Part shown: piece after piece, positions 1-64,000 of the stretch
Numbering within the stretch: the first letter of the stretch is position 1
How the letters are laid out: each line of letters starts with the position of its first letter
Origin: Artemia franciscana
Lineage: Eukaryota; Arthropoda; Branchiopoda; Anostraca; Artemiidae
Assembly: GCF_032884065.1 (NCBI RefSeq)
Contig: NC_088872.1
Location: 3,038,001-3,102,000 of the forward strand
Direction: 5' to 3'
Length of the DNA: 64,000 nucleotides
Made by a program: the position numbers and the translations under genes
The notes under the pieces: model-generated
Databases searched by the model: none
What the model was told of the DNA's origin: nothing
The model's input: only the letters and a program-made list of their open reading frames with translations

Positions 1-344
1 TGAAAACCCTTGTATATTCCAATGCACCATGCGTACTACCCTTTCACTAGAATTTTCACTATGGCCCCCCGTTTCATATTCATCACCAGCAGTTACTATA
101 GTCCCTTGACTCCTGGTTGAGCACTCCCTCTAATCGTGACTTTCTGTTAGGCTGATTTTGATCGTCACTTGGACTTATTATCCTAGCATGGTCGCGTTTG
201 GCCCGTGGTTCAGGCCTCCCGGGCATCTTCAAAGCAACCGTATTTTTCGGTGTAATAAATGTCGTTGTGGTTCGAATATCCGTGTTTGGATCGTCCAATT
301 CATTTTCATTGGCTGAAAAATATCCTTGCAAGCTACCTGTAGAT
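1..344. other. Unassigned sequence beside a Helitron fragment
   Basis: I recognise nothing here with certainty. The minus strand is open from 400 to 83 (105 codons); its first codons overlap the Helitron piece in another frame, and the rest is a polar, Pro/Arg/Thr-rich sequence I cannot place. The similarity to Helitron RepHel stops just after the WQK-GLPHA motif near 345, so this is probably a different repeat or host sequence joined to the Helitron piece. Confidence 0.35.
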
Positions 345-935
345 TCTGACCTGCATGTGGCAGTCCTCATTTTTGCCATTCCACTGAGTATATCCAGCAT
401 CGCACTGACCCAAACACTTTAAGTTTTATTATGTAGATTATCAGCGATTTCAACTTTTGCTGGAAGACACGGGCCGTAATGTCATGTCTATGAACCGCCG
501 ATTGTCCTTGAAGTAAATGCTGCTGTATCTCGTCCCAAGATTGATTACATGTAAAGGTAATAAATAAATCTGGACGACCATAGAGACGAAAATACGCAAT
601 AGCAAACGTTCTGATTCAATCTTTGCATACATATCAACGATGTATTGGTGAAGCAATTGACGGCATTTGAAAATATAATTATCTTCATTGTGACGAATCA
701 TTAGCCTATAGGAAAAATAATTCATTCCGCTGTATTTCTTATCCATTTGTTTATTAGTCCCAAAAAATTATAGGATATTGTCGGGCATCATAGCATCCAT
801 GAGTTTCAAAAATTCTTACCAACTGAGCGTTTTGCTTATGAAGAATAATATCTGGAGGTAAAAACTGATCACTGACAATAACGATTGCCACTTCGTTAAT
901 AGTTGGAGAAAGCTGAATTGCGTTTTTCATTTGCT
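345..935 (-). pseudogene. Helitron RepHel fragment (N-terminal and Rep region)
   Basis: Read on the minus strand, three frames in succession give the order seen in arthropod Helitron RepHel proteins: APTINEVAIVIVSDQF-like text, then RIFETHGCYDARQYPIIFWD, then MNYFSYRLMIRHNEDNYIFK (Helitron_like_N), then GQSAVHRHDITARVFQQKLK and SVEWQK-GLPHA, the last being the HUH-proximal segment. A short stretch after FWD is missing compared with the copy at 42.5 kb, and a larger block is lost between the IESERLL motif and GQSAVHR. Frame changes and missing blocks make it a relic. It has no Helitron ends nearby and stops abruptly at ~345. Confidence 0.8.
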
Positions 936-1763
936 ACAGTAATCTGGAAGGTTGCAGTAAAGATCACAATCCAGTAGTGTTCAGGGTTAATTTAAAGCTG
1001 AATTTCGGAAGGGTAACTAGCTCCCAGGAAGTCATGACGCTGATAGATTCCAGGATGAGAATTTAAGAGAAACTTTCCAGGAATAGCTGATTACTAAACT
1101 CGAGAGTTTAAAATTTGACAATGAGGGAGATCGTTGGAATAGATTTAGAAAAATAGTTTGTGAAGTTGCTGATGGTGTTTTAGGAAAAAAAAAATTAGGA
1201 CTGCATTGAGGAATGTTAGTGGAAAGCTTTATGTTTAATAAAGAGGAGAAGGGGCTTGTACAAGAAATATCTGAGTGATAGATCATATAAAACAAAAAGA
1301 ATGTAAAGAAAGTGGAGAAAGAATTGAAATATGAACTTTTAAATAGATAGATAGATACATTTTCCATATAGCAGTAAAATAATGACACAACAATTCACAT
1401 ATCTCCACAATACCTTATAGCTACACCAAGATGAAAAATTTCAATAAAAGAATGGAAATCCTTCCGGCCTCCCTTATGTACTGTCAAGGATGATAATTCA
1501 GCTATGGAGTTTGAATTAGTCATCATTGGCACTGTTTCACCAGTCTTAGCATCATATTGCCTGGATTGCAGGTATTAAGTAGATTTAACTAGTTTTAATA
1601 TACTAAACTGTAATCTAAACTAGAATTAACTTAGGATGTGTCCTCACTGCGAATGATATGAAAACTTCATCAAACGAGACAAGAAGCTTTTATGAGTCTT
1701 TGTTGTCAAAACTGATTGCAATACCGTTGGTGTCAAATCTAAAAGCAGTGTCAGACAAAATTT

Positions 1764-1895
1764 GACAATGTGGGAGATCGTTGGAATAGTTTTAGAAGAA
1801 CGATTTGTGAAGTTGCTGATGGTGTTTATACAGTTTATATGTTTATATAGCAGTAAAATAATGACACAACAATTCACATATCTCTACAATGCCTC
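1764..1895. repeat. Internal direct repeat within the LINE relic
   Basis: Sequence around 1764-1830 (GGGAGATCGTTGGAATAG and EVADGVF-type coding) repeats that at 1119-1175. The stretch AATGACACAACAATTCACAT at about 1860 repeats that at about 1380. The second copy is shorter in the middle. Either the LINE was partly duplicated, or two LINE copies are nested. The segment 1390-1760 between them shows nothing I recognise. Confidence 0.6.
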
Positions 1896-2119
1896 CATGG
1901 GCTGTAGGAGGGGGGGGGGCTATGAAAAGCTCAAGTAAACATTAAATATATAAGTCTTAATATATAAAGCATTGGCTTCATAAAAAGACCATGGATAAAA
2001 TTGTCAAGGATCTGGAGGATGTAGCTAGACGGTATAATAGTAAAATATTGTACTGGTAGGTTAATAAATTAAGGGATACTTAATAATTAATTAAATTATG
2101 GTCAATCCAGTCTTGTCTC

Positions 2120-3124
2120 AGTTAAAGATAGGAACGGGGCCACAATTAGCGATATAGAAGGAGTTAAAGAGAGATGGGTGGATCATTTTGAGAATGTGTT
2201 AAACCGAAATACAGCTGCAGGAAAAGATATAGATGAAAATGAAAAAGTTTGTGATACCTTGGATGTGAAGGTAGATTTATTTTTTGAGGAAGAACTAGCG
2301 ACAGTACTAAAAGAATGACAAAATAATAAGACTCCTGGTGCTGATAGTGTGGTAAACGAGTTTCTTAAATATAGTGGCTCTGAGGTTAGAAAAAGTTACT
2401 GAATATCATGAATGCGATTTTCGAAAAAGGGAAATACCCAACGACTTTAGAAAAACCTTTATTAAACAACTGTATAAGAAAGGTGATAAGAGTGAGTGTG
2501 GTAAATATCGAGACATTAGTCTGGTCTCTGTAGATAGCAAATTACTTAGTAATATGATACTTTTTAGACTGAAAGATGCTGTAGACAAAGTTGTAAGAGG
2601 AGAACACTGCTGTTTTAAAACAGTTAGTGGATTTGTTGACCAAATTTTACTCTTAGGTTAATAATTGAGAAGTGTCTGAGTTAACAAACACCTTTGGTCC
2701 TCGGTTTTATAGATTATGAGCAAGCATTCAATTCTGTTGATAGAAGAGCTCTAGCAAAGGTCTTATCATTGTATGGTATACCAGACAAATACATTAAAGT
2801 GATTAGTGCTATGTACGAGATTAACACTGCTGCGGTTAAGGTAGGAAATGAGGTTAGCAGCTGGTTTGTATTAGAATAGGAGTTAAGCAGGGTTGTGTCC
2901 TATCCCCCTTTAGTTCTATCCCCCTTCATATTGATCGTGTTGATGGACTTTGTCTTAAGGAGCACAGGAAGGGCAATGGGAGAACATGGAATCAAATGAG
3001 GAGGGAAAATATTCCTAAACTTAGATTATGCTGATGATTTAAGCATTCTTGATGAAAGTGTGAACAAAATGAATGAACTTTTAAAGGTTTTGAGAGTTCA
3101 GGGTGCTAAAATAGGATTAAAAAT
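2120..3124 (+). pseudogene. LINE reverse transcriptase domain, degraded
   Basis: RT motifs in order: NNKTPGADSVVNEFLKY, FRKTFIKQLYKKGDKSECGK, SLVSVDSKLLSNMILFRL, FIDYEQAFNSVDRRALAKVL, RIGVKQGCVLSPF and LDYADDLSILDESVNKMNEL. The catalytic YADD is present. The frame breaks at about 2316 (stop just before the QNNKTPGAD block), near 2390 (shift after SGSEVRK), near 2660 (stop and shift after the VDQI block), at 2877, and again around 2910. It would have copied the element's own RNA. The last clear codons (GAKIGLKI) stop exactly where the 3125-4932 insert starts. Confidence 0.85.
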
Positions 3125-4932
3125 TAGACCTCCGTTGCCTGTGCAACGGGAAGTGTTGCAGCAACTGTGCCCTGTTCCTTAGGGCACAGTTGCGGAGCAA
3201 CACGTGCAACTGTGCCCTACGGGACACAGTTGCGGAGCAACAGTCTCCATTATGTCCTTCAGAGGACATTTTTCTAATGCGGCTTCGATTGTTATCTTGA
3301 AGCATCTTTGATATAGTTTTATTTCGAGCTCCTACTAAACGGAGTTTGGTAATCGAACAGATCTGTAAAAGTTCTTCATGGATTCAGCATTAATTTATTT
3401 CTAAAACGTTTACTTCCAAAGCTAGGGCCATCTTAACTTGACGCCAATTCGAAGTTTTATGTTTCGAGACACACATTTCGGGAATTATTTCCGGGAAATC
3501 TGAAAGAGATACGGAAAAAACAGAATAAAGTTTTCCGCTTAACTTCTGATGGACTAAGCTAGGAAAATATAAAACAAACAAAAATTGGCAAAAATTGGAA
3601 ATTGCTCCGAGGACATGACAACACTTCTAAATAGAAAACCTACAGGAGGAATTTTATATCCGGAAAACTATTGCAAGTTCCAGTCTTATGGGATCGAGAT
3701 CTGTCAAACCGCGTTGGAAAAAAAATTCTAGCTGGCCCAGAACCGAAGTTACCTCCAGAACGTCGAAACTTCGGAAATTATTTCTAAGAGAACGAAGCAA
3801 CTTGGTATAAAGAACACTTCACTTCTTCTTGCATAACTTTCATAGCACTACTCGATAAAAATAAAATAGACATCAAAATCGAAAATTTAAGAAAATTTCA
3901 AAAAATCGGAACGAGATTCACTTTTCCGGAATTATTTCCGGGAAATCTGTAAGAGCTACAGAATTTCATGCTTCAGTTCTCGAAAACATCAATAAAAGTT
4001 CTATATGAGTTTAAATTATTTTATCTCTAAAACGTTTACTTCCGAAACTAGGGCCGTCTTTACTTGACGCCAATTCGAAGTATTATGTTTCGAGACGCAC
4101 ATTTCGGGAATTATTTCCGGGAAATCTGAAAGAGATACGAAAATAACGTCTTATAGTTTTCTGCTTAACTTTTGATGGTCTAAGCTAGGCAAATATAAAA
4201 CGAACCAAATTCACCCAAAAATTTAAATTGCCCCGAGGGCATGACAAAACTTCAAAATAGAAAAACCCACAGAAGAAATTTTATTTCGGAGAAACTATTG
4301 TAAGCTCCAGTTGTTAGGAGATCGAGACCTGTCGAACCGCGTTGGAAAAAAAATTCTAGCTGGTCCAGAACAGAAATTACCTCTAGAACGTCGAAACTTC
4401 GGAAATTATTTCTTAGAGAACGAAGGAACTTGGTATATAGAACACTTCACTTCTTCTTGCATACTTTTCATAGCACTACTCGATGAAAATATAAGAAATA
4501 TCCAAATCGAAAATTTGAGAAAATTCAAAAAAAAAATCGGAACGAGATGGACTTTACCGGAATTATTTCAGGGAAATCTGTAAGAGCTACGAAATTTTGT
4601 GCTCCGGTTCTCGAAGAGACAAATGAAAGTTCTACATGAGTTCAGCATAACTGTATTTCTAACAAGTTTATTTCCGAAGCTAGGGTCGTCTTAACTTGAC
4701 GCCAAACATCGAACGCAGAGTTTCTAAGAAAAAAACGGTTTTATTTTTTTTATGGAAAACTGTTAGAAATTTTAGGAACTTCTCTGGAACTTTTTTACTC
4801 TGTTTCACGTTTCCCTTCCCTCTGAAAAATCTCAAATTTTTAACTCTTACCACTTCGGAGCTACAGGTCGCTGATCACGGTGAAAAAAAAAAAAAAAAAA
4901 AAACTACGAAAGCAGTAGTGTTGCTCCGCAAC
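3125..4932. mobile_element. 1.8 kb insertion with ~630 bp tandem units, in the LINE
   Basis: LINE coding stops at 3124 and resumes at about 4933, and AATTA flanks both sides, a possible short target duplication. The left end (3127-3260) is rich in GCAACTGTGCCCT / AGGGCACAGTTGC palindromes; the right end finishes with GTTGCTCCGCAACAC. The body holds a tandem unit: text beginning CTAAAACGTTTACTTCC occurs at ~3400 and ~4024, and in diverged form (CTAACAAGTTTATTTCC) at ~4652. Each is followed by CTTGACGCCAA, so the period is ~625-632 bp. No coding domain is recognised; the 90- and 83-codon open frames inside are probably fortuitous. Family unknown. Confidence 0.6.
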
Positions 4933-5329
4933 ACAATTAATGCTTAGAAGTCTAAGGGTCACTAAGGGTAGGAATAAGTGAAAATGAAAAGCTGACTCTG
5001 GGTAACGAAAAGATTAATCAGGTGACCAATTTTGATCTAGGTTTTGAACTAAGGATGCTAAGAATGAGCTAAGTAAGATGTCCATGATAATTGTTAATTA
5101 TTGTAAAATAAAACTTTGACTTAAAATATTGAGCTTAGTTTCTGGGTTTTATTGAAAATTATTTATTAAGCTTTGAATCGAAATGAATTAGAAAAAAGGA
5201 AAATTATTTGGATTTCTCAAACTCCATCAATTGGCTATGTAGAGTTTATAGTAATATATCTTGCGTGCAGTTCAAAGTTGAACAATACAGATAATGAATA
5301 AGAATTGATGTTCTCAGATTCAGTCAAAT

Positions 5330-5330
<1 letters not shown>

Positions 5331-5368
<38 letters not shown>
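5331..5368. repeat. Poly(T) tract
   Basis: An uninterrupted run of more than 30 T. It could be the poly(A) tail of a minus-strand retroposed sequence, but no recognisable body was found to its left (5110-5330). Confidence 0.7.
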
Positions 5369-5370
<2 letters not shown>

Positions 5371-5936
5371 AAAACCGAATTTAAAAATCCAAAACTGTGC
5401 CTTAAGCTGCAAATTGAATCGTGTTATCTCTATTTATTTATCTGTTTTTTTCTTCTGTTGGAATTCATTTATTTTTTTGATGATTTTTTTTTATGCACAA
5501 ACCAATGACCAAACTGCTTTATGCACTGCTTCATGAAAAAAAGCATCTATGTATTGTAGTTACAACTTTCCCGATTATGCTGAAAATAATGCTACTAAGT
5601 AAGTTTGAATAAGAAAAAATTGAAAATGTTGAACTTCATCAATTGATACAGTAGAGATGATAGTATCCAGATGTAATATAATACATTCATATTTAACCCT
5701 CTCATCGACATATCGGTCCTTTCAGTATTCATACATTGCGTCAGGTTGTGTATTTTTTGGTGTCCCAAAGACCCATATTACTCCCAGCGTTGTCAACACA
5801 GTACTATTGCCAGTTTTTGGTGTAATTTAGAGGTCCTGGTACTACCTACAGTAGGAAACATATTTAGAAATAAAAAGGTTTATTGACCTGTTTAGATTTT
5901 CTGTTATATTATTTTAATCATCACAATTTCTTGTAG

Positions 5937-6109
5937 GAGTTATTGCTCATGACGGTCTGTTATATATCGTTGGCGGAGATGATGGCTCGTCAAATCTTTC
6001 TTCCGTTGAAGTATACGATCCTGCTTTGGACTCGTGGACCCTACTTACTGCGCACTTGGCTAATGGACGGAGCTGTGCTGGTGTTGTTCTAATTAATAAG
6101 CCACTGTAA
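5937..6109 (+). CDS. Terminal exon of a kelch / KLHL2-3-like gene (last kelch blade)
   Basis: A splice acceptor (pyrimidine-rich TTTCTTGTAG ending at 5936) is followed by an exon in phase 1. It reads GVIAHDGLLYIVGGDDG, SSNLSSVEVYDPALDSWTLL, then GRSCAGVVLINKPL and TAA at 6107-6109. This matches the C-terminal kelch blade and exact C-terminal end (IDKP-L/M) of ring canal kelch and KLHL2/KLHL3, BTB-BACK-kelch substrate adaptors of CUL3 ubiquitin ligases. The GG doublet and the Tyr/Trp spaced as in a kelch repeat are intact, and no frame damage is seen. The preceding exon is not in the window upstream, where a LINE occupies the DNA, so the intron is at least several kb, or the exon is a stranded piece. 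Gene identity is strong to family level; KLHL2 against KLHL3 cannot be told. Confidence 0.85.
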
Positions 6110-8550
6110 TAGTTTTCTTTTCTTTTTTTGAATAATTTTGGAAAGCCAAAAAAATATCACAAAAATTGTTCGGACATGGGACTAAATTTGACCCAGTAAT
6201 ATATTGAACATGACAAAACTATCAAAAAATTGTCAAAAAGATCTGGATATGTAGTTTTGCCTCGTCTTGTTATCCTAGAAAAGAGCTGAATCTCATAAAA
6301 TTACTTTGGCAACCTATTTTGACTTCCTACATTTTTGTTCTGTTTCAAAACCGTCCCATATTATATTACCTCAAACTAAAAGAATTCGACAAATATATCG
6401 GGCCGTGCGGTTGGAAATAATAAAGATGACTTGGCTATAGAGAATAATGTAAGGCTATATAGTATATATAAGAATAAAGATGACTAAAGATGTACTAGGC
6501 TATAAATATGTTATTAGCTTTCAAATTTAGTTTTAAACACGTTTTGTTAAACAGTTTTGTTTTAAACACGCTTGAATTCTCAACTTATTAATTTGTATCT
6601 TCTTTCTAATACCCTGAAACACTTGGTATTAACAAAAACTGCAACATTGGTCATTTGACCTCTGATATCTTACACTAGCCCTACCCTGATTATTCTAATC
6701 AAGGAAGAATTATCTGATTCTCATGTTTTGTAATGACCGTTCTAGTGAAATTTTCAACTTTATGTAGTTTTATAGAACTTTATATAGAACTCAAAAATTC
6801 TATGTATAGAATTTTAGATTAAATTACTGTTAATTTGAATAATTAATTATTAAAATTCAATATTTTTTTCGAATATTTTCTTGTGTTGTTCATTTGAGAG
6901 TAACTATTTCAGGATACTAGTTAATCAATCTTAATCTATAAATTTTCAAAACAAGTTTCTTTTTTCGGTTACTATGGGCTGGGATTTGCTCTTTACGTGA
7001 TTAAAGCTATGTTACGTTGCTCCATAGTTTTTCCGGGCATTTGGGTAACTACAAGTAGATTCGTTTTACACTCCAAGATTGCTTTTGGCTTCCCAAAGTT
7101 TTAAAAGAAATTTACCATTTTTTTGCTAAAGTTTCTTATTGTTTTAAAAAGTAAAGTCTTTTAAAAAGCCTTTATAACTACTTCTTAACTTATGGTTGTT
7201 ACGGAACTTCCTTTTTTATCAGCCGTCGTAGGCTTCCTCCTATCTACCTTTTGGTAAATCAGGCCCAATGTATTTTCATGTGTGGAATACAAAAGTGTCT
7301 GTACAAATGCCATAAAATTACGGTTTTTAAGAATTATTGGTACATTGGGGGTTTTAAACTTTTTGTGTGCTTTTCTTTTACGTTGAGTTTTCCCATAAAC
7401 AATGTGTCACACCAATCCAAATATAAGTTCTGGTGTAAAATAAAAAAAAAATATCATAAGAATCCTTCCGTCATGATCTACATTAATCTCAATGGTGTTT
7501 CTATTTTAAGATCCAAGCCTATATATGTTGAACCCAAGGAAGTCCCCTGAAATTCAGATCCAATCGGTTTTCAAGGTGTTTTCTTTGGGTTCTCTCGTGT
7601 TTTGGCTAACTACATGTATACAAGGTAAAGTTCATTATTTAAAATTAAATCCATTTACTACGAATTAAAAAAATGAGAATATTGCTGTAGACATAGCTTA
7701 CTGTAATAGTTATTGGCTCTTGAAAATTCGCCAAATAGCAGAAACCAGCCAATTATTTTAAAAATGTTTTGTAAAAAAGTGGCTCAAAATATCGAAGAAG
7801 TATACTGGAAGAAAATGTTTTTTTTTTGCTTCTTTTGGAAAAGATAGGAACACTTTCTAAGAATAAAAGGTGATACTTTACACTGAGAACTAGATCGAAG
7901 AAGCGGTTCTTCTTCTACTCTTTGAACTAGAAAATCCTGAGAGACTAGAGTTAATCTGACTTGCTCCATCAAAGTAGGCAAATGTTGGGACCGTGTTTTC
8001 ACCCTCATGGTTTACCCAGGCTATCACACACTCGAACCCCTAAAACATAGGGGTATACCAAAAGATTTTGTGTATAGATTATGATCTATAAGTATAGATT
8101 ATATATGTATTTTTGATGCATAAATGATACACACACTGTCAGAAAGGCCATTTGCTATTCAACAGAAGCTAACAAAGATATATAAGAAAAAAACTGATCA
8201 GTCGGATCGGTTTTCTTGCTGTTCTAACATTGTTGTCAAGTTCATTGCCACACTTGTGACAAATAGACCTATTAACGTTTCTACTGTAACTCTGTTGCCA
8301 AGCTTGTAATGGTCAAGTTTTTTGCTTCAGATGTGACAAATATACATACAAGCGTCTTTACCCTTATTACACAAATTAGATCATTTCGAAAATGCTCCTT
8401 TACAAAGAGAAGAGATTCCCTCATCCACCCTTGATCAAATTCTTTATTTATCTGCAAGCTCAAAAGAAATTAATATCGATATTTCATTCCACAAATACAA
8501 TTTTCAAGCAAAAGGGAATAGATTGCTAATGTTTTATATTTTAACGAGAA
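6110..8550. other. No gene seen (2.4 kb, AT-rich)
   Basis: Downstream of the kelch stop codon I see no exon-like frame, RNA gene or repeat seen elsewhere in the window. Short open frames (for example 7251-7550) have no recognisable content and low-complexity composition. It may hold the kelch 3' UTR, but no AATAAA placed convincingly after the stop was noted. Confidence 0.5.
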
Positions 8551-8555
8551 ACACA

Positions 8556-8633
8556 AATTTCTAGGATCGAACTCGAACCCATGGCTCTGAAATCAGGTGT
8601 ATGTTGTTCTACCGATTGAGCCAACACCCCCTT
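8556..8633 (-). repeat. tRNA-derived sequence (SINE head or tRNA pseudogene)
   Basis: On the minus strand an A-box-like TGGCTCAATCGG is followed about 35 bases later by a B-box-like GGTTCGAGTTC, the spacing of an internal RNA polymerase III promoter. The T-stem does not pair well, so this is not a working tRNA. It is fused at its 5' side to a fragment of the dispersed repeat seen full length at 28.56 kb. Confidence 0.45.
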
Positions 8634-9835
8634 CCCTGACCCCCCTTTAACATGAAAATACCCCTGAAAACGTCTGTACAAGCCTCAATAACCATGGAGG
8701 AATTCGTCAGGGGGAAAAGAATTTCAATGAAAGGAGTGCAGGATTTTCTAGCATTATTAAAAAAAATTGATAAAAAAAAAATATAAAAAAGTTTTTCAAC
8801 TGAAAGTAAGGAACACCATTAAAACTTAAAACGAACAGAAATTATAACGCATATGAGGGGCTCACCTTCTCGTAATACCTCGCCCTTTACGCTAAAGCAT
8901 TTTTAGTAATTTGAATTATCTATTCTACGGCCTTTGTGATTCAGGGCTCATTCTTAAAGAATCAGGACAAAATTTAAGCTTTAGTGAAAAGAGCGAGGTA
9001 TTGACGAAGGGGTGATCCCCCTTATATATGTAGTAAAAACATACGAATATAGAACTTTGCTACGTAATTCAATTCTTAAGTTACGTATATTGTTTACTTA
9101 TGAAAACGCTCATAAAAAATTAAAAGTTCTAGTTACCTTTTTAAGTAATCAAAACATTGGAGGGCAACTAGGCCTCCTCCACCGCTAATTTTCTCTCAAG
9201 ATCTTCCGATTGAAACTATAAGAATGCCATTTAGCCAAAAAAAAAAAAAAAATTAAAGTCCAAATTTAGTTTTAATTATTTATGTGCGGAGAGTCAAAAT
9301 CAAAACATGCATTAATTCAAAAACGTTCAGAAATTAAATTGAGAAAAAAATTAACTGAAAGTAAGGAGCAACAATAAAACTTAAAACAAACAGATATTAT
9401 TCCGTATAGTAAATGGGTTGTCCCCTCCTCAACACCTCGCTCTTTACGCTAAAGTTTTTTTTATGGTTTTAAAAAGTAGAATGTGCGGAGAGTCAAAATC
9501 AAAACATGCATTAATTCAAAAACGTTCAAAAATTAAATTAAGAAAAAAAAATTACTGAAAGTAAGGAGCGACGTTTAAACTTAAAACAAACAGATATTAT
9601 TCTGTATAGTAAAGGGGTTGTCCCCTCCTCAACGCCTCGCTCTTTACGCTAAAGTTTTTTTTTTATGGTTATAAAAAGCAGAATTGTGACAAAGAGTAAA
9701 ACCTTAGCGTAAAGAGTGGTGTTGAGGAGGAAAAAACCCCCTTACTATAAGTAATAATTTCTATTAGTTTTAAGTTTTAATGTCGCTCCTTACTTTCAGT
9801 AAAAAAAAACTGTTTTTTATTTAATACATAAAAAA
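8625..9835 (+). repeat. Dispersed repeat R1, rearranged copy
   Basis: Shares long stretches with the full copy at 28562-30060: GCAGGATTTTCTAGCATTAT, AATACCTCGCCCTTTACGCTAAAG, CTACGGCCTTTGTGATTCA, and the closing ATGTCGCTCCTTACTTTCAG. The first ~65 bases (8625-8690) are in the opposite orientation to the rest. The 3' part is duplicated in tandem (about 9290-9470 and 9480-9665), and the CTTTACGCTAAAG / CTTTAGCGTAAAG motifs form internal inverted repeats. No open frame. Confidence 0.65.
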
Positions 9836-9839
9836 TTGT

Positions 9840-11000
9840 GTTTTAAATATCTTTAAGAGATCTTTCAAAACGATCTGAAAGTATATCTTTCTTTCCCCAC
9901 TATGAGTAGTTTTAAGGGTGTACTGAGTCGCCTTTAATTACTGGTTAGTAACAATTAAAATGTTTGACCATTAAGTCAATTAGTAAGTTTATCTTTGTTA
10001 TGATGCAAAATGTTAAAATCTACTCAAATACTAGCATCGAAATTGGCACCATAACTTGAAAAGACTTTTATTATTTTTTGAATATTAAACGGAACAAGTC
10101 TAGTAATGACGTCAATAATTGAATGAGCAGCAATAAATAATTAGACATTCAATTAAAAATTAGATTTGGATACTTCTAATGACGTGTGTACGTGTGATGC
10201 GCTGGTAGAAAACTTCCAAAGGCGTTTGCCATATTGGCTCTTTCATACAATTTCATAAAAGTTTTGTTTAAAAAAAGTCTTCTTTTAATTAGGATAAAAT
10301 ACCTAATAACAATTTGGTACATGGCTTGTTTCAGAACTAATTTCATAGGATACTTGAACTCATGTCAACCAATTATTTTATTTTTGTCGACGAATATATA
10401 ACCCGAAGCCAATTTCTTACAAACTTTTTTAAGAGTCTTTCAATTTAAAATGTACACAGCCTCAACCAACAAGCAATAGATTGAAAAAATCCTTAGACAG
10501 ACATACACCCATAGAACACAAAAATTTACCATCTATCATGATTCTTCTTGCTTGACAATGGACCAAAACAAACCTAAAAGTAGCTTCGTTTCAACTTGCA
10601 GAAAAGCTAACGTTGCAACCTAACCTGACACGACAAGTAAAATAACACCATTTTTTATACAATCCTAATAAAATATTATGCCAGATTTGCATCTCACTCA
10701 CACTATTTGTCTTGGGTTTATCTTCAATTAGCCATGGCTTGATCCCAGCAACTCTATTTTGTTTCAAGAATCAACAGCTGATAAGCTAACCGATTCGTGT
10801 TTTGTGGGTGCAAAGCTTCAATGTAAAATCCCCTTAACCAAACTAAAAAGCATTTAATACTTCAATATACTAATTATTATTAATACTAACACTTAAAGCC
10901 CTAAAGACTTGATAGCTTACTAATAAACTAATTAAATATAATTACTAGCTATAATTATAAAGACACTTACAATTAAATAACTTAAAGAAATATGTACCAC
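9840..11000. other. No gene seen (1.2 kb)
   Basis: AT-rich sequence with no frame, RNA motif or repeat that I recognise. It may be intron of the minus-strand kelch gene whose exon donor site points into this stretch. Confidence 0.4.
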
Positions 11001-11010
11001 AACAACTCAC

Positions 11011-11130
11011 CTACAACGTCTAGTTGGCATATCCGCAAGAACTGACCATTTATTTTCTGTAAAATTATAGCACTCAACCTTTCTTATAGCTTTGGGAGAC
11101 TGACCACCAACAACAACCAGCACCAGACAT
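11011..11130 (-). CDS. Internal exon of a kelch / KLHL2-3-like gene (first kelch blade)
   Basis: The minus strand reads LVLVVVGGQSPKAIRKVECY, NFTENKWSVLADMPTRRCR and then a consensus donor (G/GTGAGT, GT at 11010-11009) in phase 2. This matches the first kelch blade of ring canal kelch/KLHL2/KLHL3 (LLVVGGQAPKAIRSVECYDF..MPTRRCR) and the donor falls at the R-AG junction of that protein. The 5' edge is uncertain: the homology starts near 11126 but no clean AG acceptor is seen just upstream; the frame stays open to 11318. The exon lies on the opposite strand to the kelch terminal exon at 5937, so the two cannot belong to one colinear transcript as assembled. Confidence 0.75.
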
Positions 11131-11454
11131 AAATAGATATTATATTGATATGGATATAAATAGACAACATTTCTTGTACCAAAGCCACAGGAGCATGAAA
11201 ACAAACAAAATAGCGAAATGATCAAGAGTAAATAAAACATAAATGAACAATTCATCAAAATATTAAAAAAGAAAACACTTACTCTATAATGCCCTTCCAT
11301 TTCTAAAGTAACCCACATTTACTCTGAAGAATTATCGTAACCGCATAAAAATGCCATAAAATTCCCACCCAAATATACATAACAGTCACTCCTCACCATG
11401 TTTTTCAGACGCAAGAATATGATTTGACTTCAGCCATTAAATAGAACGCACTCT

Positions 11455-12748
11455 CATCTTTTCGAAAAAAGGAGTGGGGGAGGAGGCCTTGTTGCCATCC
11501 AATGTTTTGGTTACTTAAAAAAGGCAACTAAAACTTTTAATTTTGTACGAACATTTTATTAGTAAAAATATACGTAACTTACGAGTTAGCTTATGTAACG
11601 AACTTTTGTATTCGTATGTTTTTACTATGTATGTGAGGGGGTTCATCCCCTCGTCAGTGCCTCCCTCTTTACACTAAAGCTTAAATTTTGTCCCAATTCC
11701 TTAAGAATGACCCCTGAATCACAAAACCCGTAGAATAAATAGCTGAAATTACTAAATATACTTTAGCGTAAAGAGCGAGGTATTAGGAGGAGGTGAACCC
11801 CTCATATGCGTAATAATTTTTATTCGTTTTAAGTTTTAATGCTGCTCCTTACTTTCTGTTGAAAAACCTTTTTCATATTTATTTTTAATTTTTTTAACAA
11901 TGCTAGAAAATCCTGCGCTCCGTACATTGAAATTTTCTTCCCCCATGACAAATTCCTCCATAGAAAGCTCCCCCAACATATCCCCCACTTCTCAGCCCCT
12001 CCCTTCCCAACCAAAAAATCCCTCTTAAAACGTGTGTGCACTTCCCAATAACCATTACTGTATGTAAGCACTAGTCAAAGCTTGTAACTTGTAGCCCCTC
12101 CCTGGGGACTGTGGGGGAGTAAGTCGTCCCCAAACACATAGTTATAAGGTTTTTCGACTACGCTGAATAAAATGGCAATCTCAGAGTTTTGATCCGGTGA
12201 CTTTGGCGGTGGCCTCGGTGCCCTCCAATTTTATTGGTCACTTAGAAAAGGCACTAGAACTTTTATTTCCGTTAGAATAAGCCCTCTCGCAACATTCTAG
12301 GACCACTGCTTCGATACGATCACCCCTGGGGAAAAGAAAAAAAAAAAATAAACACACATCTGTGATCTGCCTTCTGGCAAAAAAGGCAAAATTTCCACAT
12401 TTTTGTAGATAGGAGCTTGAAACTTCTACAGTTGGGTTCTCTGATACGTTGAATCTTATGGTGTGATTTTCGTTAAAATTCTATGACTTTAAGGTAGCGT
12501 TTCTCCCTATTTTCTAAAATAAGGCAAATTTTCTGTGGCTCGTAAATTTGGATGGGTAAAACTGAACTTGATGAAACTTCATCAAAATTCAGTCATCCAA
12601 ATTCAGTCATCAAAATCAGCATCAAAATTGGATTCTTTTGATGTAGCTATTGGTATCAAAATTCCATTTTTTAAAGTTTTGGTTACTATTGAGCCGGGTC
12701 GCTCCTTACTACAGTTCTCTACCACGAACTGTTTGAAAAATGAATGAG
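11455..12748 (-). repeat. Dispersed repeat R1, near full-length inverted copy
   Basis: Read on the minus strand this follows the copy at 28562-30060 from its start (CAGTTCGTGGTAGAG, then AGTAAGGAGCGACCCGGCTC) through GTGATCGTATCG, GGGGACGACTTACTCCCCCA and GCAGGATTTTCTAGCATT to the GAGCGAGGTATT segments. It ends in lower-complexity sequence near 11455. No coding capacity. Confidence 0.7.
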
Positions 12749-12855
12749 ACCTAAGTTACTAAATAGTTACTAATTTAGTTTAGACTTTAATAGTTTTATT
12801 CATATATTTTAATAAATACTGCAAAACGAGGAACGAAATTCCAAACAATTTAACT

Positions 12856-13030
12856 TTGATTTCTTCAGGTTGACCTGAAGAAATCAAATGATTTCTTCAA
12901 TGATTTCTTCAATCAAGAAATCAATTCAAATGATTTCTTTCAAATGAAGAAAATCTTTCAAATGATTTCAAAAGAAGAAATCTTTCAAATGATTTCTTCA
13001 ATCAAGAATTCAAATGAAGAAATCAAATAT
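12856..13030. repeat. Short tandem/palindromic repeat (GATTTCTTCAATCAAGAAATC family)
   Basis: Blocks of AAATGATTTCTTCAA and its complement TTGAAGAAATCATTT alternate imperfectly over ~170 bases, so the tract can fold back on itself at several registers. Confidence 0.7.
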
Positions 13031-13789
13031 ACTGATACGTATATTTATGGAATATTAGCTAAGATAAGACGCAGCAAATGAAAACTAAAACATTCTTGCA
13101 GTCGGTCAACGAATTTTTAATTCAATAAAATAATCAGAACTTACACTCCAGTGCTGCCTATAATATAGAGCCATATGCCTACAACCCATATTTTTTTATT
13201 CTTATGCTAGAAGGTACGGTATATTAATCTAACCAACAAGAAAAATTACAAATCATGGTTTTTTCTAAAACAAAATAAACCATTGAAAGCAATTTGGTTT
13301 AAAGATGAATCCAAGTTGCTCCAAATAACGAAACTAATTCGAAACAGCATATTAAAATTCAGCTATATCGGTTTACCAGTGATTCAATTCCATATTTAAC
13401 GAAAAACAAAACAAAATGATAAATATTTTACATGAATGTATTAATTCAAAACAAAAGCAAATCACGTATACTACATTTATATATCATATCTCAGAAAGAG
13501 GTGATCAAATTAACCTTAGGCAGCGAGAATTTTCAACAAATTCTTACCAAGAGGTTCTTTGTGCCCTAAATTATATGGACTTCCAAAGATACATAAGCCA
13601 AATCTGCCATTACGACCAATTGTTGCGAGTAACTAGTCACCAACAAGTCCTCTGCGTAAGTGGCTAGTGTCATTGTGTAAACCACTCATGTCTTCACAAA
13701 TTTCTTACATTAAGAATTCGTCAGAACTTGTAAAAAAACTAAAAGAAGTTGAGATTTCTTCAAATTCTATAATTTAAAGTTTTGAAATA

Positions 13790-14248
13790 GTGTCAATGTA
13801 TACGAGTATTGATATAAAAGCCGCAGAAATTCTTCTTGAGAGAAAGATACTAAGAAATTTGGACTTAATTAGTGGTGAAAAAGTTTTGGAAGTCGGTGTA
13901 ATTATGAATTTAGTTAGGTTGTGCAACATGTTCTCTTATTTTTTTCAATTCAGAGGGGGCTTTTTAGAACAAGTAAATGGTTTACCCATGGGAGCCCCTT
14001 TAAGTCCTTTATTAGCAAATTGTTTTGTAGAAAATATTGAAACTATAGCGTTAGATTCATATTTTTTTAAACATAAATTTTGGGGGAGATATATGGATGA
14101 CATAATTTCAGTATGGAATTATGGGGTGGAGGAATTAAAAAGTTTTTTCGAACATCTTAATTTTTGGGGAGGGGATTTGAAATTTACAATAGAATTAGAA
14201 GAGGATAATAAACTTCCTTTTCTGGATGTCCTTCTTTTAAAAAAATGA
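13790..14248 (+). pseudogene. Penelope-like RT core
   Basis: 152-codon frame. Visible RT landmarks: MYTSIDIKAA (start of the catalytic palm), VNGLPMGAPLSPLLANCFVE (motif B region), RYMDDIISVW (YMDD catalytic box), LNFWGGDLKFTIE and LPFLDVLLLKK (thumb boundary). The enzyme would copy the element's RNA onto a nicked or telomeric 3' end. It is a partial RT; the fingers lie upstream in another frame. Confidence 0.85.
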
Positions 14249-14300
14249 AAATAGTCTGGATTTTAAGATTTACAGAAAACCTACTAACAAAAAAAGATTT

Positions 14301-15197
14301 TTGTCGTTTTTCTCCTGTCATGCTCGCCAAGTAAAAATTGATTTAATCATATCCTTAACTGACTGCATTTTTATAATTTGTTCTCCAAAATTCATTGAGG
14401 AGGAATTTTTGTTGTTAAAAGAGATTTTAATAAGTAACCCTTATCCGGGCTGGTTAATTAACCAGACTTTTTCGAAAAGAAGGAAAAAATTTCTAGAATG
14501 TTCTGACGATATTCTGGAAACAACAGAAAAAAAAGATATTTTTTGTTCTCTACCATATGTTCCAGGTTTGAGTGAAAAACTTAAAATAATTTTACAAAAT
14601 AATGGCTTAAAGGTAGCTTTAAGAGGTAGTAACACTTTGGCTACTTTTTTAAATTCTGGAAAGGATCAGACTTCCGTAGAGCAACAAATTGGGGTTTATA
14701 AAATCCCATGTACTTGTGGAAGTTCTTATATGGGACGTAAAAACCAGAATTTAAAAACAGGATTACTAAAAACAGGATTAAAAACGAGATTGCTACAACA
14801 TCATAATTCTATTTCATCGTCTTTAAAGCAAAATACCAAACCTGAAGATTTCACGTCGGCCCTCTCGGAACATATCTTTAATTTTCCAAATAATTTTATT
14901 TTGTGTGAAAATGTTTCTTTGATTTCTAGGGACCAAGGTTTAAAGCAAATTTTCAGGGAAACAATCGAAATTAAAAAAAAATTATTCAAGAATAATTCCA
15001 TAAACAGAGATACAGGAGAATTTGGATTGAACTCAATTTATAATAATTTACTGAGGTCAAATAAAGCAAATATCACCCCACCCAAGAGCTATGACCTCTG
15101 TCCACGTAATATCTCAGATAATTCTAATGAACCGGAACCGAAAACGTCAAAGAGATTTGCCTCCGCTGCAAAAGTAAGAGCAATAAACTATATGTAA
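14301..15197 (+). pseudogene. Penelope-like connector and GIY-YIG endonuclease domain
   Basis: 298-codon frame. The N-terminal ~130 residues are connector. GVYKIPCTCGSSYMG at about residues 131-145 carries the GIY...YIG signature, here GVY and YMG, with the Cys residues common in Penelope versions. RLLQHH and the downstream SALSEHI-FNF segment correspond to later helices with conserved His/Glu. A lysine-rich tail ends in TAA. The domain would nick target DNA. The frame is long and looks less decayed than the RT part, although a short duplication (LKTGLLKTGLKT) sits beside the active site. Confidence 0.85.
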
Positions 15198-15253
15198 TTA
15201 GTTTAATAGGTATAAATTTTGTTTATTTTTATTCATGTCCTTTAGTTTTACTG

Positions 15254-15284
15254 CTGATGATGAACACTGTATATGTGTTAGAAA
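15254..15284 (+). ncRNA. Hammerhead-ribozyme-like core in the Penelope 3' region
   Basis: CTGATGA (15254-15260) and GAAA (15281-15284) are separated by a possible stem II (AACAC with GTGTT, loop TGTATAT). This is the order of conserved residues of a hammerhead core, and Penelope-like elements are known to carry such ribozymes. I could not pair a convincing stem I, and stem III (ATAT with ATAT near 15305) is weak, so it is degenerate or only similar. Confidence 0.35.
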
Positions 15285-15403
15285 TATCCAGTTAAATAAT
15301 TTTATATCTATTCACTATCAATAAAAAGGTATCATCCCTATTTTGAACTGTTTTACTTTCGTCTTAGGCAGTCAATACGGAAAACAAGGTCGCGTTCTAG
15401 GTT

Positions 15404-15727
15404 ATGGCTAGAGTAATTTTTGTTCGGTTTTCAATAAGTGATATTTTAAAGCTTCAATTAGGAAATCTTTACCTAAAAATTGAAAAGAACCATAAATTCT
15501 TAAAAAGAACAAATGAAAACAAAATACAGAGAGGACTTAAGAAAACAAGTATGCAAAAAAGAAAAGGACTATTTAAAAAGTCTGTTTTAAAACAAATAAG
15601 TATGGAGTTTGACACTTTCACGCATGCTCAAGAGACCTTTTCTAATTACAGGGACAAAATGGGGCTCATGATTCACAAAACTCTTAATCTGCCAACGTTG
15701 AGCTCTCCCATGCCACCATCTCACTAA
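15404..15727 (+). CDS. Hypothetical 107-codon frame, Lys-rich
   Basis: An open frame starting MARVIFVRFSISDILKLQLG and rich in Lys/Asn, just after the Penelope tail. I do not recognise it. Its helical, basic character and position would suit the N-terminal region of another Penelope copy, but that is inference; it may be chance in AT-rich DNA. Confidence 0.2.
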   Translation: MARVIFVRFSISDILKLQLGNLYLKIEKNHKFLKRTNENKIQRGLKKTSMQKRKGLFKKSVLKQISMEFDTFTHAQETFSNYRDKMGLMIHKTLNLPTLSSPMPPSH

Positions 15728-15729
15728 AA

Positions 15730-16930
15730 AATATCCTATTAAGGTTTCTCCATCTCTTTTTGAAGTGGGACAGCCTAATGGTATTAACCACTCTATTTAA
15801 GCGTTTTTAGATTAAATACTGGTCTGTGTTATTAATATTAAGCGGATTAAACAAAGAGTTGAACGAGCAGATACTAGTCAAAAGGATTTTTCAGGTAATA
15901 CAGGCAATAATTCAAAAACTGAATTTGTATCCATCGTGCGTTACATTAATTGTAATTAAGTTTCTGGTGTAGGCCAGGAAATATCCTCATAGATGCTGCT
16001 AAGCATACAGTTTCAATGTAAGTTCTTGTTTAATTGGTGTTTTTGGCTTTTTTGTTTGGCCTTATTTTATACTGAGTTTTCTCATTTGCTACAAATTAAA
16101 TCATTTTCAATCTGGTTTCTGGTGTCAAGTATAAAAATCTTTTAAAGCACCAAGAACATATTTAAAAATATTTTTTGCCACAAGGCTCCTTATTAGGTCT
16201 ATTCAACCTGAAAGCCAGAATTTTCTATGATTTTCCTGTTCGTTTTTACAAAATATTAAAGGTCCTTATTCGTGTGCAAAAATTTTCACCAGTGCTTTCA
16301 AACCCGACCGTGCAAAACATCCAGAAACTAATTCGATAATTCAACGACGTTTTTCAAACTTGAAAATTCAAAAATATTGCAAAAGCTTGCAAATAAACCA
16401 TTTAAAAACATGTTTCAAGTTTTCCATAGCGCAATATTTCCTGTTTATCCTCCAACGACTACCCTAACTGCGCATCATACATCTAACGCTAGCCAAACAA
16501 GTCAAGGTTAATTTTAAATAGTCTTTGTTACACTTAAATGTGTCATTTCTATATTTCTTTTATTTATAACTAGCAACTGGTAAACTAATTTTTAATCATA
16601 GTAATCAATTACTTCAAATAAACACTGTATTAGAGCACAGCAACAGCTGGCATAGACATGCCCAGACAAAAAATTTGTTGACAGAAAAAAATCACACTTA
16701 CGTGTTTATCTATGTCAGGTCTGTATGTTTGTAAATTTAAGAAAATAAATTTTTAAAATGGATATTTGGAAGGGTATTATCAACTAAATAGAATAATTGG
16801 TCTTTTAAAAAATATTTTCTGGCAGCTAAGTCAACACCTAACAATTTGACGCCATGAAAAATTTTAATCATGAACTAATTAAAGCATAGCTTAGATTTTT
16901 TACTATTTCATAATATATATGCATGAAAAT
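15730..16930. other. No gene seen (1.2 kb)
   Basis: AT-rich sequence without frames, RNA motifs or repeats matching the rest of the window. Confidence 0.4.
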
Positions 16931-16931
16931 A

Positions 16932-18911
<1,980 letters not shown>

Positions 18912-18931
18912 TATATATATATATATCTATA

Positions 18932-20406
18932 CTAGCTGTTGGGGTGGCGCTTCGCGCCACCCCAACACCTAGTTGGTGGGGGCGCTTCGCGCCCCCCCCA
19001 AGCCCCCCCGCGCGCGTAAGTCGTTACGCGCCATAATAGTTACGCGCCATTGTAGTTGTGTCCCTATGTCCCACCTGTGAATATAGATATATATATATAT
19101 ATATGGTTTTAACTACGTAAAACTTACGAATATACAACATTCTTTGCTGTCCCATTGTCTTTGCATATAAATAGATTGTCAGGTTTACCGACTCTTGAAC
19201 ATGCAACATATAATGGTCCATGGGAAAACAATCTGTATTCAGATCTATACCTCATGATTCTAATGATTGCCCTTGAGCTTTGTTGATGGTGATTGCTAAT
19301 CGACCATTCCCTGTCCCGGTGTCCCGGTCGTCATTTACATCCCCCTGTTTCCCCCGGTGTCCCCGTTGTAGTTGTGTCCCTGTGTCCCGGTCGTCATTTA
19401 TATTCCCTGTGTCCCGGGTCCCGGTCATCATTTGTATCCCGGTGTCCCGGTCTGTATATACATTCGTTTTTTAGTTTTGTTTTTCTCCTTTATTTTTTTC
19501 CTTTTTTTTTCTTTTTTAGCTTATTTAGATTTTTAGATTTTTTAGTTTTTTTTATTAGTTTTTAGTTTTTATTTCTTTTTAGTTTTTTTGTCCCGGTCGT
19601 CATTTATATCCCCCTGTTTCCCCCGGTGTCCCCGTTGTAGTTGTGTCCCTGTGTCCCGGTCGTTATTTATATTCCCTGTGTCCCGGTCGTCATTTGTATC
19701 CCGGTGTACCGGTCTGTATATACATTCGTTTTTTAGTTTTGTTTTTCTCCTTTATTTTTTTCCTTTTTTTTTCTTTTTTAGTTTATTTAGATTTTTAGAT
19801 TTTTTAGTTTTTTTATTAGTTTTTAGTTTTTTTTTCTTTTTAGTTTTTTTGTAGTTTTTACCTTCTTTTTAGTTTTGTTAATTTTTTTTTTTACTTGTGT
19901 CCTGGTCGTCATTTATACTCCCTGTGTCCCGGTGCTTTGTTGATTGCTAATCGAACATTCCTTTTGTCCTGGTCGCTTTCTCTTTGAGTGTCGTCATTTA
20001 TTTTTTTCTTTTTTAGTTCTTTTAGTTTTTACCTTTTTTAGTTTTTTTTAGTTTTTAGTTTTTTTAGTTTTTTACCTTTTTTTAGTTTTTTTAGTTTTTT
20101 TAGTTTTTTAGCTTTTTTATTTTTTTTATTAGTTTTTAGTTTTTTTGTAGTTTTTGCCTTTTTTTTAGTTTTTTTAGTTTTTTAGCTTTTTTATTAGTTT
20201 TTAGTTTTTTTTGTAGTTTTTGCCTTTTTTTAGTTTTTTTAGTTTTTTAGCTTTTTTATTTTTTTTATTAGTTTTTAGTTTTTTTTGTAGTTTTTGCCTT
20301 TTTTTAGTTTTTTCAGTTTTGACGTCACCTGATCCAGTTTTTTCAGGTGACGTCACCTGATCCACGATCCACAGATCCACAGACAACTTATTTTTATATA
20401 TATAGA
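18932..20406 (-). mobile_element. Non-autonomous Helitron H2, tail-to-tail with H1
   Basis: The minus-strand 3' terminus CTAG is at 18932-18935 and the 5' TC end at 20406. It carries a doubled terminator: a GGTGGCGC-type hairpin, then a second hairpin-CTAG 37 bp inward. The RepHel C-terminal remnant, GAC-type minisatellite and T-rich (A-rich on its own strand) minisatellite follow inward. Only 20 bp of TA-rich sequence separate its 3' end from that of H1, so H1 and H2 form an inverted repeat about 18922. Near the 5' end is the perfect palindrome TCAGGTGACGTCACCTGA (20343-20360). Confidence 0.8.
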
Positions 20407-20968
20407 TAGTTTTTTTTTTTTTTACTTATGTCCTGGTCGTCATTTATACTCCCTGTGTCCCGGTGCTTTGTTGATTGCTAATCGAACATTCCTTTTGTCC
20501 TGGTCGCTTTCTCTTTGAGTGTCGTCATTTATTAGTTTTTTCCTTTCTTTTTTAGTTTTTTATTGGTTTTTACCTTTATTTTAGCTTATTTTTCAGTTTT
20601 TTCCTTTTTTTTAGTTTTTTTTTATTTTTTATTTTTTTTAGTTTTTTACCTTTTTTTAGTTTTTTTAGTTTTTTTAGTTTTTTAGCTTTTTTACTTTTTT
20701 TATTAGTTTTTAGTTTTTTTTTGTAGTTTTTGCCTTTTTTTAGTTTTTTCAGTTTTTTTTTTAGTTTTTTATTGGTTTTTACCTTTATAGTTTTTTTAGT
20801 TTTTTAGCTTTTTTATTTTTTTTATTAGTTTTTAGTTTTTTTTGTAGTTTTTGCCTTTTTTTAGTTTTTTCAGTTTTGACGTCACCTAATCCAGTTTTTT
20901 CAGGTGACGTCACCTGACACATCCATCCATCCATCCATCCACAGACAACTTATTTTTATATATATCTA
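20407..20968 (-). mobile_element. 5' part of another Helitron, head-to-head with H3
   Basis: Repeats the 5' half of H2: TTACTTATGTCCTGGTCGTC, T-rich minisatellite, a CRE palindrome (20900-20917), (CATC)n, and CAACTTATTTTTATATATA at 20948-20966. Its 5' end touches that of H3 at 20965. It lacks its own 3' end, so H2 probably inserted into it or replaced the rest. Confidence 0.7.
20900..20917. promoter_or_regulatory. CRE-type palindrome TCAGGTGACGTCACCTGA
   Basis: A perfect 18-bp palindrome whose centre is TGACGTCA, the full ATF/CREB consensus. The identical palindrome sits just inside Helitron 5' ends at 20343-20360, 21032-21049, 22582-22599, 27965-27982 and 36077-36094. Other copies keep the core as GTGACGTCAT or GTGACGTCGT (17112, 26205, 63600). 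It could be part of the Helitron promoter or a Rep recognition palindrome; neither is shown by the sequence. Confidence 0.6.
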
Positions 20969-22536
20969 TCTATATATATAAAAATAAGTTGTCTGTGGAT
21001 GGATGGATGGATGGATGTGTGGATGGATGTGTCAGGTGACGTCACCTGAAAAAACTGGATTAGGTGACGTCAAAACTGAAAAAACTAAAAAAAGGCAAAA
21101 ACTACAAAAAAAACTAAAAACTAATAAAAAAAATAAAAAAGCTAAAAAACTAAAAAAAACTATAAAGGTAAAAACCAATAAAAAACTAAAAAAAAAACTG
21201 AAAAAACTAAAAAAAAGGCAAAAACTACAAAAAAAACTAAAAACTAATAAAAAAAGTAAAAAAGCTAAAAAACTAAAAAAACTAAAAAAACTAAAAAAAG
21301 GTAAAAAACTAAAAAAAATAAAAAATAAAAAAAAAACTAAAAAAAGGAAAAAACTGAAAAATAAGCTAAAATAAAGGTAAAAACCAATAAAAAACTAAAA
21401 AAAAAAGGAAAAAACTAATAAATGACGACACTCAAAGAGAAAGCGACCAGGACAAAAAACTAAAAAAAAAGGCAAAAACTACAAAAAAACTAAAAACTAA
21501 TAAAAAAAATAAAAAAGCTAAAAAACTAAAAAAACTAAAAAAAGGTAAAAAACTAAAAAAACTAAAAACTAAAAAAAAACTAAAAAAGGTAAAAACTATA
21601 AGAACTAAAAAAGAAAAAAATAAATGACGACACTCAAAGAGAAAGCGACCAGGACAAAAGGAATGTTCGATTAGCAATCAACAAAGCACCGGGACACAGG
21701 GAGTATAAATGACGACCAGGACACAAGTAAAAAAAAAAATTAACAAAACTAAAAAGAAGGTAAAAACTACAAAAAAACTAAAAAGAAAAAAAAACTAAAA
21801 ACTAATAAAAAAACTAAAAAATCTAAAAATCTAAATAAACTAAAAAAGAAAAAAAAAGGAAAAAAATAAAGGAAAAAAACAAAACTAAAAAACGAATGTA
21901 TATACAGACCGGTACACCGGGATACAAATGACGACCGGGACACAGGGAATATAAATAACGACCGGGACACAGGGACACAACTACAACGGGGACACCGGGG
22001 GAAACAGGGGGATATAAATGACGACCGGGACAAAAAAACTAAAAAGAAATAAAAACTAAAAACTAATAAAAAAAACTAAAAAATCTAAAAATCTAAATAA
22101 GCTAAAAAAGAAAAAAAAAGGAAAAAAATAAAGGAGAAAAACAAAACTAAAAAACGAATGTATATACAGACCGGGACACCGGGATACAAATGATGACCGG
22201 GACCCGGGACACAGGGAATATAAATGACGACCGGGACACAGGGACACAACTACAACGGGGACACCGGGGGAAACAGGGGGATAACCTGACAATCTATTTA
22301 TATGCAAAGACAATGGGACAGCAAAGAATGTTGTATATTCGCAAGTTTTACGTAGTTAAAACCATATATATATATATATATCTATATTCACAGGTGGGAC
22401 ATAGGGACACAACTACAATGGCGCGTAACTATTATGGCGCGTAACGACTTACGCGCGCGGGGGGGCTTGGGGGGGGCGCGAAGCGCCCCCACCAACTAGG
22501 TGTTGGGGTGGCGCGAAGCGCCACCCCAACAGCTAG
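20969..22536 (+). mobile_element. Non-autonomous Helitron H3 with doubled 3' terminator
   Basis: 5' TC at 20969, (GGAT)n, CRE palindrome at 21032, A-rich minisatellite, GAC-type minisatellite (21640-22290), RepHel C-terminal remnant (~22285-22362), short (AT)n, then two terminators. The first hairpin ends in CTAG at 22496-22499, the second in CTAG at 22533-22536. The GAC minisatellite is cut by an A-rich block at about 22030-22160. It mirrors H2 across the head-to-head centre. Confidence 0.85.
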
Positions 22537-22539
22537 TTA

Positions 22540-23870
22540 GATATATAAAAATAAGTTGTCTGTGGATCTGTGGATCGTGGATCAGGTGACGTCACCTGAA
22601 AAAACTGGATCAGGTGACGTCAAAACTGAAAAAACTAAAAAAAGGCAAAAACTATAAAAAAAACTAAAAACTAATAAAAAAAAATAAAAAAGCTAAAAAA
22701 CTAAAAATACTAAAAAAAGGCAAAAACTACAAAAAAACTAAAAACTAATAAAAAAGCTAAAAAACTAAAAAAAACTAAAAAAGGCAAAAACTACAAAAAA
22801 AAACTAAAAACTAATAAAAAAAATAAAAAAGCTAAAAAACTAAGAAAACTAAAAAAACTGAAAAAAGGTAAAAAACTAAAAAAACTAAAAACTAAAAAAA
22901 ACTAAAAAAAAGGAAAAAACTGAAAAATAAGCTAAAATAAAGGTAAAAACCAATAAAAAACTAAAAAAAGGCAAAAACTAGAAAAAAACTAAAAACTAAT
23001 AAAAAAAGTAAAAAGCTAAAAAACTAAAAAAACTAAAAAAACTAAAAAAAGGTAAAAAACTAAAAAAAATAAAAAAAAAAAAAAAACTAAAAAAAAGGAA
23101 AAAACTGAAAAATAAGCTAAAATAAAGGTAAAAACCAATAAAAAACTAAAAGGAAAAAAAGGAAAAAACTAAAAAAAATTTTCATCTAAAAAACTAAAAA
23201 AAACTAAAAAAGGTAAAAACTAAAAGAACTAAAAAAGAAAAAAATAAATGACGACACTCAAAGAGAAAACGACCAGGACAAAAGGAATGTTCGATTAGCA
23301 ATCAACAAAGCACCGGGACACAGGGAGTATAAATGACGACCAGGACATAAGTAAAAAAAAAAACTAACAAAACTAAAAAGAAGGTAAAAACTACAAAAAA
23401 ACTAAAAAGAAAAAAAAAACTAAAAACTAATAAAAAAAACTAAAAAATCTAAAAATCTAAATAAACTAAAAAAGAAAAAAAAGGAAAAAAATAAAGGAGA
23501 AAAACAAAACTAAAAAACGAATGTATATACAGACCGGGACACCGGGATACAAATGACGACCGGGACACAGGGAATATAAATGACGACCGGGACACAGGGA
23601 CACAACTACAACGGGGACACCGGGGGAAACAGGGGGATATAAATGACGACCGGGACACCGGGACAGGGAATGGTCGATTAGCAATCACCATCAACAAAGC
23701 TCAAGGGCAATCATTAGAATCATGAGGTATAGATCTGAATGCAGATTGTTTTCCCATGGACCATTATATGTTGCATGTTCAAGAGTCGGTAAACCTGACA
23801 ATCTATTTATATACAAAGACAATGGGACAGCAAAGAATGTTGTATATTCGCAAGTTTTACGTAGTTAAAA

Positions 23871-23939
<69 letters not shown>
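22540..23939 (+). mobile_element. Non-autonomous Helitron H4, lacking its 3' hairpin
   Basis: Starts AGATATATAAAAATAAGTTG directly after the CTAG of H3 (head-to-tail). It has a CRE palindrome (22582), long A-rich minisatellite (22620-23250), GAC-type minisatellite (23255-23690), RepHel C-terminal remnant (~23680-23868) and (AT)n. The terminator is absent: the (AT)n runs straight into the 3' end of H5 on the other strand. Confidence 0.75.
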
Positions 23940-23940
<1 letters not shown>

Positions 23941-23941
23941 A

Positions 23942-25986
<2,045 letters not shown>

Positions 25987-26002
25987 TAGATATATATATA
26001 TC

Positions 26003-26159
26003 TATCTATATTCACAGGTGGGACATAGGGACACAACTACAATGGCGCGTAACTGTTATGGCGCGTAACGACTTACGCGCGCGGGGGGGCTTGGGGGGGC
26101 GCGAAGCGCCCCCACCAACTAGGTGTTGGGGTGGCGCGAAGCGCCACCCCAACAGATAG
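26003..26159 (+). mobile_element. Solo Helitron 3' end
   Basis: TCTATATTCACAGGTGGGAC leads into the GCGCGTAA-CGAC-TTACGCGC hairpin and two terminators. The first ends CTAG (26119-26122), the last ends ATAG (26156-26159), a change from the usual CTAG. It lies between the 5' end of H5 and the 5' end of H6, with no body of its own. Confidence 0.75.
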
Positions 26160-26261
26160 TATATATATATAAATAAGTTGTCTGTGGATGTGTCGGGTGA
26201 CGTCATTATATGACGTCTGAATTATTTCATCATATACCAATTCAAAAACGAAAGTATTCAA

Positions 26262-26341
26262 GCCGAAGTAGCTGAGTTGGTAAAGCGTTATGTTCCAGGT
26301 TCTAGGTCCACGAGGTTCCAGGTTCGAACCTTGGCTTTAGC
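26262..26341 (+). repeat. tRNA-like module inside a Helitron, copy 1
   Basis: 80 bases with acceptor-like strands GCCGAAG / CTTTAGC (6 of 7 pairs), A box TAGCTGAGTTGG with a short D stem (GCT/AGC), T arm CCAGG-TTCGAAC-CTTGG and B box GGTTCGAACCT. The region between D and T arms (TTCCAGGTTCTAGG...) is too long and repetitive for a normal anticodon arm, so this is tRNA-derived, not a working tRNA. Helitrons without it (17140-17165) join ATTATTTCA directly to CTAATACAAAAG. Confidence 0.6.
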
Positions 26342-26888
26342 ATTAATACAAAAGAAAAAAACTAAAAAAGGTAAAAACTGTAAAAAAACTAAAAAAAGGT
26401 AAAAACGTCGTTTGGTGCATTAATACAAAAGAAGAAAAAAAATAAAAAGGCAAAAACTACAAAAAACTAAAAAGAAAATACTAAAAAAAACTAAAAAGGC
26501 TAAGAAACTAAAAAACTAAAAAAAAGATAAAAAACTAAAAAAAAACTGATAAAATAAACTAAAAAAACTAAAAACTGAAAAAGAAAAAAACTAAAAAAAG
26601 GAAAAAAACTGAAAAATAAAGGAGAAAAAGAAAACTAAAAACCGCGACACAGGGAATATAAATGACGACGGGGACACTCAAAGAGAAATTACAGACTGGG
26701 ACACCGGGACACAAATGACGGCCGGTACACCAGGAATATAAATGACGACTGGGACGCTCAAAGATAAATTACAGACTGGGACACAAATGACGACCGGGAT
26801 ACTGGGAATATAAATGATGTCGGGTGACGTCATTATATGACGTCTGAATTATTTCATCATATACCCATTCAAAAACGAATGTATTCAA

Positions 26889-26968
26889 GCCGAAGTAGCT
26901 GAGTTGGTAAAGCGTTATGTTCCAGGTTCCAGGTCCGAGAGGTTCAAGGTTCGAACCTTGGCCTCAGC
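26889..26968 (+). repeat. tRNA-like module inside a Helitron, copy 2
   Basis: Same 80-base length and same A box; the T arm is CAAGG-TTCGAA-CCTTG and the 3' acceptor strand has drifted (CCTCAGC). The flanks are the same Helitron text as in copy 1. Confidence 0.6.
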
Positions 26969-27433
26969 ATTAATACAAAAGAAAAAAAAATGAAAAAGGT
27001 AAAAACTACAAAAAACTAAAAAGAAAATACTAAAAAAAACTAAAAAAGCTAAAAAACAAAAAAACTAAAAAAAGGTAAAAAACTAAAAACTAAAAAAGCT
27101 AAAAAACTAAAAAAAATAAAAAAAAGGTAAAAAACTGTCGGGGTGACGTCATGTTTGTGTTTACTGACGTCATGTTTTCGACTGACGAAATTACAGACCG
27201 GGACATCGGGACACAAATGACGACCGGGACACCGGAACATAGGGAATATAAATGACGACCGGGACACTCAAAGAGAAAGCGACCGGGACACAAGGAATGT
27301 TCGATTAGCAAACACCATCGACAAAGCACCGGGACACAAATGACGACCGGGACACAGGGAGTATAAATGACGACCAGGACATAAGTGAAAAAAAACTAAA
27401 AAAACTAAAAGAAAGGGAAAAACTACAAAAAAA

Positions 27434-28042
27434 GTTTTTTTTTAGTTTTTAGTTTTTTTAGTTTTTTACCTTTTTTTAGTTTTTTTAGTTTTTTAGCTTT
27501 TTTATTTTTTTTATTAGTTTTTAGTTTTTTTGTAGTTTTTGCCTTTTTTTTTAGTTTTTTGTCCTGGTCGCTTTCTCTTTGAGTGTCGTCATTTATTAGT
27601 TTTTTCCTTTTTTTTTTTAGTTTTTTATTGGTTTTTACCTTTATTTTAGCTTATTTTTCAGTTTTTTCCTTTTTTTTAGTTTTTTTTTATTTTTTATTTT
27701 TTTTAGTTTTTTACCTTTTTTTAGTTTTTTTAGTTTTTTTAGTTTTTTAGCTTTTTTACTTTTTTTATTAGTTTTTAGTTTTTTTTTGTAGTTTTTGCCT
27801 TTTTTTAGTTTTTTCAGTTTTTTTTTTAGTTTTTTATTGGTTTTTACCTTTATAGTTTTTTTAGTTTTTTAGCTTTTTTATTTTTTTTATTAGTTTTTAG
27901 TTTTTTTTGTAGTTTTTGCCTTTTTTTAGTTTTTTCAGTTTTGACGTCACCTAATCCAGTTTTTTCAGGTGACGTCACCTGACACATCCATCCACACATC
28001 CATCCATCCATCCATCCACAGACAACTTATTTTTATATATAT

Positions 28043-28045
<3 letters not shown>
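27434..28045 (-). mobile_element. Helitron H7, 5' fragment
   Basis: T-rich minisatellite, CRE palindrome (27965-27982), (CATC)n and the 5' end at 28045. Its order repeats 20530-20968 almost exactly, so it is a second copy of the same minus-strand 5' half. No 3' end belongs to it. Confidence 0.75.
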
Positions 28046-28092
<47 letters not shown>

Positions 28093-28094
<2 letters not shown>

Positions 28095-28249
28095 ATCTAT
28101 ATTCACAGGTGGGACATAGGGACACAACTACAATGGCGCGTAACTATTATGGCGCGTAACGACTTACGCGCGCGGGGGGGCTTGGGGGGGCGCGAAGCGC
28201 CCCCACCAACTAGGTTTTGGGGTGGCGCGAAGCGCCACCCCAACAGCTA

Positions 28250-28250
<1 letters not shown>
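28093..28250 (+). mobile_element. Solo Helitron 3' end with doubled terminator
   Basis: TCTATATTCACAGGTGGGAC, the GCGCGTAA/TTACGCGC hairpin, then a first terminator with CTAG near 28210 and a second with CTAG at 28247-28250. It directly follows an (AT)n tract (28046-28092), and another (AT)n (28251-28291) lies outside it. Like 26003-26159, it faces a minus-strand 5' end. Confidence 0.75.
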
Positions 28251-28293
<43 letters not shown>

Positions 28294-28561
28294 CTTTCAA
28301 TTCCAATCTGTTAAGAAAATGTTGGAATTAGCCTATATTTTTACATAATTTTAATCATCCAAACACTGGACTTATACCCAGTTTGCTGCCAAATAATGGT
28401 AGTATTTTACATCTGCTATAGTGATCAGAAAAGTTACACTTTTTAGAGCTCCATCATGATCTTTTTTTAATGTTATGCTTCTTTTTCATTCAATTTTTAT
28501 TTTTGAAATTCGCACCCGCAAGTGTAAAGACTGAATTCAAAAATTGAAAATCATATAAGTC

Positions 28562-30060
28562 AAACAGTTCGTGGTGACGAACTATAGTAAGGAGCGACCC
28601 GGCTCAATATTAGCCGAAACTCTAAAAAATAGAATTTTTATACCAATAGTTACATCAAAGAATCACATTAACTACGTTGATTCTAAATATATAAGTTTCA
28701 TTATGTTTAATTTGACCAATCAAAAGTCAAGAGCCTGAGATAATTTGCCTAATTTTAGCAAATAGGGGAAAAACACCCCCTACAAGTCAAAGAATCTTCA
28801 CAAAAATCACACCATCAGATTCAGCATGTTAGAAAACTTTACTGTAGAAGTTTCAACCTCCAACCTACAAAAATGTGGAATTTTGCATTTTTTGCCAGAA
28901 AACAGATCACGGATGTGTATTTATTTGTTGTTTTTTTCCCATGGGTGATCGTATCGATCCAGTGGTTCTAGACTGTCGTGAGAGGGCTCATTCTAACGGA
29001 AATTTAAAGTTCTAGTGCCCTTTTTACGTAGCCAAAAACTTGAAGTGCACCACATTTCCCCCCAAAGTCACTGGATCAAAAGTCTGAGATAGCCATTTTG
29101 CTTAGAATAGTCAAAAAACCTAAAAATTTTGTCTCTCGGGACGACTTAATCCCCCAAAGTCCCCAGGGGATGGGCTGCAAGTTACAAACTATGACCATTG
29201 TTTACATATATTAATGGCTATTGGGACTTGTACAGACGTTTCCAGGGGGATTTTTCACGTTAAAGGGGGGTCAGGGAAGAGGGTAACGTGGGAACGTTTT
29301 CCATAAAAGAATTTATCATGAAAGAAGAAAATCTCTATGAAGGGGCCGCAGGATTTTCAAGCATTATTTTAAAAAAACAATGAGAAAATAAATTAATTTT
29401 TTTATGTGGAAGTAAGGAGCAGCATTAGAACCAAAAATAAACAGAAACTATTGCGTATATAAGGGAGTTCGTCTCCTCCTTAATACCTCACTCTTTACGC
29501 TAAAGTATTTTTTAGTAATTTCAACTATTTAATCTACGGCCTTTGTGATCCATGGGTCATTATCAAAGAATTGGGACAAAATTGAACCTGTAGTGTAAGG
29601 AACAATATATTGACCAGACGGAGAGACCCTTCTTATACGAGGTGAAACTATACAAATGCAAAATTTTGCCACGCAAGTTAATTTGTAAGTTACGTATATT
29701 TATTACTAATAAAAAAAGCTATGAGAAAGCCATTTAGCCAAAAAAAATAAATATACAAATTTCGTTTTAATTATTCATGTGTGGTGAGCCAAAATCAAAA
29801 CATGAAATAATTAAAAAACGTTCATAAATAATAAAAAAACAAGTTTTTCAACTGCTCGCTCCTTACGCTAAGGTTTCTTATTATTTTAAAAAGTAGAGTT
29901 GTGAGAAATAGTCTAACTTTGGCATAAAGATCAAGGCGTTGAGGAGGGGACAACCCTTCTCATATACGGAATAATTTCTGTTCGGTTTAAGTTTTAATGT
30001 CGCTCCTTACCGACAGTTGAAAAACTTGTTTTTTTATTTAATTATAAATTGAATTGACGG
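28562..30060 (+). repeat. Dispersed repeat R1, fullest copy (~1.5 kb)
   Basis: Begins with a perfect hairpin AGTTCGT-GGTG-ACGAACT, then TAGTAAGGAGCGACCC; it closes with the inverse ATGTCGCTCCTTAC, so TAAGGAGCGAC is inverted at the two ends. Internal inverted motifs CTTTACGCTAAAG / TTTGGCATAAAG occur twice. There is no frame of note. At least five other copies or pieces lie in this window. Class unknown; a foldback or MITE-like DNA element is possible. Confidence 0.7.
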
Positions 30061-30128
30061 TTTTTCCTAATTTTTCGTTACGCGCTATTTTAGTTGTGTC
30101 TCTGTGTCCCACCTGTGAATATAGATAG

Positions 30129-30199
<71 letters not shown>

Positions 30200-30797
30200 A
30201 ATATATATGTTTTTAACTACGTAAAACTTGGGATTATACAACATTTTTCGCTGTGCCATTGTCTGTGCATATAAATTTTTTGTCAGGTTTACGGACTCTT
30301 GAACTTGCAACATTGAGAAAACAATCCGTATTCAGATCTATACCGCATTTTTCTAATTATTGCCCTTGAGCTTTGTTGATGGTGATTGCTAATCGAATAT
30401 CCCCTTCCTCATTACTATATCCCTCCTGTACCCTTCCAGCGTTCCCGGTGTAGTTGTGTCCCTGTGTCCCTGTCGTCATTTATATTCCCTGTGTCCCGGT
30501 GTCCCGGTCGTCATTTGTGTCCCAGATTCTTAGTCTGTAATTTCTCTTTGAGTGTCCTGGTCGTCATTTATATTCCCTGTACCCCGGTCGTCATTTGTGC
30601 TCCGGTGTCCCGGTCTGAAATTTCTCTTTGAGTGTCCCGGTCGTCATTTATATTCCTTGTTTCTCGGTGTCCCGATCGTCATTTGTGTCCCGGTTTCCCA
30701 GTCTTTAACATCATAAGGTCTTCAATGGTGCTGGTGGTGCAGCCAGTTTTCCCGGTGTCCCGGTCGTCATTTGTACCCGTTGTCCCAGTTTGTAAAG

Positions 30798-31193
30798 TCA
30801 TAATGTCTTCATTGGCTCTGGTGGTGCAGCCAGCTGAGGAAGTTTAACCTTTCCTGAAGCGCAATACATTCCCATTGTTTCTCCATTAAATTTCAAGGCC
30901 TTGCAATAAGGACAAATTTTAGACATAGTCCCGATTTGAACACATCTACTCAAGCTATAATCATCAACTGGACTGTATCTGAATGCCAAGCGATAATTTT
31001 CAGGTTGCTCTTGTGAGTCCTCGGCACGCTTTCTTTTGGTAATTTCTCTTTGAGACGCAAGCCTGTTTTCACGCTGTTGTTGTGATTCCTCGGCACGCTT
31101 TCTTTTCTTACTTCCTCGATTAGCCTCAAGCCTTTTGGCATTAACACTTTGAGCAGCTTCATCGGCTGTTTCTTCTGCCATTGTAGGATTCAT
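30798..31193 (-). pseudogene. Helitron Rep N-terminal region, second copy
   Basis: 131 codons: MNPTMAEETADEAAQSVNAK, a Lys/Arg/Glu/Gln-rich coiled-coil repeat (RKRAEESQQQRENRLASQRE type, ~23-residue period), then RLAFRYSPVDDYSLSRCVQI and ICPYCKALKFNGETMGMYCA, the Cys-rich segment of arthropod Helitron proteins. Here the CC pair is YC. It ends at EPMKTL-stop where minisatellite sequence takes over. Confidence 0.75.
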
Positions 31194-31407
31194 GTCTTGG
31201 TGTCCCTGTCTCTAACGTCATTAACTGACGTTAATGATGGCATTAACTCTTTGAGCAGCTTCCTCGGCTGTTTCTTCTGCCATTGTAGGATTCAGGTCTC
31301 GGTGTCCCAGTCTCTAACGTCATAAAGTCTTCAATGGCTCTGGCAGTGCAGCCAGTTTTACCGGTGTCTCGGTCGTCATTTGTGTCCTGGTGTCCCAGTC
31401 TGTAACA

Positions 31408-31968
31408 TCATAAAGTCTTCAATGGCTCTGGTGGTGCAGCCAGTTGAGGAAGTTTAACTTTTCCTGAGGCGCAACACATTCCCATTGTTTCACCATTAAA
31501 TTTCAAGGCCTTGCAATAGGGACAAATTTTAGAAATAGTCCCGATTTGAAGACATCTATTCAAGCTATAATCATCGACTGGGCTGTACCTGAAAGCCAGG
31601 CGATAATATTCAGGTTGCTCTTGTGATTCTTCGGCACGCTTTCTTTTGGTAATTTCTCTTTGAGACGCAGACCTTTTTTCACGCTGTTGTTGTGATTCCT
31701 CGGCACGCTTTCTTTTCTTACTTTCTCTATTAGCCGCAAGCCTTTTAACATTAACTCTTTGAGCAGCTTCCTCGGCTGTTTTTTCTGCCATTGTAGGATT
31801 TATACTGAATTTTCTCTTTGAATAAACTCTTTGAGCAGCTTCCTCGGCACGCTTTCTTTTGGTAATTTCTCTTTGAGACGAAAGCCTGTTTTCACGCTGT
31901 TGTTGCATGACTTCATAATTCTCAATCCTTATAATGACGTCAATCGACAAACATGACATAATGCTCAA
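31408..31968 (-). pseudogene. Helitron Rep N-terminal region, first copy
   Basis: 186 codons starting MSIMSCLSIDVIIRIENYEV near the 5' end of H8. Three basic coiled-coil repeats (ITKRKRAEE..QQQREN) are followed by RLAFRYSPVDDYSLNRCLQI and CPYCKALKFNGETMGMCCAS, a CxxC...CC zinc-binding-like knot, and [11 protein letters not shown]-stop. In complete Helitrons the frame goes on into SNIRKYNSCFQMTSFGAQIE; here it is cut by the minisatellite. The frame is open, so a short DNA-binding-like peptide could still be made. Confidence 0.75.
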
Positions 31969-32182
31969 TCCTTATAATGACGTCAGTCGACAAACATGAC
32001 GTCATTCAACAGACAAACAACTTATTTTTTTATATATAGATAAATAGGTAGAAGAAGATAGATAGATATAGATTTTTCAGAAATATTTAGGGATGGTGAC
32101 GTCATTATTCCTGTAGCCTACTTGCATGATGTACATGCCCTCAGAAATGATTTTAATTAAAACTGCCTCATTTGAAACGTAT

Positions 32183-32224
32183 GTTACGGGTTACACCATA
32201 GTAATAGTATGGTGTAACCGTAAC
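32183..32224. repeat. Hairpin upstream of the 32.76 kb gene
   Basis: GGTTACACCATA (32189-32200) and TATGGTGTAACC (32208-32219) make a perfect 12-bp stem with a 7-base loop, extended by GTTAC/GTAAC. One arm of it (GTTACGGGTTACACCA) is also upstream of the related genes at ~50965 and, inverted, ~40920. Confidence 0.7.
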
Positions 32225-32344
32225 TAGAAATATTTGTGTAGTTTGCACTTAAATAAAATTGTTTTATTTAGAATTTTCAGGAATTATTCTAGTTTCTTTC
32301 TGTAACTTAAATGATACTATAAACACTGTTTTCATTTGTGTCCA

Positions 32345-32490
32345 AGAATTGGGACATAATTCAAACTTTAGCGTCAAGAGTAAGATGTTGAGGGGGGGGC
32401 CAATCCCCTTCATACTCGTAATAATTTCTGTTCGTTTTAAGTTTTAATGTTGCTCCTTACTTTCAGTTGAAAAATAACTTGTTTTGAAAA
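32345..32490. repeat. Dispersed repeat R1, fragment
   Basis: TTGGGACATAATTCAAACTTTAGCG through GTTTTAAGTTTTAATGTTGCTCCTTACTTTCAGTTGAA matches the 3' third of R1. It interrupts the sequence upstream of the 32.76 kb gene that is otherwise shared with the 40 and 51 kb copies. Confidence 0.65.
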
Positions 32491-32760
32491 AATTGATCAT
32501 AAATTAATTCGGGGGAAAAATTAATTCAGAAATTAATGTGGGGGGGGGGCAAAAAGTGCAAAACCAACAGATAGTTATAAATAAAATAATTTTATTTAAC
32601 TGCAAACAGCATAAATATTTCTAGTGTTTGAGCAATAATTGAAATTTTTTAATTCAAACCAGAAAAATGCCTGAAAATTTTAAAATTAGCTTTGATTTCC
32701 TTGTGCTTCAAGTGACTCGTTACTTTAAGTTTTATGAGTTAAGTCATTTCATATGAAAAT

Positions 32761-33318
32761 ATGGGCGATCCATTTCTACTCTTTATCGGTGCAGTGTCAG
32801 GTTTAGTTATATTTGAGACTACCGCACAAATTGCCAAAAAAAACAAAATGGGCCGAAGAATAAAAAAATCAGCACATAACATTTCAGATTTTCTTCATAG
32901 GAGATCCAAATATTATTCTTTGCTCAGAAAAATGACAGAAGATAATGATCATCCTATAAAAGAAAAGCACAAGCAGCAATTATATGAAATGCCAAGCGAA
33001 TATTCACTTGAAATAATAAATTTGCTCGAAAAAGGAATTCGTAGCAAAAAATTATTTAAAGTGGAAACTTGTATATGTATTCTAATGTATTTGGTGAGAA
33101 ATTCCCAAGCATTCGTAGAAAATAATCATCGCGTACGAATAAAAAAATTTGTGAATGAAAACTTAGATGATCGTAAATTACAGTATATTTTTCAACGAAC
33201 AACAAACCTACATTCTGCATATTTTATCTTTGAATATACGAATGATCTACGAAAAGAACTAGCCTTACCACCTTTAGAATACAACTGGAAAGAACTGAAG
33301 CCTAATTTTTATTATTAA
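32761..33318 (+). CDS. TM-helical protein of the ankyrin-linked family, copy A
   Basis: 185 codons, ATG to TAA, the most intact member of a family I cannot name. Residues 4-20 (PFLLFIGAVSGLVIFET) are hydrophobic and could be a signal anchor. A basic patch follows (KKNKMGRRIKKS), then a predicted-helical domain with text conserved in all members: NIS..LHRR.K, KM.E...HPIKE, EIINLL.K, the Asn before .AF.E and HRVR. The tail has RKELALPPLE. In the 61 kb copy the same domain runs on into ankyrin repeats, so the ancestral product was probably a membrane-anchored ankyrin protein. Here a SINE fragment starts right at the stop codon and damaged ankyrin repeats follow at 33.4-33.85 kb. The ATG is supported by the shared hydrophobic start in copies B and C. 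It may still be expressed. No known domain was recognised. Confidence 0.6.
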   Translation: MGDPFLLFIGAVSGLVIFETTAQIAKKNKMGRRIKKSAHNISDFLHRRSKYYSLLRKMTEDNDHPIKEKHKQQLYEMPSEYSLEIINLLEKGIRSKKLFKVETCICILMYLVRNSQAFVENNHRVRIKKFVNENLDDRKLQYIFQRTTNLHSAYFIFEYTNDLRKELALPPLEYNWKELKPNFYY

Positions 33319-33405
33319 GAATTAACGACGCTTCTTGACTACTAAGGTCCCTGCAATAGCCCTGCAGTGCATTCCTGCAGCGTGATTCGATCTCTGGGTC
33401 CCGTA
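33319..33405 (-). repeat. SINE fragment, inverse of the one at 34.58 kb
   Basis: ATTAACGACGC, GACTACTAAGGTCCCT, TGCAGCGTGATTCGATCTCT and GGGTCCCGTA are the reverse complement of 34578-34662. It sits between the end of copy A and its ankyrin remnants. Confidence 0.65.
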
Positions 33406-33856
33406 ACTGGAGCCTAAGTCCACTTCCTTTAGTATTTTCAAAAGGATACACACAGACTGTTGAATGTCTCTTCAAGTATGATGCTGACGTTAATATAAGA
33501 ACTAACTATTGCAGAAGTCCACTTCATTTAGTAGCTTTGAAAGGATACAAACAGACTGTTGAAAGTCTCTTAAAAGTCTGGTGCTAACGTTAATATGAGA
33601 AATAATTATGATGGAAGTCCACTTCAGTTAGTTGCTTTAGCTGGATGCTCACACACTGTTGAAAGTATTTTCAAATATGGAGCCTATATAAACTCTAAGG
33701 AGAAAGATGTCCACTTCATTTAGCTACTTCACAAGGATACACACGGACTGCTGAATGTCTTTTAAGAATGTTAATTTAAGAACTAATCACGAAGAAAGGC
33801 CACTTCCTTAGCACCTTCGAAAGGATACACAGAGACTGCCGAATGTTTCTTAAAGT
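33406..33856 (+). pseudogene. Degraded ankyrin repeats of copy A
   Basis: About four and a half 33-residue units can be read across frames: SPLHLVALKGYKQTVESLLK, RNNYDGSP..LVALAGCSHT, and STSFSYFTRIHTD-type shifted pieces. Stops and shifts are frequent. The array is cut at 33856 by a Helitron 5' end. Confidence 0.7.
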
Positions 33857-34400
33857 CTAAAAATAAGTTGTATGTATGCATGTTTTTTCGTTTGTGGGTT
33901 TGTATATGACGTCATTATAAGTATATAAGGTTTTGTATATGACGTAATTATGACATGACACTACACACCGGGACACCGAGACACAAATCACGACCAGGAC
34001 ACAGGGAATATAAATGACGACCGGGACACTGCAAAGAAAAATTACAGACCGGGACACCGGGACACAGGGAAAATAAATGACGACCGGGACGACCGGAGCA
34101 CAGGGAATATAAATGACGACTGGGACACGGGGACAACTACAACGGGGACGCCGAGAGCACAGGGGAGATATATAAATGACGACGGGGACACAGGGAATTT
34201 TCGATTAGCAATCACCATCAACAAACCTCAACGGCAATCATTAGAAAAATGCGGTATAGATCTGAATACGGATTGTCTTTCCCATGGACAATTATATTTT
34301 GCATGTTCAAGAGTCGGTAAATCTCACAATCTATCTATATGCACAAACAATGGGACAGCGAAGAATGTTGAATATTCGCAAGTTTTACGTAGTTAAAAAA
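33856..34400 (+). mobile_element. Helitron H9, 3'-truncated
   Basis: TCTAAAAATAAGTTGTATG at 33856 opens the copy. GACGTCAT/GACGTAAT motifs, a GAC-type minisatellite (33960-34195) and a RepHel C-terminal remnant follow ([20 protein letters not shown].. to VLRS-stop, ending at 34397). No terminator; H10 starts immediately. Confidence 0.7.
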
Positions 34401-34510
34401 TATCTTATATATATATAAAAATAAGTTGTCTGTGTGTCTGTCGAGTGACATCACAGTCCGCATATGACGTCTGAATTATTTCATCACATACCAATTCAAA
34501 AACGAATGTA

Positions 34511-34663
34511 TTCAAGCCGAATTAGCTCAGTTATATAACTACCTGTGTTGGAGCTGTGGGTTTGACCTTAGCGTGGTAATACGGGACCCAGAGATCGAAC
34601 CATGCTGCAGGAATTCACTACAGGGCCGACGGAGGGACCTTAGTAGTCAAGAAGAGTCGTTAA
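34511..34663 (+). repeat. tRNA-derived SINE
   Basis: The head GCCGAATTAGCTCAGTTATA carries an A box; a weak B box (GGGTTTGACCT) follows. The ~85-base body (ACGGGACCCAGAGATCGAAC to AAGAGTCGTTAAT) recurs inverted at 33319-33405. It stands where the tRNA-like module stands in other Helitrons, with the true module just after it. Confidence 0.55.
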
Positions 34664-34679
34664 TCCGATACATAATACA

Positions 34680-34759
34680 AATACAGTAGCTCAGTTGGTA
34701 AAGCTTTATGTTCCAGGTTCTAGGTCCGAGAGGTTCCAGGTTCGAACCTTGGCTTTAGC
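34680..34759 (+). repeat. tRNA-like module inside a Helitron, copy 3
   Basis: TAGCTCAGTTGG A box (closer to the consensus than copies 1 and 2) and GGTTCGAACCT B box; the 3' acceptor strand CTTTAGC is kept but the 5' acceptor strand is replaced by ATACAG. Followed by ATTAATACAAAAG as in the other copies. Confidence 0.6.
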
Positions 34760-36035
34760 ATTAATACAAAAGAAGAAAAAAACTAAAAAAGATAAAAACT
34801 ACAACAAAGACTAAAAAGAAAATATTAAAAAAAACTAAAAAAGCTAATAAACTAAAAAAACTAAAAAAAGGGTAAAAAACTAAAAACTAAAAAAGTAAAA
34901 AAAAACTAAAAAAAAATACTAAAAAGGTAAAAAATACAAAAAAACTAAAAAGAAAAAAAAACTAAAAACTAATAAAAAACATAAAAATGCTAAAAAACTA
35001 AAAAAAAACTAAAAAAAGGGTAAAAACAGCAAAAAAACTAAAAAGAAAAAAACAACTTAAAACTAATAAAAAAAAACTGAAAAAGAAAAAATAACTAAAA
35101 AAAGGAAAAAAACTAAAAAATAAAGGAGAAAAAGATAATAAAATAAAAAGATAAAAGAAATAAAAATAAAAAAAAATAAAAAAGGTAAAAACTACAAAAA
35201 AAACAAAAAGAAAAAAGAAAAAAAAAGAAAAAGCTAAAAAAGGGTAAAAACCAAAAAAAAAAACTAAAAAGAAAAAAAGAAAAAAAAAAACAAAAAATTT
35301 ATTTCATCATATGCCAATTCAAAAACGAATGTATATACAGACCGGGACACAGGGAATATAAATGACGACCGGGACGCTCAAAGAGAAATTACAGACTGGG
35401 ACACCGGGACACAAATGACGACTGGGACGTGTGTCTCGACTGACGTCATGTTTGTGTGTCGACTGAAGTCATGTTTGTCGACTATAAACGACGACTGTGA
35501 CACAGGGACACAACTACAACGGGGACGCCAGGGGGCACAGGGAGATATATAAATGACGATGGGGGCACAGGGAATGTTTGATTAGCAATCACCATCAACA
35601 AAGTTCAAGGGCAATCATTAGAATAATGAGGTATAGATCTGAATACGGATTGTTTTTCCCATGGACAATTATATGTTGCATGTTCAAGAGTCGGTAAACC
35701 TGAAAATCTATTTTCATGTACAGACAATGGGACAGCGAAGAATATTCGTAAGTTTTAAAAAGCTAAAAAAAAAATAAAAAAAAAAAACAGAAAAAACTAA
35801 AGAATAAAAAAAATTAAAAAAAGAAATAACCTAAAAAGAAAAAACCTAAAAAAAATAAAAAAGGTAAAAAACTAAAAAGAAAAAAAAAGAAAAACAAATA
35901 AAAAGCTAAAAAATTAAAAAAAGAAAAACTAAAAAAGAAAAAATTAAAAAAGAAGAGAATATATATATATAAAAATAAAAAAACTAAATAACTAAAAGAA
36001 AAGAAAAAACTAAAAAATGAAAAAATATTAAAAAA

Positions 36036-38557
<2,522 letters not shown>

Positions 38558-39672
38558 TACTAAATAAAGAAAAAACTTAAAAGAAAAAATCTGAAAAAAA
38601 AAATTTTTAAATAAAAAAGCGAAATAAAGAAGAAAAAACTAAAAAAGAATACAAATAAAAAAAATAAAAAAAGAATAAAAAAAAAACTAAAATAACAAAA
38701 ATACTGCAAAACATCAAAAATCTAAAAAAAGAAAAAAACAAAAAAGAAAAAAAAAAGAAAAAAGGAAAACTAAGACTAAAAAATAAAACAAAACTAAGAA
38801 AAAGAAAAAAAAAGAAAAAAACTGGAAATTAAAAAACTTAAAAAGAACAATTTAAAAAACGAAAAAATAAAAAAAAACAAAAAAATAAAAAAAAATAATA
38901 AAAAAAAACTAAAAAAAAACTAAAGAAATTGAAATAAAAACTACTACTAAAAAAAAAACTAAAAAAGAAACAAATAAAAAATGAAAAAACTTTTGAATAA
39001 TAAGTATTCAAAAAAATTGAGGCTCTTTCAATTTTATTAAATTGTTTAAAATGTAAAAAACTGGGAATTGCACACATATTTCAATATATTTTGACAATGG
39101 ATTAAAGTAATTCGAAAACCTTAAAACAGGTACCCAAAAGGTTGAATTTTATTATAAATTGCTGAGCTTTAGCATGCTTGGCACGTAAAGATTTTTCCAA
39201 GTGTCAATGTCAGAATGAACATTGACAAATTGAAAATTGAAAAAAGATAGAATGTTATCAAAAAGCAAAACCAGGTGTGCGGTTCAAAGAGAAAAGGCCC
39301 GATTAGGAATATGCAATTTACGTCAACGAACGCGTGTCATGGAACTACCAGAGCAACACGAAACCAGACTTTCAGTTAACAGAGAAAGTAAAAAAAAGAA
39401 GGTGTGGCAAGAAATCACAAGAGCAAGGCGTCACAAGACTTGCTGCTGAAAGAGAATCTATTTATGACAATCTATTTATATGCACAGACAATGGGACAGC
39501 AAAGAATGTTGTATATTCGCAAGTTTTACGTAGTTAAGAAATATATATATCTATCTATATTTACAGGTGGGACACAGTGACACAACTACAATGGCGCCTA
39601 ACTAATATTGCCCGTAACGTTTTACGCGCGCAGGGGGGCTTGGGGGGCGCAAAGCGCCACACATACAGCTAG
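38558..39672 (+). mobile_element. Helitron H12 with a shortened RepHel frame and single terminator
   Basis: A-rich minisatellite (38560-38990); a block shared with 56860-57060, 61090-61260, 61690-61880 and 53280-53400, which includes the TGTCAATGT/ACATTGACA hairpin; an N-terminal Rep frame fused to the RepHel C terminus (39237-39537); short (AT)n; and one worn terminator ending CTAG at 39669-39672. Its 5' TC end is not visible; it abuts the CTAG of H11. Its 3' end lies exactly against an ankyrin repeat. Confidence 0.75.
39334..39537 (+). CDS. Deletion-fused Helitron mini-frame (Rep N-terminus to RepHel C-terminus)
   Basis: 67 codons: basic N-terminal repeat text (NYQSNTKPDFQLTEKVKKRR, then AAERESIYD) joined in frame to [22 protein letters not shown] and stop, the natural C terminus. 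Everything between, including the Rep and helicase domains, is deleted. Whether it is translated is unknown; its catalytic parts are gone. Confidence 0.5.
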   Translation: MSWNYQSNTKPDFQLTEKVKKRRCGKKSQEQGVTRLAAERESIYDNLFICTDNGTAKNVVYSQVLRS

Positions 39673-39800
39673 TTTCTTATATTAATATCAGCCTTACACT
39701 TGAAAAAACATTCAGCAGTATGTGTGTATGCTTTCGAAGGTGCTACATGAAGTGGACTTCTACCAAAAAACTGTTTTAAGAACCATCTCAATAACAAATG
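39673..39800 (-). pseudogene. Ankyrin fragment of copy B
   Basis: On the minus strand: GRSPLHVAPSKAYTHTAECF and FKCKADINIRN, roughly one ankyrin unit, cut by the 3' end of Helitron H12. It is preceded (39800-39980) by a linker also found at 52000-52120 and 54806-54900. Confidence 0.7.
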
Positions 39801-39979
39801 GTCAACAATAGATTGGAAATATAACTGAGAAGTACTCGACTCAGCAACATCAAACCACTTGTCAAGTGTACATATTCAACTATGTGTTATGTATTATCAA
39901 ATGAAGTCCACTTCAAGTTCTAAGTTCAGTAAATTTTGTAGAATTTTTACTCTTTTTATAAAAAAGTTGTCGATAGTTA

Positions 39980-40444
39980 TTACTTGTGTTTTTGTGAGCT
40001 AAGATGTTTTCTAGTTTCAGATAATGTAAATTTTGTTTTACTATTTTTTTTTCTTTTTGCGCGATGACCCTTTTCGGCGAATGCGCTATAGTTTTTAAGC
40101 AAGTGCGTAGCTATTATAATAAACTTGTCAATTTTGAAAACGTTATAGCAACGACTTGCTTTTTTGAGCAAATTTATTATCTCATTTGAATGGTCCAGCG
40201 GTGTTGCAGATAACATATTCAAATCCTCTTCTTTTATAGGATGATGGCCTCCTTCTTTCATTTTTATTATTAAAATGGCTACTTTGGGTCTCCTATGAAG
40301 ATAATTTGAAATGTTACGCACTGACTTTCTGGTTCTTCCAGCGATTTCGGTGTGTTTTACTTTTCCATAAACTATGGTTGTGACTTTTACTAAACCAATT
40401 ACCGTTAGTCCTCCAACTACGGTTAAAACAAACTGTTCAGCCAT
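39980..40444 (-). CDS. TM-helical protein of the ankyrin-linked family, copy B
   Basis: 154 codons, ATG to stop. The hydrophobic start (FVLTVVGGLTVIGLVKVTTI) is followed by a basic stretch and the family domain: RKSVRNISNYLHRRPKVAIL, KM.EGGHHPIKEED, NEIINLLKKASR and LLKNYSAFAEKGHRAKRKKN. It is alignable with copy A over its first ~120 residues, and much closer to copy C at 51445. The frame ends before the RKELALPPLE tail seen in A. Function unknown; probably membrane-anchored. Confidence 0.55.
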   Translation of the reverse strand: MAEQFVLTVVGGLTVIGLVKVTTIVYGKVKHTEIAGRTRKSVRNISNYLHRRPKVAILIIKMKEGGHHPIKEEDLNMLSATPLDHSNEIINLLKKASRCYNVFKIDKFIIIATHLLKNYSAFAEKGHRAKRKKNSKTKFTLSETRKHLSSQKHK

Positions 40445-41829
40445 TATTTCAATATTAAATAGAACTAATTTAATATAAACTCAAAAAATTACTTAACGAG
40501 TCATTTAAAGCAAAAGTATATCAAATCTAATTTAAAAATTTTCAGGTATTTTTCTAGTAGAATTAAAAAAAAAATCACTATTGCTCAGACAATAAAAATA
40601 TTTGTGCAGTTTGCAGTTAAATAAAATTATGTATTTCGAATCTTCAGGAATTATTCTAGTTTTTCATTTGTGTCCAAGAAGAAGACAATTAAAAAGATTT
40701 TCGCATATGAATTCGGATGAATTCTCCCTGTGTATAATTTCCCCTGACAGGTTCAGTCCCAGGCACTTTCCTTCCCATAGAGTTTTACCATAGAAAATTC
40801 ATTCATGAGAACTAATTGGAATTCTAATGTGTAGACTAATATATGACGATAGTGCTCAATACAAAAATAACACTTTGTTGACCAATACAGATGGTCTGAT
40901 GTAATACTGTGGTGTAACCCGTAACATATGTTTAAAATAACGTAGTTTTAGTTAAAATCATTTCGGAGGGCAAGCATCATACGAGACACAAATGAAAAGC
41001 TAGAATAATTCCTGAAAATTCTAAATAAAGTAATTTTATCTAACTGCAAACTGCACTAATTTTTCTGGGTTGGAGGGGGAAAAAGAAATCCTGGGAACTG
41101 GAAATCTTGGAAAAGGCTTAGAGTGGAGAGATCAAGATAAAACTTGATGGGAAGAATAAGCAAAAGTTATAGATATGAAATGGACATAATTTAGACAGAT
41201 CTGTTCTCTTTGGGGGAGCTGGGGGATGTAAATTTGGAAAAATGAGAAAAATTGAGGTATTTTAAACTTAAAAATGGGTGACCAGATCTTAATGAAATAT
41301 GACACTTAGAACGAACTCATGTCTCAGAGCTCTTATTTCAAAACCAGATCTGTTGACATTGAGGGAGTTGAAGGGGGAAACTGGAAATCTTGCAAAACGC
41401 TTACAAATGTCGTAAATACGTGATTAACGTAACCGAACTGGATCCGCTATCTTTGGGGCAGTCTGGGGGGGGGGTTCTGTGCTTTGGCAAGTTTGGTGCT
41501 TCTGGTAGTGCTAGGACGATGAAAATTGGTAGGTGTGTCAGGGAGCTGTAGAAATTGACTTGATAAATTCGTTTTCCCTGATTCGACCGTCTGGAGGGCT
41601 GAAGGGAGAGGGAAAATTGAAAAAATTGAGGTATTTTTAACTTAGAAGTTGATCATCGGATCTTAATGAATTTAGATATTTAGAAAGACTTCGTGACTCA
41701 GAGCTCTTATTTTAAATCCTACCCGGCATTAAGCCTCTGATTTTCTTCTTAAAGCAATGTATTGATTCTTAGAATTTTGCTTGAGCTCATACCATATGAG
41801 CTCTTGGCACTTAGCTTGTCCAACCTCGT

Positions 41830-44780
41830 CGTACCCAGGAATCACAAGAGCAACCTGAAAATTATCGCCTGGCATTCAGGTACAGCCCAGTCAATGATTA
41901 TAGCTTGAGTAGATGTGTTCAAATCGGGACTATGTCTAAAATTTATCCCTATTGCAAGGCCTTGAAATTTAATGGTGAAACAATGGGAATGTGTTGCGCC
42001 TCAGGAAAAGTTAAACTTCCTCAACGTCAGAATCTAACCGTTTTTTTGTCAAACATCAGAAAATATAACTCATGTTTCCAAATGACGTCGTTTGGTGCCC
42101 AAATCGAAAATAAAGATCAATTTATGCCTACTTTCAAAGTAAAAGGGAAAACATATCATAGAGCAGGGTTCCTTCTACCATTCTCAGGAGAGAGTTATAA
42201 ATTTGTACAACTGTACTTCATCAGTGATAGCAATTCTGAATTGAATGCACGCTGCGAAATTTCTCCCGACGTTGAAAGGACTATCGTTTCCCAATTGCAA
42301 CATCTTTTCCACAAAAATAATGATTTAGTGTGCCTGTTCAAAACAGCAAACGATTTGATGCCTACTGATAGGCATAAAATTGTTATTTCTGTCTATAAAA
42401 CGCCTACTGGCGAACATGTGCGTAGATACAATGCTCCAACTATCGACGAAGTAGCAATCGTTATTGTTGGTGATCAGTTTTTACGTCTAGATATTATTCC
42501 TCTATAAGCGAAACGTTCAGTTGGTAAGAATTGCTGAAATTTATCGATGCTACGATGCCCAGCAATATCCTATCATTTTTTGGGATGGAGCCGACGGCTT
42601 TCACTTTAATAATAAATTGATAGATCCATCCAATAACAAACAAACGGATAAGAAATGCAGTGCAATGAATTATTTTACCTATAGACTAATGATTCGTCAC
42701 AATGAAGAAAATTATATTTTAAAATGCCGTCAATTGTTTCACAAATACATCGTTGATAATACATACTTCTAATGAAATTGACGATGTGATTTCTGCTGAA
42801 ATACCTGATGAAAATGTAGATAACGGCTTATATGATATTGTGGTAAAAATATGATACATTTACCTTGCAGTGCACTGAACGAAAACTCACCATGCATGGC
42901 CAAAGGAAGGTGCACAAAGCAATATCCTCGACTTTTAGTATCCAACACAATTACCGGCAATGATGGTTACCCACTATATAGAAGAAGATCTACTGAAGAT
43001 GGTGGTAAAACAGCAGTATTAAAGAAGCATAACGGTACCACCATCGAAGTAGATAACCAGTGGGTTGTTCTATATTCACCTTTATTAACAAAAACATTTA
43101 ATGCTCACATAAACATTGAATACTGTAACTTCATAAAGGCAATCAAATAAATATGTAAATACGTCAACAAACGCAGCGACATGGCAGTTTTTGGCTTGCA
43201 GTACAAAATCAGTGATATCAATGAAATTGTACAATATCAGGTTGGAAGATACATAAGCCGTAATGAAGCTGTTTGGCAAATTCTTTCATTTCCGATATAT
43301 GAAAGAAGTCCAGCTGTTGTTCACTTAGTAGTACATTTACAGAATGGACAACGTTTTTATTTTTTTAGAATCCAACGTGCAACAAAGAGCTCTGAATCCA
43401 ACGGATACAACGTTAACTGCTTTCTTTTCGTTATGTCAAAATGATTCTTTTGCAAAAAAACTGCTGTATACTGAAGTACTTTCGTATCATACGTGGAATG
43501 TTAAAAAGAAATCATTTGAACGTCGAAAACAGGGTATGTCAGTCGATGGTCAACCTGCTATCTTTGAAGATACTGCGATAGGAAGACTCTACACCATTCA
43601 CCCCAATCAACATGAATGCTTCTTCCTCCACCTGCTTTTGGTGAATGTACCTGGTCAGACGTCCTGTGAGTATTTGAGAACTGTAAACGGTACTATACAT
43701 GACACTTACCGTAGTGCATGCCAAGCTCTAAATTTATTGGAGAATGACCAACACTGGGATAACTGCATCAATGACGCGTGCGTAACGTCAACTCCAAGTC
43801 AAATTCATGCATTGTTTGGAATCATACAAACATCATGCTCTCCCTCAGCTCCTAAAGAGTTATGGGAGAAATATAAATCGAAAATGGCCGAGAATTTACT
43901 GCATCGAAAAAGGTTAGAGACGCCGTATATGACCTTTGATTTAACATAAGAAATTTATAACTAAACTTTAATTATTATTGAAGTTTTGTGCCTATGTATG
44001 GCAAACAAACTTCTTCAGGATTTGGGAATGCCTTCACCTAATAGTAACGCTGCTGTTTCAGCATGTGTAGAACTGGATCGTGAAGAAAGTTACAATACGA
44101 TCTATTGTCGTATGTACAAAAAATATTTTTAAGTTAACGTCTGAGCAAAACGACATTTATGAGAAGATATAGCATTGTGTAGATAACAACGTTGGAGAAA
44201 TCTTCTTTTTGGATGCGCCAGGAGGTACTGGTGAAAAGTTTGTGATAAAATTGATTCCGGCATCAATTTGATAATAAAATGACTTAGTGTTGGCAATTGC
44301 GTCGTCCGGAATAGCCGCAACGTTGCTGCCTGGCGGAAGAGCTGCTCATTCTGCTTTGAAATTGCCTCTGAATTTGTATTATAGGGAAATTCCCTAGTGC
44401 AATATTTCCAAATTATCCGGGATGGGTAAAGTATTGCAGCAATACAAACTTATTATTTGGGACGAGTGCACATTAGCACACAAAAAATTGCTCGAGGCCC
44501 TGGAGCAATCGTTACAAGGTTTGCGAGGAAATTTGAAACCCTTTGGCAGCACATGAATATTCTTTGCGGGGTATTTCAGGTAATCATTATCTATAATACC
44601 TAGATCAACCCCTGCGGACGAAATGAATGTTTGCCTGAAAAATTCTAATTTATGAGCACACGTAAAGACATTAAAATTAAGTATAAATATGCCTGTCCGA
44701 TTGCAAAACGATGACTGTGGTGAAATATTTTCAGATCCATAGCTGGCAATTGGAAACGGACCGTATAACTCACAATAAAC
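41830..44780 (+). pseudogene. Helitron RepHel relic, longest coding copy in the window
   Basis: In order: RLAFRYSPVNDYS and CPYCKALKFNGETMGMCCAS (41850-42020); SNIRKYNSCFQMTSFGAQIE to VAIVIVGDQFLRLDII (42030-42507); Helitron_like_N (42521-42765); a deletion that removes the HUH histidines; SALNENSPCMAKGRCTKQYP (42863 on); the Rep tyrosine motif at ~43150, read as stop-ICKYVNKRSDMAV, so the first Tyr codon of YxxKY is TAA while the second Tyr remains; NEIVQYQVGRYIS; a 201-codon frame 43344-43949 ending FDLT; then a Pif1-like helicase start with Walker A as GGTGEKF (GKT expected) and an intact IIWDECT Walker B (44456). It fades after ~44780. Several frames, stops and a lost Rep centre make it inactive. 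Confidence 0.9.
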
Positions 44781-45790
44781 AATTAGTATAATACGTGTCT
44801 TACGGGTCTATGCCTGGTAATCTTTGTGAAAGTCTAAATATAACTTAAATATGTCAGTGTCATTTTATGTATCCTTGGCTTACTCATAAATATTGACTTC
44901 TAGGAGAAGACAATGATAAATATAGTACTTGATTTAACAATGTGGGTGTTAAATGAAAAACATGCAGAGAGTTTTAGAGGCAACACGTCAGTGTTGCCTA
45001 TGATAAAGCGCCACACGCCTTCAACGCGTTACTAATTTTTTTTTTCCTCAGAGTCACTCTATATTGTAGGAATGGTCATAGAAACATCGGAGGGGCTTAT
45101 TAGTTTCGGCTAGAAAATTCTAGCGTCCTTTTAATAGGCAAATATGATCGAAAGTCAACTAGTCCCTGTCCTATCGAGCTGCTGAGATTTCAGGAGTTAA
45201 AATCATTATATATTAAACGCTCAGTCATTTCTTATTAGTTCTTAGTAATAAGATATTTTCTTACTTTATTGGTTCTTACTATATCTTTTACTAGTTCTTA
45301 CTATATCTTGATTATTGTAGTGATTTTATTTAATTTTCTATTTTTGTCCATGTATTGAAAACTTCAACCCTGCTGTCCAAAAAATGTATAGTTAAAAAAA
45401 AATGATACAATAGCCTAAAATGTTTTACAGGTGGAGAGTACGATAGCTGGAACTCGAGTTTGTAGTAACATTTCTTTGTTTTAAGCTTGCCTTTAATATT
45501 TATTTTAATTTCTGCTCGTCTTAGAATTTCTTTATTCATTTATATCATATTTTGACATCTTTAAGTTTAATGTGATTATCTTTTTAATTCTTCTTCCTTT
45601 GGATTTTATTCATTTTTTTATATTAAATTTTGGCTGTTTTAAAATTGAATTATTATAAGGCTTTATTTCTGCTTGCCTCAAGTTTTAAAATGGCTCTTTA
45701 CTTTTCTTTGAAAACATTTTTTTTCGACAAGTTTGAAAACATGTAATAAATATCATGAAAAGAGAAATCACCAATGCTACAGCACAAACA

Positions 45791-45851
<61 letters not shown>

Positions 45852-48480
45852 GAAGAGACAGAAGGAGAAAAGGAAGACTGTTTTTCTGAATTAGTGATTA
45901 ATATAGACCAGCACTTGAATGAGGCCTTAACCCTACTCATCCATACAATCACATAGGTCAAACAGCATAGCCAAACACAATCAACCATAAAGAATAATCC
46001 ATGGACAGGCAGTCATGTCGTCAATAAGTATAAGTCGTCATTTACCGAACAATAGAAAAAATAATATAGACAAATAATTCAGAGGCAACACCCAACATAA
46101 GGGCTCATCAGGAGAATACACTGGCCTATATAGGGTTTCGCCACTCTAAATTCTCTACCCAACACAGTGTTGTGGCTACCACAGAATATCCATGGCATCC
46201 CCGCGTCAGGTATCACCCCCAAAATACATGCCTATGAAAAAAAAACCCAGCAAATGTAAAACAACCAAGTAAAACCAAAACAAGCTTATCTTGTTAATAT
46301 ATCCCTCCCTTTAGCAACAATAGGTAAACTAAATATTATAAATTTTACCAAATCACAAATATTAACACATTGCAAAAAACCTGAATGAACTAAACAATTA
46401 TAGAATTCATCTTTACCATGTGGCTAAATTTTTTAAAAAAATCCGCTCAATTCATGATTGAATTCAAACAATATGTTAAAGTACATTTTACAATGAAAAA
46501 GAGAAGATTTGGCCATTCATCTAAAAAAAAATAACCATATGAATGACACAATAGAAACACGCCAAGCAAGAATCACAGTGAAAACAATCAACAAATTGAC
46601 ACATAACAATCAGCCATCAAAAAAAATAACAAGTTTATGACATGAAAGATTGCATTTATTTCAGGCCCTTAAAAGAGGTAAGAAGATTTTCTACAACAAA
46701 ATGGATTCGACACCTTCAAAAATTGTGTCTAGATCCAATATCCCTCAGAGTTACCTTGGTCAGAAAAGGAGTCATAACAGTCAAAAGTTATCGACATGAC
46801 ATGACAAAATTTATGGCATGACAAGCAATACTTGCTTCTGAACAAGTATTATTTCAAAAGCTTGTTAATTGTTAAAGCAATTAACACATTCTTATTATAA
46901 AGAGTTTGCACACAGTCCTGAAACTATAGCAATTCTTGACAAGGATAAAATATATATATATTTTTTTAAACCTCCAAAAAACCTTTTTGAACAGTAACTG
47001 TAAACACTTAATGACTTCTTATAATAGTTGAAAAATACTGGAAGAATTAAGAAGGATTTTATATTAGCATATTATAAATGCAAAAATTTCTAAGTCTAAG
47101 AATTACATGCTTATATTGATTTAATTTCACCTATGAAAATAAATTATTTCAAGAACACAAATTGTGGTACAAAAGCTAACACAAGACAAAAACAGGACAA
47201 GAAATGATGTGTCTCCTCATGATAAATAAGATTAAAACTGCACAGGTGTAAAAGAGCTCCATGTTTATATTCCAATGGCAAAATAAAACAAAGCGTTTAA
47301 GCCACGTAGAGTAGTTAATTACGTATCAGATTTCGGGAAATGTTTTGGTCTAAATTCTTCAAGATTTTCTTTTCTTATTCAAATTAGCAACTGTATAAAG
47401 CTTGTTTTTTCTGGTATTAATGATTCATTCAAAATTTAAATTCGCGCTTGACTATAAAGATTTTCGCATATACAACTTTTAAATACATGCATGGAATTAA
47501 ATTTATAGTAACAGTAGTAATTTTCTATTGAATTATTCTTTTTACTAATCTTTTGTAACTCATTATTCTATTGAATTTAAAGAATAAATAATCTTTCACA
47601 TGAACAAAATTGGAAATATAGATGCGCTGAGACGATTTCTGAAATATTGGCTTACAGAATTCACTCATGATAATTTTGTTCTTTGGTCATGAAATTTAAA
47701 ACTTTTGCCATGTCTAGAAAAATCTTTAAGTTTGGGCAGTTGATAGTTAATATATTTAGTTTCAATTACACAAACAAAAGCATCTGCCTAGCTCTTTAGA
47801 TGAGGAGCTCTTAGTCATAATTCTTCCAAAATTACAAAAACTGAACCATCCATAATACTTTTGCTTTGCTTCAGAATCTCTTTGTACATAACTAATTCCA
47901 TCCAATTTTGCTTGTTAATATTCTCACCCCACCCAAATCAGAAACATACCTTTTCTATGCATTATATGACAAATAATACACTTAACATATAGACACGGTC
48001 CTTGATTTTCAAACTTCCTGTCTTATTAATTTAAATTGTTAGTAAATACTATAACATGCTGTCGCTTAGCACCTTGTTTGAAAAAAAGCTGAAAACAATG
48101 TATTTGGTCTTCATTAAATTTGAGGTAGTCCTTTCATTTCGGACTTCTCAATTCAAAATGGAATGGTTAGATTCATTTAAGGAAGTTCGATGCCGTAGGT
48201 TTATTTTTGCAATTCTTAGTGTCAGCTGACGGTCTCAAAGACAAAGGTCCATTAGTAAGTTTTCCCTGAACCAAAAGGGAGCTTCCAAACTATTTTCGGT
48301 AAAATTGATGTGAAATCTCAACTGTGTCAGCCGCTTGAAAAGCTAACGAGAGGCTAGTTTAAAACAATGAGAACCAATAAACTCTTGCTTATTGTTAAGT
48401 TAAACGCTGTCTAATCAACGTACGTACAGGATAAATAATGTACACCCTGTGCCTGCAAAGATTTCAATCAAAGCAGTTAG
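44780..48480. other. No gene seen (3.7 kb)
   Basis: AT-rich spacer of the inverted duplication. Notable only: a perfect hairpin GGCAACAC-GTCA-GTGTTGCC (44979-44998) and a ~59-base poly(A) (45791-45849) with no recognisable retroposon body to its left. Short frames over the poly(A) are artefacts. No match to other parts of the window was noticed, so it may be the most unique DNA in the right half. Confidence 0.45.
45791..45849. repeat. Long poly(A) tract
   Basis: An uninterrupted A run of about 59 bases following ACAAACAC. Its length suggests a recent retroposition tail or slippage; no body identified. Confidence 0.75.
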
Positions 48481-48489
48481 CGCAACAGG

Positions 48490-48700
48490 AAACTTTCAAA
48501 CTACTACTACTAACAACTCACTCCTGGACCAAGCCTCCTTTGGCCCACAAAGTTGAGCACACTCCTCCTAAATCAGAATCTATCTAAAGCCTCCACATTT
48601 ACACCATCCAAGGAAGTTCCCATATCCTTTAAATCTTTCCTTACGACACCTTCCTACTCAAACCGTGGATGACAGCAGTATGGTCAAGATGGGCCAGAGC
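48490..48700 (-). pseudogene. LINE 3'-end fragment
   Basis: The minus strand reads VRKDLKDMGTSLDGVNVEAL, FRRSVLNFVGQRRLGPGVSC and stop. To my memory this is the C-terminal end of a LINE of the kind found at 1-5 kb (..KDLKEMGTSWEGVKREALNR..). Two stops lie within it. The upstream LINE parts are absent. Confidence 0.55.
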
Positions 48701-48836
48701 AAAGCCCACTCCTTTCGAGTCCTGGTACCAGCACTTTATGTAAATCCTCCATATCCTTTCAGTGGGTCCGAGAAGGCACATCCAGCCCAATCCGAGCAGT
48801 AACATGTCGCGTTAAGACCTTTTTTGGCATCATTCC

Positions 48837-49120
48837 AAGAATATGCAAACCAATTTCCCAGAATTTCAAGAATTTCAAGAATGATGCGGCATCTGGTATT
48901 ACGTAATCACTCATGTTGACGGTGAAATAATACTACGAATACGGTAGGCCCATATTATGATTTCTGAGAATTTCTCAGTTTGTTTCCAAGAATTTTAATA
49001 GCGATACGTTATTTGGCATTTCCTTAACATTTATGTTGTAGGTGAAACAGTACAACGAATACAAGTGAGCCCATATCCTCATTTCCGAGAATTTATTGGC
49101 ATGATTCCGAGAATTTCAGG
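48837..49120. repeat. Tandem repeat, ~120 bp unit, 2.3 copies
   Basis: Units share CCAAGAATTT, GCATCTGGTATT/ACGTTATTTGGCATT, ATGTTG..GGTGAAA, ACTACGAATAC/ACAACGAATAC and GCCCATAT. The third copy is cut after CCGAGAATTTCAGGAATGA. Confidence 0.6.
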
Positions 49121-49217
49121 AATGACATTTGTGACAGCCCTCACATCTGGTTCTTTGAGATAACAACTGAGCCAACAACATTTTTTAGCTTCTAAGCCCT
49201 CTTCCATTGGTCTTATG

Positions 49218-49308
49218 AAATTTATGTCTGATGTATGAATCGAACTAAAGACCTATTATTTCCTATGGTAAATGAACGACACGTTAGTCGACTAAGCTGA
49301 CAAGTCAT
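49218..49308 (-). repeat. Possible tRNA-derived sequence
   Basis: On the minus strand, GTCAGCTTAGTCGACTAACG resembles an A-box/D-arm and AGTTCGATTCATAC a B-box/T-arm, at tRNA-like spacing. The T stem pairs poorly. Weak call. Confidence 0.3.
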
Positions 49309-51444
49309 TAATGATATTATATTCTTAGAAACACAATCTAGGCAATCGGTGTATTGCTACTAGGACGGTAACCAACTGATGTTAAGCGTCACAATATCGT
49401 AACAAATTAACTGCACAATCGATTTCTCAATTGAAGTTGGGCAGATGGTAAATACTATCAGTGATATGCTTCCGGGTGCCGTTTTTGGAATCATCCTATG
49501 AATTTACATACAAAAGTGATTTAAGATGCTTAATGTACAGACATGTTCTTTTGATGGTTAATGACATAGGAGAACTGCTGCCATTTCGGATCCTTCAATT
49601 GTAATGCTTTTAGGGGCAGTGCTTTCTAGTTAAAGAACTATAAGTCTCATTATATTTTGGTTTCAGGTGGTCATTTGGTTGGAAACTAAAAGTTCTTGAG
49701 GACTTCAGGACAACTGACCCTCTTCCACCCTTTTGTTTATTACCTGGCCCCTCTGAAACACTCAAGGACACCCACTCAGAAATACGTCAAAATCATTAAA
49801 AGGTCCAATAGATATGCCTCTAGAAAGGGTGACTTTTTTGATGTGGATGTGTAATTGGCTCCAAACTGTCACAAATCGTTCTGCAAGTCAAAAGGATCAA
49901 AACGTTAATTGGGAAGTAAAAAGTAAGTAGTCCAGAAACTGACCAAAAAAATATTATTTTCTGATTGGTTTTAACTTACAGGTGTAATTCCTTGAGCCAA
50001 GAGGAAACTTAACTTGTAAAAAAAGGGATAAGTCCCTTTCCTTAAAAAAATGGCCCGACATACGGACGAGCTAAGTGCCAAGAGCTCATATGGTATGAGC
50101 TCAAGCAAAATTCTAAGAATCAATAGATTGCTTTAAGAAGCAAATCAGAGGCTTAATGCCGGTTGGGATTTAAAATAAGAATTCTGAGTCACGAAGTCCT
50201 CCTAATATCTAAATTCATTAAGATCCGATCACCAACTCGTAAGTTAAAAATACCTCAATTTTTTTTAATTTTTCCTCTCCCTTCAGCCCTCCAGATGGTC
50301 GAATCAGGATAAATGACTTTATCAAGTCAATTTCTACAGCTCCCTGACACACCTACCAACTTTCATCGTCCTAGCACGACCAAAAGCACCAAACTTGCCA
50401 AAACACTGAACCCCCCCCCCTAACTGCCCCAAAGATAGCGGATCCAGTTCCGTTACGTTAATCACGTATTTACGACAATCATAAGTGTTTTGCAAGATTT
50501 CCAGTTTCCCCCTCCAACTCCCCCAATGCCAACAGATCTGGTTTTGAAATAAGAGCTCTGAGACATGAGTTTGTTCTAAATATCATATTTCATTAAGATC
50601 TGGTCACCCATTTTTAAGTTTAAAATACCTCAATTTTTCTCATTTTTCCAAATTTACATCCCCCAGCTCCCCCAAAGAGAACAGATCTGTCTAAATTATA
50701 TCCATTTCATATCTATAACTTGTGCTTATGCTTCCCATCAAGTTTTATCTTGATCTCTCCACTCTAAGCCTTATCCAAGATTTCCAGTTTCCAGAATTTC
50801 TTTTTCCCCCTCCAACCCAGAAATATTAGTGCAGTTTGCAGTTAGATAAAATTAATTTATTTAGAATTTTCAGGAATTATTCTAGCTTTCCATTTGTGTC
50901 TCGTATGATGTGCTTGCCCTCCGAAATGATTTTAACTAAAACTACGTTATTTTAAACATATGTTACGGGTTACACCACAGTATTACATCAGACCATCTGT
51001 ATTGGTCAACAAAGTGTTATTTTTGTATTGAGCACTATCGTCATATATTAGTCTACACATTAGAATTCCAATTAGTTTTCATGAATGAATTTTCTATGGG
51101 AAAGTTCTATGGGAAAGAAAGTGCCTGGGACTGAACCTGTCAGGGGAAATTATACACAGGGGGAATTCACCCGAATTTATATGCGAAATTCTTTTTAATT
51201 GTCTTCTTCTTGGACACAAATGAAAAACTAGAATAATTCCTGAAGATTCGAAATAAAATAATTTTATTTAAGTGCAAACTGCACAAATATTTCTATTGTC
51301 TGAGCAATAATGATTTTTTTTTTTAATTCTACCAGAAAAATACCTGAAAATTTTTAAATTAGATTTGATTTACGTTTGCTTTAAATGACTCGTTAGGTAA
51401 TTTTTTGAGTTTATATTAAATTAATTCTATTTAATATTGAAATA

Positions 51445-51900
51445 ATGGCTGAACAGTTTGTTATAACCGTAGTCGGAGGACTAACGGTTATTGGTTTAGT
51501 AAAAGTTACAACCATAGTTTATGGAAAAGTAAAACACACTGAAATCGCTGGAAGAACCAGAAAGTCAGAGCGTAATATTTCAAATTATCTTCATAGGAGA
51601 CCCAAATTAGCCATTTTAGTAATAAAAATGAAAGAAGCCATCATCCTATAAAAGAAGAGGATTTGAATATGTTATCTGCAACACCCCCGGACCATTCAAA
51701 TGAGATAATAAATTTGCTCAAAAAAGCAAGTCGGAGCTATAGCGTTTTCAAAATTGACAAGTTTATTATAATAGCTACGCACTTGCTTAAAAACTATAGC
51801 GCACTCGCCTAAAATGGTCATCGCGCAAAAAGAAAAAAATAGTAACACAAAATTTACATTATCTGAAACTAGAAAACATCTTAGCTGGCAAAAACACTAG
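51445..51900 (+). pseudogene. TM-helical ankyrin-linked family, copy C (frameshifted)
   Basis: Nearly the same as copy B at its start (MAEQFVITVVGGLTVIGLVK, RKSERNISNYLHRRPKLAIL). Relative to B (GAAGGAGGCCATCATCC) it has lost 4 bases after KMKEA (GAAGCCATCATCC), which ends the frame at 51651. The remainder (HHPIKEEDLNMLSATPPDHS, NEIINLLKKASRSYSVFKID) continues in another frame to ~51860 with a further stop. So C is a pseudogene of B's type. Confidence 0.75.
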
Positions 51901-51984
51901 TAATAACTATCGACAACTTTTTTGTAAAAGAGTAAAAATTCTACAAAATTTACTGAACTTAGAACTTGAAGTGGACTTAATTTG

Positions 51985-52209
51985 ATAATACATGACACAT
52001 AGTTGAATATGTACACTTGACTAGCGGCTTGATGCTGCTGAGTCGAGTACTTCTCAGTTATACTTCCAATCTACTGTTGACCATTTGTTGTTGAGATGGT
52101 TCTTAAAACAGTTTTGTGGTAGAAGTCCACTTCATTTAGCACCTTCAAAAGCATACACACATACTGCTGAATGTCTTTTCAAGTGTAAGGCTGATGTTAA
52201 TATAAGAAA
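51985..52209 (+). pseudogene. Linker and ankyrin unit of copy C
   Basis: The linker (GAGTCGAGTACTTCTCAGTT to AAAACAGTTTTGTGG) runs into GRSPLHLAPSKAYTHTAECL and FKCKADVNIRN, and is cut at 52209 by the 3' end of the minus-strand Helitron. It mirrors 39673-39850. Confidence 0.7.
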
Positions 52210-53740
<1,531 letters not shown>

Positions 53741-54049
53741 TTTTTTTATGATATCTAATCCTCAGCAAATTATTTCCATGATTTGGGTATAATTGGGACT
53801 CCCACTTCTCCTGCCCACTGCATCCGCTCCAAGAAGTATCGCCTTCTGCCAATTCAATTAGAAAGAGCTAGATTCCCAATCAGATACCAGATTCCTCATG
53901 ACTGAGGAATCATGAGGAGTCTCGAAGTTTCACAAGTCGATTTTCTTTGAAAAAACATATTGATTGAGGAGTCCCGAAGTTTCAAAAGTCGATTTTCTTT
54001 GAAAAAACATATTTCAAAAATAATTCTTTGCCTGGATGTCGGGATTGAT
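53741..54049. other. No feature seen
   Basis: A short near-duplicate (GAGTCTCGAAGTTTCACAAG..GAAAAAACATAT, then GAGTCCCGAAGTTTCAAAAG..GAAAAAACATAT, about 50 bp period) around 53917-54011 is the only structure noticed. Confidence 0.4.
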
Positions 54050-54321
54050 TAATAATAGATTCTAGTATGTATTTTGCTGTGGTGTTCTTGCGCTGGGGTG
54101 GCCTCCCCTATGATCTCCTACCTTGTATGTTTTTTTTCTCTCGTATGTTTTTTTTGTCTTAGTTTTTTCTCTCTCCTTTTGGAATTATTAGTATGACGAG
54201 ACGTTGTGTTTTTTTATGCATTTGTGCTGCCTCGGCCTTACGAGTTCTGCTCTCTGTTTGGGCAAAATACTGTTTTTGTATATTTTTAATTTGAATTATT
54301 AAATATTGATTGATTGATTGA
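54050..54321 (+). repeat. Probable LINE 3' UTR ending in (ATTG)n
   Basis: Moderately complex T-rich sequence (GTTCTTGCGCTGGGGTGGCC, CTCGGCCTTACGAGTTCTGC) ends in ATATTGATTGATTGATTG, the short-microsatellite tail typical of CR1/L2-group LINEs. There is no coding part, so this is inference from the tail. Confidence 0.4.
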
Positions 54322-54329
54322 ACAAACTG

Positions 54330-54790
54330 TAGTAAGGAGCGACACGGCTCAATAGTAAACGGAACTCTAAAAAAAGAATTTTGATGCTAAAAGATACATC
54401 AAAAGAATCGTATTTTCATGCTGATTTTAAATATATAAGTTTCATCAAATTTAGTCTTTGTCGTCAAAAGTTAAGAGCCTGAGAAAATTTGCCTTATTTT
54501 GGAAAATAGGGGGAAATACCCACTAAAAGTCATAGAATCTTAACGAAAATCACACCATCGCATTCAACGTATCAGAGAAATGTATAGCGAAACCCCTCCG
54601 CAATCCCACGCTCTTTACGCTAAAGTTTAACTCTGTGCCACAATTCTACGTTTTAAAACAATTAAAAACTTTAACGTAAAGAGCGAGGGATTGCGGAGGG
54701 GACAACCCATTTCACATACGGAGTAATATCTGTTCGTTTTAAGTTTTAATGTCTCTCCTTACTTTCAGTTTAAAAAAAACTAGTTTTTTT
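54330..54790 (+). repeat. Dispersed repeat R1, internally deleted copy
   Basis: Starts TAGTAAGGAGCGACACGGCTC and ends ATGTCTCTCCTTACTTTCAG as in R1. The middle ~1 kb is missing: after AACGTATCAGAGAAATG it jumps to CTCTTTACGCTAAAG...CTTTAACGTAAAGAG, which is a large inverted repeat. Confidence 0.7.
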
Positions 54791-54805
54791 TATTTAATAA
54801 TACAT

Positions 54806-55245
54806 GAGTCGAGTACCTCTCAGTTATATTTCCAGTCTTTTGTTGACCATTTATTGTTGAGATAGTTCTTAAAACAGTTTTGTGGTTTGTGGAGCATCGG
54901 TATCTTGCAGGTATTTGTTCCAGAGGTTGTTAACATGGCTGGTGAGAAAATGGGCGCGTTGCCGCTTTGAGTAGAAATACCTGGATAACTGTAAGTTTTA
55001 TCCTCTTGATATAACTTAGTCCTGAGACGCCAGAGGAAAGAAATAATTAGGATAGACATCCACTTCATTTAATTACTTTAGCTGGATGCTCACATACTGC
55101 TGCAAGTCTTCTCAAATATGGAGTTCTATGTTAACTTTAAGGACAAGGATGACAGGACACCACTTCATTATTCTATTTATTCTGGAGCTGATGTTAATAT
55201 AAGAACTAATTATAAAGAAAGTCCACTTCCCTTTGCAGCTTAGGT
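54806..55245 (+). pseudogene. Partial TM-ankyrin family copy (linker plus ankyrin)
   Basis: 54806-54885 repeats the linker of copy C. Sequence to ~55050 is not seen in the other copies. Then ankyrin text: HLITLAGCSHTAASLLKYGV, DRTPLHYSIYSGADVNIRTN and ESPLPFAA. The frame is broken. It is cut at ~55250 by a Helitron fragment. Confidence 0.6.
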
Positions 55246-55254
55246 TGGCCGTCG

Positions 55255-55490
55255 ACTGACTTACCCTGTTTCCGACGTTCAAATTATTTCTTCTTAGCAT
55301 TCCACGTGTAATACGAAGGTACTTCAGTATACAGCAGTTTTTTTCAAAAAGAATTATTTTGACATAACGAAAAAAAAGCAGTTAACGATATATCCGGTTG
55401 ATTCAGGGCTCTTTGTTTCACGTTGGATTCCAAAAATAAATACATTGACCATTCTGAAAATGTACAACTAAGTGAACAACAGCTGGACTT
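55255..55490 (-). pseudogene. Helitron RepHel fragment
   Basis: On the minus strand, HLVVHFQNGQCIYF, ALNQPDISLTAFFSLCQNDS and a TAVY..STFVLHVEC stretch in another frame correspond to 43320-43500 of the long relic. It lies back to back with the next, plus-strand fragment. Confidence 0.7.
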
Positions 55491-55499
55491 CGTTCAAGC

Positions 55500-56025
55500 G
55501 TTTTTTATTACACATCAGAAAATATAACTCATGTTTCCAAATGACGTCGTTTGGTGTCTAAATCGAAAATCAAGATCAACTTATGCCTACTTTCAAAGTA
55601 AAAGGGCAAATTTATCATTTAGGAGCAGGATTCCTTCTTCCATTCTCAGGTGAGAATCATAAATTTTTACAACTGTACTTCATCAGTGATAGCAATTCTG
55701 AATTGAATGCATGTTCTGAAATTTCTCCCGACGTTGAAAGGGCTATCGTTTCCCAATTGCAACATCTTTTCCACGAAAATAATGATTTAGTGCGCGTGTT
55801 CAAAACAGCAATCGATTGGATGCCTACTGATACGCATAAAATTATTATTTTCACTGACAAAACGCCTACTGGCAAAAATGTGCGTAGATACAACGCTCCA
55901 ACTATCGACAAAGTGGCAATCGTTATGGTCGGTGATCAGTTTTTAACCTGAAAATCTATTTATATGCACAAACAATGGGACAGTGAAGAATGTTGTATAT
56001 TCGCAAGTTTTATGTAGTTAATTTG
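55500..56025 (+). pseudogene. Helitron N-terminal fragment joined to the RepHel C terminus
   Basis: The text HIRKYNSCFQMTSFGV precedes a 122-codon frame (55583-55951) reading MPTFKVKGQIYHLGAGFLLP, YFISDSNSELNACSEISPDV and PTIDKVAIVMVGDQFLT. In the next frame [24 protein letters not shown]-stop follows at once. About 1,000 residues of Rep and helicase are deleted between. Followed by (TATC)n at 56030-56060. Confidence 0.75.
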
Positions 56026-56031
56026 TATTAA

Positions 56032-56063
<32 letters not shown>

Positions 56064-56066
56064 TTT

Positions 56067-57808
56067 TCTATATATAAAAATAAGTTGTATGTCCGTCTGT
56101 TACGCTTATATAAAAATAAGTTGTATGTATTTTTTTGTTCAGGGTTTGCATATGACTTCTGAAAAATAAAGAAGAAAAAGAAAACTGAAAAAAGAAAAAA
56201 AAGGATAAAAAACTAAAAAAATAAAAAGAAAAAAACAAAAAAAAGAAAAAAAACCTAAAAAGAAAAAAAATCTAAAAAAAACTAAAAAGCTAAAAAACTA
56301 AAAAAAAAAGAAAAAACTACAAAGAAAAATTAAAAAAAGGAAGAGAAAACATATATATATATATATAAATAAAAAAAGCGAAAAAACTAAAAAAGAAGAA
56401 AAAACTAAAAAAGAATACAAATTAAAAAAAGGAAGAAACTAAAAAAAAACTAATTAAAGAAAAAACCTGAAGAGAAAAAACTAAATAATGAAGAAAAAAC
56501 TAAAAAAGAATACAAATTAAAAAAAAGGAAGAAACTAAAAAAAACTAAAAAAAACTAAAATAAGAGAAAAACTGAAAAAACATCAAAATCTGAAAAAAAG
56601 AAAAAACAAAAAAAGAAAAAAAATTAAAAAAGAAAAACTAAGACTAAAAAATCAAAAAACTAAAAAAAAAGAAAAAATAATAAAACAAAAATAAAAAATA
56701 GAAAAGAAACAACTAAAAAACTAAAAAAAGTAAAAAAATAAAAAAAAAATAAAAAAAGACAAAACTAAAGAAAAAGAAAGAAAAAATAAAAAACAAAAAA
56801 AACTAAAAAGAAACAAAATAAAAAAAGAAAAAAAGCCTTAGGATAATAACTATTCCAAAAAATTGAGGCTCTTTCAATTTTATTAAATTGTTTAAATTAT
56901 TAAAAACTGGGAATTGCACAAATATTTCAATATATTTTGAAAAAAGAATAAAGTAATTCGAAAACTTTAAAACATATACCCAAAAGTTTGAGGTTTATTA
57001 TAAATTGTTGAGCTTTAGCATGATTGGTACGTAAAGATTTTTCCAAGTGTCAATGTTAGAATGAACATTGACAAATTGAAAAACACTGAGAAAGATAGAA
57101 TTTAACCAAAAAGCAAAAACAGGCTTGCGGTTCAAAGAGAAAGGGCCAGATTAGGAATGTGCAATTTACGTCAACGACGGCGTGTCAAGGCACTACCATA
57201 GCAACGCGAAACCAGACTTGCAGTTCACAGAGAAATTAAAAAAGGAGGTTTGTCGAGAAATCACAAGAGCAGCATGAAAACAGGCTTGCGGCTTTAAGAG
57301 AAAATGCCAAAAGAAAGCGTACCGAGGAATCACAAGAGCAACGTGAAAATTATCGCCTGGCATTCAGCTACAGCCCAGTCGATGATTATAGCTTGACTAG
57401 ATGTGTTCAAATCGGGACTATGTCTAAAATTTGTCCCTATTACAAGGCCTTGGAATTTAATGGTGAAACAATGGGAATGTGGTTCGCCTCAGGAAAAGTT
57501 AAACTTCCTGAACTGGTTGCACCACCATAAGAATTTGCTTACTAGAACTACGTAAGCGTTTTTTATCAAACATCAGAAAATATAGCTCTTGTTTCCAAAT
57601 GACGTCGTTTGGTGCCCAAATCGAACACCAAGATCAATTTATCCCTACTCTCAAAGTAAAAGGGCAAATTTATAGTAGAGCAGGGTCCCATCTACCATTC
57701 TCAGGTGAGAATCATAAATTTTTATAACTGTACTTCGTCAGTGATAGCGATTCAAAATTGAATGCACGTTGCGAAATTTCTCTTGACGTTGGCACCACAC
57801 CAACAGTT
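56067..57808 (+). mobile_element. Helitron H14, ending against ankyrin repeats
   Basis: 5' TC at 56067, with a second 5'-like end at ~56104. Then a long A-rich minisatellite (56165-56850), the shared block with the TGTCAATGT/ACATTGACA hairpin (57048-57073), and N-terminal Rep coding (57080-57540: basic repeats, RLAFSYSPVDDYSLTRCVQI, CPYYKALEFNGETMGMWFAS). SNIRKYSSCFQMTSFGAQIE-like text follows to ~57790, and a worn 3' end CACACCAACAGTTAG at 57808. CPYC and MCC of the Cys motif are altered here. Multiple shifts; non-functional. Confidence 0.75.
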
Positions 57809-59785
57809 AGTAAGAAATAATTATGATGGAAGTCCACTTCATGTAGCTGCTTTAGCTGGATGCCAACAGACTGTTGATTGTCTTCTCAAATATGTAGCCT
57901 ATGTTAGCTCTAAAGACAAGGATGGCAGGACACCGCTGCATTATTCTATTTTTTCTTGAGCTGATGTTAATATAATAACTATTTATGAAGAAAGTCCGCT
58001 TCCCTTAGCAGTTCGAAAGGATGCACAGAGACTGTTGAATGTTTCTTATAGTCCGGTTCTGATGTCAATATAAGAACTAAATAAGAAGAAAGTCCACTTC
58101 CCTTAGCAGCTTCGAAAGGATGCACACAGCCTGTTGCATGTCTTTTAAAGTATGACGCTGATACTAATATGAGAAATAATAAAGATGGAAGTCCACTTCA
58201 TTTTTCTTCTTTAGCTAGATGCCACCGCACTGTTGAAATTCTTTTCAAATATGGAGCCTAGGTTAACTCTAAGAACAAGGATGGCAAGACATCGCTTCAT
58301 TATGCTATTTTTTCTGGAGCTGATGTTAATATAAGAACTAATTCTGAAGATAGTCCACTTCCTTTAGCAGCTTCGAAAGGATACATACATACTGTTGAAT
58401 GTCTCTAAAAGTCTGGTGCTGACGTTAATATAAGAACTAATTATGATAGAAATCTACTTCTCTTAGTGGCTTCAAAAGGATACACACAGACTGCTGAATG
58501 TCTTTTACATTACAACACTGATGTAAATAAACTAATCAATTATGATGGAAGTCCTCTTCATTTAGTATATTTAGCTGGATGCTCACATACTGTTGAAAGT
58601 CTTCTAAAATATGGAGCCTATGTTAACTCTAAGGATAAGGATTACAGGACACTGCTTCATTATGCTATTACTTCTGGAGCTGATGTTAATATAAGAGCTA
58701 ATTATGAAGAAAGTCCACTTCCCTAAGCAGTTTCGAAAGGATAAAAACAGACTGTTAAATGTCTCTTAAAGTCTGGTGCTTACGTTAATATAAGAACTAA
58801 TTATGGTAGAAGTCCACTTCATTCAGTAACCTTGAAAGGATACGCACAGTCTGCTTAATATGACACTGATGTTAATATAAAAAATAATTATGATGAAAAT
58901 CCACTTCATTTAGCGGCTTTAGCTTGATGCTCACATACTGTTGTAAGTCATTTCAAATATGGAGCCTATATTAACTCTATGGATAAGGACGGCAGGACAG
59001 CGTTTCATTATGCTATTTTTTCTGGAGCTGATGTTAATATAAGAACTAAATAAGAAGAGAGGCCACTTCCTTTAGCAGCTTCGAAAGGATATACGCAGAC
59101 TGTTGAATGTCTTGTAAAGTATGACGATGATGTTAATATAAGAAATAATTAATCCACTTCATTTAGCTGCTATAGCGGGATGCTCACATACTGCTGAAAG
59201 TATTCTCAAATATGGAGCCCATCTCTAAGAATTGGAGCTCTAAGAAAGTCCACTTCTTTAGCTTGTTCGAAAGGATACACTCAGACTGTTGAATGTATTT
59301 TAAAGTCTGGTGCTGAAGTTACTATAAGAATTAATTATGGTAGAAATCCACTTCCCTTAGCAAGTTCAGAAGGATACGCACAGACTGCTGAATGTTTTTT
59401 AAGTATATTAATATACGAACTAATTATGTAGAATGTCAACTTCCTTTAACTGCTTCGAAAGTATACACACAGACTGTTGAATGTCTCTTAAAGTTGATGC
59501 TGACGGTCATATAAGAACTAAATATGGTAGAATTCCACTTCATTTAGCAGTTTTGAGAGGATACAAGAAATAATTATGATGGAAGCCCACTTCATTTAGC
59601 TACTTTATCTGGATGCTCACATACTGTTAAACTCTAAGGACAAGGATGCCTCACTTCATTAGGCTGCTTTATCTGGATTCTCAGATACTGTTCAAAGTGT
59701 TCTCAAATATGGACACTATGTTAACTCTAATGACAAGTGGATTACAGGACACCACTTCATTAAGCTATTTTTTCTGGAGTAGGCT
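57809..59785 (+). pseudogene. Ankyrin repeat array, plus strand
   Basis: About 18-20 decayed ankyrin units. Best text: RNNYDGSPLHVAALAGCQQT with KDGRTPLHYSIFS (57813-57958), and LINYDGSPLHLVYLAGCSHT with LLKYGAYVNSKDKDYRTLLH (58530-58660). Units occur in a fixed cycle of three ~33-residue repeats plus a short ~20-residue one (GRTPLHYAIFS-GADVNIR). The GCTGATGTTAAT landmark therefore recurs at 57961, 58320, 58680 and 59028 (period ~350-360 bp). Two 65- and 86-codon frames remain open. No start or N-terminal domain is found on the left, where Helitron H14 ends. Confidence 0.85.
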
Positions 59786-60625
59786 TTTACCATAGTTAGT
59801 TTTTATATTAACATCAGCACCAGACTTTAAGAAACATTCAATAGCATGCGTGTATCCTTTCGAAGCTGCTAAAGGGAGTGGACTTTGTTCATACTTAGTT
59901 CTTATATTAACTTCAGCTCCAAAAAAATAGCATAATGAAGCACTGTCCTACCATACTTGCCCTTAGAGTTAATACAGGCTCCAAATTTGAGAAGACGTTC
60001 AGTCTCTGAGCATCCAGCTAAAGCCGCTAAATGAAGTGGACTTCCATCATAATTATTTCTTTAAGCATCAGTTTCATACTTTAAAAACATTCAACAGTCT
60101 GTGTGTATCCTTTTGAAGCTGCTAAATGAAGCGGATTTCTACAATAATTAGTTCTGATATTAACATCAGCACCACACTTTAAGAGACATTCAATAGTGTG
60201 CGTATATCCTTTCGAAGCTTATAAAGGAAGTGGACTTTCTTCCTAATTAGTTCTTATATTAAAATCAGCTCCAGAATAAATATCATTATGAAACGCTGTC
60301 CTGCCATCCTTGTCCTTAGATTTAACATAAGCTCCATATTTGAGAAGACATTCAACAATCTGTGAGCATCCAGCTAAAGCAGCGAAATGAAGTGGACCTC
60401 CATCATAATTATTTCTTAGATTAAAATTAGTGTCATACTTTAAAGATACACAACAGTCTGTGTGTATCGTATCGAATATACTAAATGAAGTGGACTTGTA
60501 CCATAATTAGTTCTTATATTAAAGTCAGCACCAGACTTTAAGAAACTTTCAACAGTCTGTTTGTATTCTTTCGAAGTTGCTAAATTAAGGGGAGTTTTAC
60601 CATAATTACTTCTTCTTAGTTAGGT
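59786..60625 (-). pseudogene. Ankyrin repeat array of copy D, minus strand
   Basis: Downstream part of the copy D gene: SNYGKTPLNLATSKEYKQTV, RTNYGTSPLHL, and at its far end EQSPLPLAASKGYTHAIECF with LKSGADVNIKTNYGK. About eight units with the same cycle (CAGCTCC landmarks at 60265 and 59914, ~351 bp apart). It collides tail-to-tail with the plus-strand array at ~59785. Confidence 0.8.
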
Positions 60626-61083
60626 TCTGCTTAGTTACACCATTGATTGGCTCCAGTTCTTTTTCTTGCCAGTCCTAATTCTAAAGGTGGTAAGGCTAGT
60701 TCTTTTCGTAGAATTTCAACTCTGCTATAGAAATTGCGTTGATATTACATAGTTATTTTTTTTGGTGTAAAAATACAAGTCAGTATTAGCATCATCTTAA
60801 TTTTGTGTTACTGTTTTTTCTTATTCTTACGCGATGATTATTTTCAGTGAATGATTGACAATTTCTTATCAAGTGCCTAATTACTTTTATGCACTTTTGC
60901 ACTATGAAATGGTTTTTTCTCCGAATTCCTTTTTCGAGCAAATTTATTATTTCAATCAAATATTCGCTTTGGATATCCGATAATTACTGCATATTCTTTT
61001 CTTTTGTAGGATGATGATTTCCTTCTGCCATTTTTCTTAGCAAAGTAGCTAATTTTGATCTCCTATGAAGATAATCTGAAATG
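60626..61083 (-). pseudogene. TM-helical ankyrin-linked family, copy D (N-terminus lost)
   Basis: The minus strand reads ISDYLHRRSKLATLLRKMAE, NHHPTKEKNMQ-stop, EIINLLEKGIRRKNHFIVQK, LIRNCQSFTENNHRVRIRKN, then after a gap RKELALPPLELGLARKRTGA. It is closest to copy A. The hydrophobic start is missing because a Helitron piece begins at ~61088. This copy shows best that the domain is followed directly by ankyrin repeats (from ~60625). Confidence 0.75.
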
Positions 61084-61087
61084 GTTC

Positions 61088-61611
61088 TTCAGTTTGTCAA
61101 TGTTCATTCTAACATTGACACTTGGAAAAATCTTTACTTGCCATGCATGCTAAAGCTCCAACAATTTATAATAAACCTCAAATTTTGGGTATCTGCTTTA
61201 AAGTTTTTTAATTACTTTAATCTATTTTCAAAATATATTGAAATATTTGGCCAATTCCCAGTTTTTTTTAGTTTTTTCCTTTTTTAGTTTTTTACCTTTT
61301 TTTTAGTTTTTTTTTTCTTTTTAGTTTTTTACCTTTTTTATTTTTTTTTACGTTTTTTCTTTTTAGGTTTTTTCTTTTTTAATTTTTTTGTTTTTTAGTT
61401 TTTTTTTTAGTTTTTTCTTTTTAGTTTTTTTAGTTTTTTTTTACCATTTTCTATTGTCAAAACATTTCGAAATATTTATGCAATTCCCAGTTTTTACATT
61501 TTAAGTTTCAGTTTTCTTTTTCTTCTTTATTTTTCAGACGTCATATGTCTGGCGTAACAGACATAGTGTAACAGACATAACAGACAGACAACTTATTTTT
61601 ATATATATAGA
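61088..61611 (-). mobile_element. Helitron 5' piece, tandem copy 1
   Basis: The 5' end is at 61611 with ACAGACATAACAGACAGAC and GACGTCATATG inside; a T-rich minisatellite and the shared block with the TGTCAATGT hairpin follow to 61088, where it meets copy D. No coding part follows. Confidence 0.7.
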
Positions 61612-61689
61612 TACAGTTTCTATTTTTTTTTCTTTTTAGTTTTTTCTTTTCTTAGTTTTTTTTAAGTTTTTCTTTTTTTAGTTTCTCCT

Positions 61690-62256
61690 TTTTATTGATT
61701 TGTTTTCTTCAATTTGTCAATGTTCGTTCTAACATTGACACTTGAAAAAATCTTTACGTACCAAGCATGCTAAAGCTCCAACAATTTATAATAAACCTCA
61801 AGTTTTGGGTATCTGTTTTACGGTTTCCGAATTACTTTAGTCTATTGTCAAAATATATTGAAATATTTTTGCAATTCCCAGTTATTTTAGTTTTTTCTCT
61901 TTTTTGTTTTTTAGCTTTTTTACTTTTTTTCTTTTATTTTTTTTTATTTTTTTTACGTTTTTCTTTTTAGGTTTTTTCATTTTTTATTTTTTTAATTTTT
62001 TTTTTACGTTTTTCTTTTTAGGTTTTTTCATTTTTTTTATTTTTAGTTTTTTTTTAGTTTTTTCTTTTTATTTTTTTTAATTTTTTTACCATTTTCTATT
62101 GTCAAAATATTTCAAAATATTTATGCAATTCCCAGTTTTTACATTTTAAGTTTCAGTTTTCTTTTTCTTCTTTATTTTTCAGACGTCATATGTCTGGCGT
62201 AGCAGACAAAGTGTAACAGACATAACAGACAGACAACTTATTTTTATATATATAGA
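61690..62256 (-). mobile_element. Helitron 5' piece, tandem copy 2
   Basis: The same order as 61088-61611 (5' end at 62256, GACGTCATATG, T-rich, shared block), so this is a tandem duplication with a ~640 bp step or two independent truncated copies. It is cut at ~61690 at nearly the same point in the block as copy 1. Confidence 0.7.
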
Positions 62257-62985
62257 TAATGCATTGCGTAGAAAACAACATTGGAGAAATATTCTTTTTG
62301 GAAGAGTCAGGAGTTACTGGTAAAACGTTTGTGATAAAATTGATTCTGTTATCAATTTGATCAAAAACGACATAGCGTTGGCAATTTCGTCGTCCGGAAT
62401 AGCCATAAATTTGCTGCCTCGTGGAAGAACTGTTCATTCCACTATGAAGTTGCCTCTGAATTTGCATTCTACAGGAACTCCCACGTGCAATATTTCCAAA
62501 CCATCTGGGATGGGTAAAGTATTGCAGCAATGAAAATTTATTATTTCGGATGATTGTATAATGGCACACAAAAAATCGCTCGAGGCTCTGGAGTAATCAT
62601 TTCGAGATTTGTGAGAAAATTCGAAACCCTTTGGCAGCACATTATTATTGCTTGCGGGACATTTCAGGCAAACATTGCCTATAATACCTAGATAAACCCC
62701 TGCGGACGAAATGAATGCTTGCCTGAAAAATTCTAATTTATGGGCAAATGTTAAGAAATGTAAATTAACTATAAATATGCGTGTCCGATTGCAAAACGAT
62801 AACTCTGGTGAAAACCTTTTAAGATAAATTGCTGGCAATCGGAAACGGAAAGCTCCCAATAGACTCAATTTCAGGACGTATACAACTGCCTGCTGAATTC
62901 TGTAATTTAGTGACGTCCAAAAATGAATTGGTTGAAAAGATATTTCCAAGTATTATAAGCAATTGTAAAAATCATAAATGGCTAT
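62257..62985 (+). pseudogene. Helitron helicase fragment (Pif1-like)
   Basis: HCVENNIGEIFFLEESGVTG-KTFVIKLI (Walker A, GVTGKTF in place of GGTGKTF), then in changing frames ISSSGIAINLLPRGRTVHST, PSGMGKVLQQ, IISDDCIMAHKKSLEALE (Walker B, usually WDEC), FGSTLLLLAGHFRQ, TPADEMNACLKNSNLWA, INMRVRLQNDNSGE and LLAIGNGKLPIDSISGRIQL to NCKNHKWL-stop. It matches motifs I-IV of the RepHel helicase and corresponds to 44150-44780. It starts exactly at a minus-strand Helitron 5' end and ends in GAC-type minisatellite (62985-63040). Confidence 0.85.
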
Positions 62986-63058
62986 GACGACCCGGACACA
63001 GGGACACAACTACAACGGGGACGCCGGGGGGCACAGGGGGATATATATCTATCTATCT

Positions 63059-63525
63059 TCTATATATATAAAAATAAGTTGTTTGTCTGTCTGTCGACTG
63101 ACGTCATGTTTGTGTGTCGACTGACGTCATGTTTGTCGACTGACGTCATTATAAGGATTGAGCTGTATGTCGTCATGAAGTTGTTTGTCGTCTGACGTCA
63201 TGTTTGTCGACTAGCGAAACTACAGACCGGGACACCGGGACACAAATGACGTGTTATGTCTGTTATAACGTAATAGAGGCAACAATCTTGACAGGACCTT
63301 TTGAGGGTGAGGCTTTTCTTATTCCACGCATTCTCATGATTCCAATGGATCTGCCTTTTCAACCTAAAAGATTGCAATTCCCAATTTGATTAGCATATTT
63401 AGTTTTCAGTCCAGAACCACTAAAGCAATTATGTAAATATCAAAAATATTTATGTTGTCTGAGTAATAATTTTTAGTTTTTGTTTCAAAATAGAAAATTA
63501 CCTGACAATTTTAGAATTATATCTA
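63059..63525 (+). mobile_element. Helitron piece with helicase motif-V/VI-side fragment, then family upstream DNA
   Basis: 5' TC at 63059, four GACGTCAT motifs within ~140 bp and a short GAC-type minisatellite (63222-63250). Then NVIEATILTGPFEGEAFLIP and LMIPMDLPFQPKRLQFPI-stop (63262-63390), the RepHel text just before motif VI. From ~63430 to 63520 the sequence matches the upstream DNA of the TM-helical gene copies (TTATGTTGTCTGAGTAATAA, ATTACCTGACAATTTTAGAA). Confidence 0.7.
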
Positions 63526-64000
63526 TCTATATATATAAAAATAAGTTGTCTGTCTGTGGATCAGGTGACGTCATGTTTCTGTGTCGACTAGCGTCATGAA
63601 GTTAGTTGTCGTAATTTTTGCTATGACGGTGACGTCATTAAAGATATTTAAGACATATATGTTCACGTAGAAATCTATTAATGTTTAAGTTTAAAATGAC
63701 TGATGAACTTACAATGGCAAAAGCCGATGAACATGCTCAAAGAGTCTATGCCAAAAAACTTGCTGCTGATAGAGAAAGTCAGAAAAGAAAGAGTGCCGAG
63801 GAATCAAAAGAACAGCAAGGAAACAGGCTTGAGGCTAAAGAACGCAATACCGCGCAGTTAGATTAAGATCCACCTGGACAGCGAGAGTCAAAACATATCA
63901 AAACTGAAAATTATAGCGATGATGATTGGGTTTGGGATCTTGACTTGGATAAGGTCATCAATGCCTACCAGATTTTAGTTAAAAAAACAAAGGTTCGGCG
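63526..64000 (+). mobile_element. Helitron H15, 5' end, running off the window
   Basis: TCTATATATATAAAAATAAG at 63526, then GTGACGTCAT motifs (63566, 63630) and a Rep N-terminal start frame. This is the best candidate in the window for the 5' end of a coding Helitron, but the rest lies outside. Confidence 0.75.
63681..63866 (+). CDS. Helitron Rep N-terminal frame, incomplete
   Basis: 61 codons: MFKFKMTDELTMAKADEHAQ, RVYAKKLAADRESQKRKSAE, ESKEQQGNRLEAKE and a stop at 63866. It has the basic Ala/Lys/Glu/Gln repeat of this region. The alternative frame beyond it (KTENYSDDDWVWDLDLDKVI) is acidic and continues to the window end, so a frame slip around 63850 or a variant N terminus is possible. 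Confidence 0.55.
   Translation: MFKFKMTDELTMAKADEHAQRVYAKKLAADRESQKRKSAEESKEQQGNRLEAKERNTAQLD

Follow-up and report, generated by a model that had tools for sequence, protein, structure and literature searches.

A clustered family of small genes in Artemia franciscana that probably encodes an N-terminally anchored, divergent ENTH-like domain

The window analyzed here comprises 64,000 nucleotides of the Artemia franciscana genome (NC_088872.1, positions 3,038,001 to 3,102,000). COX1, translated with the invertebrate mitochondrial code in which AGA means serine, looked like an arthropod protein by eye. It contains four copies, A to D, of a unit that the original prediction described as an unrecognised domain linked to ankyrin repeats and multiplied among Helitrons. 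What does this unit encode, and does the ankyrin sequence belong to it? The answer that we consider probable is a clustered set of small single-frame genes for proteins of ~150-185 residues, in which a short signal anchor at the N-terminus is followed by a basic stretch and by a divergent ENTH-like domain. The computations revealed a gene family, a single frame, a hydrophobic and then basic N-terminus, a distant ENTH similarity, dN/dS values below 1 for most of the tested pairs of distant members and a broken ankyrin tract. Fold, topology, location, partner and expression of the proteins are what we infer from these sequence data.

All four copies proved to be real, since tblastn with copy A as query recovered the other three. 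Copy A (32761..33318, forward strand) was confirmed as an open frame of 185 amino acids plus stop (codons 32761-33315) despite the ruined ankyrin tract. Copy B (39980..40444, reverse strand) is open as well and encodes 154 amino acids; it matched copy A from 40444 to 40046 on the reverse strand (E 1.4e-22), and the homology stops at 40046. Copy C (51445..51815, forward strand) is of the B type and is frameshifted near 51630. Its match (E 3.4e-13) consisted of two pieces in different frames which join at this point. Copy D (60679..61082, reverse strand) is broken and lacks the N-terminus; it matched from 61082 to 60798 on the reverse strand with one stop and 61% identity (E 1.2e-32). The predicted hydrophobic N-terminus was seen in A, B and C and is missing in D.

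Copies A to D belong to a clustered genome-wide family. Each of its open members consists of one frame of ~150-185 amino acids. In these, a short hydrophobic N-terminus is followed by a basic stretch, the helical domain and a stop codon of their own. The family matches listed sit mostly in few local clusters, and in the genome-wide listings many of them contain stops. Open, diverged members are L009, L011a, L012, L017, L023, L024 and one copy on C596. L015 is a mosaic: its first part is identical to L009 at 54/63 positions and to L011a at 23/60, and its second part at 40/108 and 97/108 positions, respectively. Family genes would multiply through local tandem and segmental duplication, swap parts through recombination and decay fast.

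In copy A, the hydrophobic segment at the N-terminus (residues 4-22; 32770..32826, forward strand) reached a Kyte-Doolittle 19-residue maximum of 1.72 and is followed by a net charge of +6. Judged by hydropathy and charge, it is a probable signal anchor. Among the 14 family sequences of our first profile (A1), 13 showed the same arrangement, with 19-residue means of 0.96-1.98 and a subsequent charge of +4 to +9. The exception was L022, whose frame as examined has no hydrophobic N-terminus; the N-termini of L017 (1.39), L024 (1.02) and L025 (0.96) were weakly hydrophobic. Such an N-terminus would span or dip into the membrane, with the domain kept on the cytosolic side by the positive charges that follow the anchor. 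The predicted unit, hydrophobic, basic and probably helical, with several copies in surroundings rich in Helitrons, is supported.

The relationship of the helical domain was analyzed with profile A1, with a profile of 18 sequences (A3) and with a reversed control made from 10 sequences of A3 (A4). Profile A1 retrieved epsin ENTH chains from the PDB with E values of 8.2e-4 and 2.2e-3. Profile A3 retrieved epsin ENTH at 2.3e-4 and 2.7e-4, followed by more epsins. The similarity covers ~80 residues of the epsin chains. With the reversed profile the best E value was 0.54 and ENTH was absent from the PDB matches. When HHalign compared the profiles with seven ENTH domains from this genome, A3 gave a P value of 3.5e-5 over 101 columns and a probability of 72%, A1 gave 1.6e-3 and 16%, and the reversed control gave a P value of 0.48. 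The part of copy A aligned to this same-genome ENTH profile comprises residues 35-135 (32863..33165, forward strand). Homology to known ENTH domains was consequently found at the profile level; it is modest by usual standards.

Individual sequences gave weaker signals. Matches to Pfam ENTH (PF01417, cut-off 24 bits) below the cut-off were obtained for 3 of the 14 A1 members, 3 of 4 frames on C2905 and both frames on C1281, and in these matches the profile begins at the same serine ahead of an L-x-R segment. No match at E ≤ 1 was observed for the other 11 A1 members, copy A included, and neither window copy tested (A, B) reached the cut-off. The best open frame of a relative, L037, scored 20.8 bits, also under the cut-off. 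In the whole genome, 55 of 66 places exceeded the cut-off, none of them a window copy. In a chain of matches, copy A found the L023 locus on C20 (E 1.5e-15), and L023 in turn found C2905 (2.7e-5) and C1281 (6.4e-5). One C1281 place scored 23.8 bits against PF01417 (E 0.03), and together with its neighbours 25.2 bits, stops being read through. Diverged members, those on C1281 and C2905, thus form the bridge between the family and ENTH. In a tree of 23 chosen rows, in which long branches were flagged, 13 family rows grouped together (95/96), and the family plus three bridge rows separated from seven ENTH rows (100/100).

Could the domain instead be an unrelated, all-helical one that resembles ENTH through convergence of the helix pattern? 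We consider this unlikely. Every single-frame ENTH match lies under the curated cut-off, the HHalign probability does not exceed 72%, and the AlphaFold2 model of five window rows, although all-helical, had a pLDDT of 41 and a pTM of 0.24, too low to show the fold. Convergence would, however, hardly account for the constant register of the matches, for diverged clusters that yield the same ENTH family, or for the clean reversed controls. Rather, the family domain appears to be a far-diverged relative of ENTH, the domain with which epsins act in membrane trafficking. The description of the domain as wholly unrecognised is not supported, given this distant relationship by PDB profile search, HHalign and sub-cut-off Pfam matches. 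Other candidates were rejected. One weak phage match was obtained (E 0.2), and no viral, phage or prokaryotic relative was confirmed among the pattern stretches from viral contigs (6) or genome contigs (61). PHROGs gave weak, scattered hits, the best at 0.0016 for 2 of 14 members; Pfam hits to Coq4, DUF4467, Ppx-GppA (3 of 14 members, best 0.0075) and similar families were weak too. Neither the insect odorant receptor family PF02949 nor its control matched anywhere in the genome.

The ENTH fold is a right-handed superhelix of 7-9 helices, and epsins carry a long C-terminal tail with UIM, clathrin, AP2 and EH motifs. Epsin ENTH domains (PF01417; PDB 7b2l, 5ahv) share the register of the family in the matches checked, and the family is predicted, at low confidence, to be all-helical. 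Where epsin has helix 0, the alignments, read by eye, place the hydrophobic stretch of the family. A lysine after the H-V-Y motif is present in C20-type members and in copy B and absent in copy A, and the positions that we take to form the epsin lipid pocket were, by eye, mostly not kept in copy A. The open members end ~10-50 residues past the aligned domain, which leaves no room for a long tail of the epsin type. Within the same genome, the epsin-like L030 (C10:26217288) has the ENTH region in common with the family by profile but is a 493-amino-acid open frame with a long low-complexity tail. The other ENTH genes, L031-L036, occupy many places, are long open single frames, exceed the Pfam cut-off and show no N-terminal anchor that we could see. 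L035 and L036 contain two ENTH domains each, L036 in addition TPR/SNAP-like sequence. In the family, the anchor would do what phosphoinositide binding and helix 0 do in epsin, namely hold the protein at the membrane, and the surface of the domain would bind a protein partner there. If this is true, an endocytic adaptor domain that usually attaches to membranes through lipids has here turned into a small protein with a membrane anchor of its own, and has multiplied in tandem clusters. Among the papers listed from one open-access library, we found no report of a membrane-anchored ENTH form.

In order to judge selection, dN/dS was calculated by NG86 for 20 chosen pairs with 1000 bootstraps; the values are rough at high divergence, and some rows are partial frames. 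In 11 of the 20 pairs dN/dS lay between 0.36 and 0.63, and no more than 22 of 1000 bootstraps came up to 1; for L017-L024 (0.37) and L024-L021 (0.36) none did. The pair L009-L010 also gave 0.36, yet 30 of 1000 bootstraps were at or above 1. Nine pairs were not clearly below 1, among them copy A with its nearest paralogues (1.01, 0.87 and 1.22, not distinguishable from 1). The recent branch of copy A looks neutral, and copy A by itself is thus weak evidence of current use. The suggestion that the N-terminal unit has value alone stands for the family, on the basis of its own stops and the 11 pairs with low values. We regard it as quite unlikely that every copy is a pseudogene of a once-active gene with no product today. 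Copies C and D are broken, copy A looks neutral and many family matches carry stops; against this stand the several open, diverged members named above and the dN/dS values below 1 between distant members.

Ankyrin-like text follows each of the four copies on its own strand, as predicted. After copy A lies a broken ~99-bp repeat (33416..33858, forward strand), after B a ~93-bp repeat (39673..39766, reverse), after C a repeat at 52121..52219 (forward) and after D broken repeats at 59774..60614 (reverse). The window also contains ankyrin-like DNA at 55039-55241 and an array of ~99-bp units in a 360-bp period (57811..59565, forward), whose longest open piece is 58409-58723 (Pfam Ank_2, 1.4e-9). 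An ankyrin regular expression gave no match. Among 27 copies, such text began less than 700 bp from the domain start in 10 and at 2.3-3.1 kb in three, and was absent within 4 kb on the strand of the domain in 14. The 13 copies with such text inside this distance are A-D, L009, L010, L013, L017, L018 twice, L019, L023 and L024, and none of them has an open ankyrin array that shares the reading frame of the domain. Inside these tracts, no frame stayed free of stops for more than 264 bp, except in L018a, where a run of 507 bp corresponds to the reading frame of the following domain copy. The units of L018 are ~95% alike and bear stops in 16 of 16 and 6 of 6 matches (10 of 12 in L017). Thus, the repeats were amplified as DNA. 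This satellite also occurs, in inverted orientation, behind an unrelated gene on C383 (L052 and L056; secreted, by eye); the flank of L057, which is shorter, did not show it.

The satellite derives from the coding sequence of ankyrin repeat proteins (Pfam Ank_2). Open ankyrin frames of up to 1165 amino acids exist elsewhere; the copies read contain no open array in frame with the domain. Could a true ENTH-like/ankyrin fusion gene, perhaps spliced, once have existed, with its ankyrin half decayed since? The same-strand text close to the domain in 10 of 27 copies, the ankyrin text of L018b in the same frame after one stop, and an 88-codon stop-free ankyrin piece retained in L009 would fit such a gene. 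It is nevertheless quite improbable in view of the 14 copies without this text, the DNA-level amplification in L018 and the inverted satellite on C383. In the genomic frames as read, the downstream text is a separate, dead, ankyrin-derived satellite and not a part of the gene. The proposed order of domain and ankyrin in one protein is consequently not supported; a domain plus ankyrin text need not be one protein.

Upstream of the start codon, a block of ~150 bp is more conserved than the coding sequence. It lies at 32575..32740 (forward strand) before copy A, at 40445..40674 (reverse) before B and at 51213..51444 (forward) before C. Each is preceded by an inverted half-copy, at 32223..32295 (reverse), 40985..41066 (forward) and 50819..50900 (reverse), respectively. 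The upstream-only piece expected near 63430 was found as a partial block without a domain copy (63432..63522, forward). A genome-wide search with the block of copy C (51213-51440) revealed that the block is dispersed. It was absent from 1.5 kb examined at L030 and from the DNA examined at L031-L036. Rfam gave no score near gathering on 50700-51900.

Helitron transposase remains occupy 41827..44760 (forward strand), as a neighbour outside the gene, with fragments elsewhere in the window. Copy D is abutted by a piece like a Helitron transposase N-terminus (61084..61164, reverse), a weak match of 27 residues (E 4.4e-5). Helitron pieces lie next to several copies, and Helitrons also adjoin a family copy on C596, where an open transposase frame of 1500 amino acids follows ~0.7 kb downstream on the same strand; Pfam detected no ENTH-like domain inside this frame. 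These neighbours, the dispersed block with its inverted half-copies and a Helitron-like sequence directly upstream of the block at L044 would suit family genes that are captured passengers of Helitrons or other transposons, with the block as an element end. We give this little credence, because the family matches listed concentrate in few local clusters, the 3' flanks, satellite aside, are not common to unrelated genes (few complete flanks were compared), and copy D was cut at the Helitron-like junction and not carried. The window copies lie among Helitrons, as predicted, and multiplication by them is not borne out by its mostly local clusters.

Unrelated open frames (actin, phosphatase, kinase, EF-hand, VPS13-like and secreted proteins) have the block in front of them too; this was so at 13 of 28 sampled places, and the distance to the ATG was nearly constant. 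The block may be a dispersed shared promoter. A tentative extension, which we hold to be possible rather than probable, is that a repeat-derived cassette of ~150-200 bp drives unrelated single-frame genes as one regulon, under which the epsin-like family expanded. This would offer a testable case of a repeat wiring such genes into one expression programme. The proposed cassette set comprises ENTH-like genes, actin, a PPP-type phosphatase, a kinase, EF-hand, VPS13-like and secreted proteins; which cell type the regulon would serve, the germ line for instance, is a matter of guesswork.

The domain genes in the window (contig C10, 3038001-3102000, in a genome totalling 1.27 Gb) belong to a family of divergent ENTH-like, probably membrane-anchored genes without a working ankyrin part. 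The four copies were found as originally described. Copy A (32761, plus strand) has 185 open codons. Copy B (40444, minus strand) has 154, and its homology to A stops at 40046. Copy C (51445, plus strand) is frameshifted, and copy D (61083, minus strand) carries a stop, lacks the N-terminus and adjoins a short Helitron-transposase-like piece (weak match). Ankyrin-like text follows each copy on its own strand, as had been reported. The original prediction was mostly right as an observation. Its interpretation was half right: a divergent, probably membrane-anchored family was recovered, a working ankyrin part was not.

The identity of the domain was approached by profile comparison. Copy A searched alone matched nothing of note, in keeping with its description as unrecognised; at the profile level this description gave way to a divergent ENTH-like relationship. 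The family profile matched epsin ENTH domains in the PDB with E-values of 8.2e-4 (14 rows) and 2.3e-4 (18 rows, contig C2905 members included), while a reversed control profile of ten rows reached 0.54 at best and matched no ENTH domain. Pfam ENTH was detected in single members below the cut-off and in one register, namely in 3 of the 14 aligned members (absent in the other 11), three of four C2905 frames and both C1281 frames. HHalign of the family against seven ENTH domains of the same genome aligned 101 columns at a P-value of 3.5e-5 and a probability of 72%; with the C2905 rows left out these values were 1.6e-3 and 16%, and for the reversed control 0.48 and 0.1%. In a tree the family, together with the diverged C1281 and C2905 members, split from the ENTH rows with a support of 100/100 and a long-branch warning attached. 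An AlphaFold2 model from the window rows only was all-helical and, at a pLDDT of 41, too poor for use. Because of the profile, Pfam, HHalign and tree results we call the domain ENTH-like, which falls short of a certified ENTH domain.

A hydrophobic N-terminal stretch was present in 13 of the 14 aligned members (19-residue means of 0.96-1.98, lowest in L025, L024 and L017) and was followed by a net charge of +4 to +9 in 13 of 14. In the 14th member, L022, the N-terminus is missing from the frame read. According to the positive-inside rule, this arrangement suggests a signal anchor with a cytosolic domain. An anchor in the outer mitochondrial membrane is just as plausible a guess.

Selection was assessed in 20 bootstrap-tested pairs. 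Eleven of these gave dN/dS values of 0.36-0.63, and in none of them did more than 22 of 1000 bootstraps reach 1; in the other nine pairs dN/dS was not clearly below 1. Such unclear values were obtained for L009-L013 (0.61), L010-L013 (0.56), B-C (0.73), L022-L023 (1.33) and L020-L021 (1.03). L009-L010 gave 0.36, but 30 of 1000 bootstraps reached 1. Copy A itself, compared with L009 (1.01), L010 (0.87) and L013 (1.22), was not clearly below 1 either, so that the proposed value of the domain on its own found backing in the family pairs and not in A. These results indicate that the family is kept, while copy A may be decaying.

Searches of the genome with copy A, the C20 member L023 and the C1281 member L038 yielded at least 29, 55 and 100 matches, respectively (150 scored of 201 candidates for L038); the sets overlap, many matches carry stops and the counts are lower bounds. 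Most matches fall into clusters on C10 (near 1.68, 2.08, 2.20 and 3.07-3.23 Mb), C20 (4.04-4.27 Mb), C596, C2905 (334-358 kb), C1281 and C5 (54.51-54.59 Mb), with a few matches elsewhere (C1, C9, C14, C19, C177). At C5:54507469-54587317 identical-score matches recur every ~10.4-10.5 kb, which suggests a tandem array in which each unit contains several distant copies of the domain, most of them interrupted by stops. Open members consist of a single frame from the ATG, and most of those read have their stop codon close to an L-x-L-P-P-like or comparable terminus. L015 (8234-8752, minus strand) is an open mosaic of two subfamilies joined in frame near residue 64, the first 64 residues being of the A/L009 type and the remainder of the L011/L012 type. 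Downstream of the domain in L011, L012 and L014 lies a retroelement frame with zinc-knuckle- and aspartic-protease-like motifs by eye; Pfam gave no match for this frame in L011. Locus L025 contains a Helitron transposase frame open for 1500 aa (2132-6631, minus strand; PIF1, Helitron_like_N).

In 10 of 27 copies, ankyrin-like text on the domain's strand starts no more than 700 bp from the domain start; in three it lies 2.3-3.1 kb away. Whatever the frame, these tracts stay free of stops for at most 264 bp (L009), except for a 507-bp run in L018a, where the reading frame is that of the following domain copy. The ankyrin units of L018 are ~95% alike with a stop in each (16/16 and 6/6 matches), and 10 of 12 matches in L017 contain a stop. 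The same broken ~99-bp satellite occurs, inverted, on C383, where it lies ~80-110 bp beyond the stop codon of a gene whose protein looks secreted by eye (L052; also L056), with 92-96% identity in longer matches; it was not seen in the short flank of L057. Since 14 of the 27 copies have no such text within 4 kb, the tracts are broken by stops and the satellite also stands beside an unrelated gene, we abandon the ankyrin repeats as a working part of the domain genes. Elsewhere in the genome, among the matches listed (C15:10.85-11.18 Mb, C14, C4, C228), ankyrin frames stay open for up to 1165 aa, so that live ankyrin genes probably exist in this animal; we saw none linked to the ENTH-like family.

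A conserved block precedes the domain in 17 of 27 copies. In the window it occupies 51225-51440, 40486-40662, 32575-32740 and 63432-63522, the last being the upstream-only piece placed at 63430 and here confirmed as part of the block. Between about -185 and -40 before the ATG four family groups (ten rows) share 69-89% identity, their coding starts 50-67%, and farther upstream identity is near chance except for B versus C20 (0.55). Upstream of the L011/L012/L014 type the sequence is a different one, and in other copies the block is cut or partial. Inverted half-copies lie some 250-400 bp farther upstream of A (32223-32295), B (40985-41066) and C (50819-50900) and near many other family copies. 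Neither shuffled sequence nor any of 11 loci of ENTH or bridge type (L029-L039, among them the epsin-like gene) showed the block; several of these loci have little upstream sequence, so their lack of the block is weak evidence.

Unexpectedly, this 5' cassette is shared with unrelated genes, which is our boldest lead. At least 45 block matches are dispersed in the genome (40 scored of 1294 first-look candidates). Of the 20 listed places outside the family clusters, nine are soon followed by an ATG frame of 90 aa or more and eight by one of 200 aa or more, and 11 have no such frame; for randomly chosen positions in the window and in L009-L028 the rates are 11.6% and 2.8%, respectively. Eight of 28 further places were sampled; four of them had a frame of 170 aa or more at the expected start, and the other four had none. 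The frames at the places sampled (L042-L069) comprise two near copies of an EF-hand protein (EF-hand_1 1.5e-7), a by-eye PPP-type Metallophos (4.1e-23), a kinase (PK_Tyr_Ser-Thr 3.9e-5, just over cut-off; Pkinase 1.3e-5, under cut-off), actin (6.5e-72), VPS13_N (8.5e-17, below the cut-off), one short frame weakly matching TPR, five proteins that look secreted by eye and one unassigned frame that is HECT-like by eye. Because of the near copies and several alike secreted frames, these represent about eight kinds rather than 13 independent cases. Across 96 pairs of unrelated kinds (17 chosen rows, nine ENTH-like), the 5' flank alignment showed an identity of 0.72-0.86 (30-column bins) over its first 150 columns, fading toward the ATG; in the coding starts identity was 0.37, about chance. 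The ATG position is nearly constant (block coordinate about 215-233). Among the few complete 3' flanks compared, different kinds had nothing in common except the satellite. The block may be a transposon end carrying captured genes; the simplest reading is a dispersed repeat serving as a putative promoter or 5' leader.

Animals usually carry only a handful of ENTH genes. At E ≤ 10 the ENTH profile matched 66 places in this genome, and 55 of these exceeded the cut-off; places are not genes. Among them is an epsin-like gene whose frame spans 493 aa. L035 (665-2353) and L036 (509-2401), both on the minus strand, are open frames with two ENTH domains each and, by eye, a hydrophobic segment near the C-terminus; L036 also contains TPR/SNAP-like sequence. 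L034 (474-4769, plus strand) is an open 1432-aa frame with one ENTH domain and a long, internally repeated Ser/Pro-rich tail. Many near-complete COX1 copies were also observed, several on chromosome-size contigs. These copies, either nuclear mitochondrial insertions or assembly effects, read sensibly under the invertebrate mitochondrial code, which marks the host as an invertebrate and, by eye, an arthropod.
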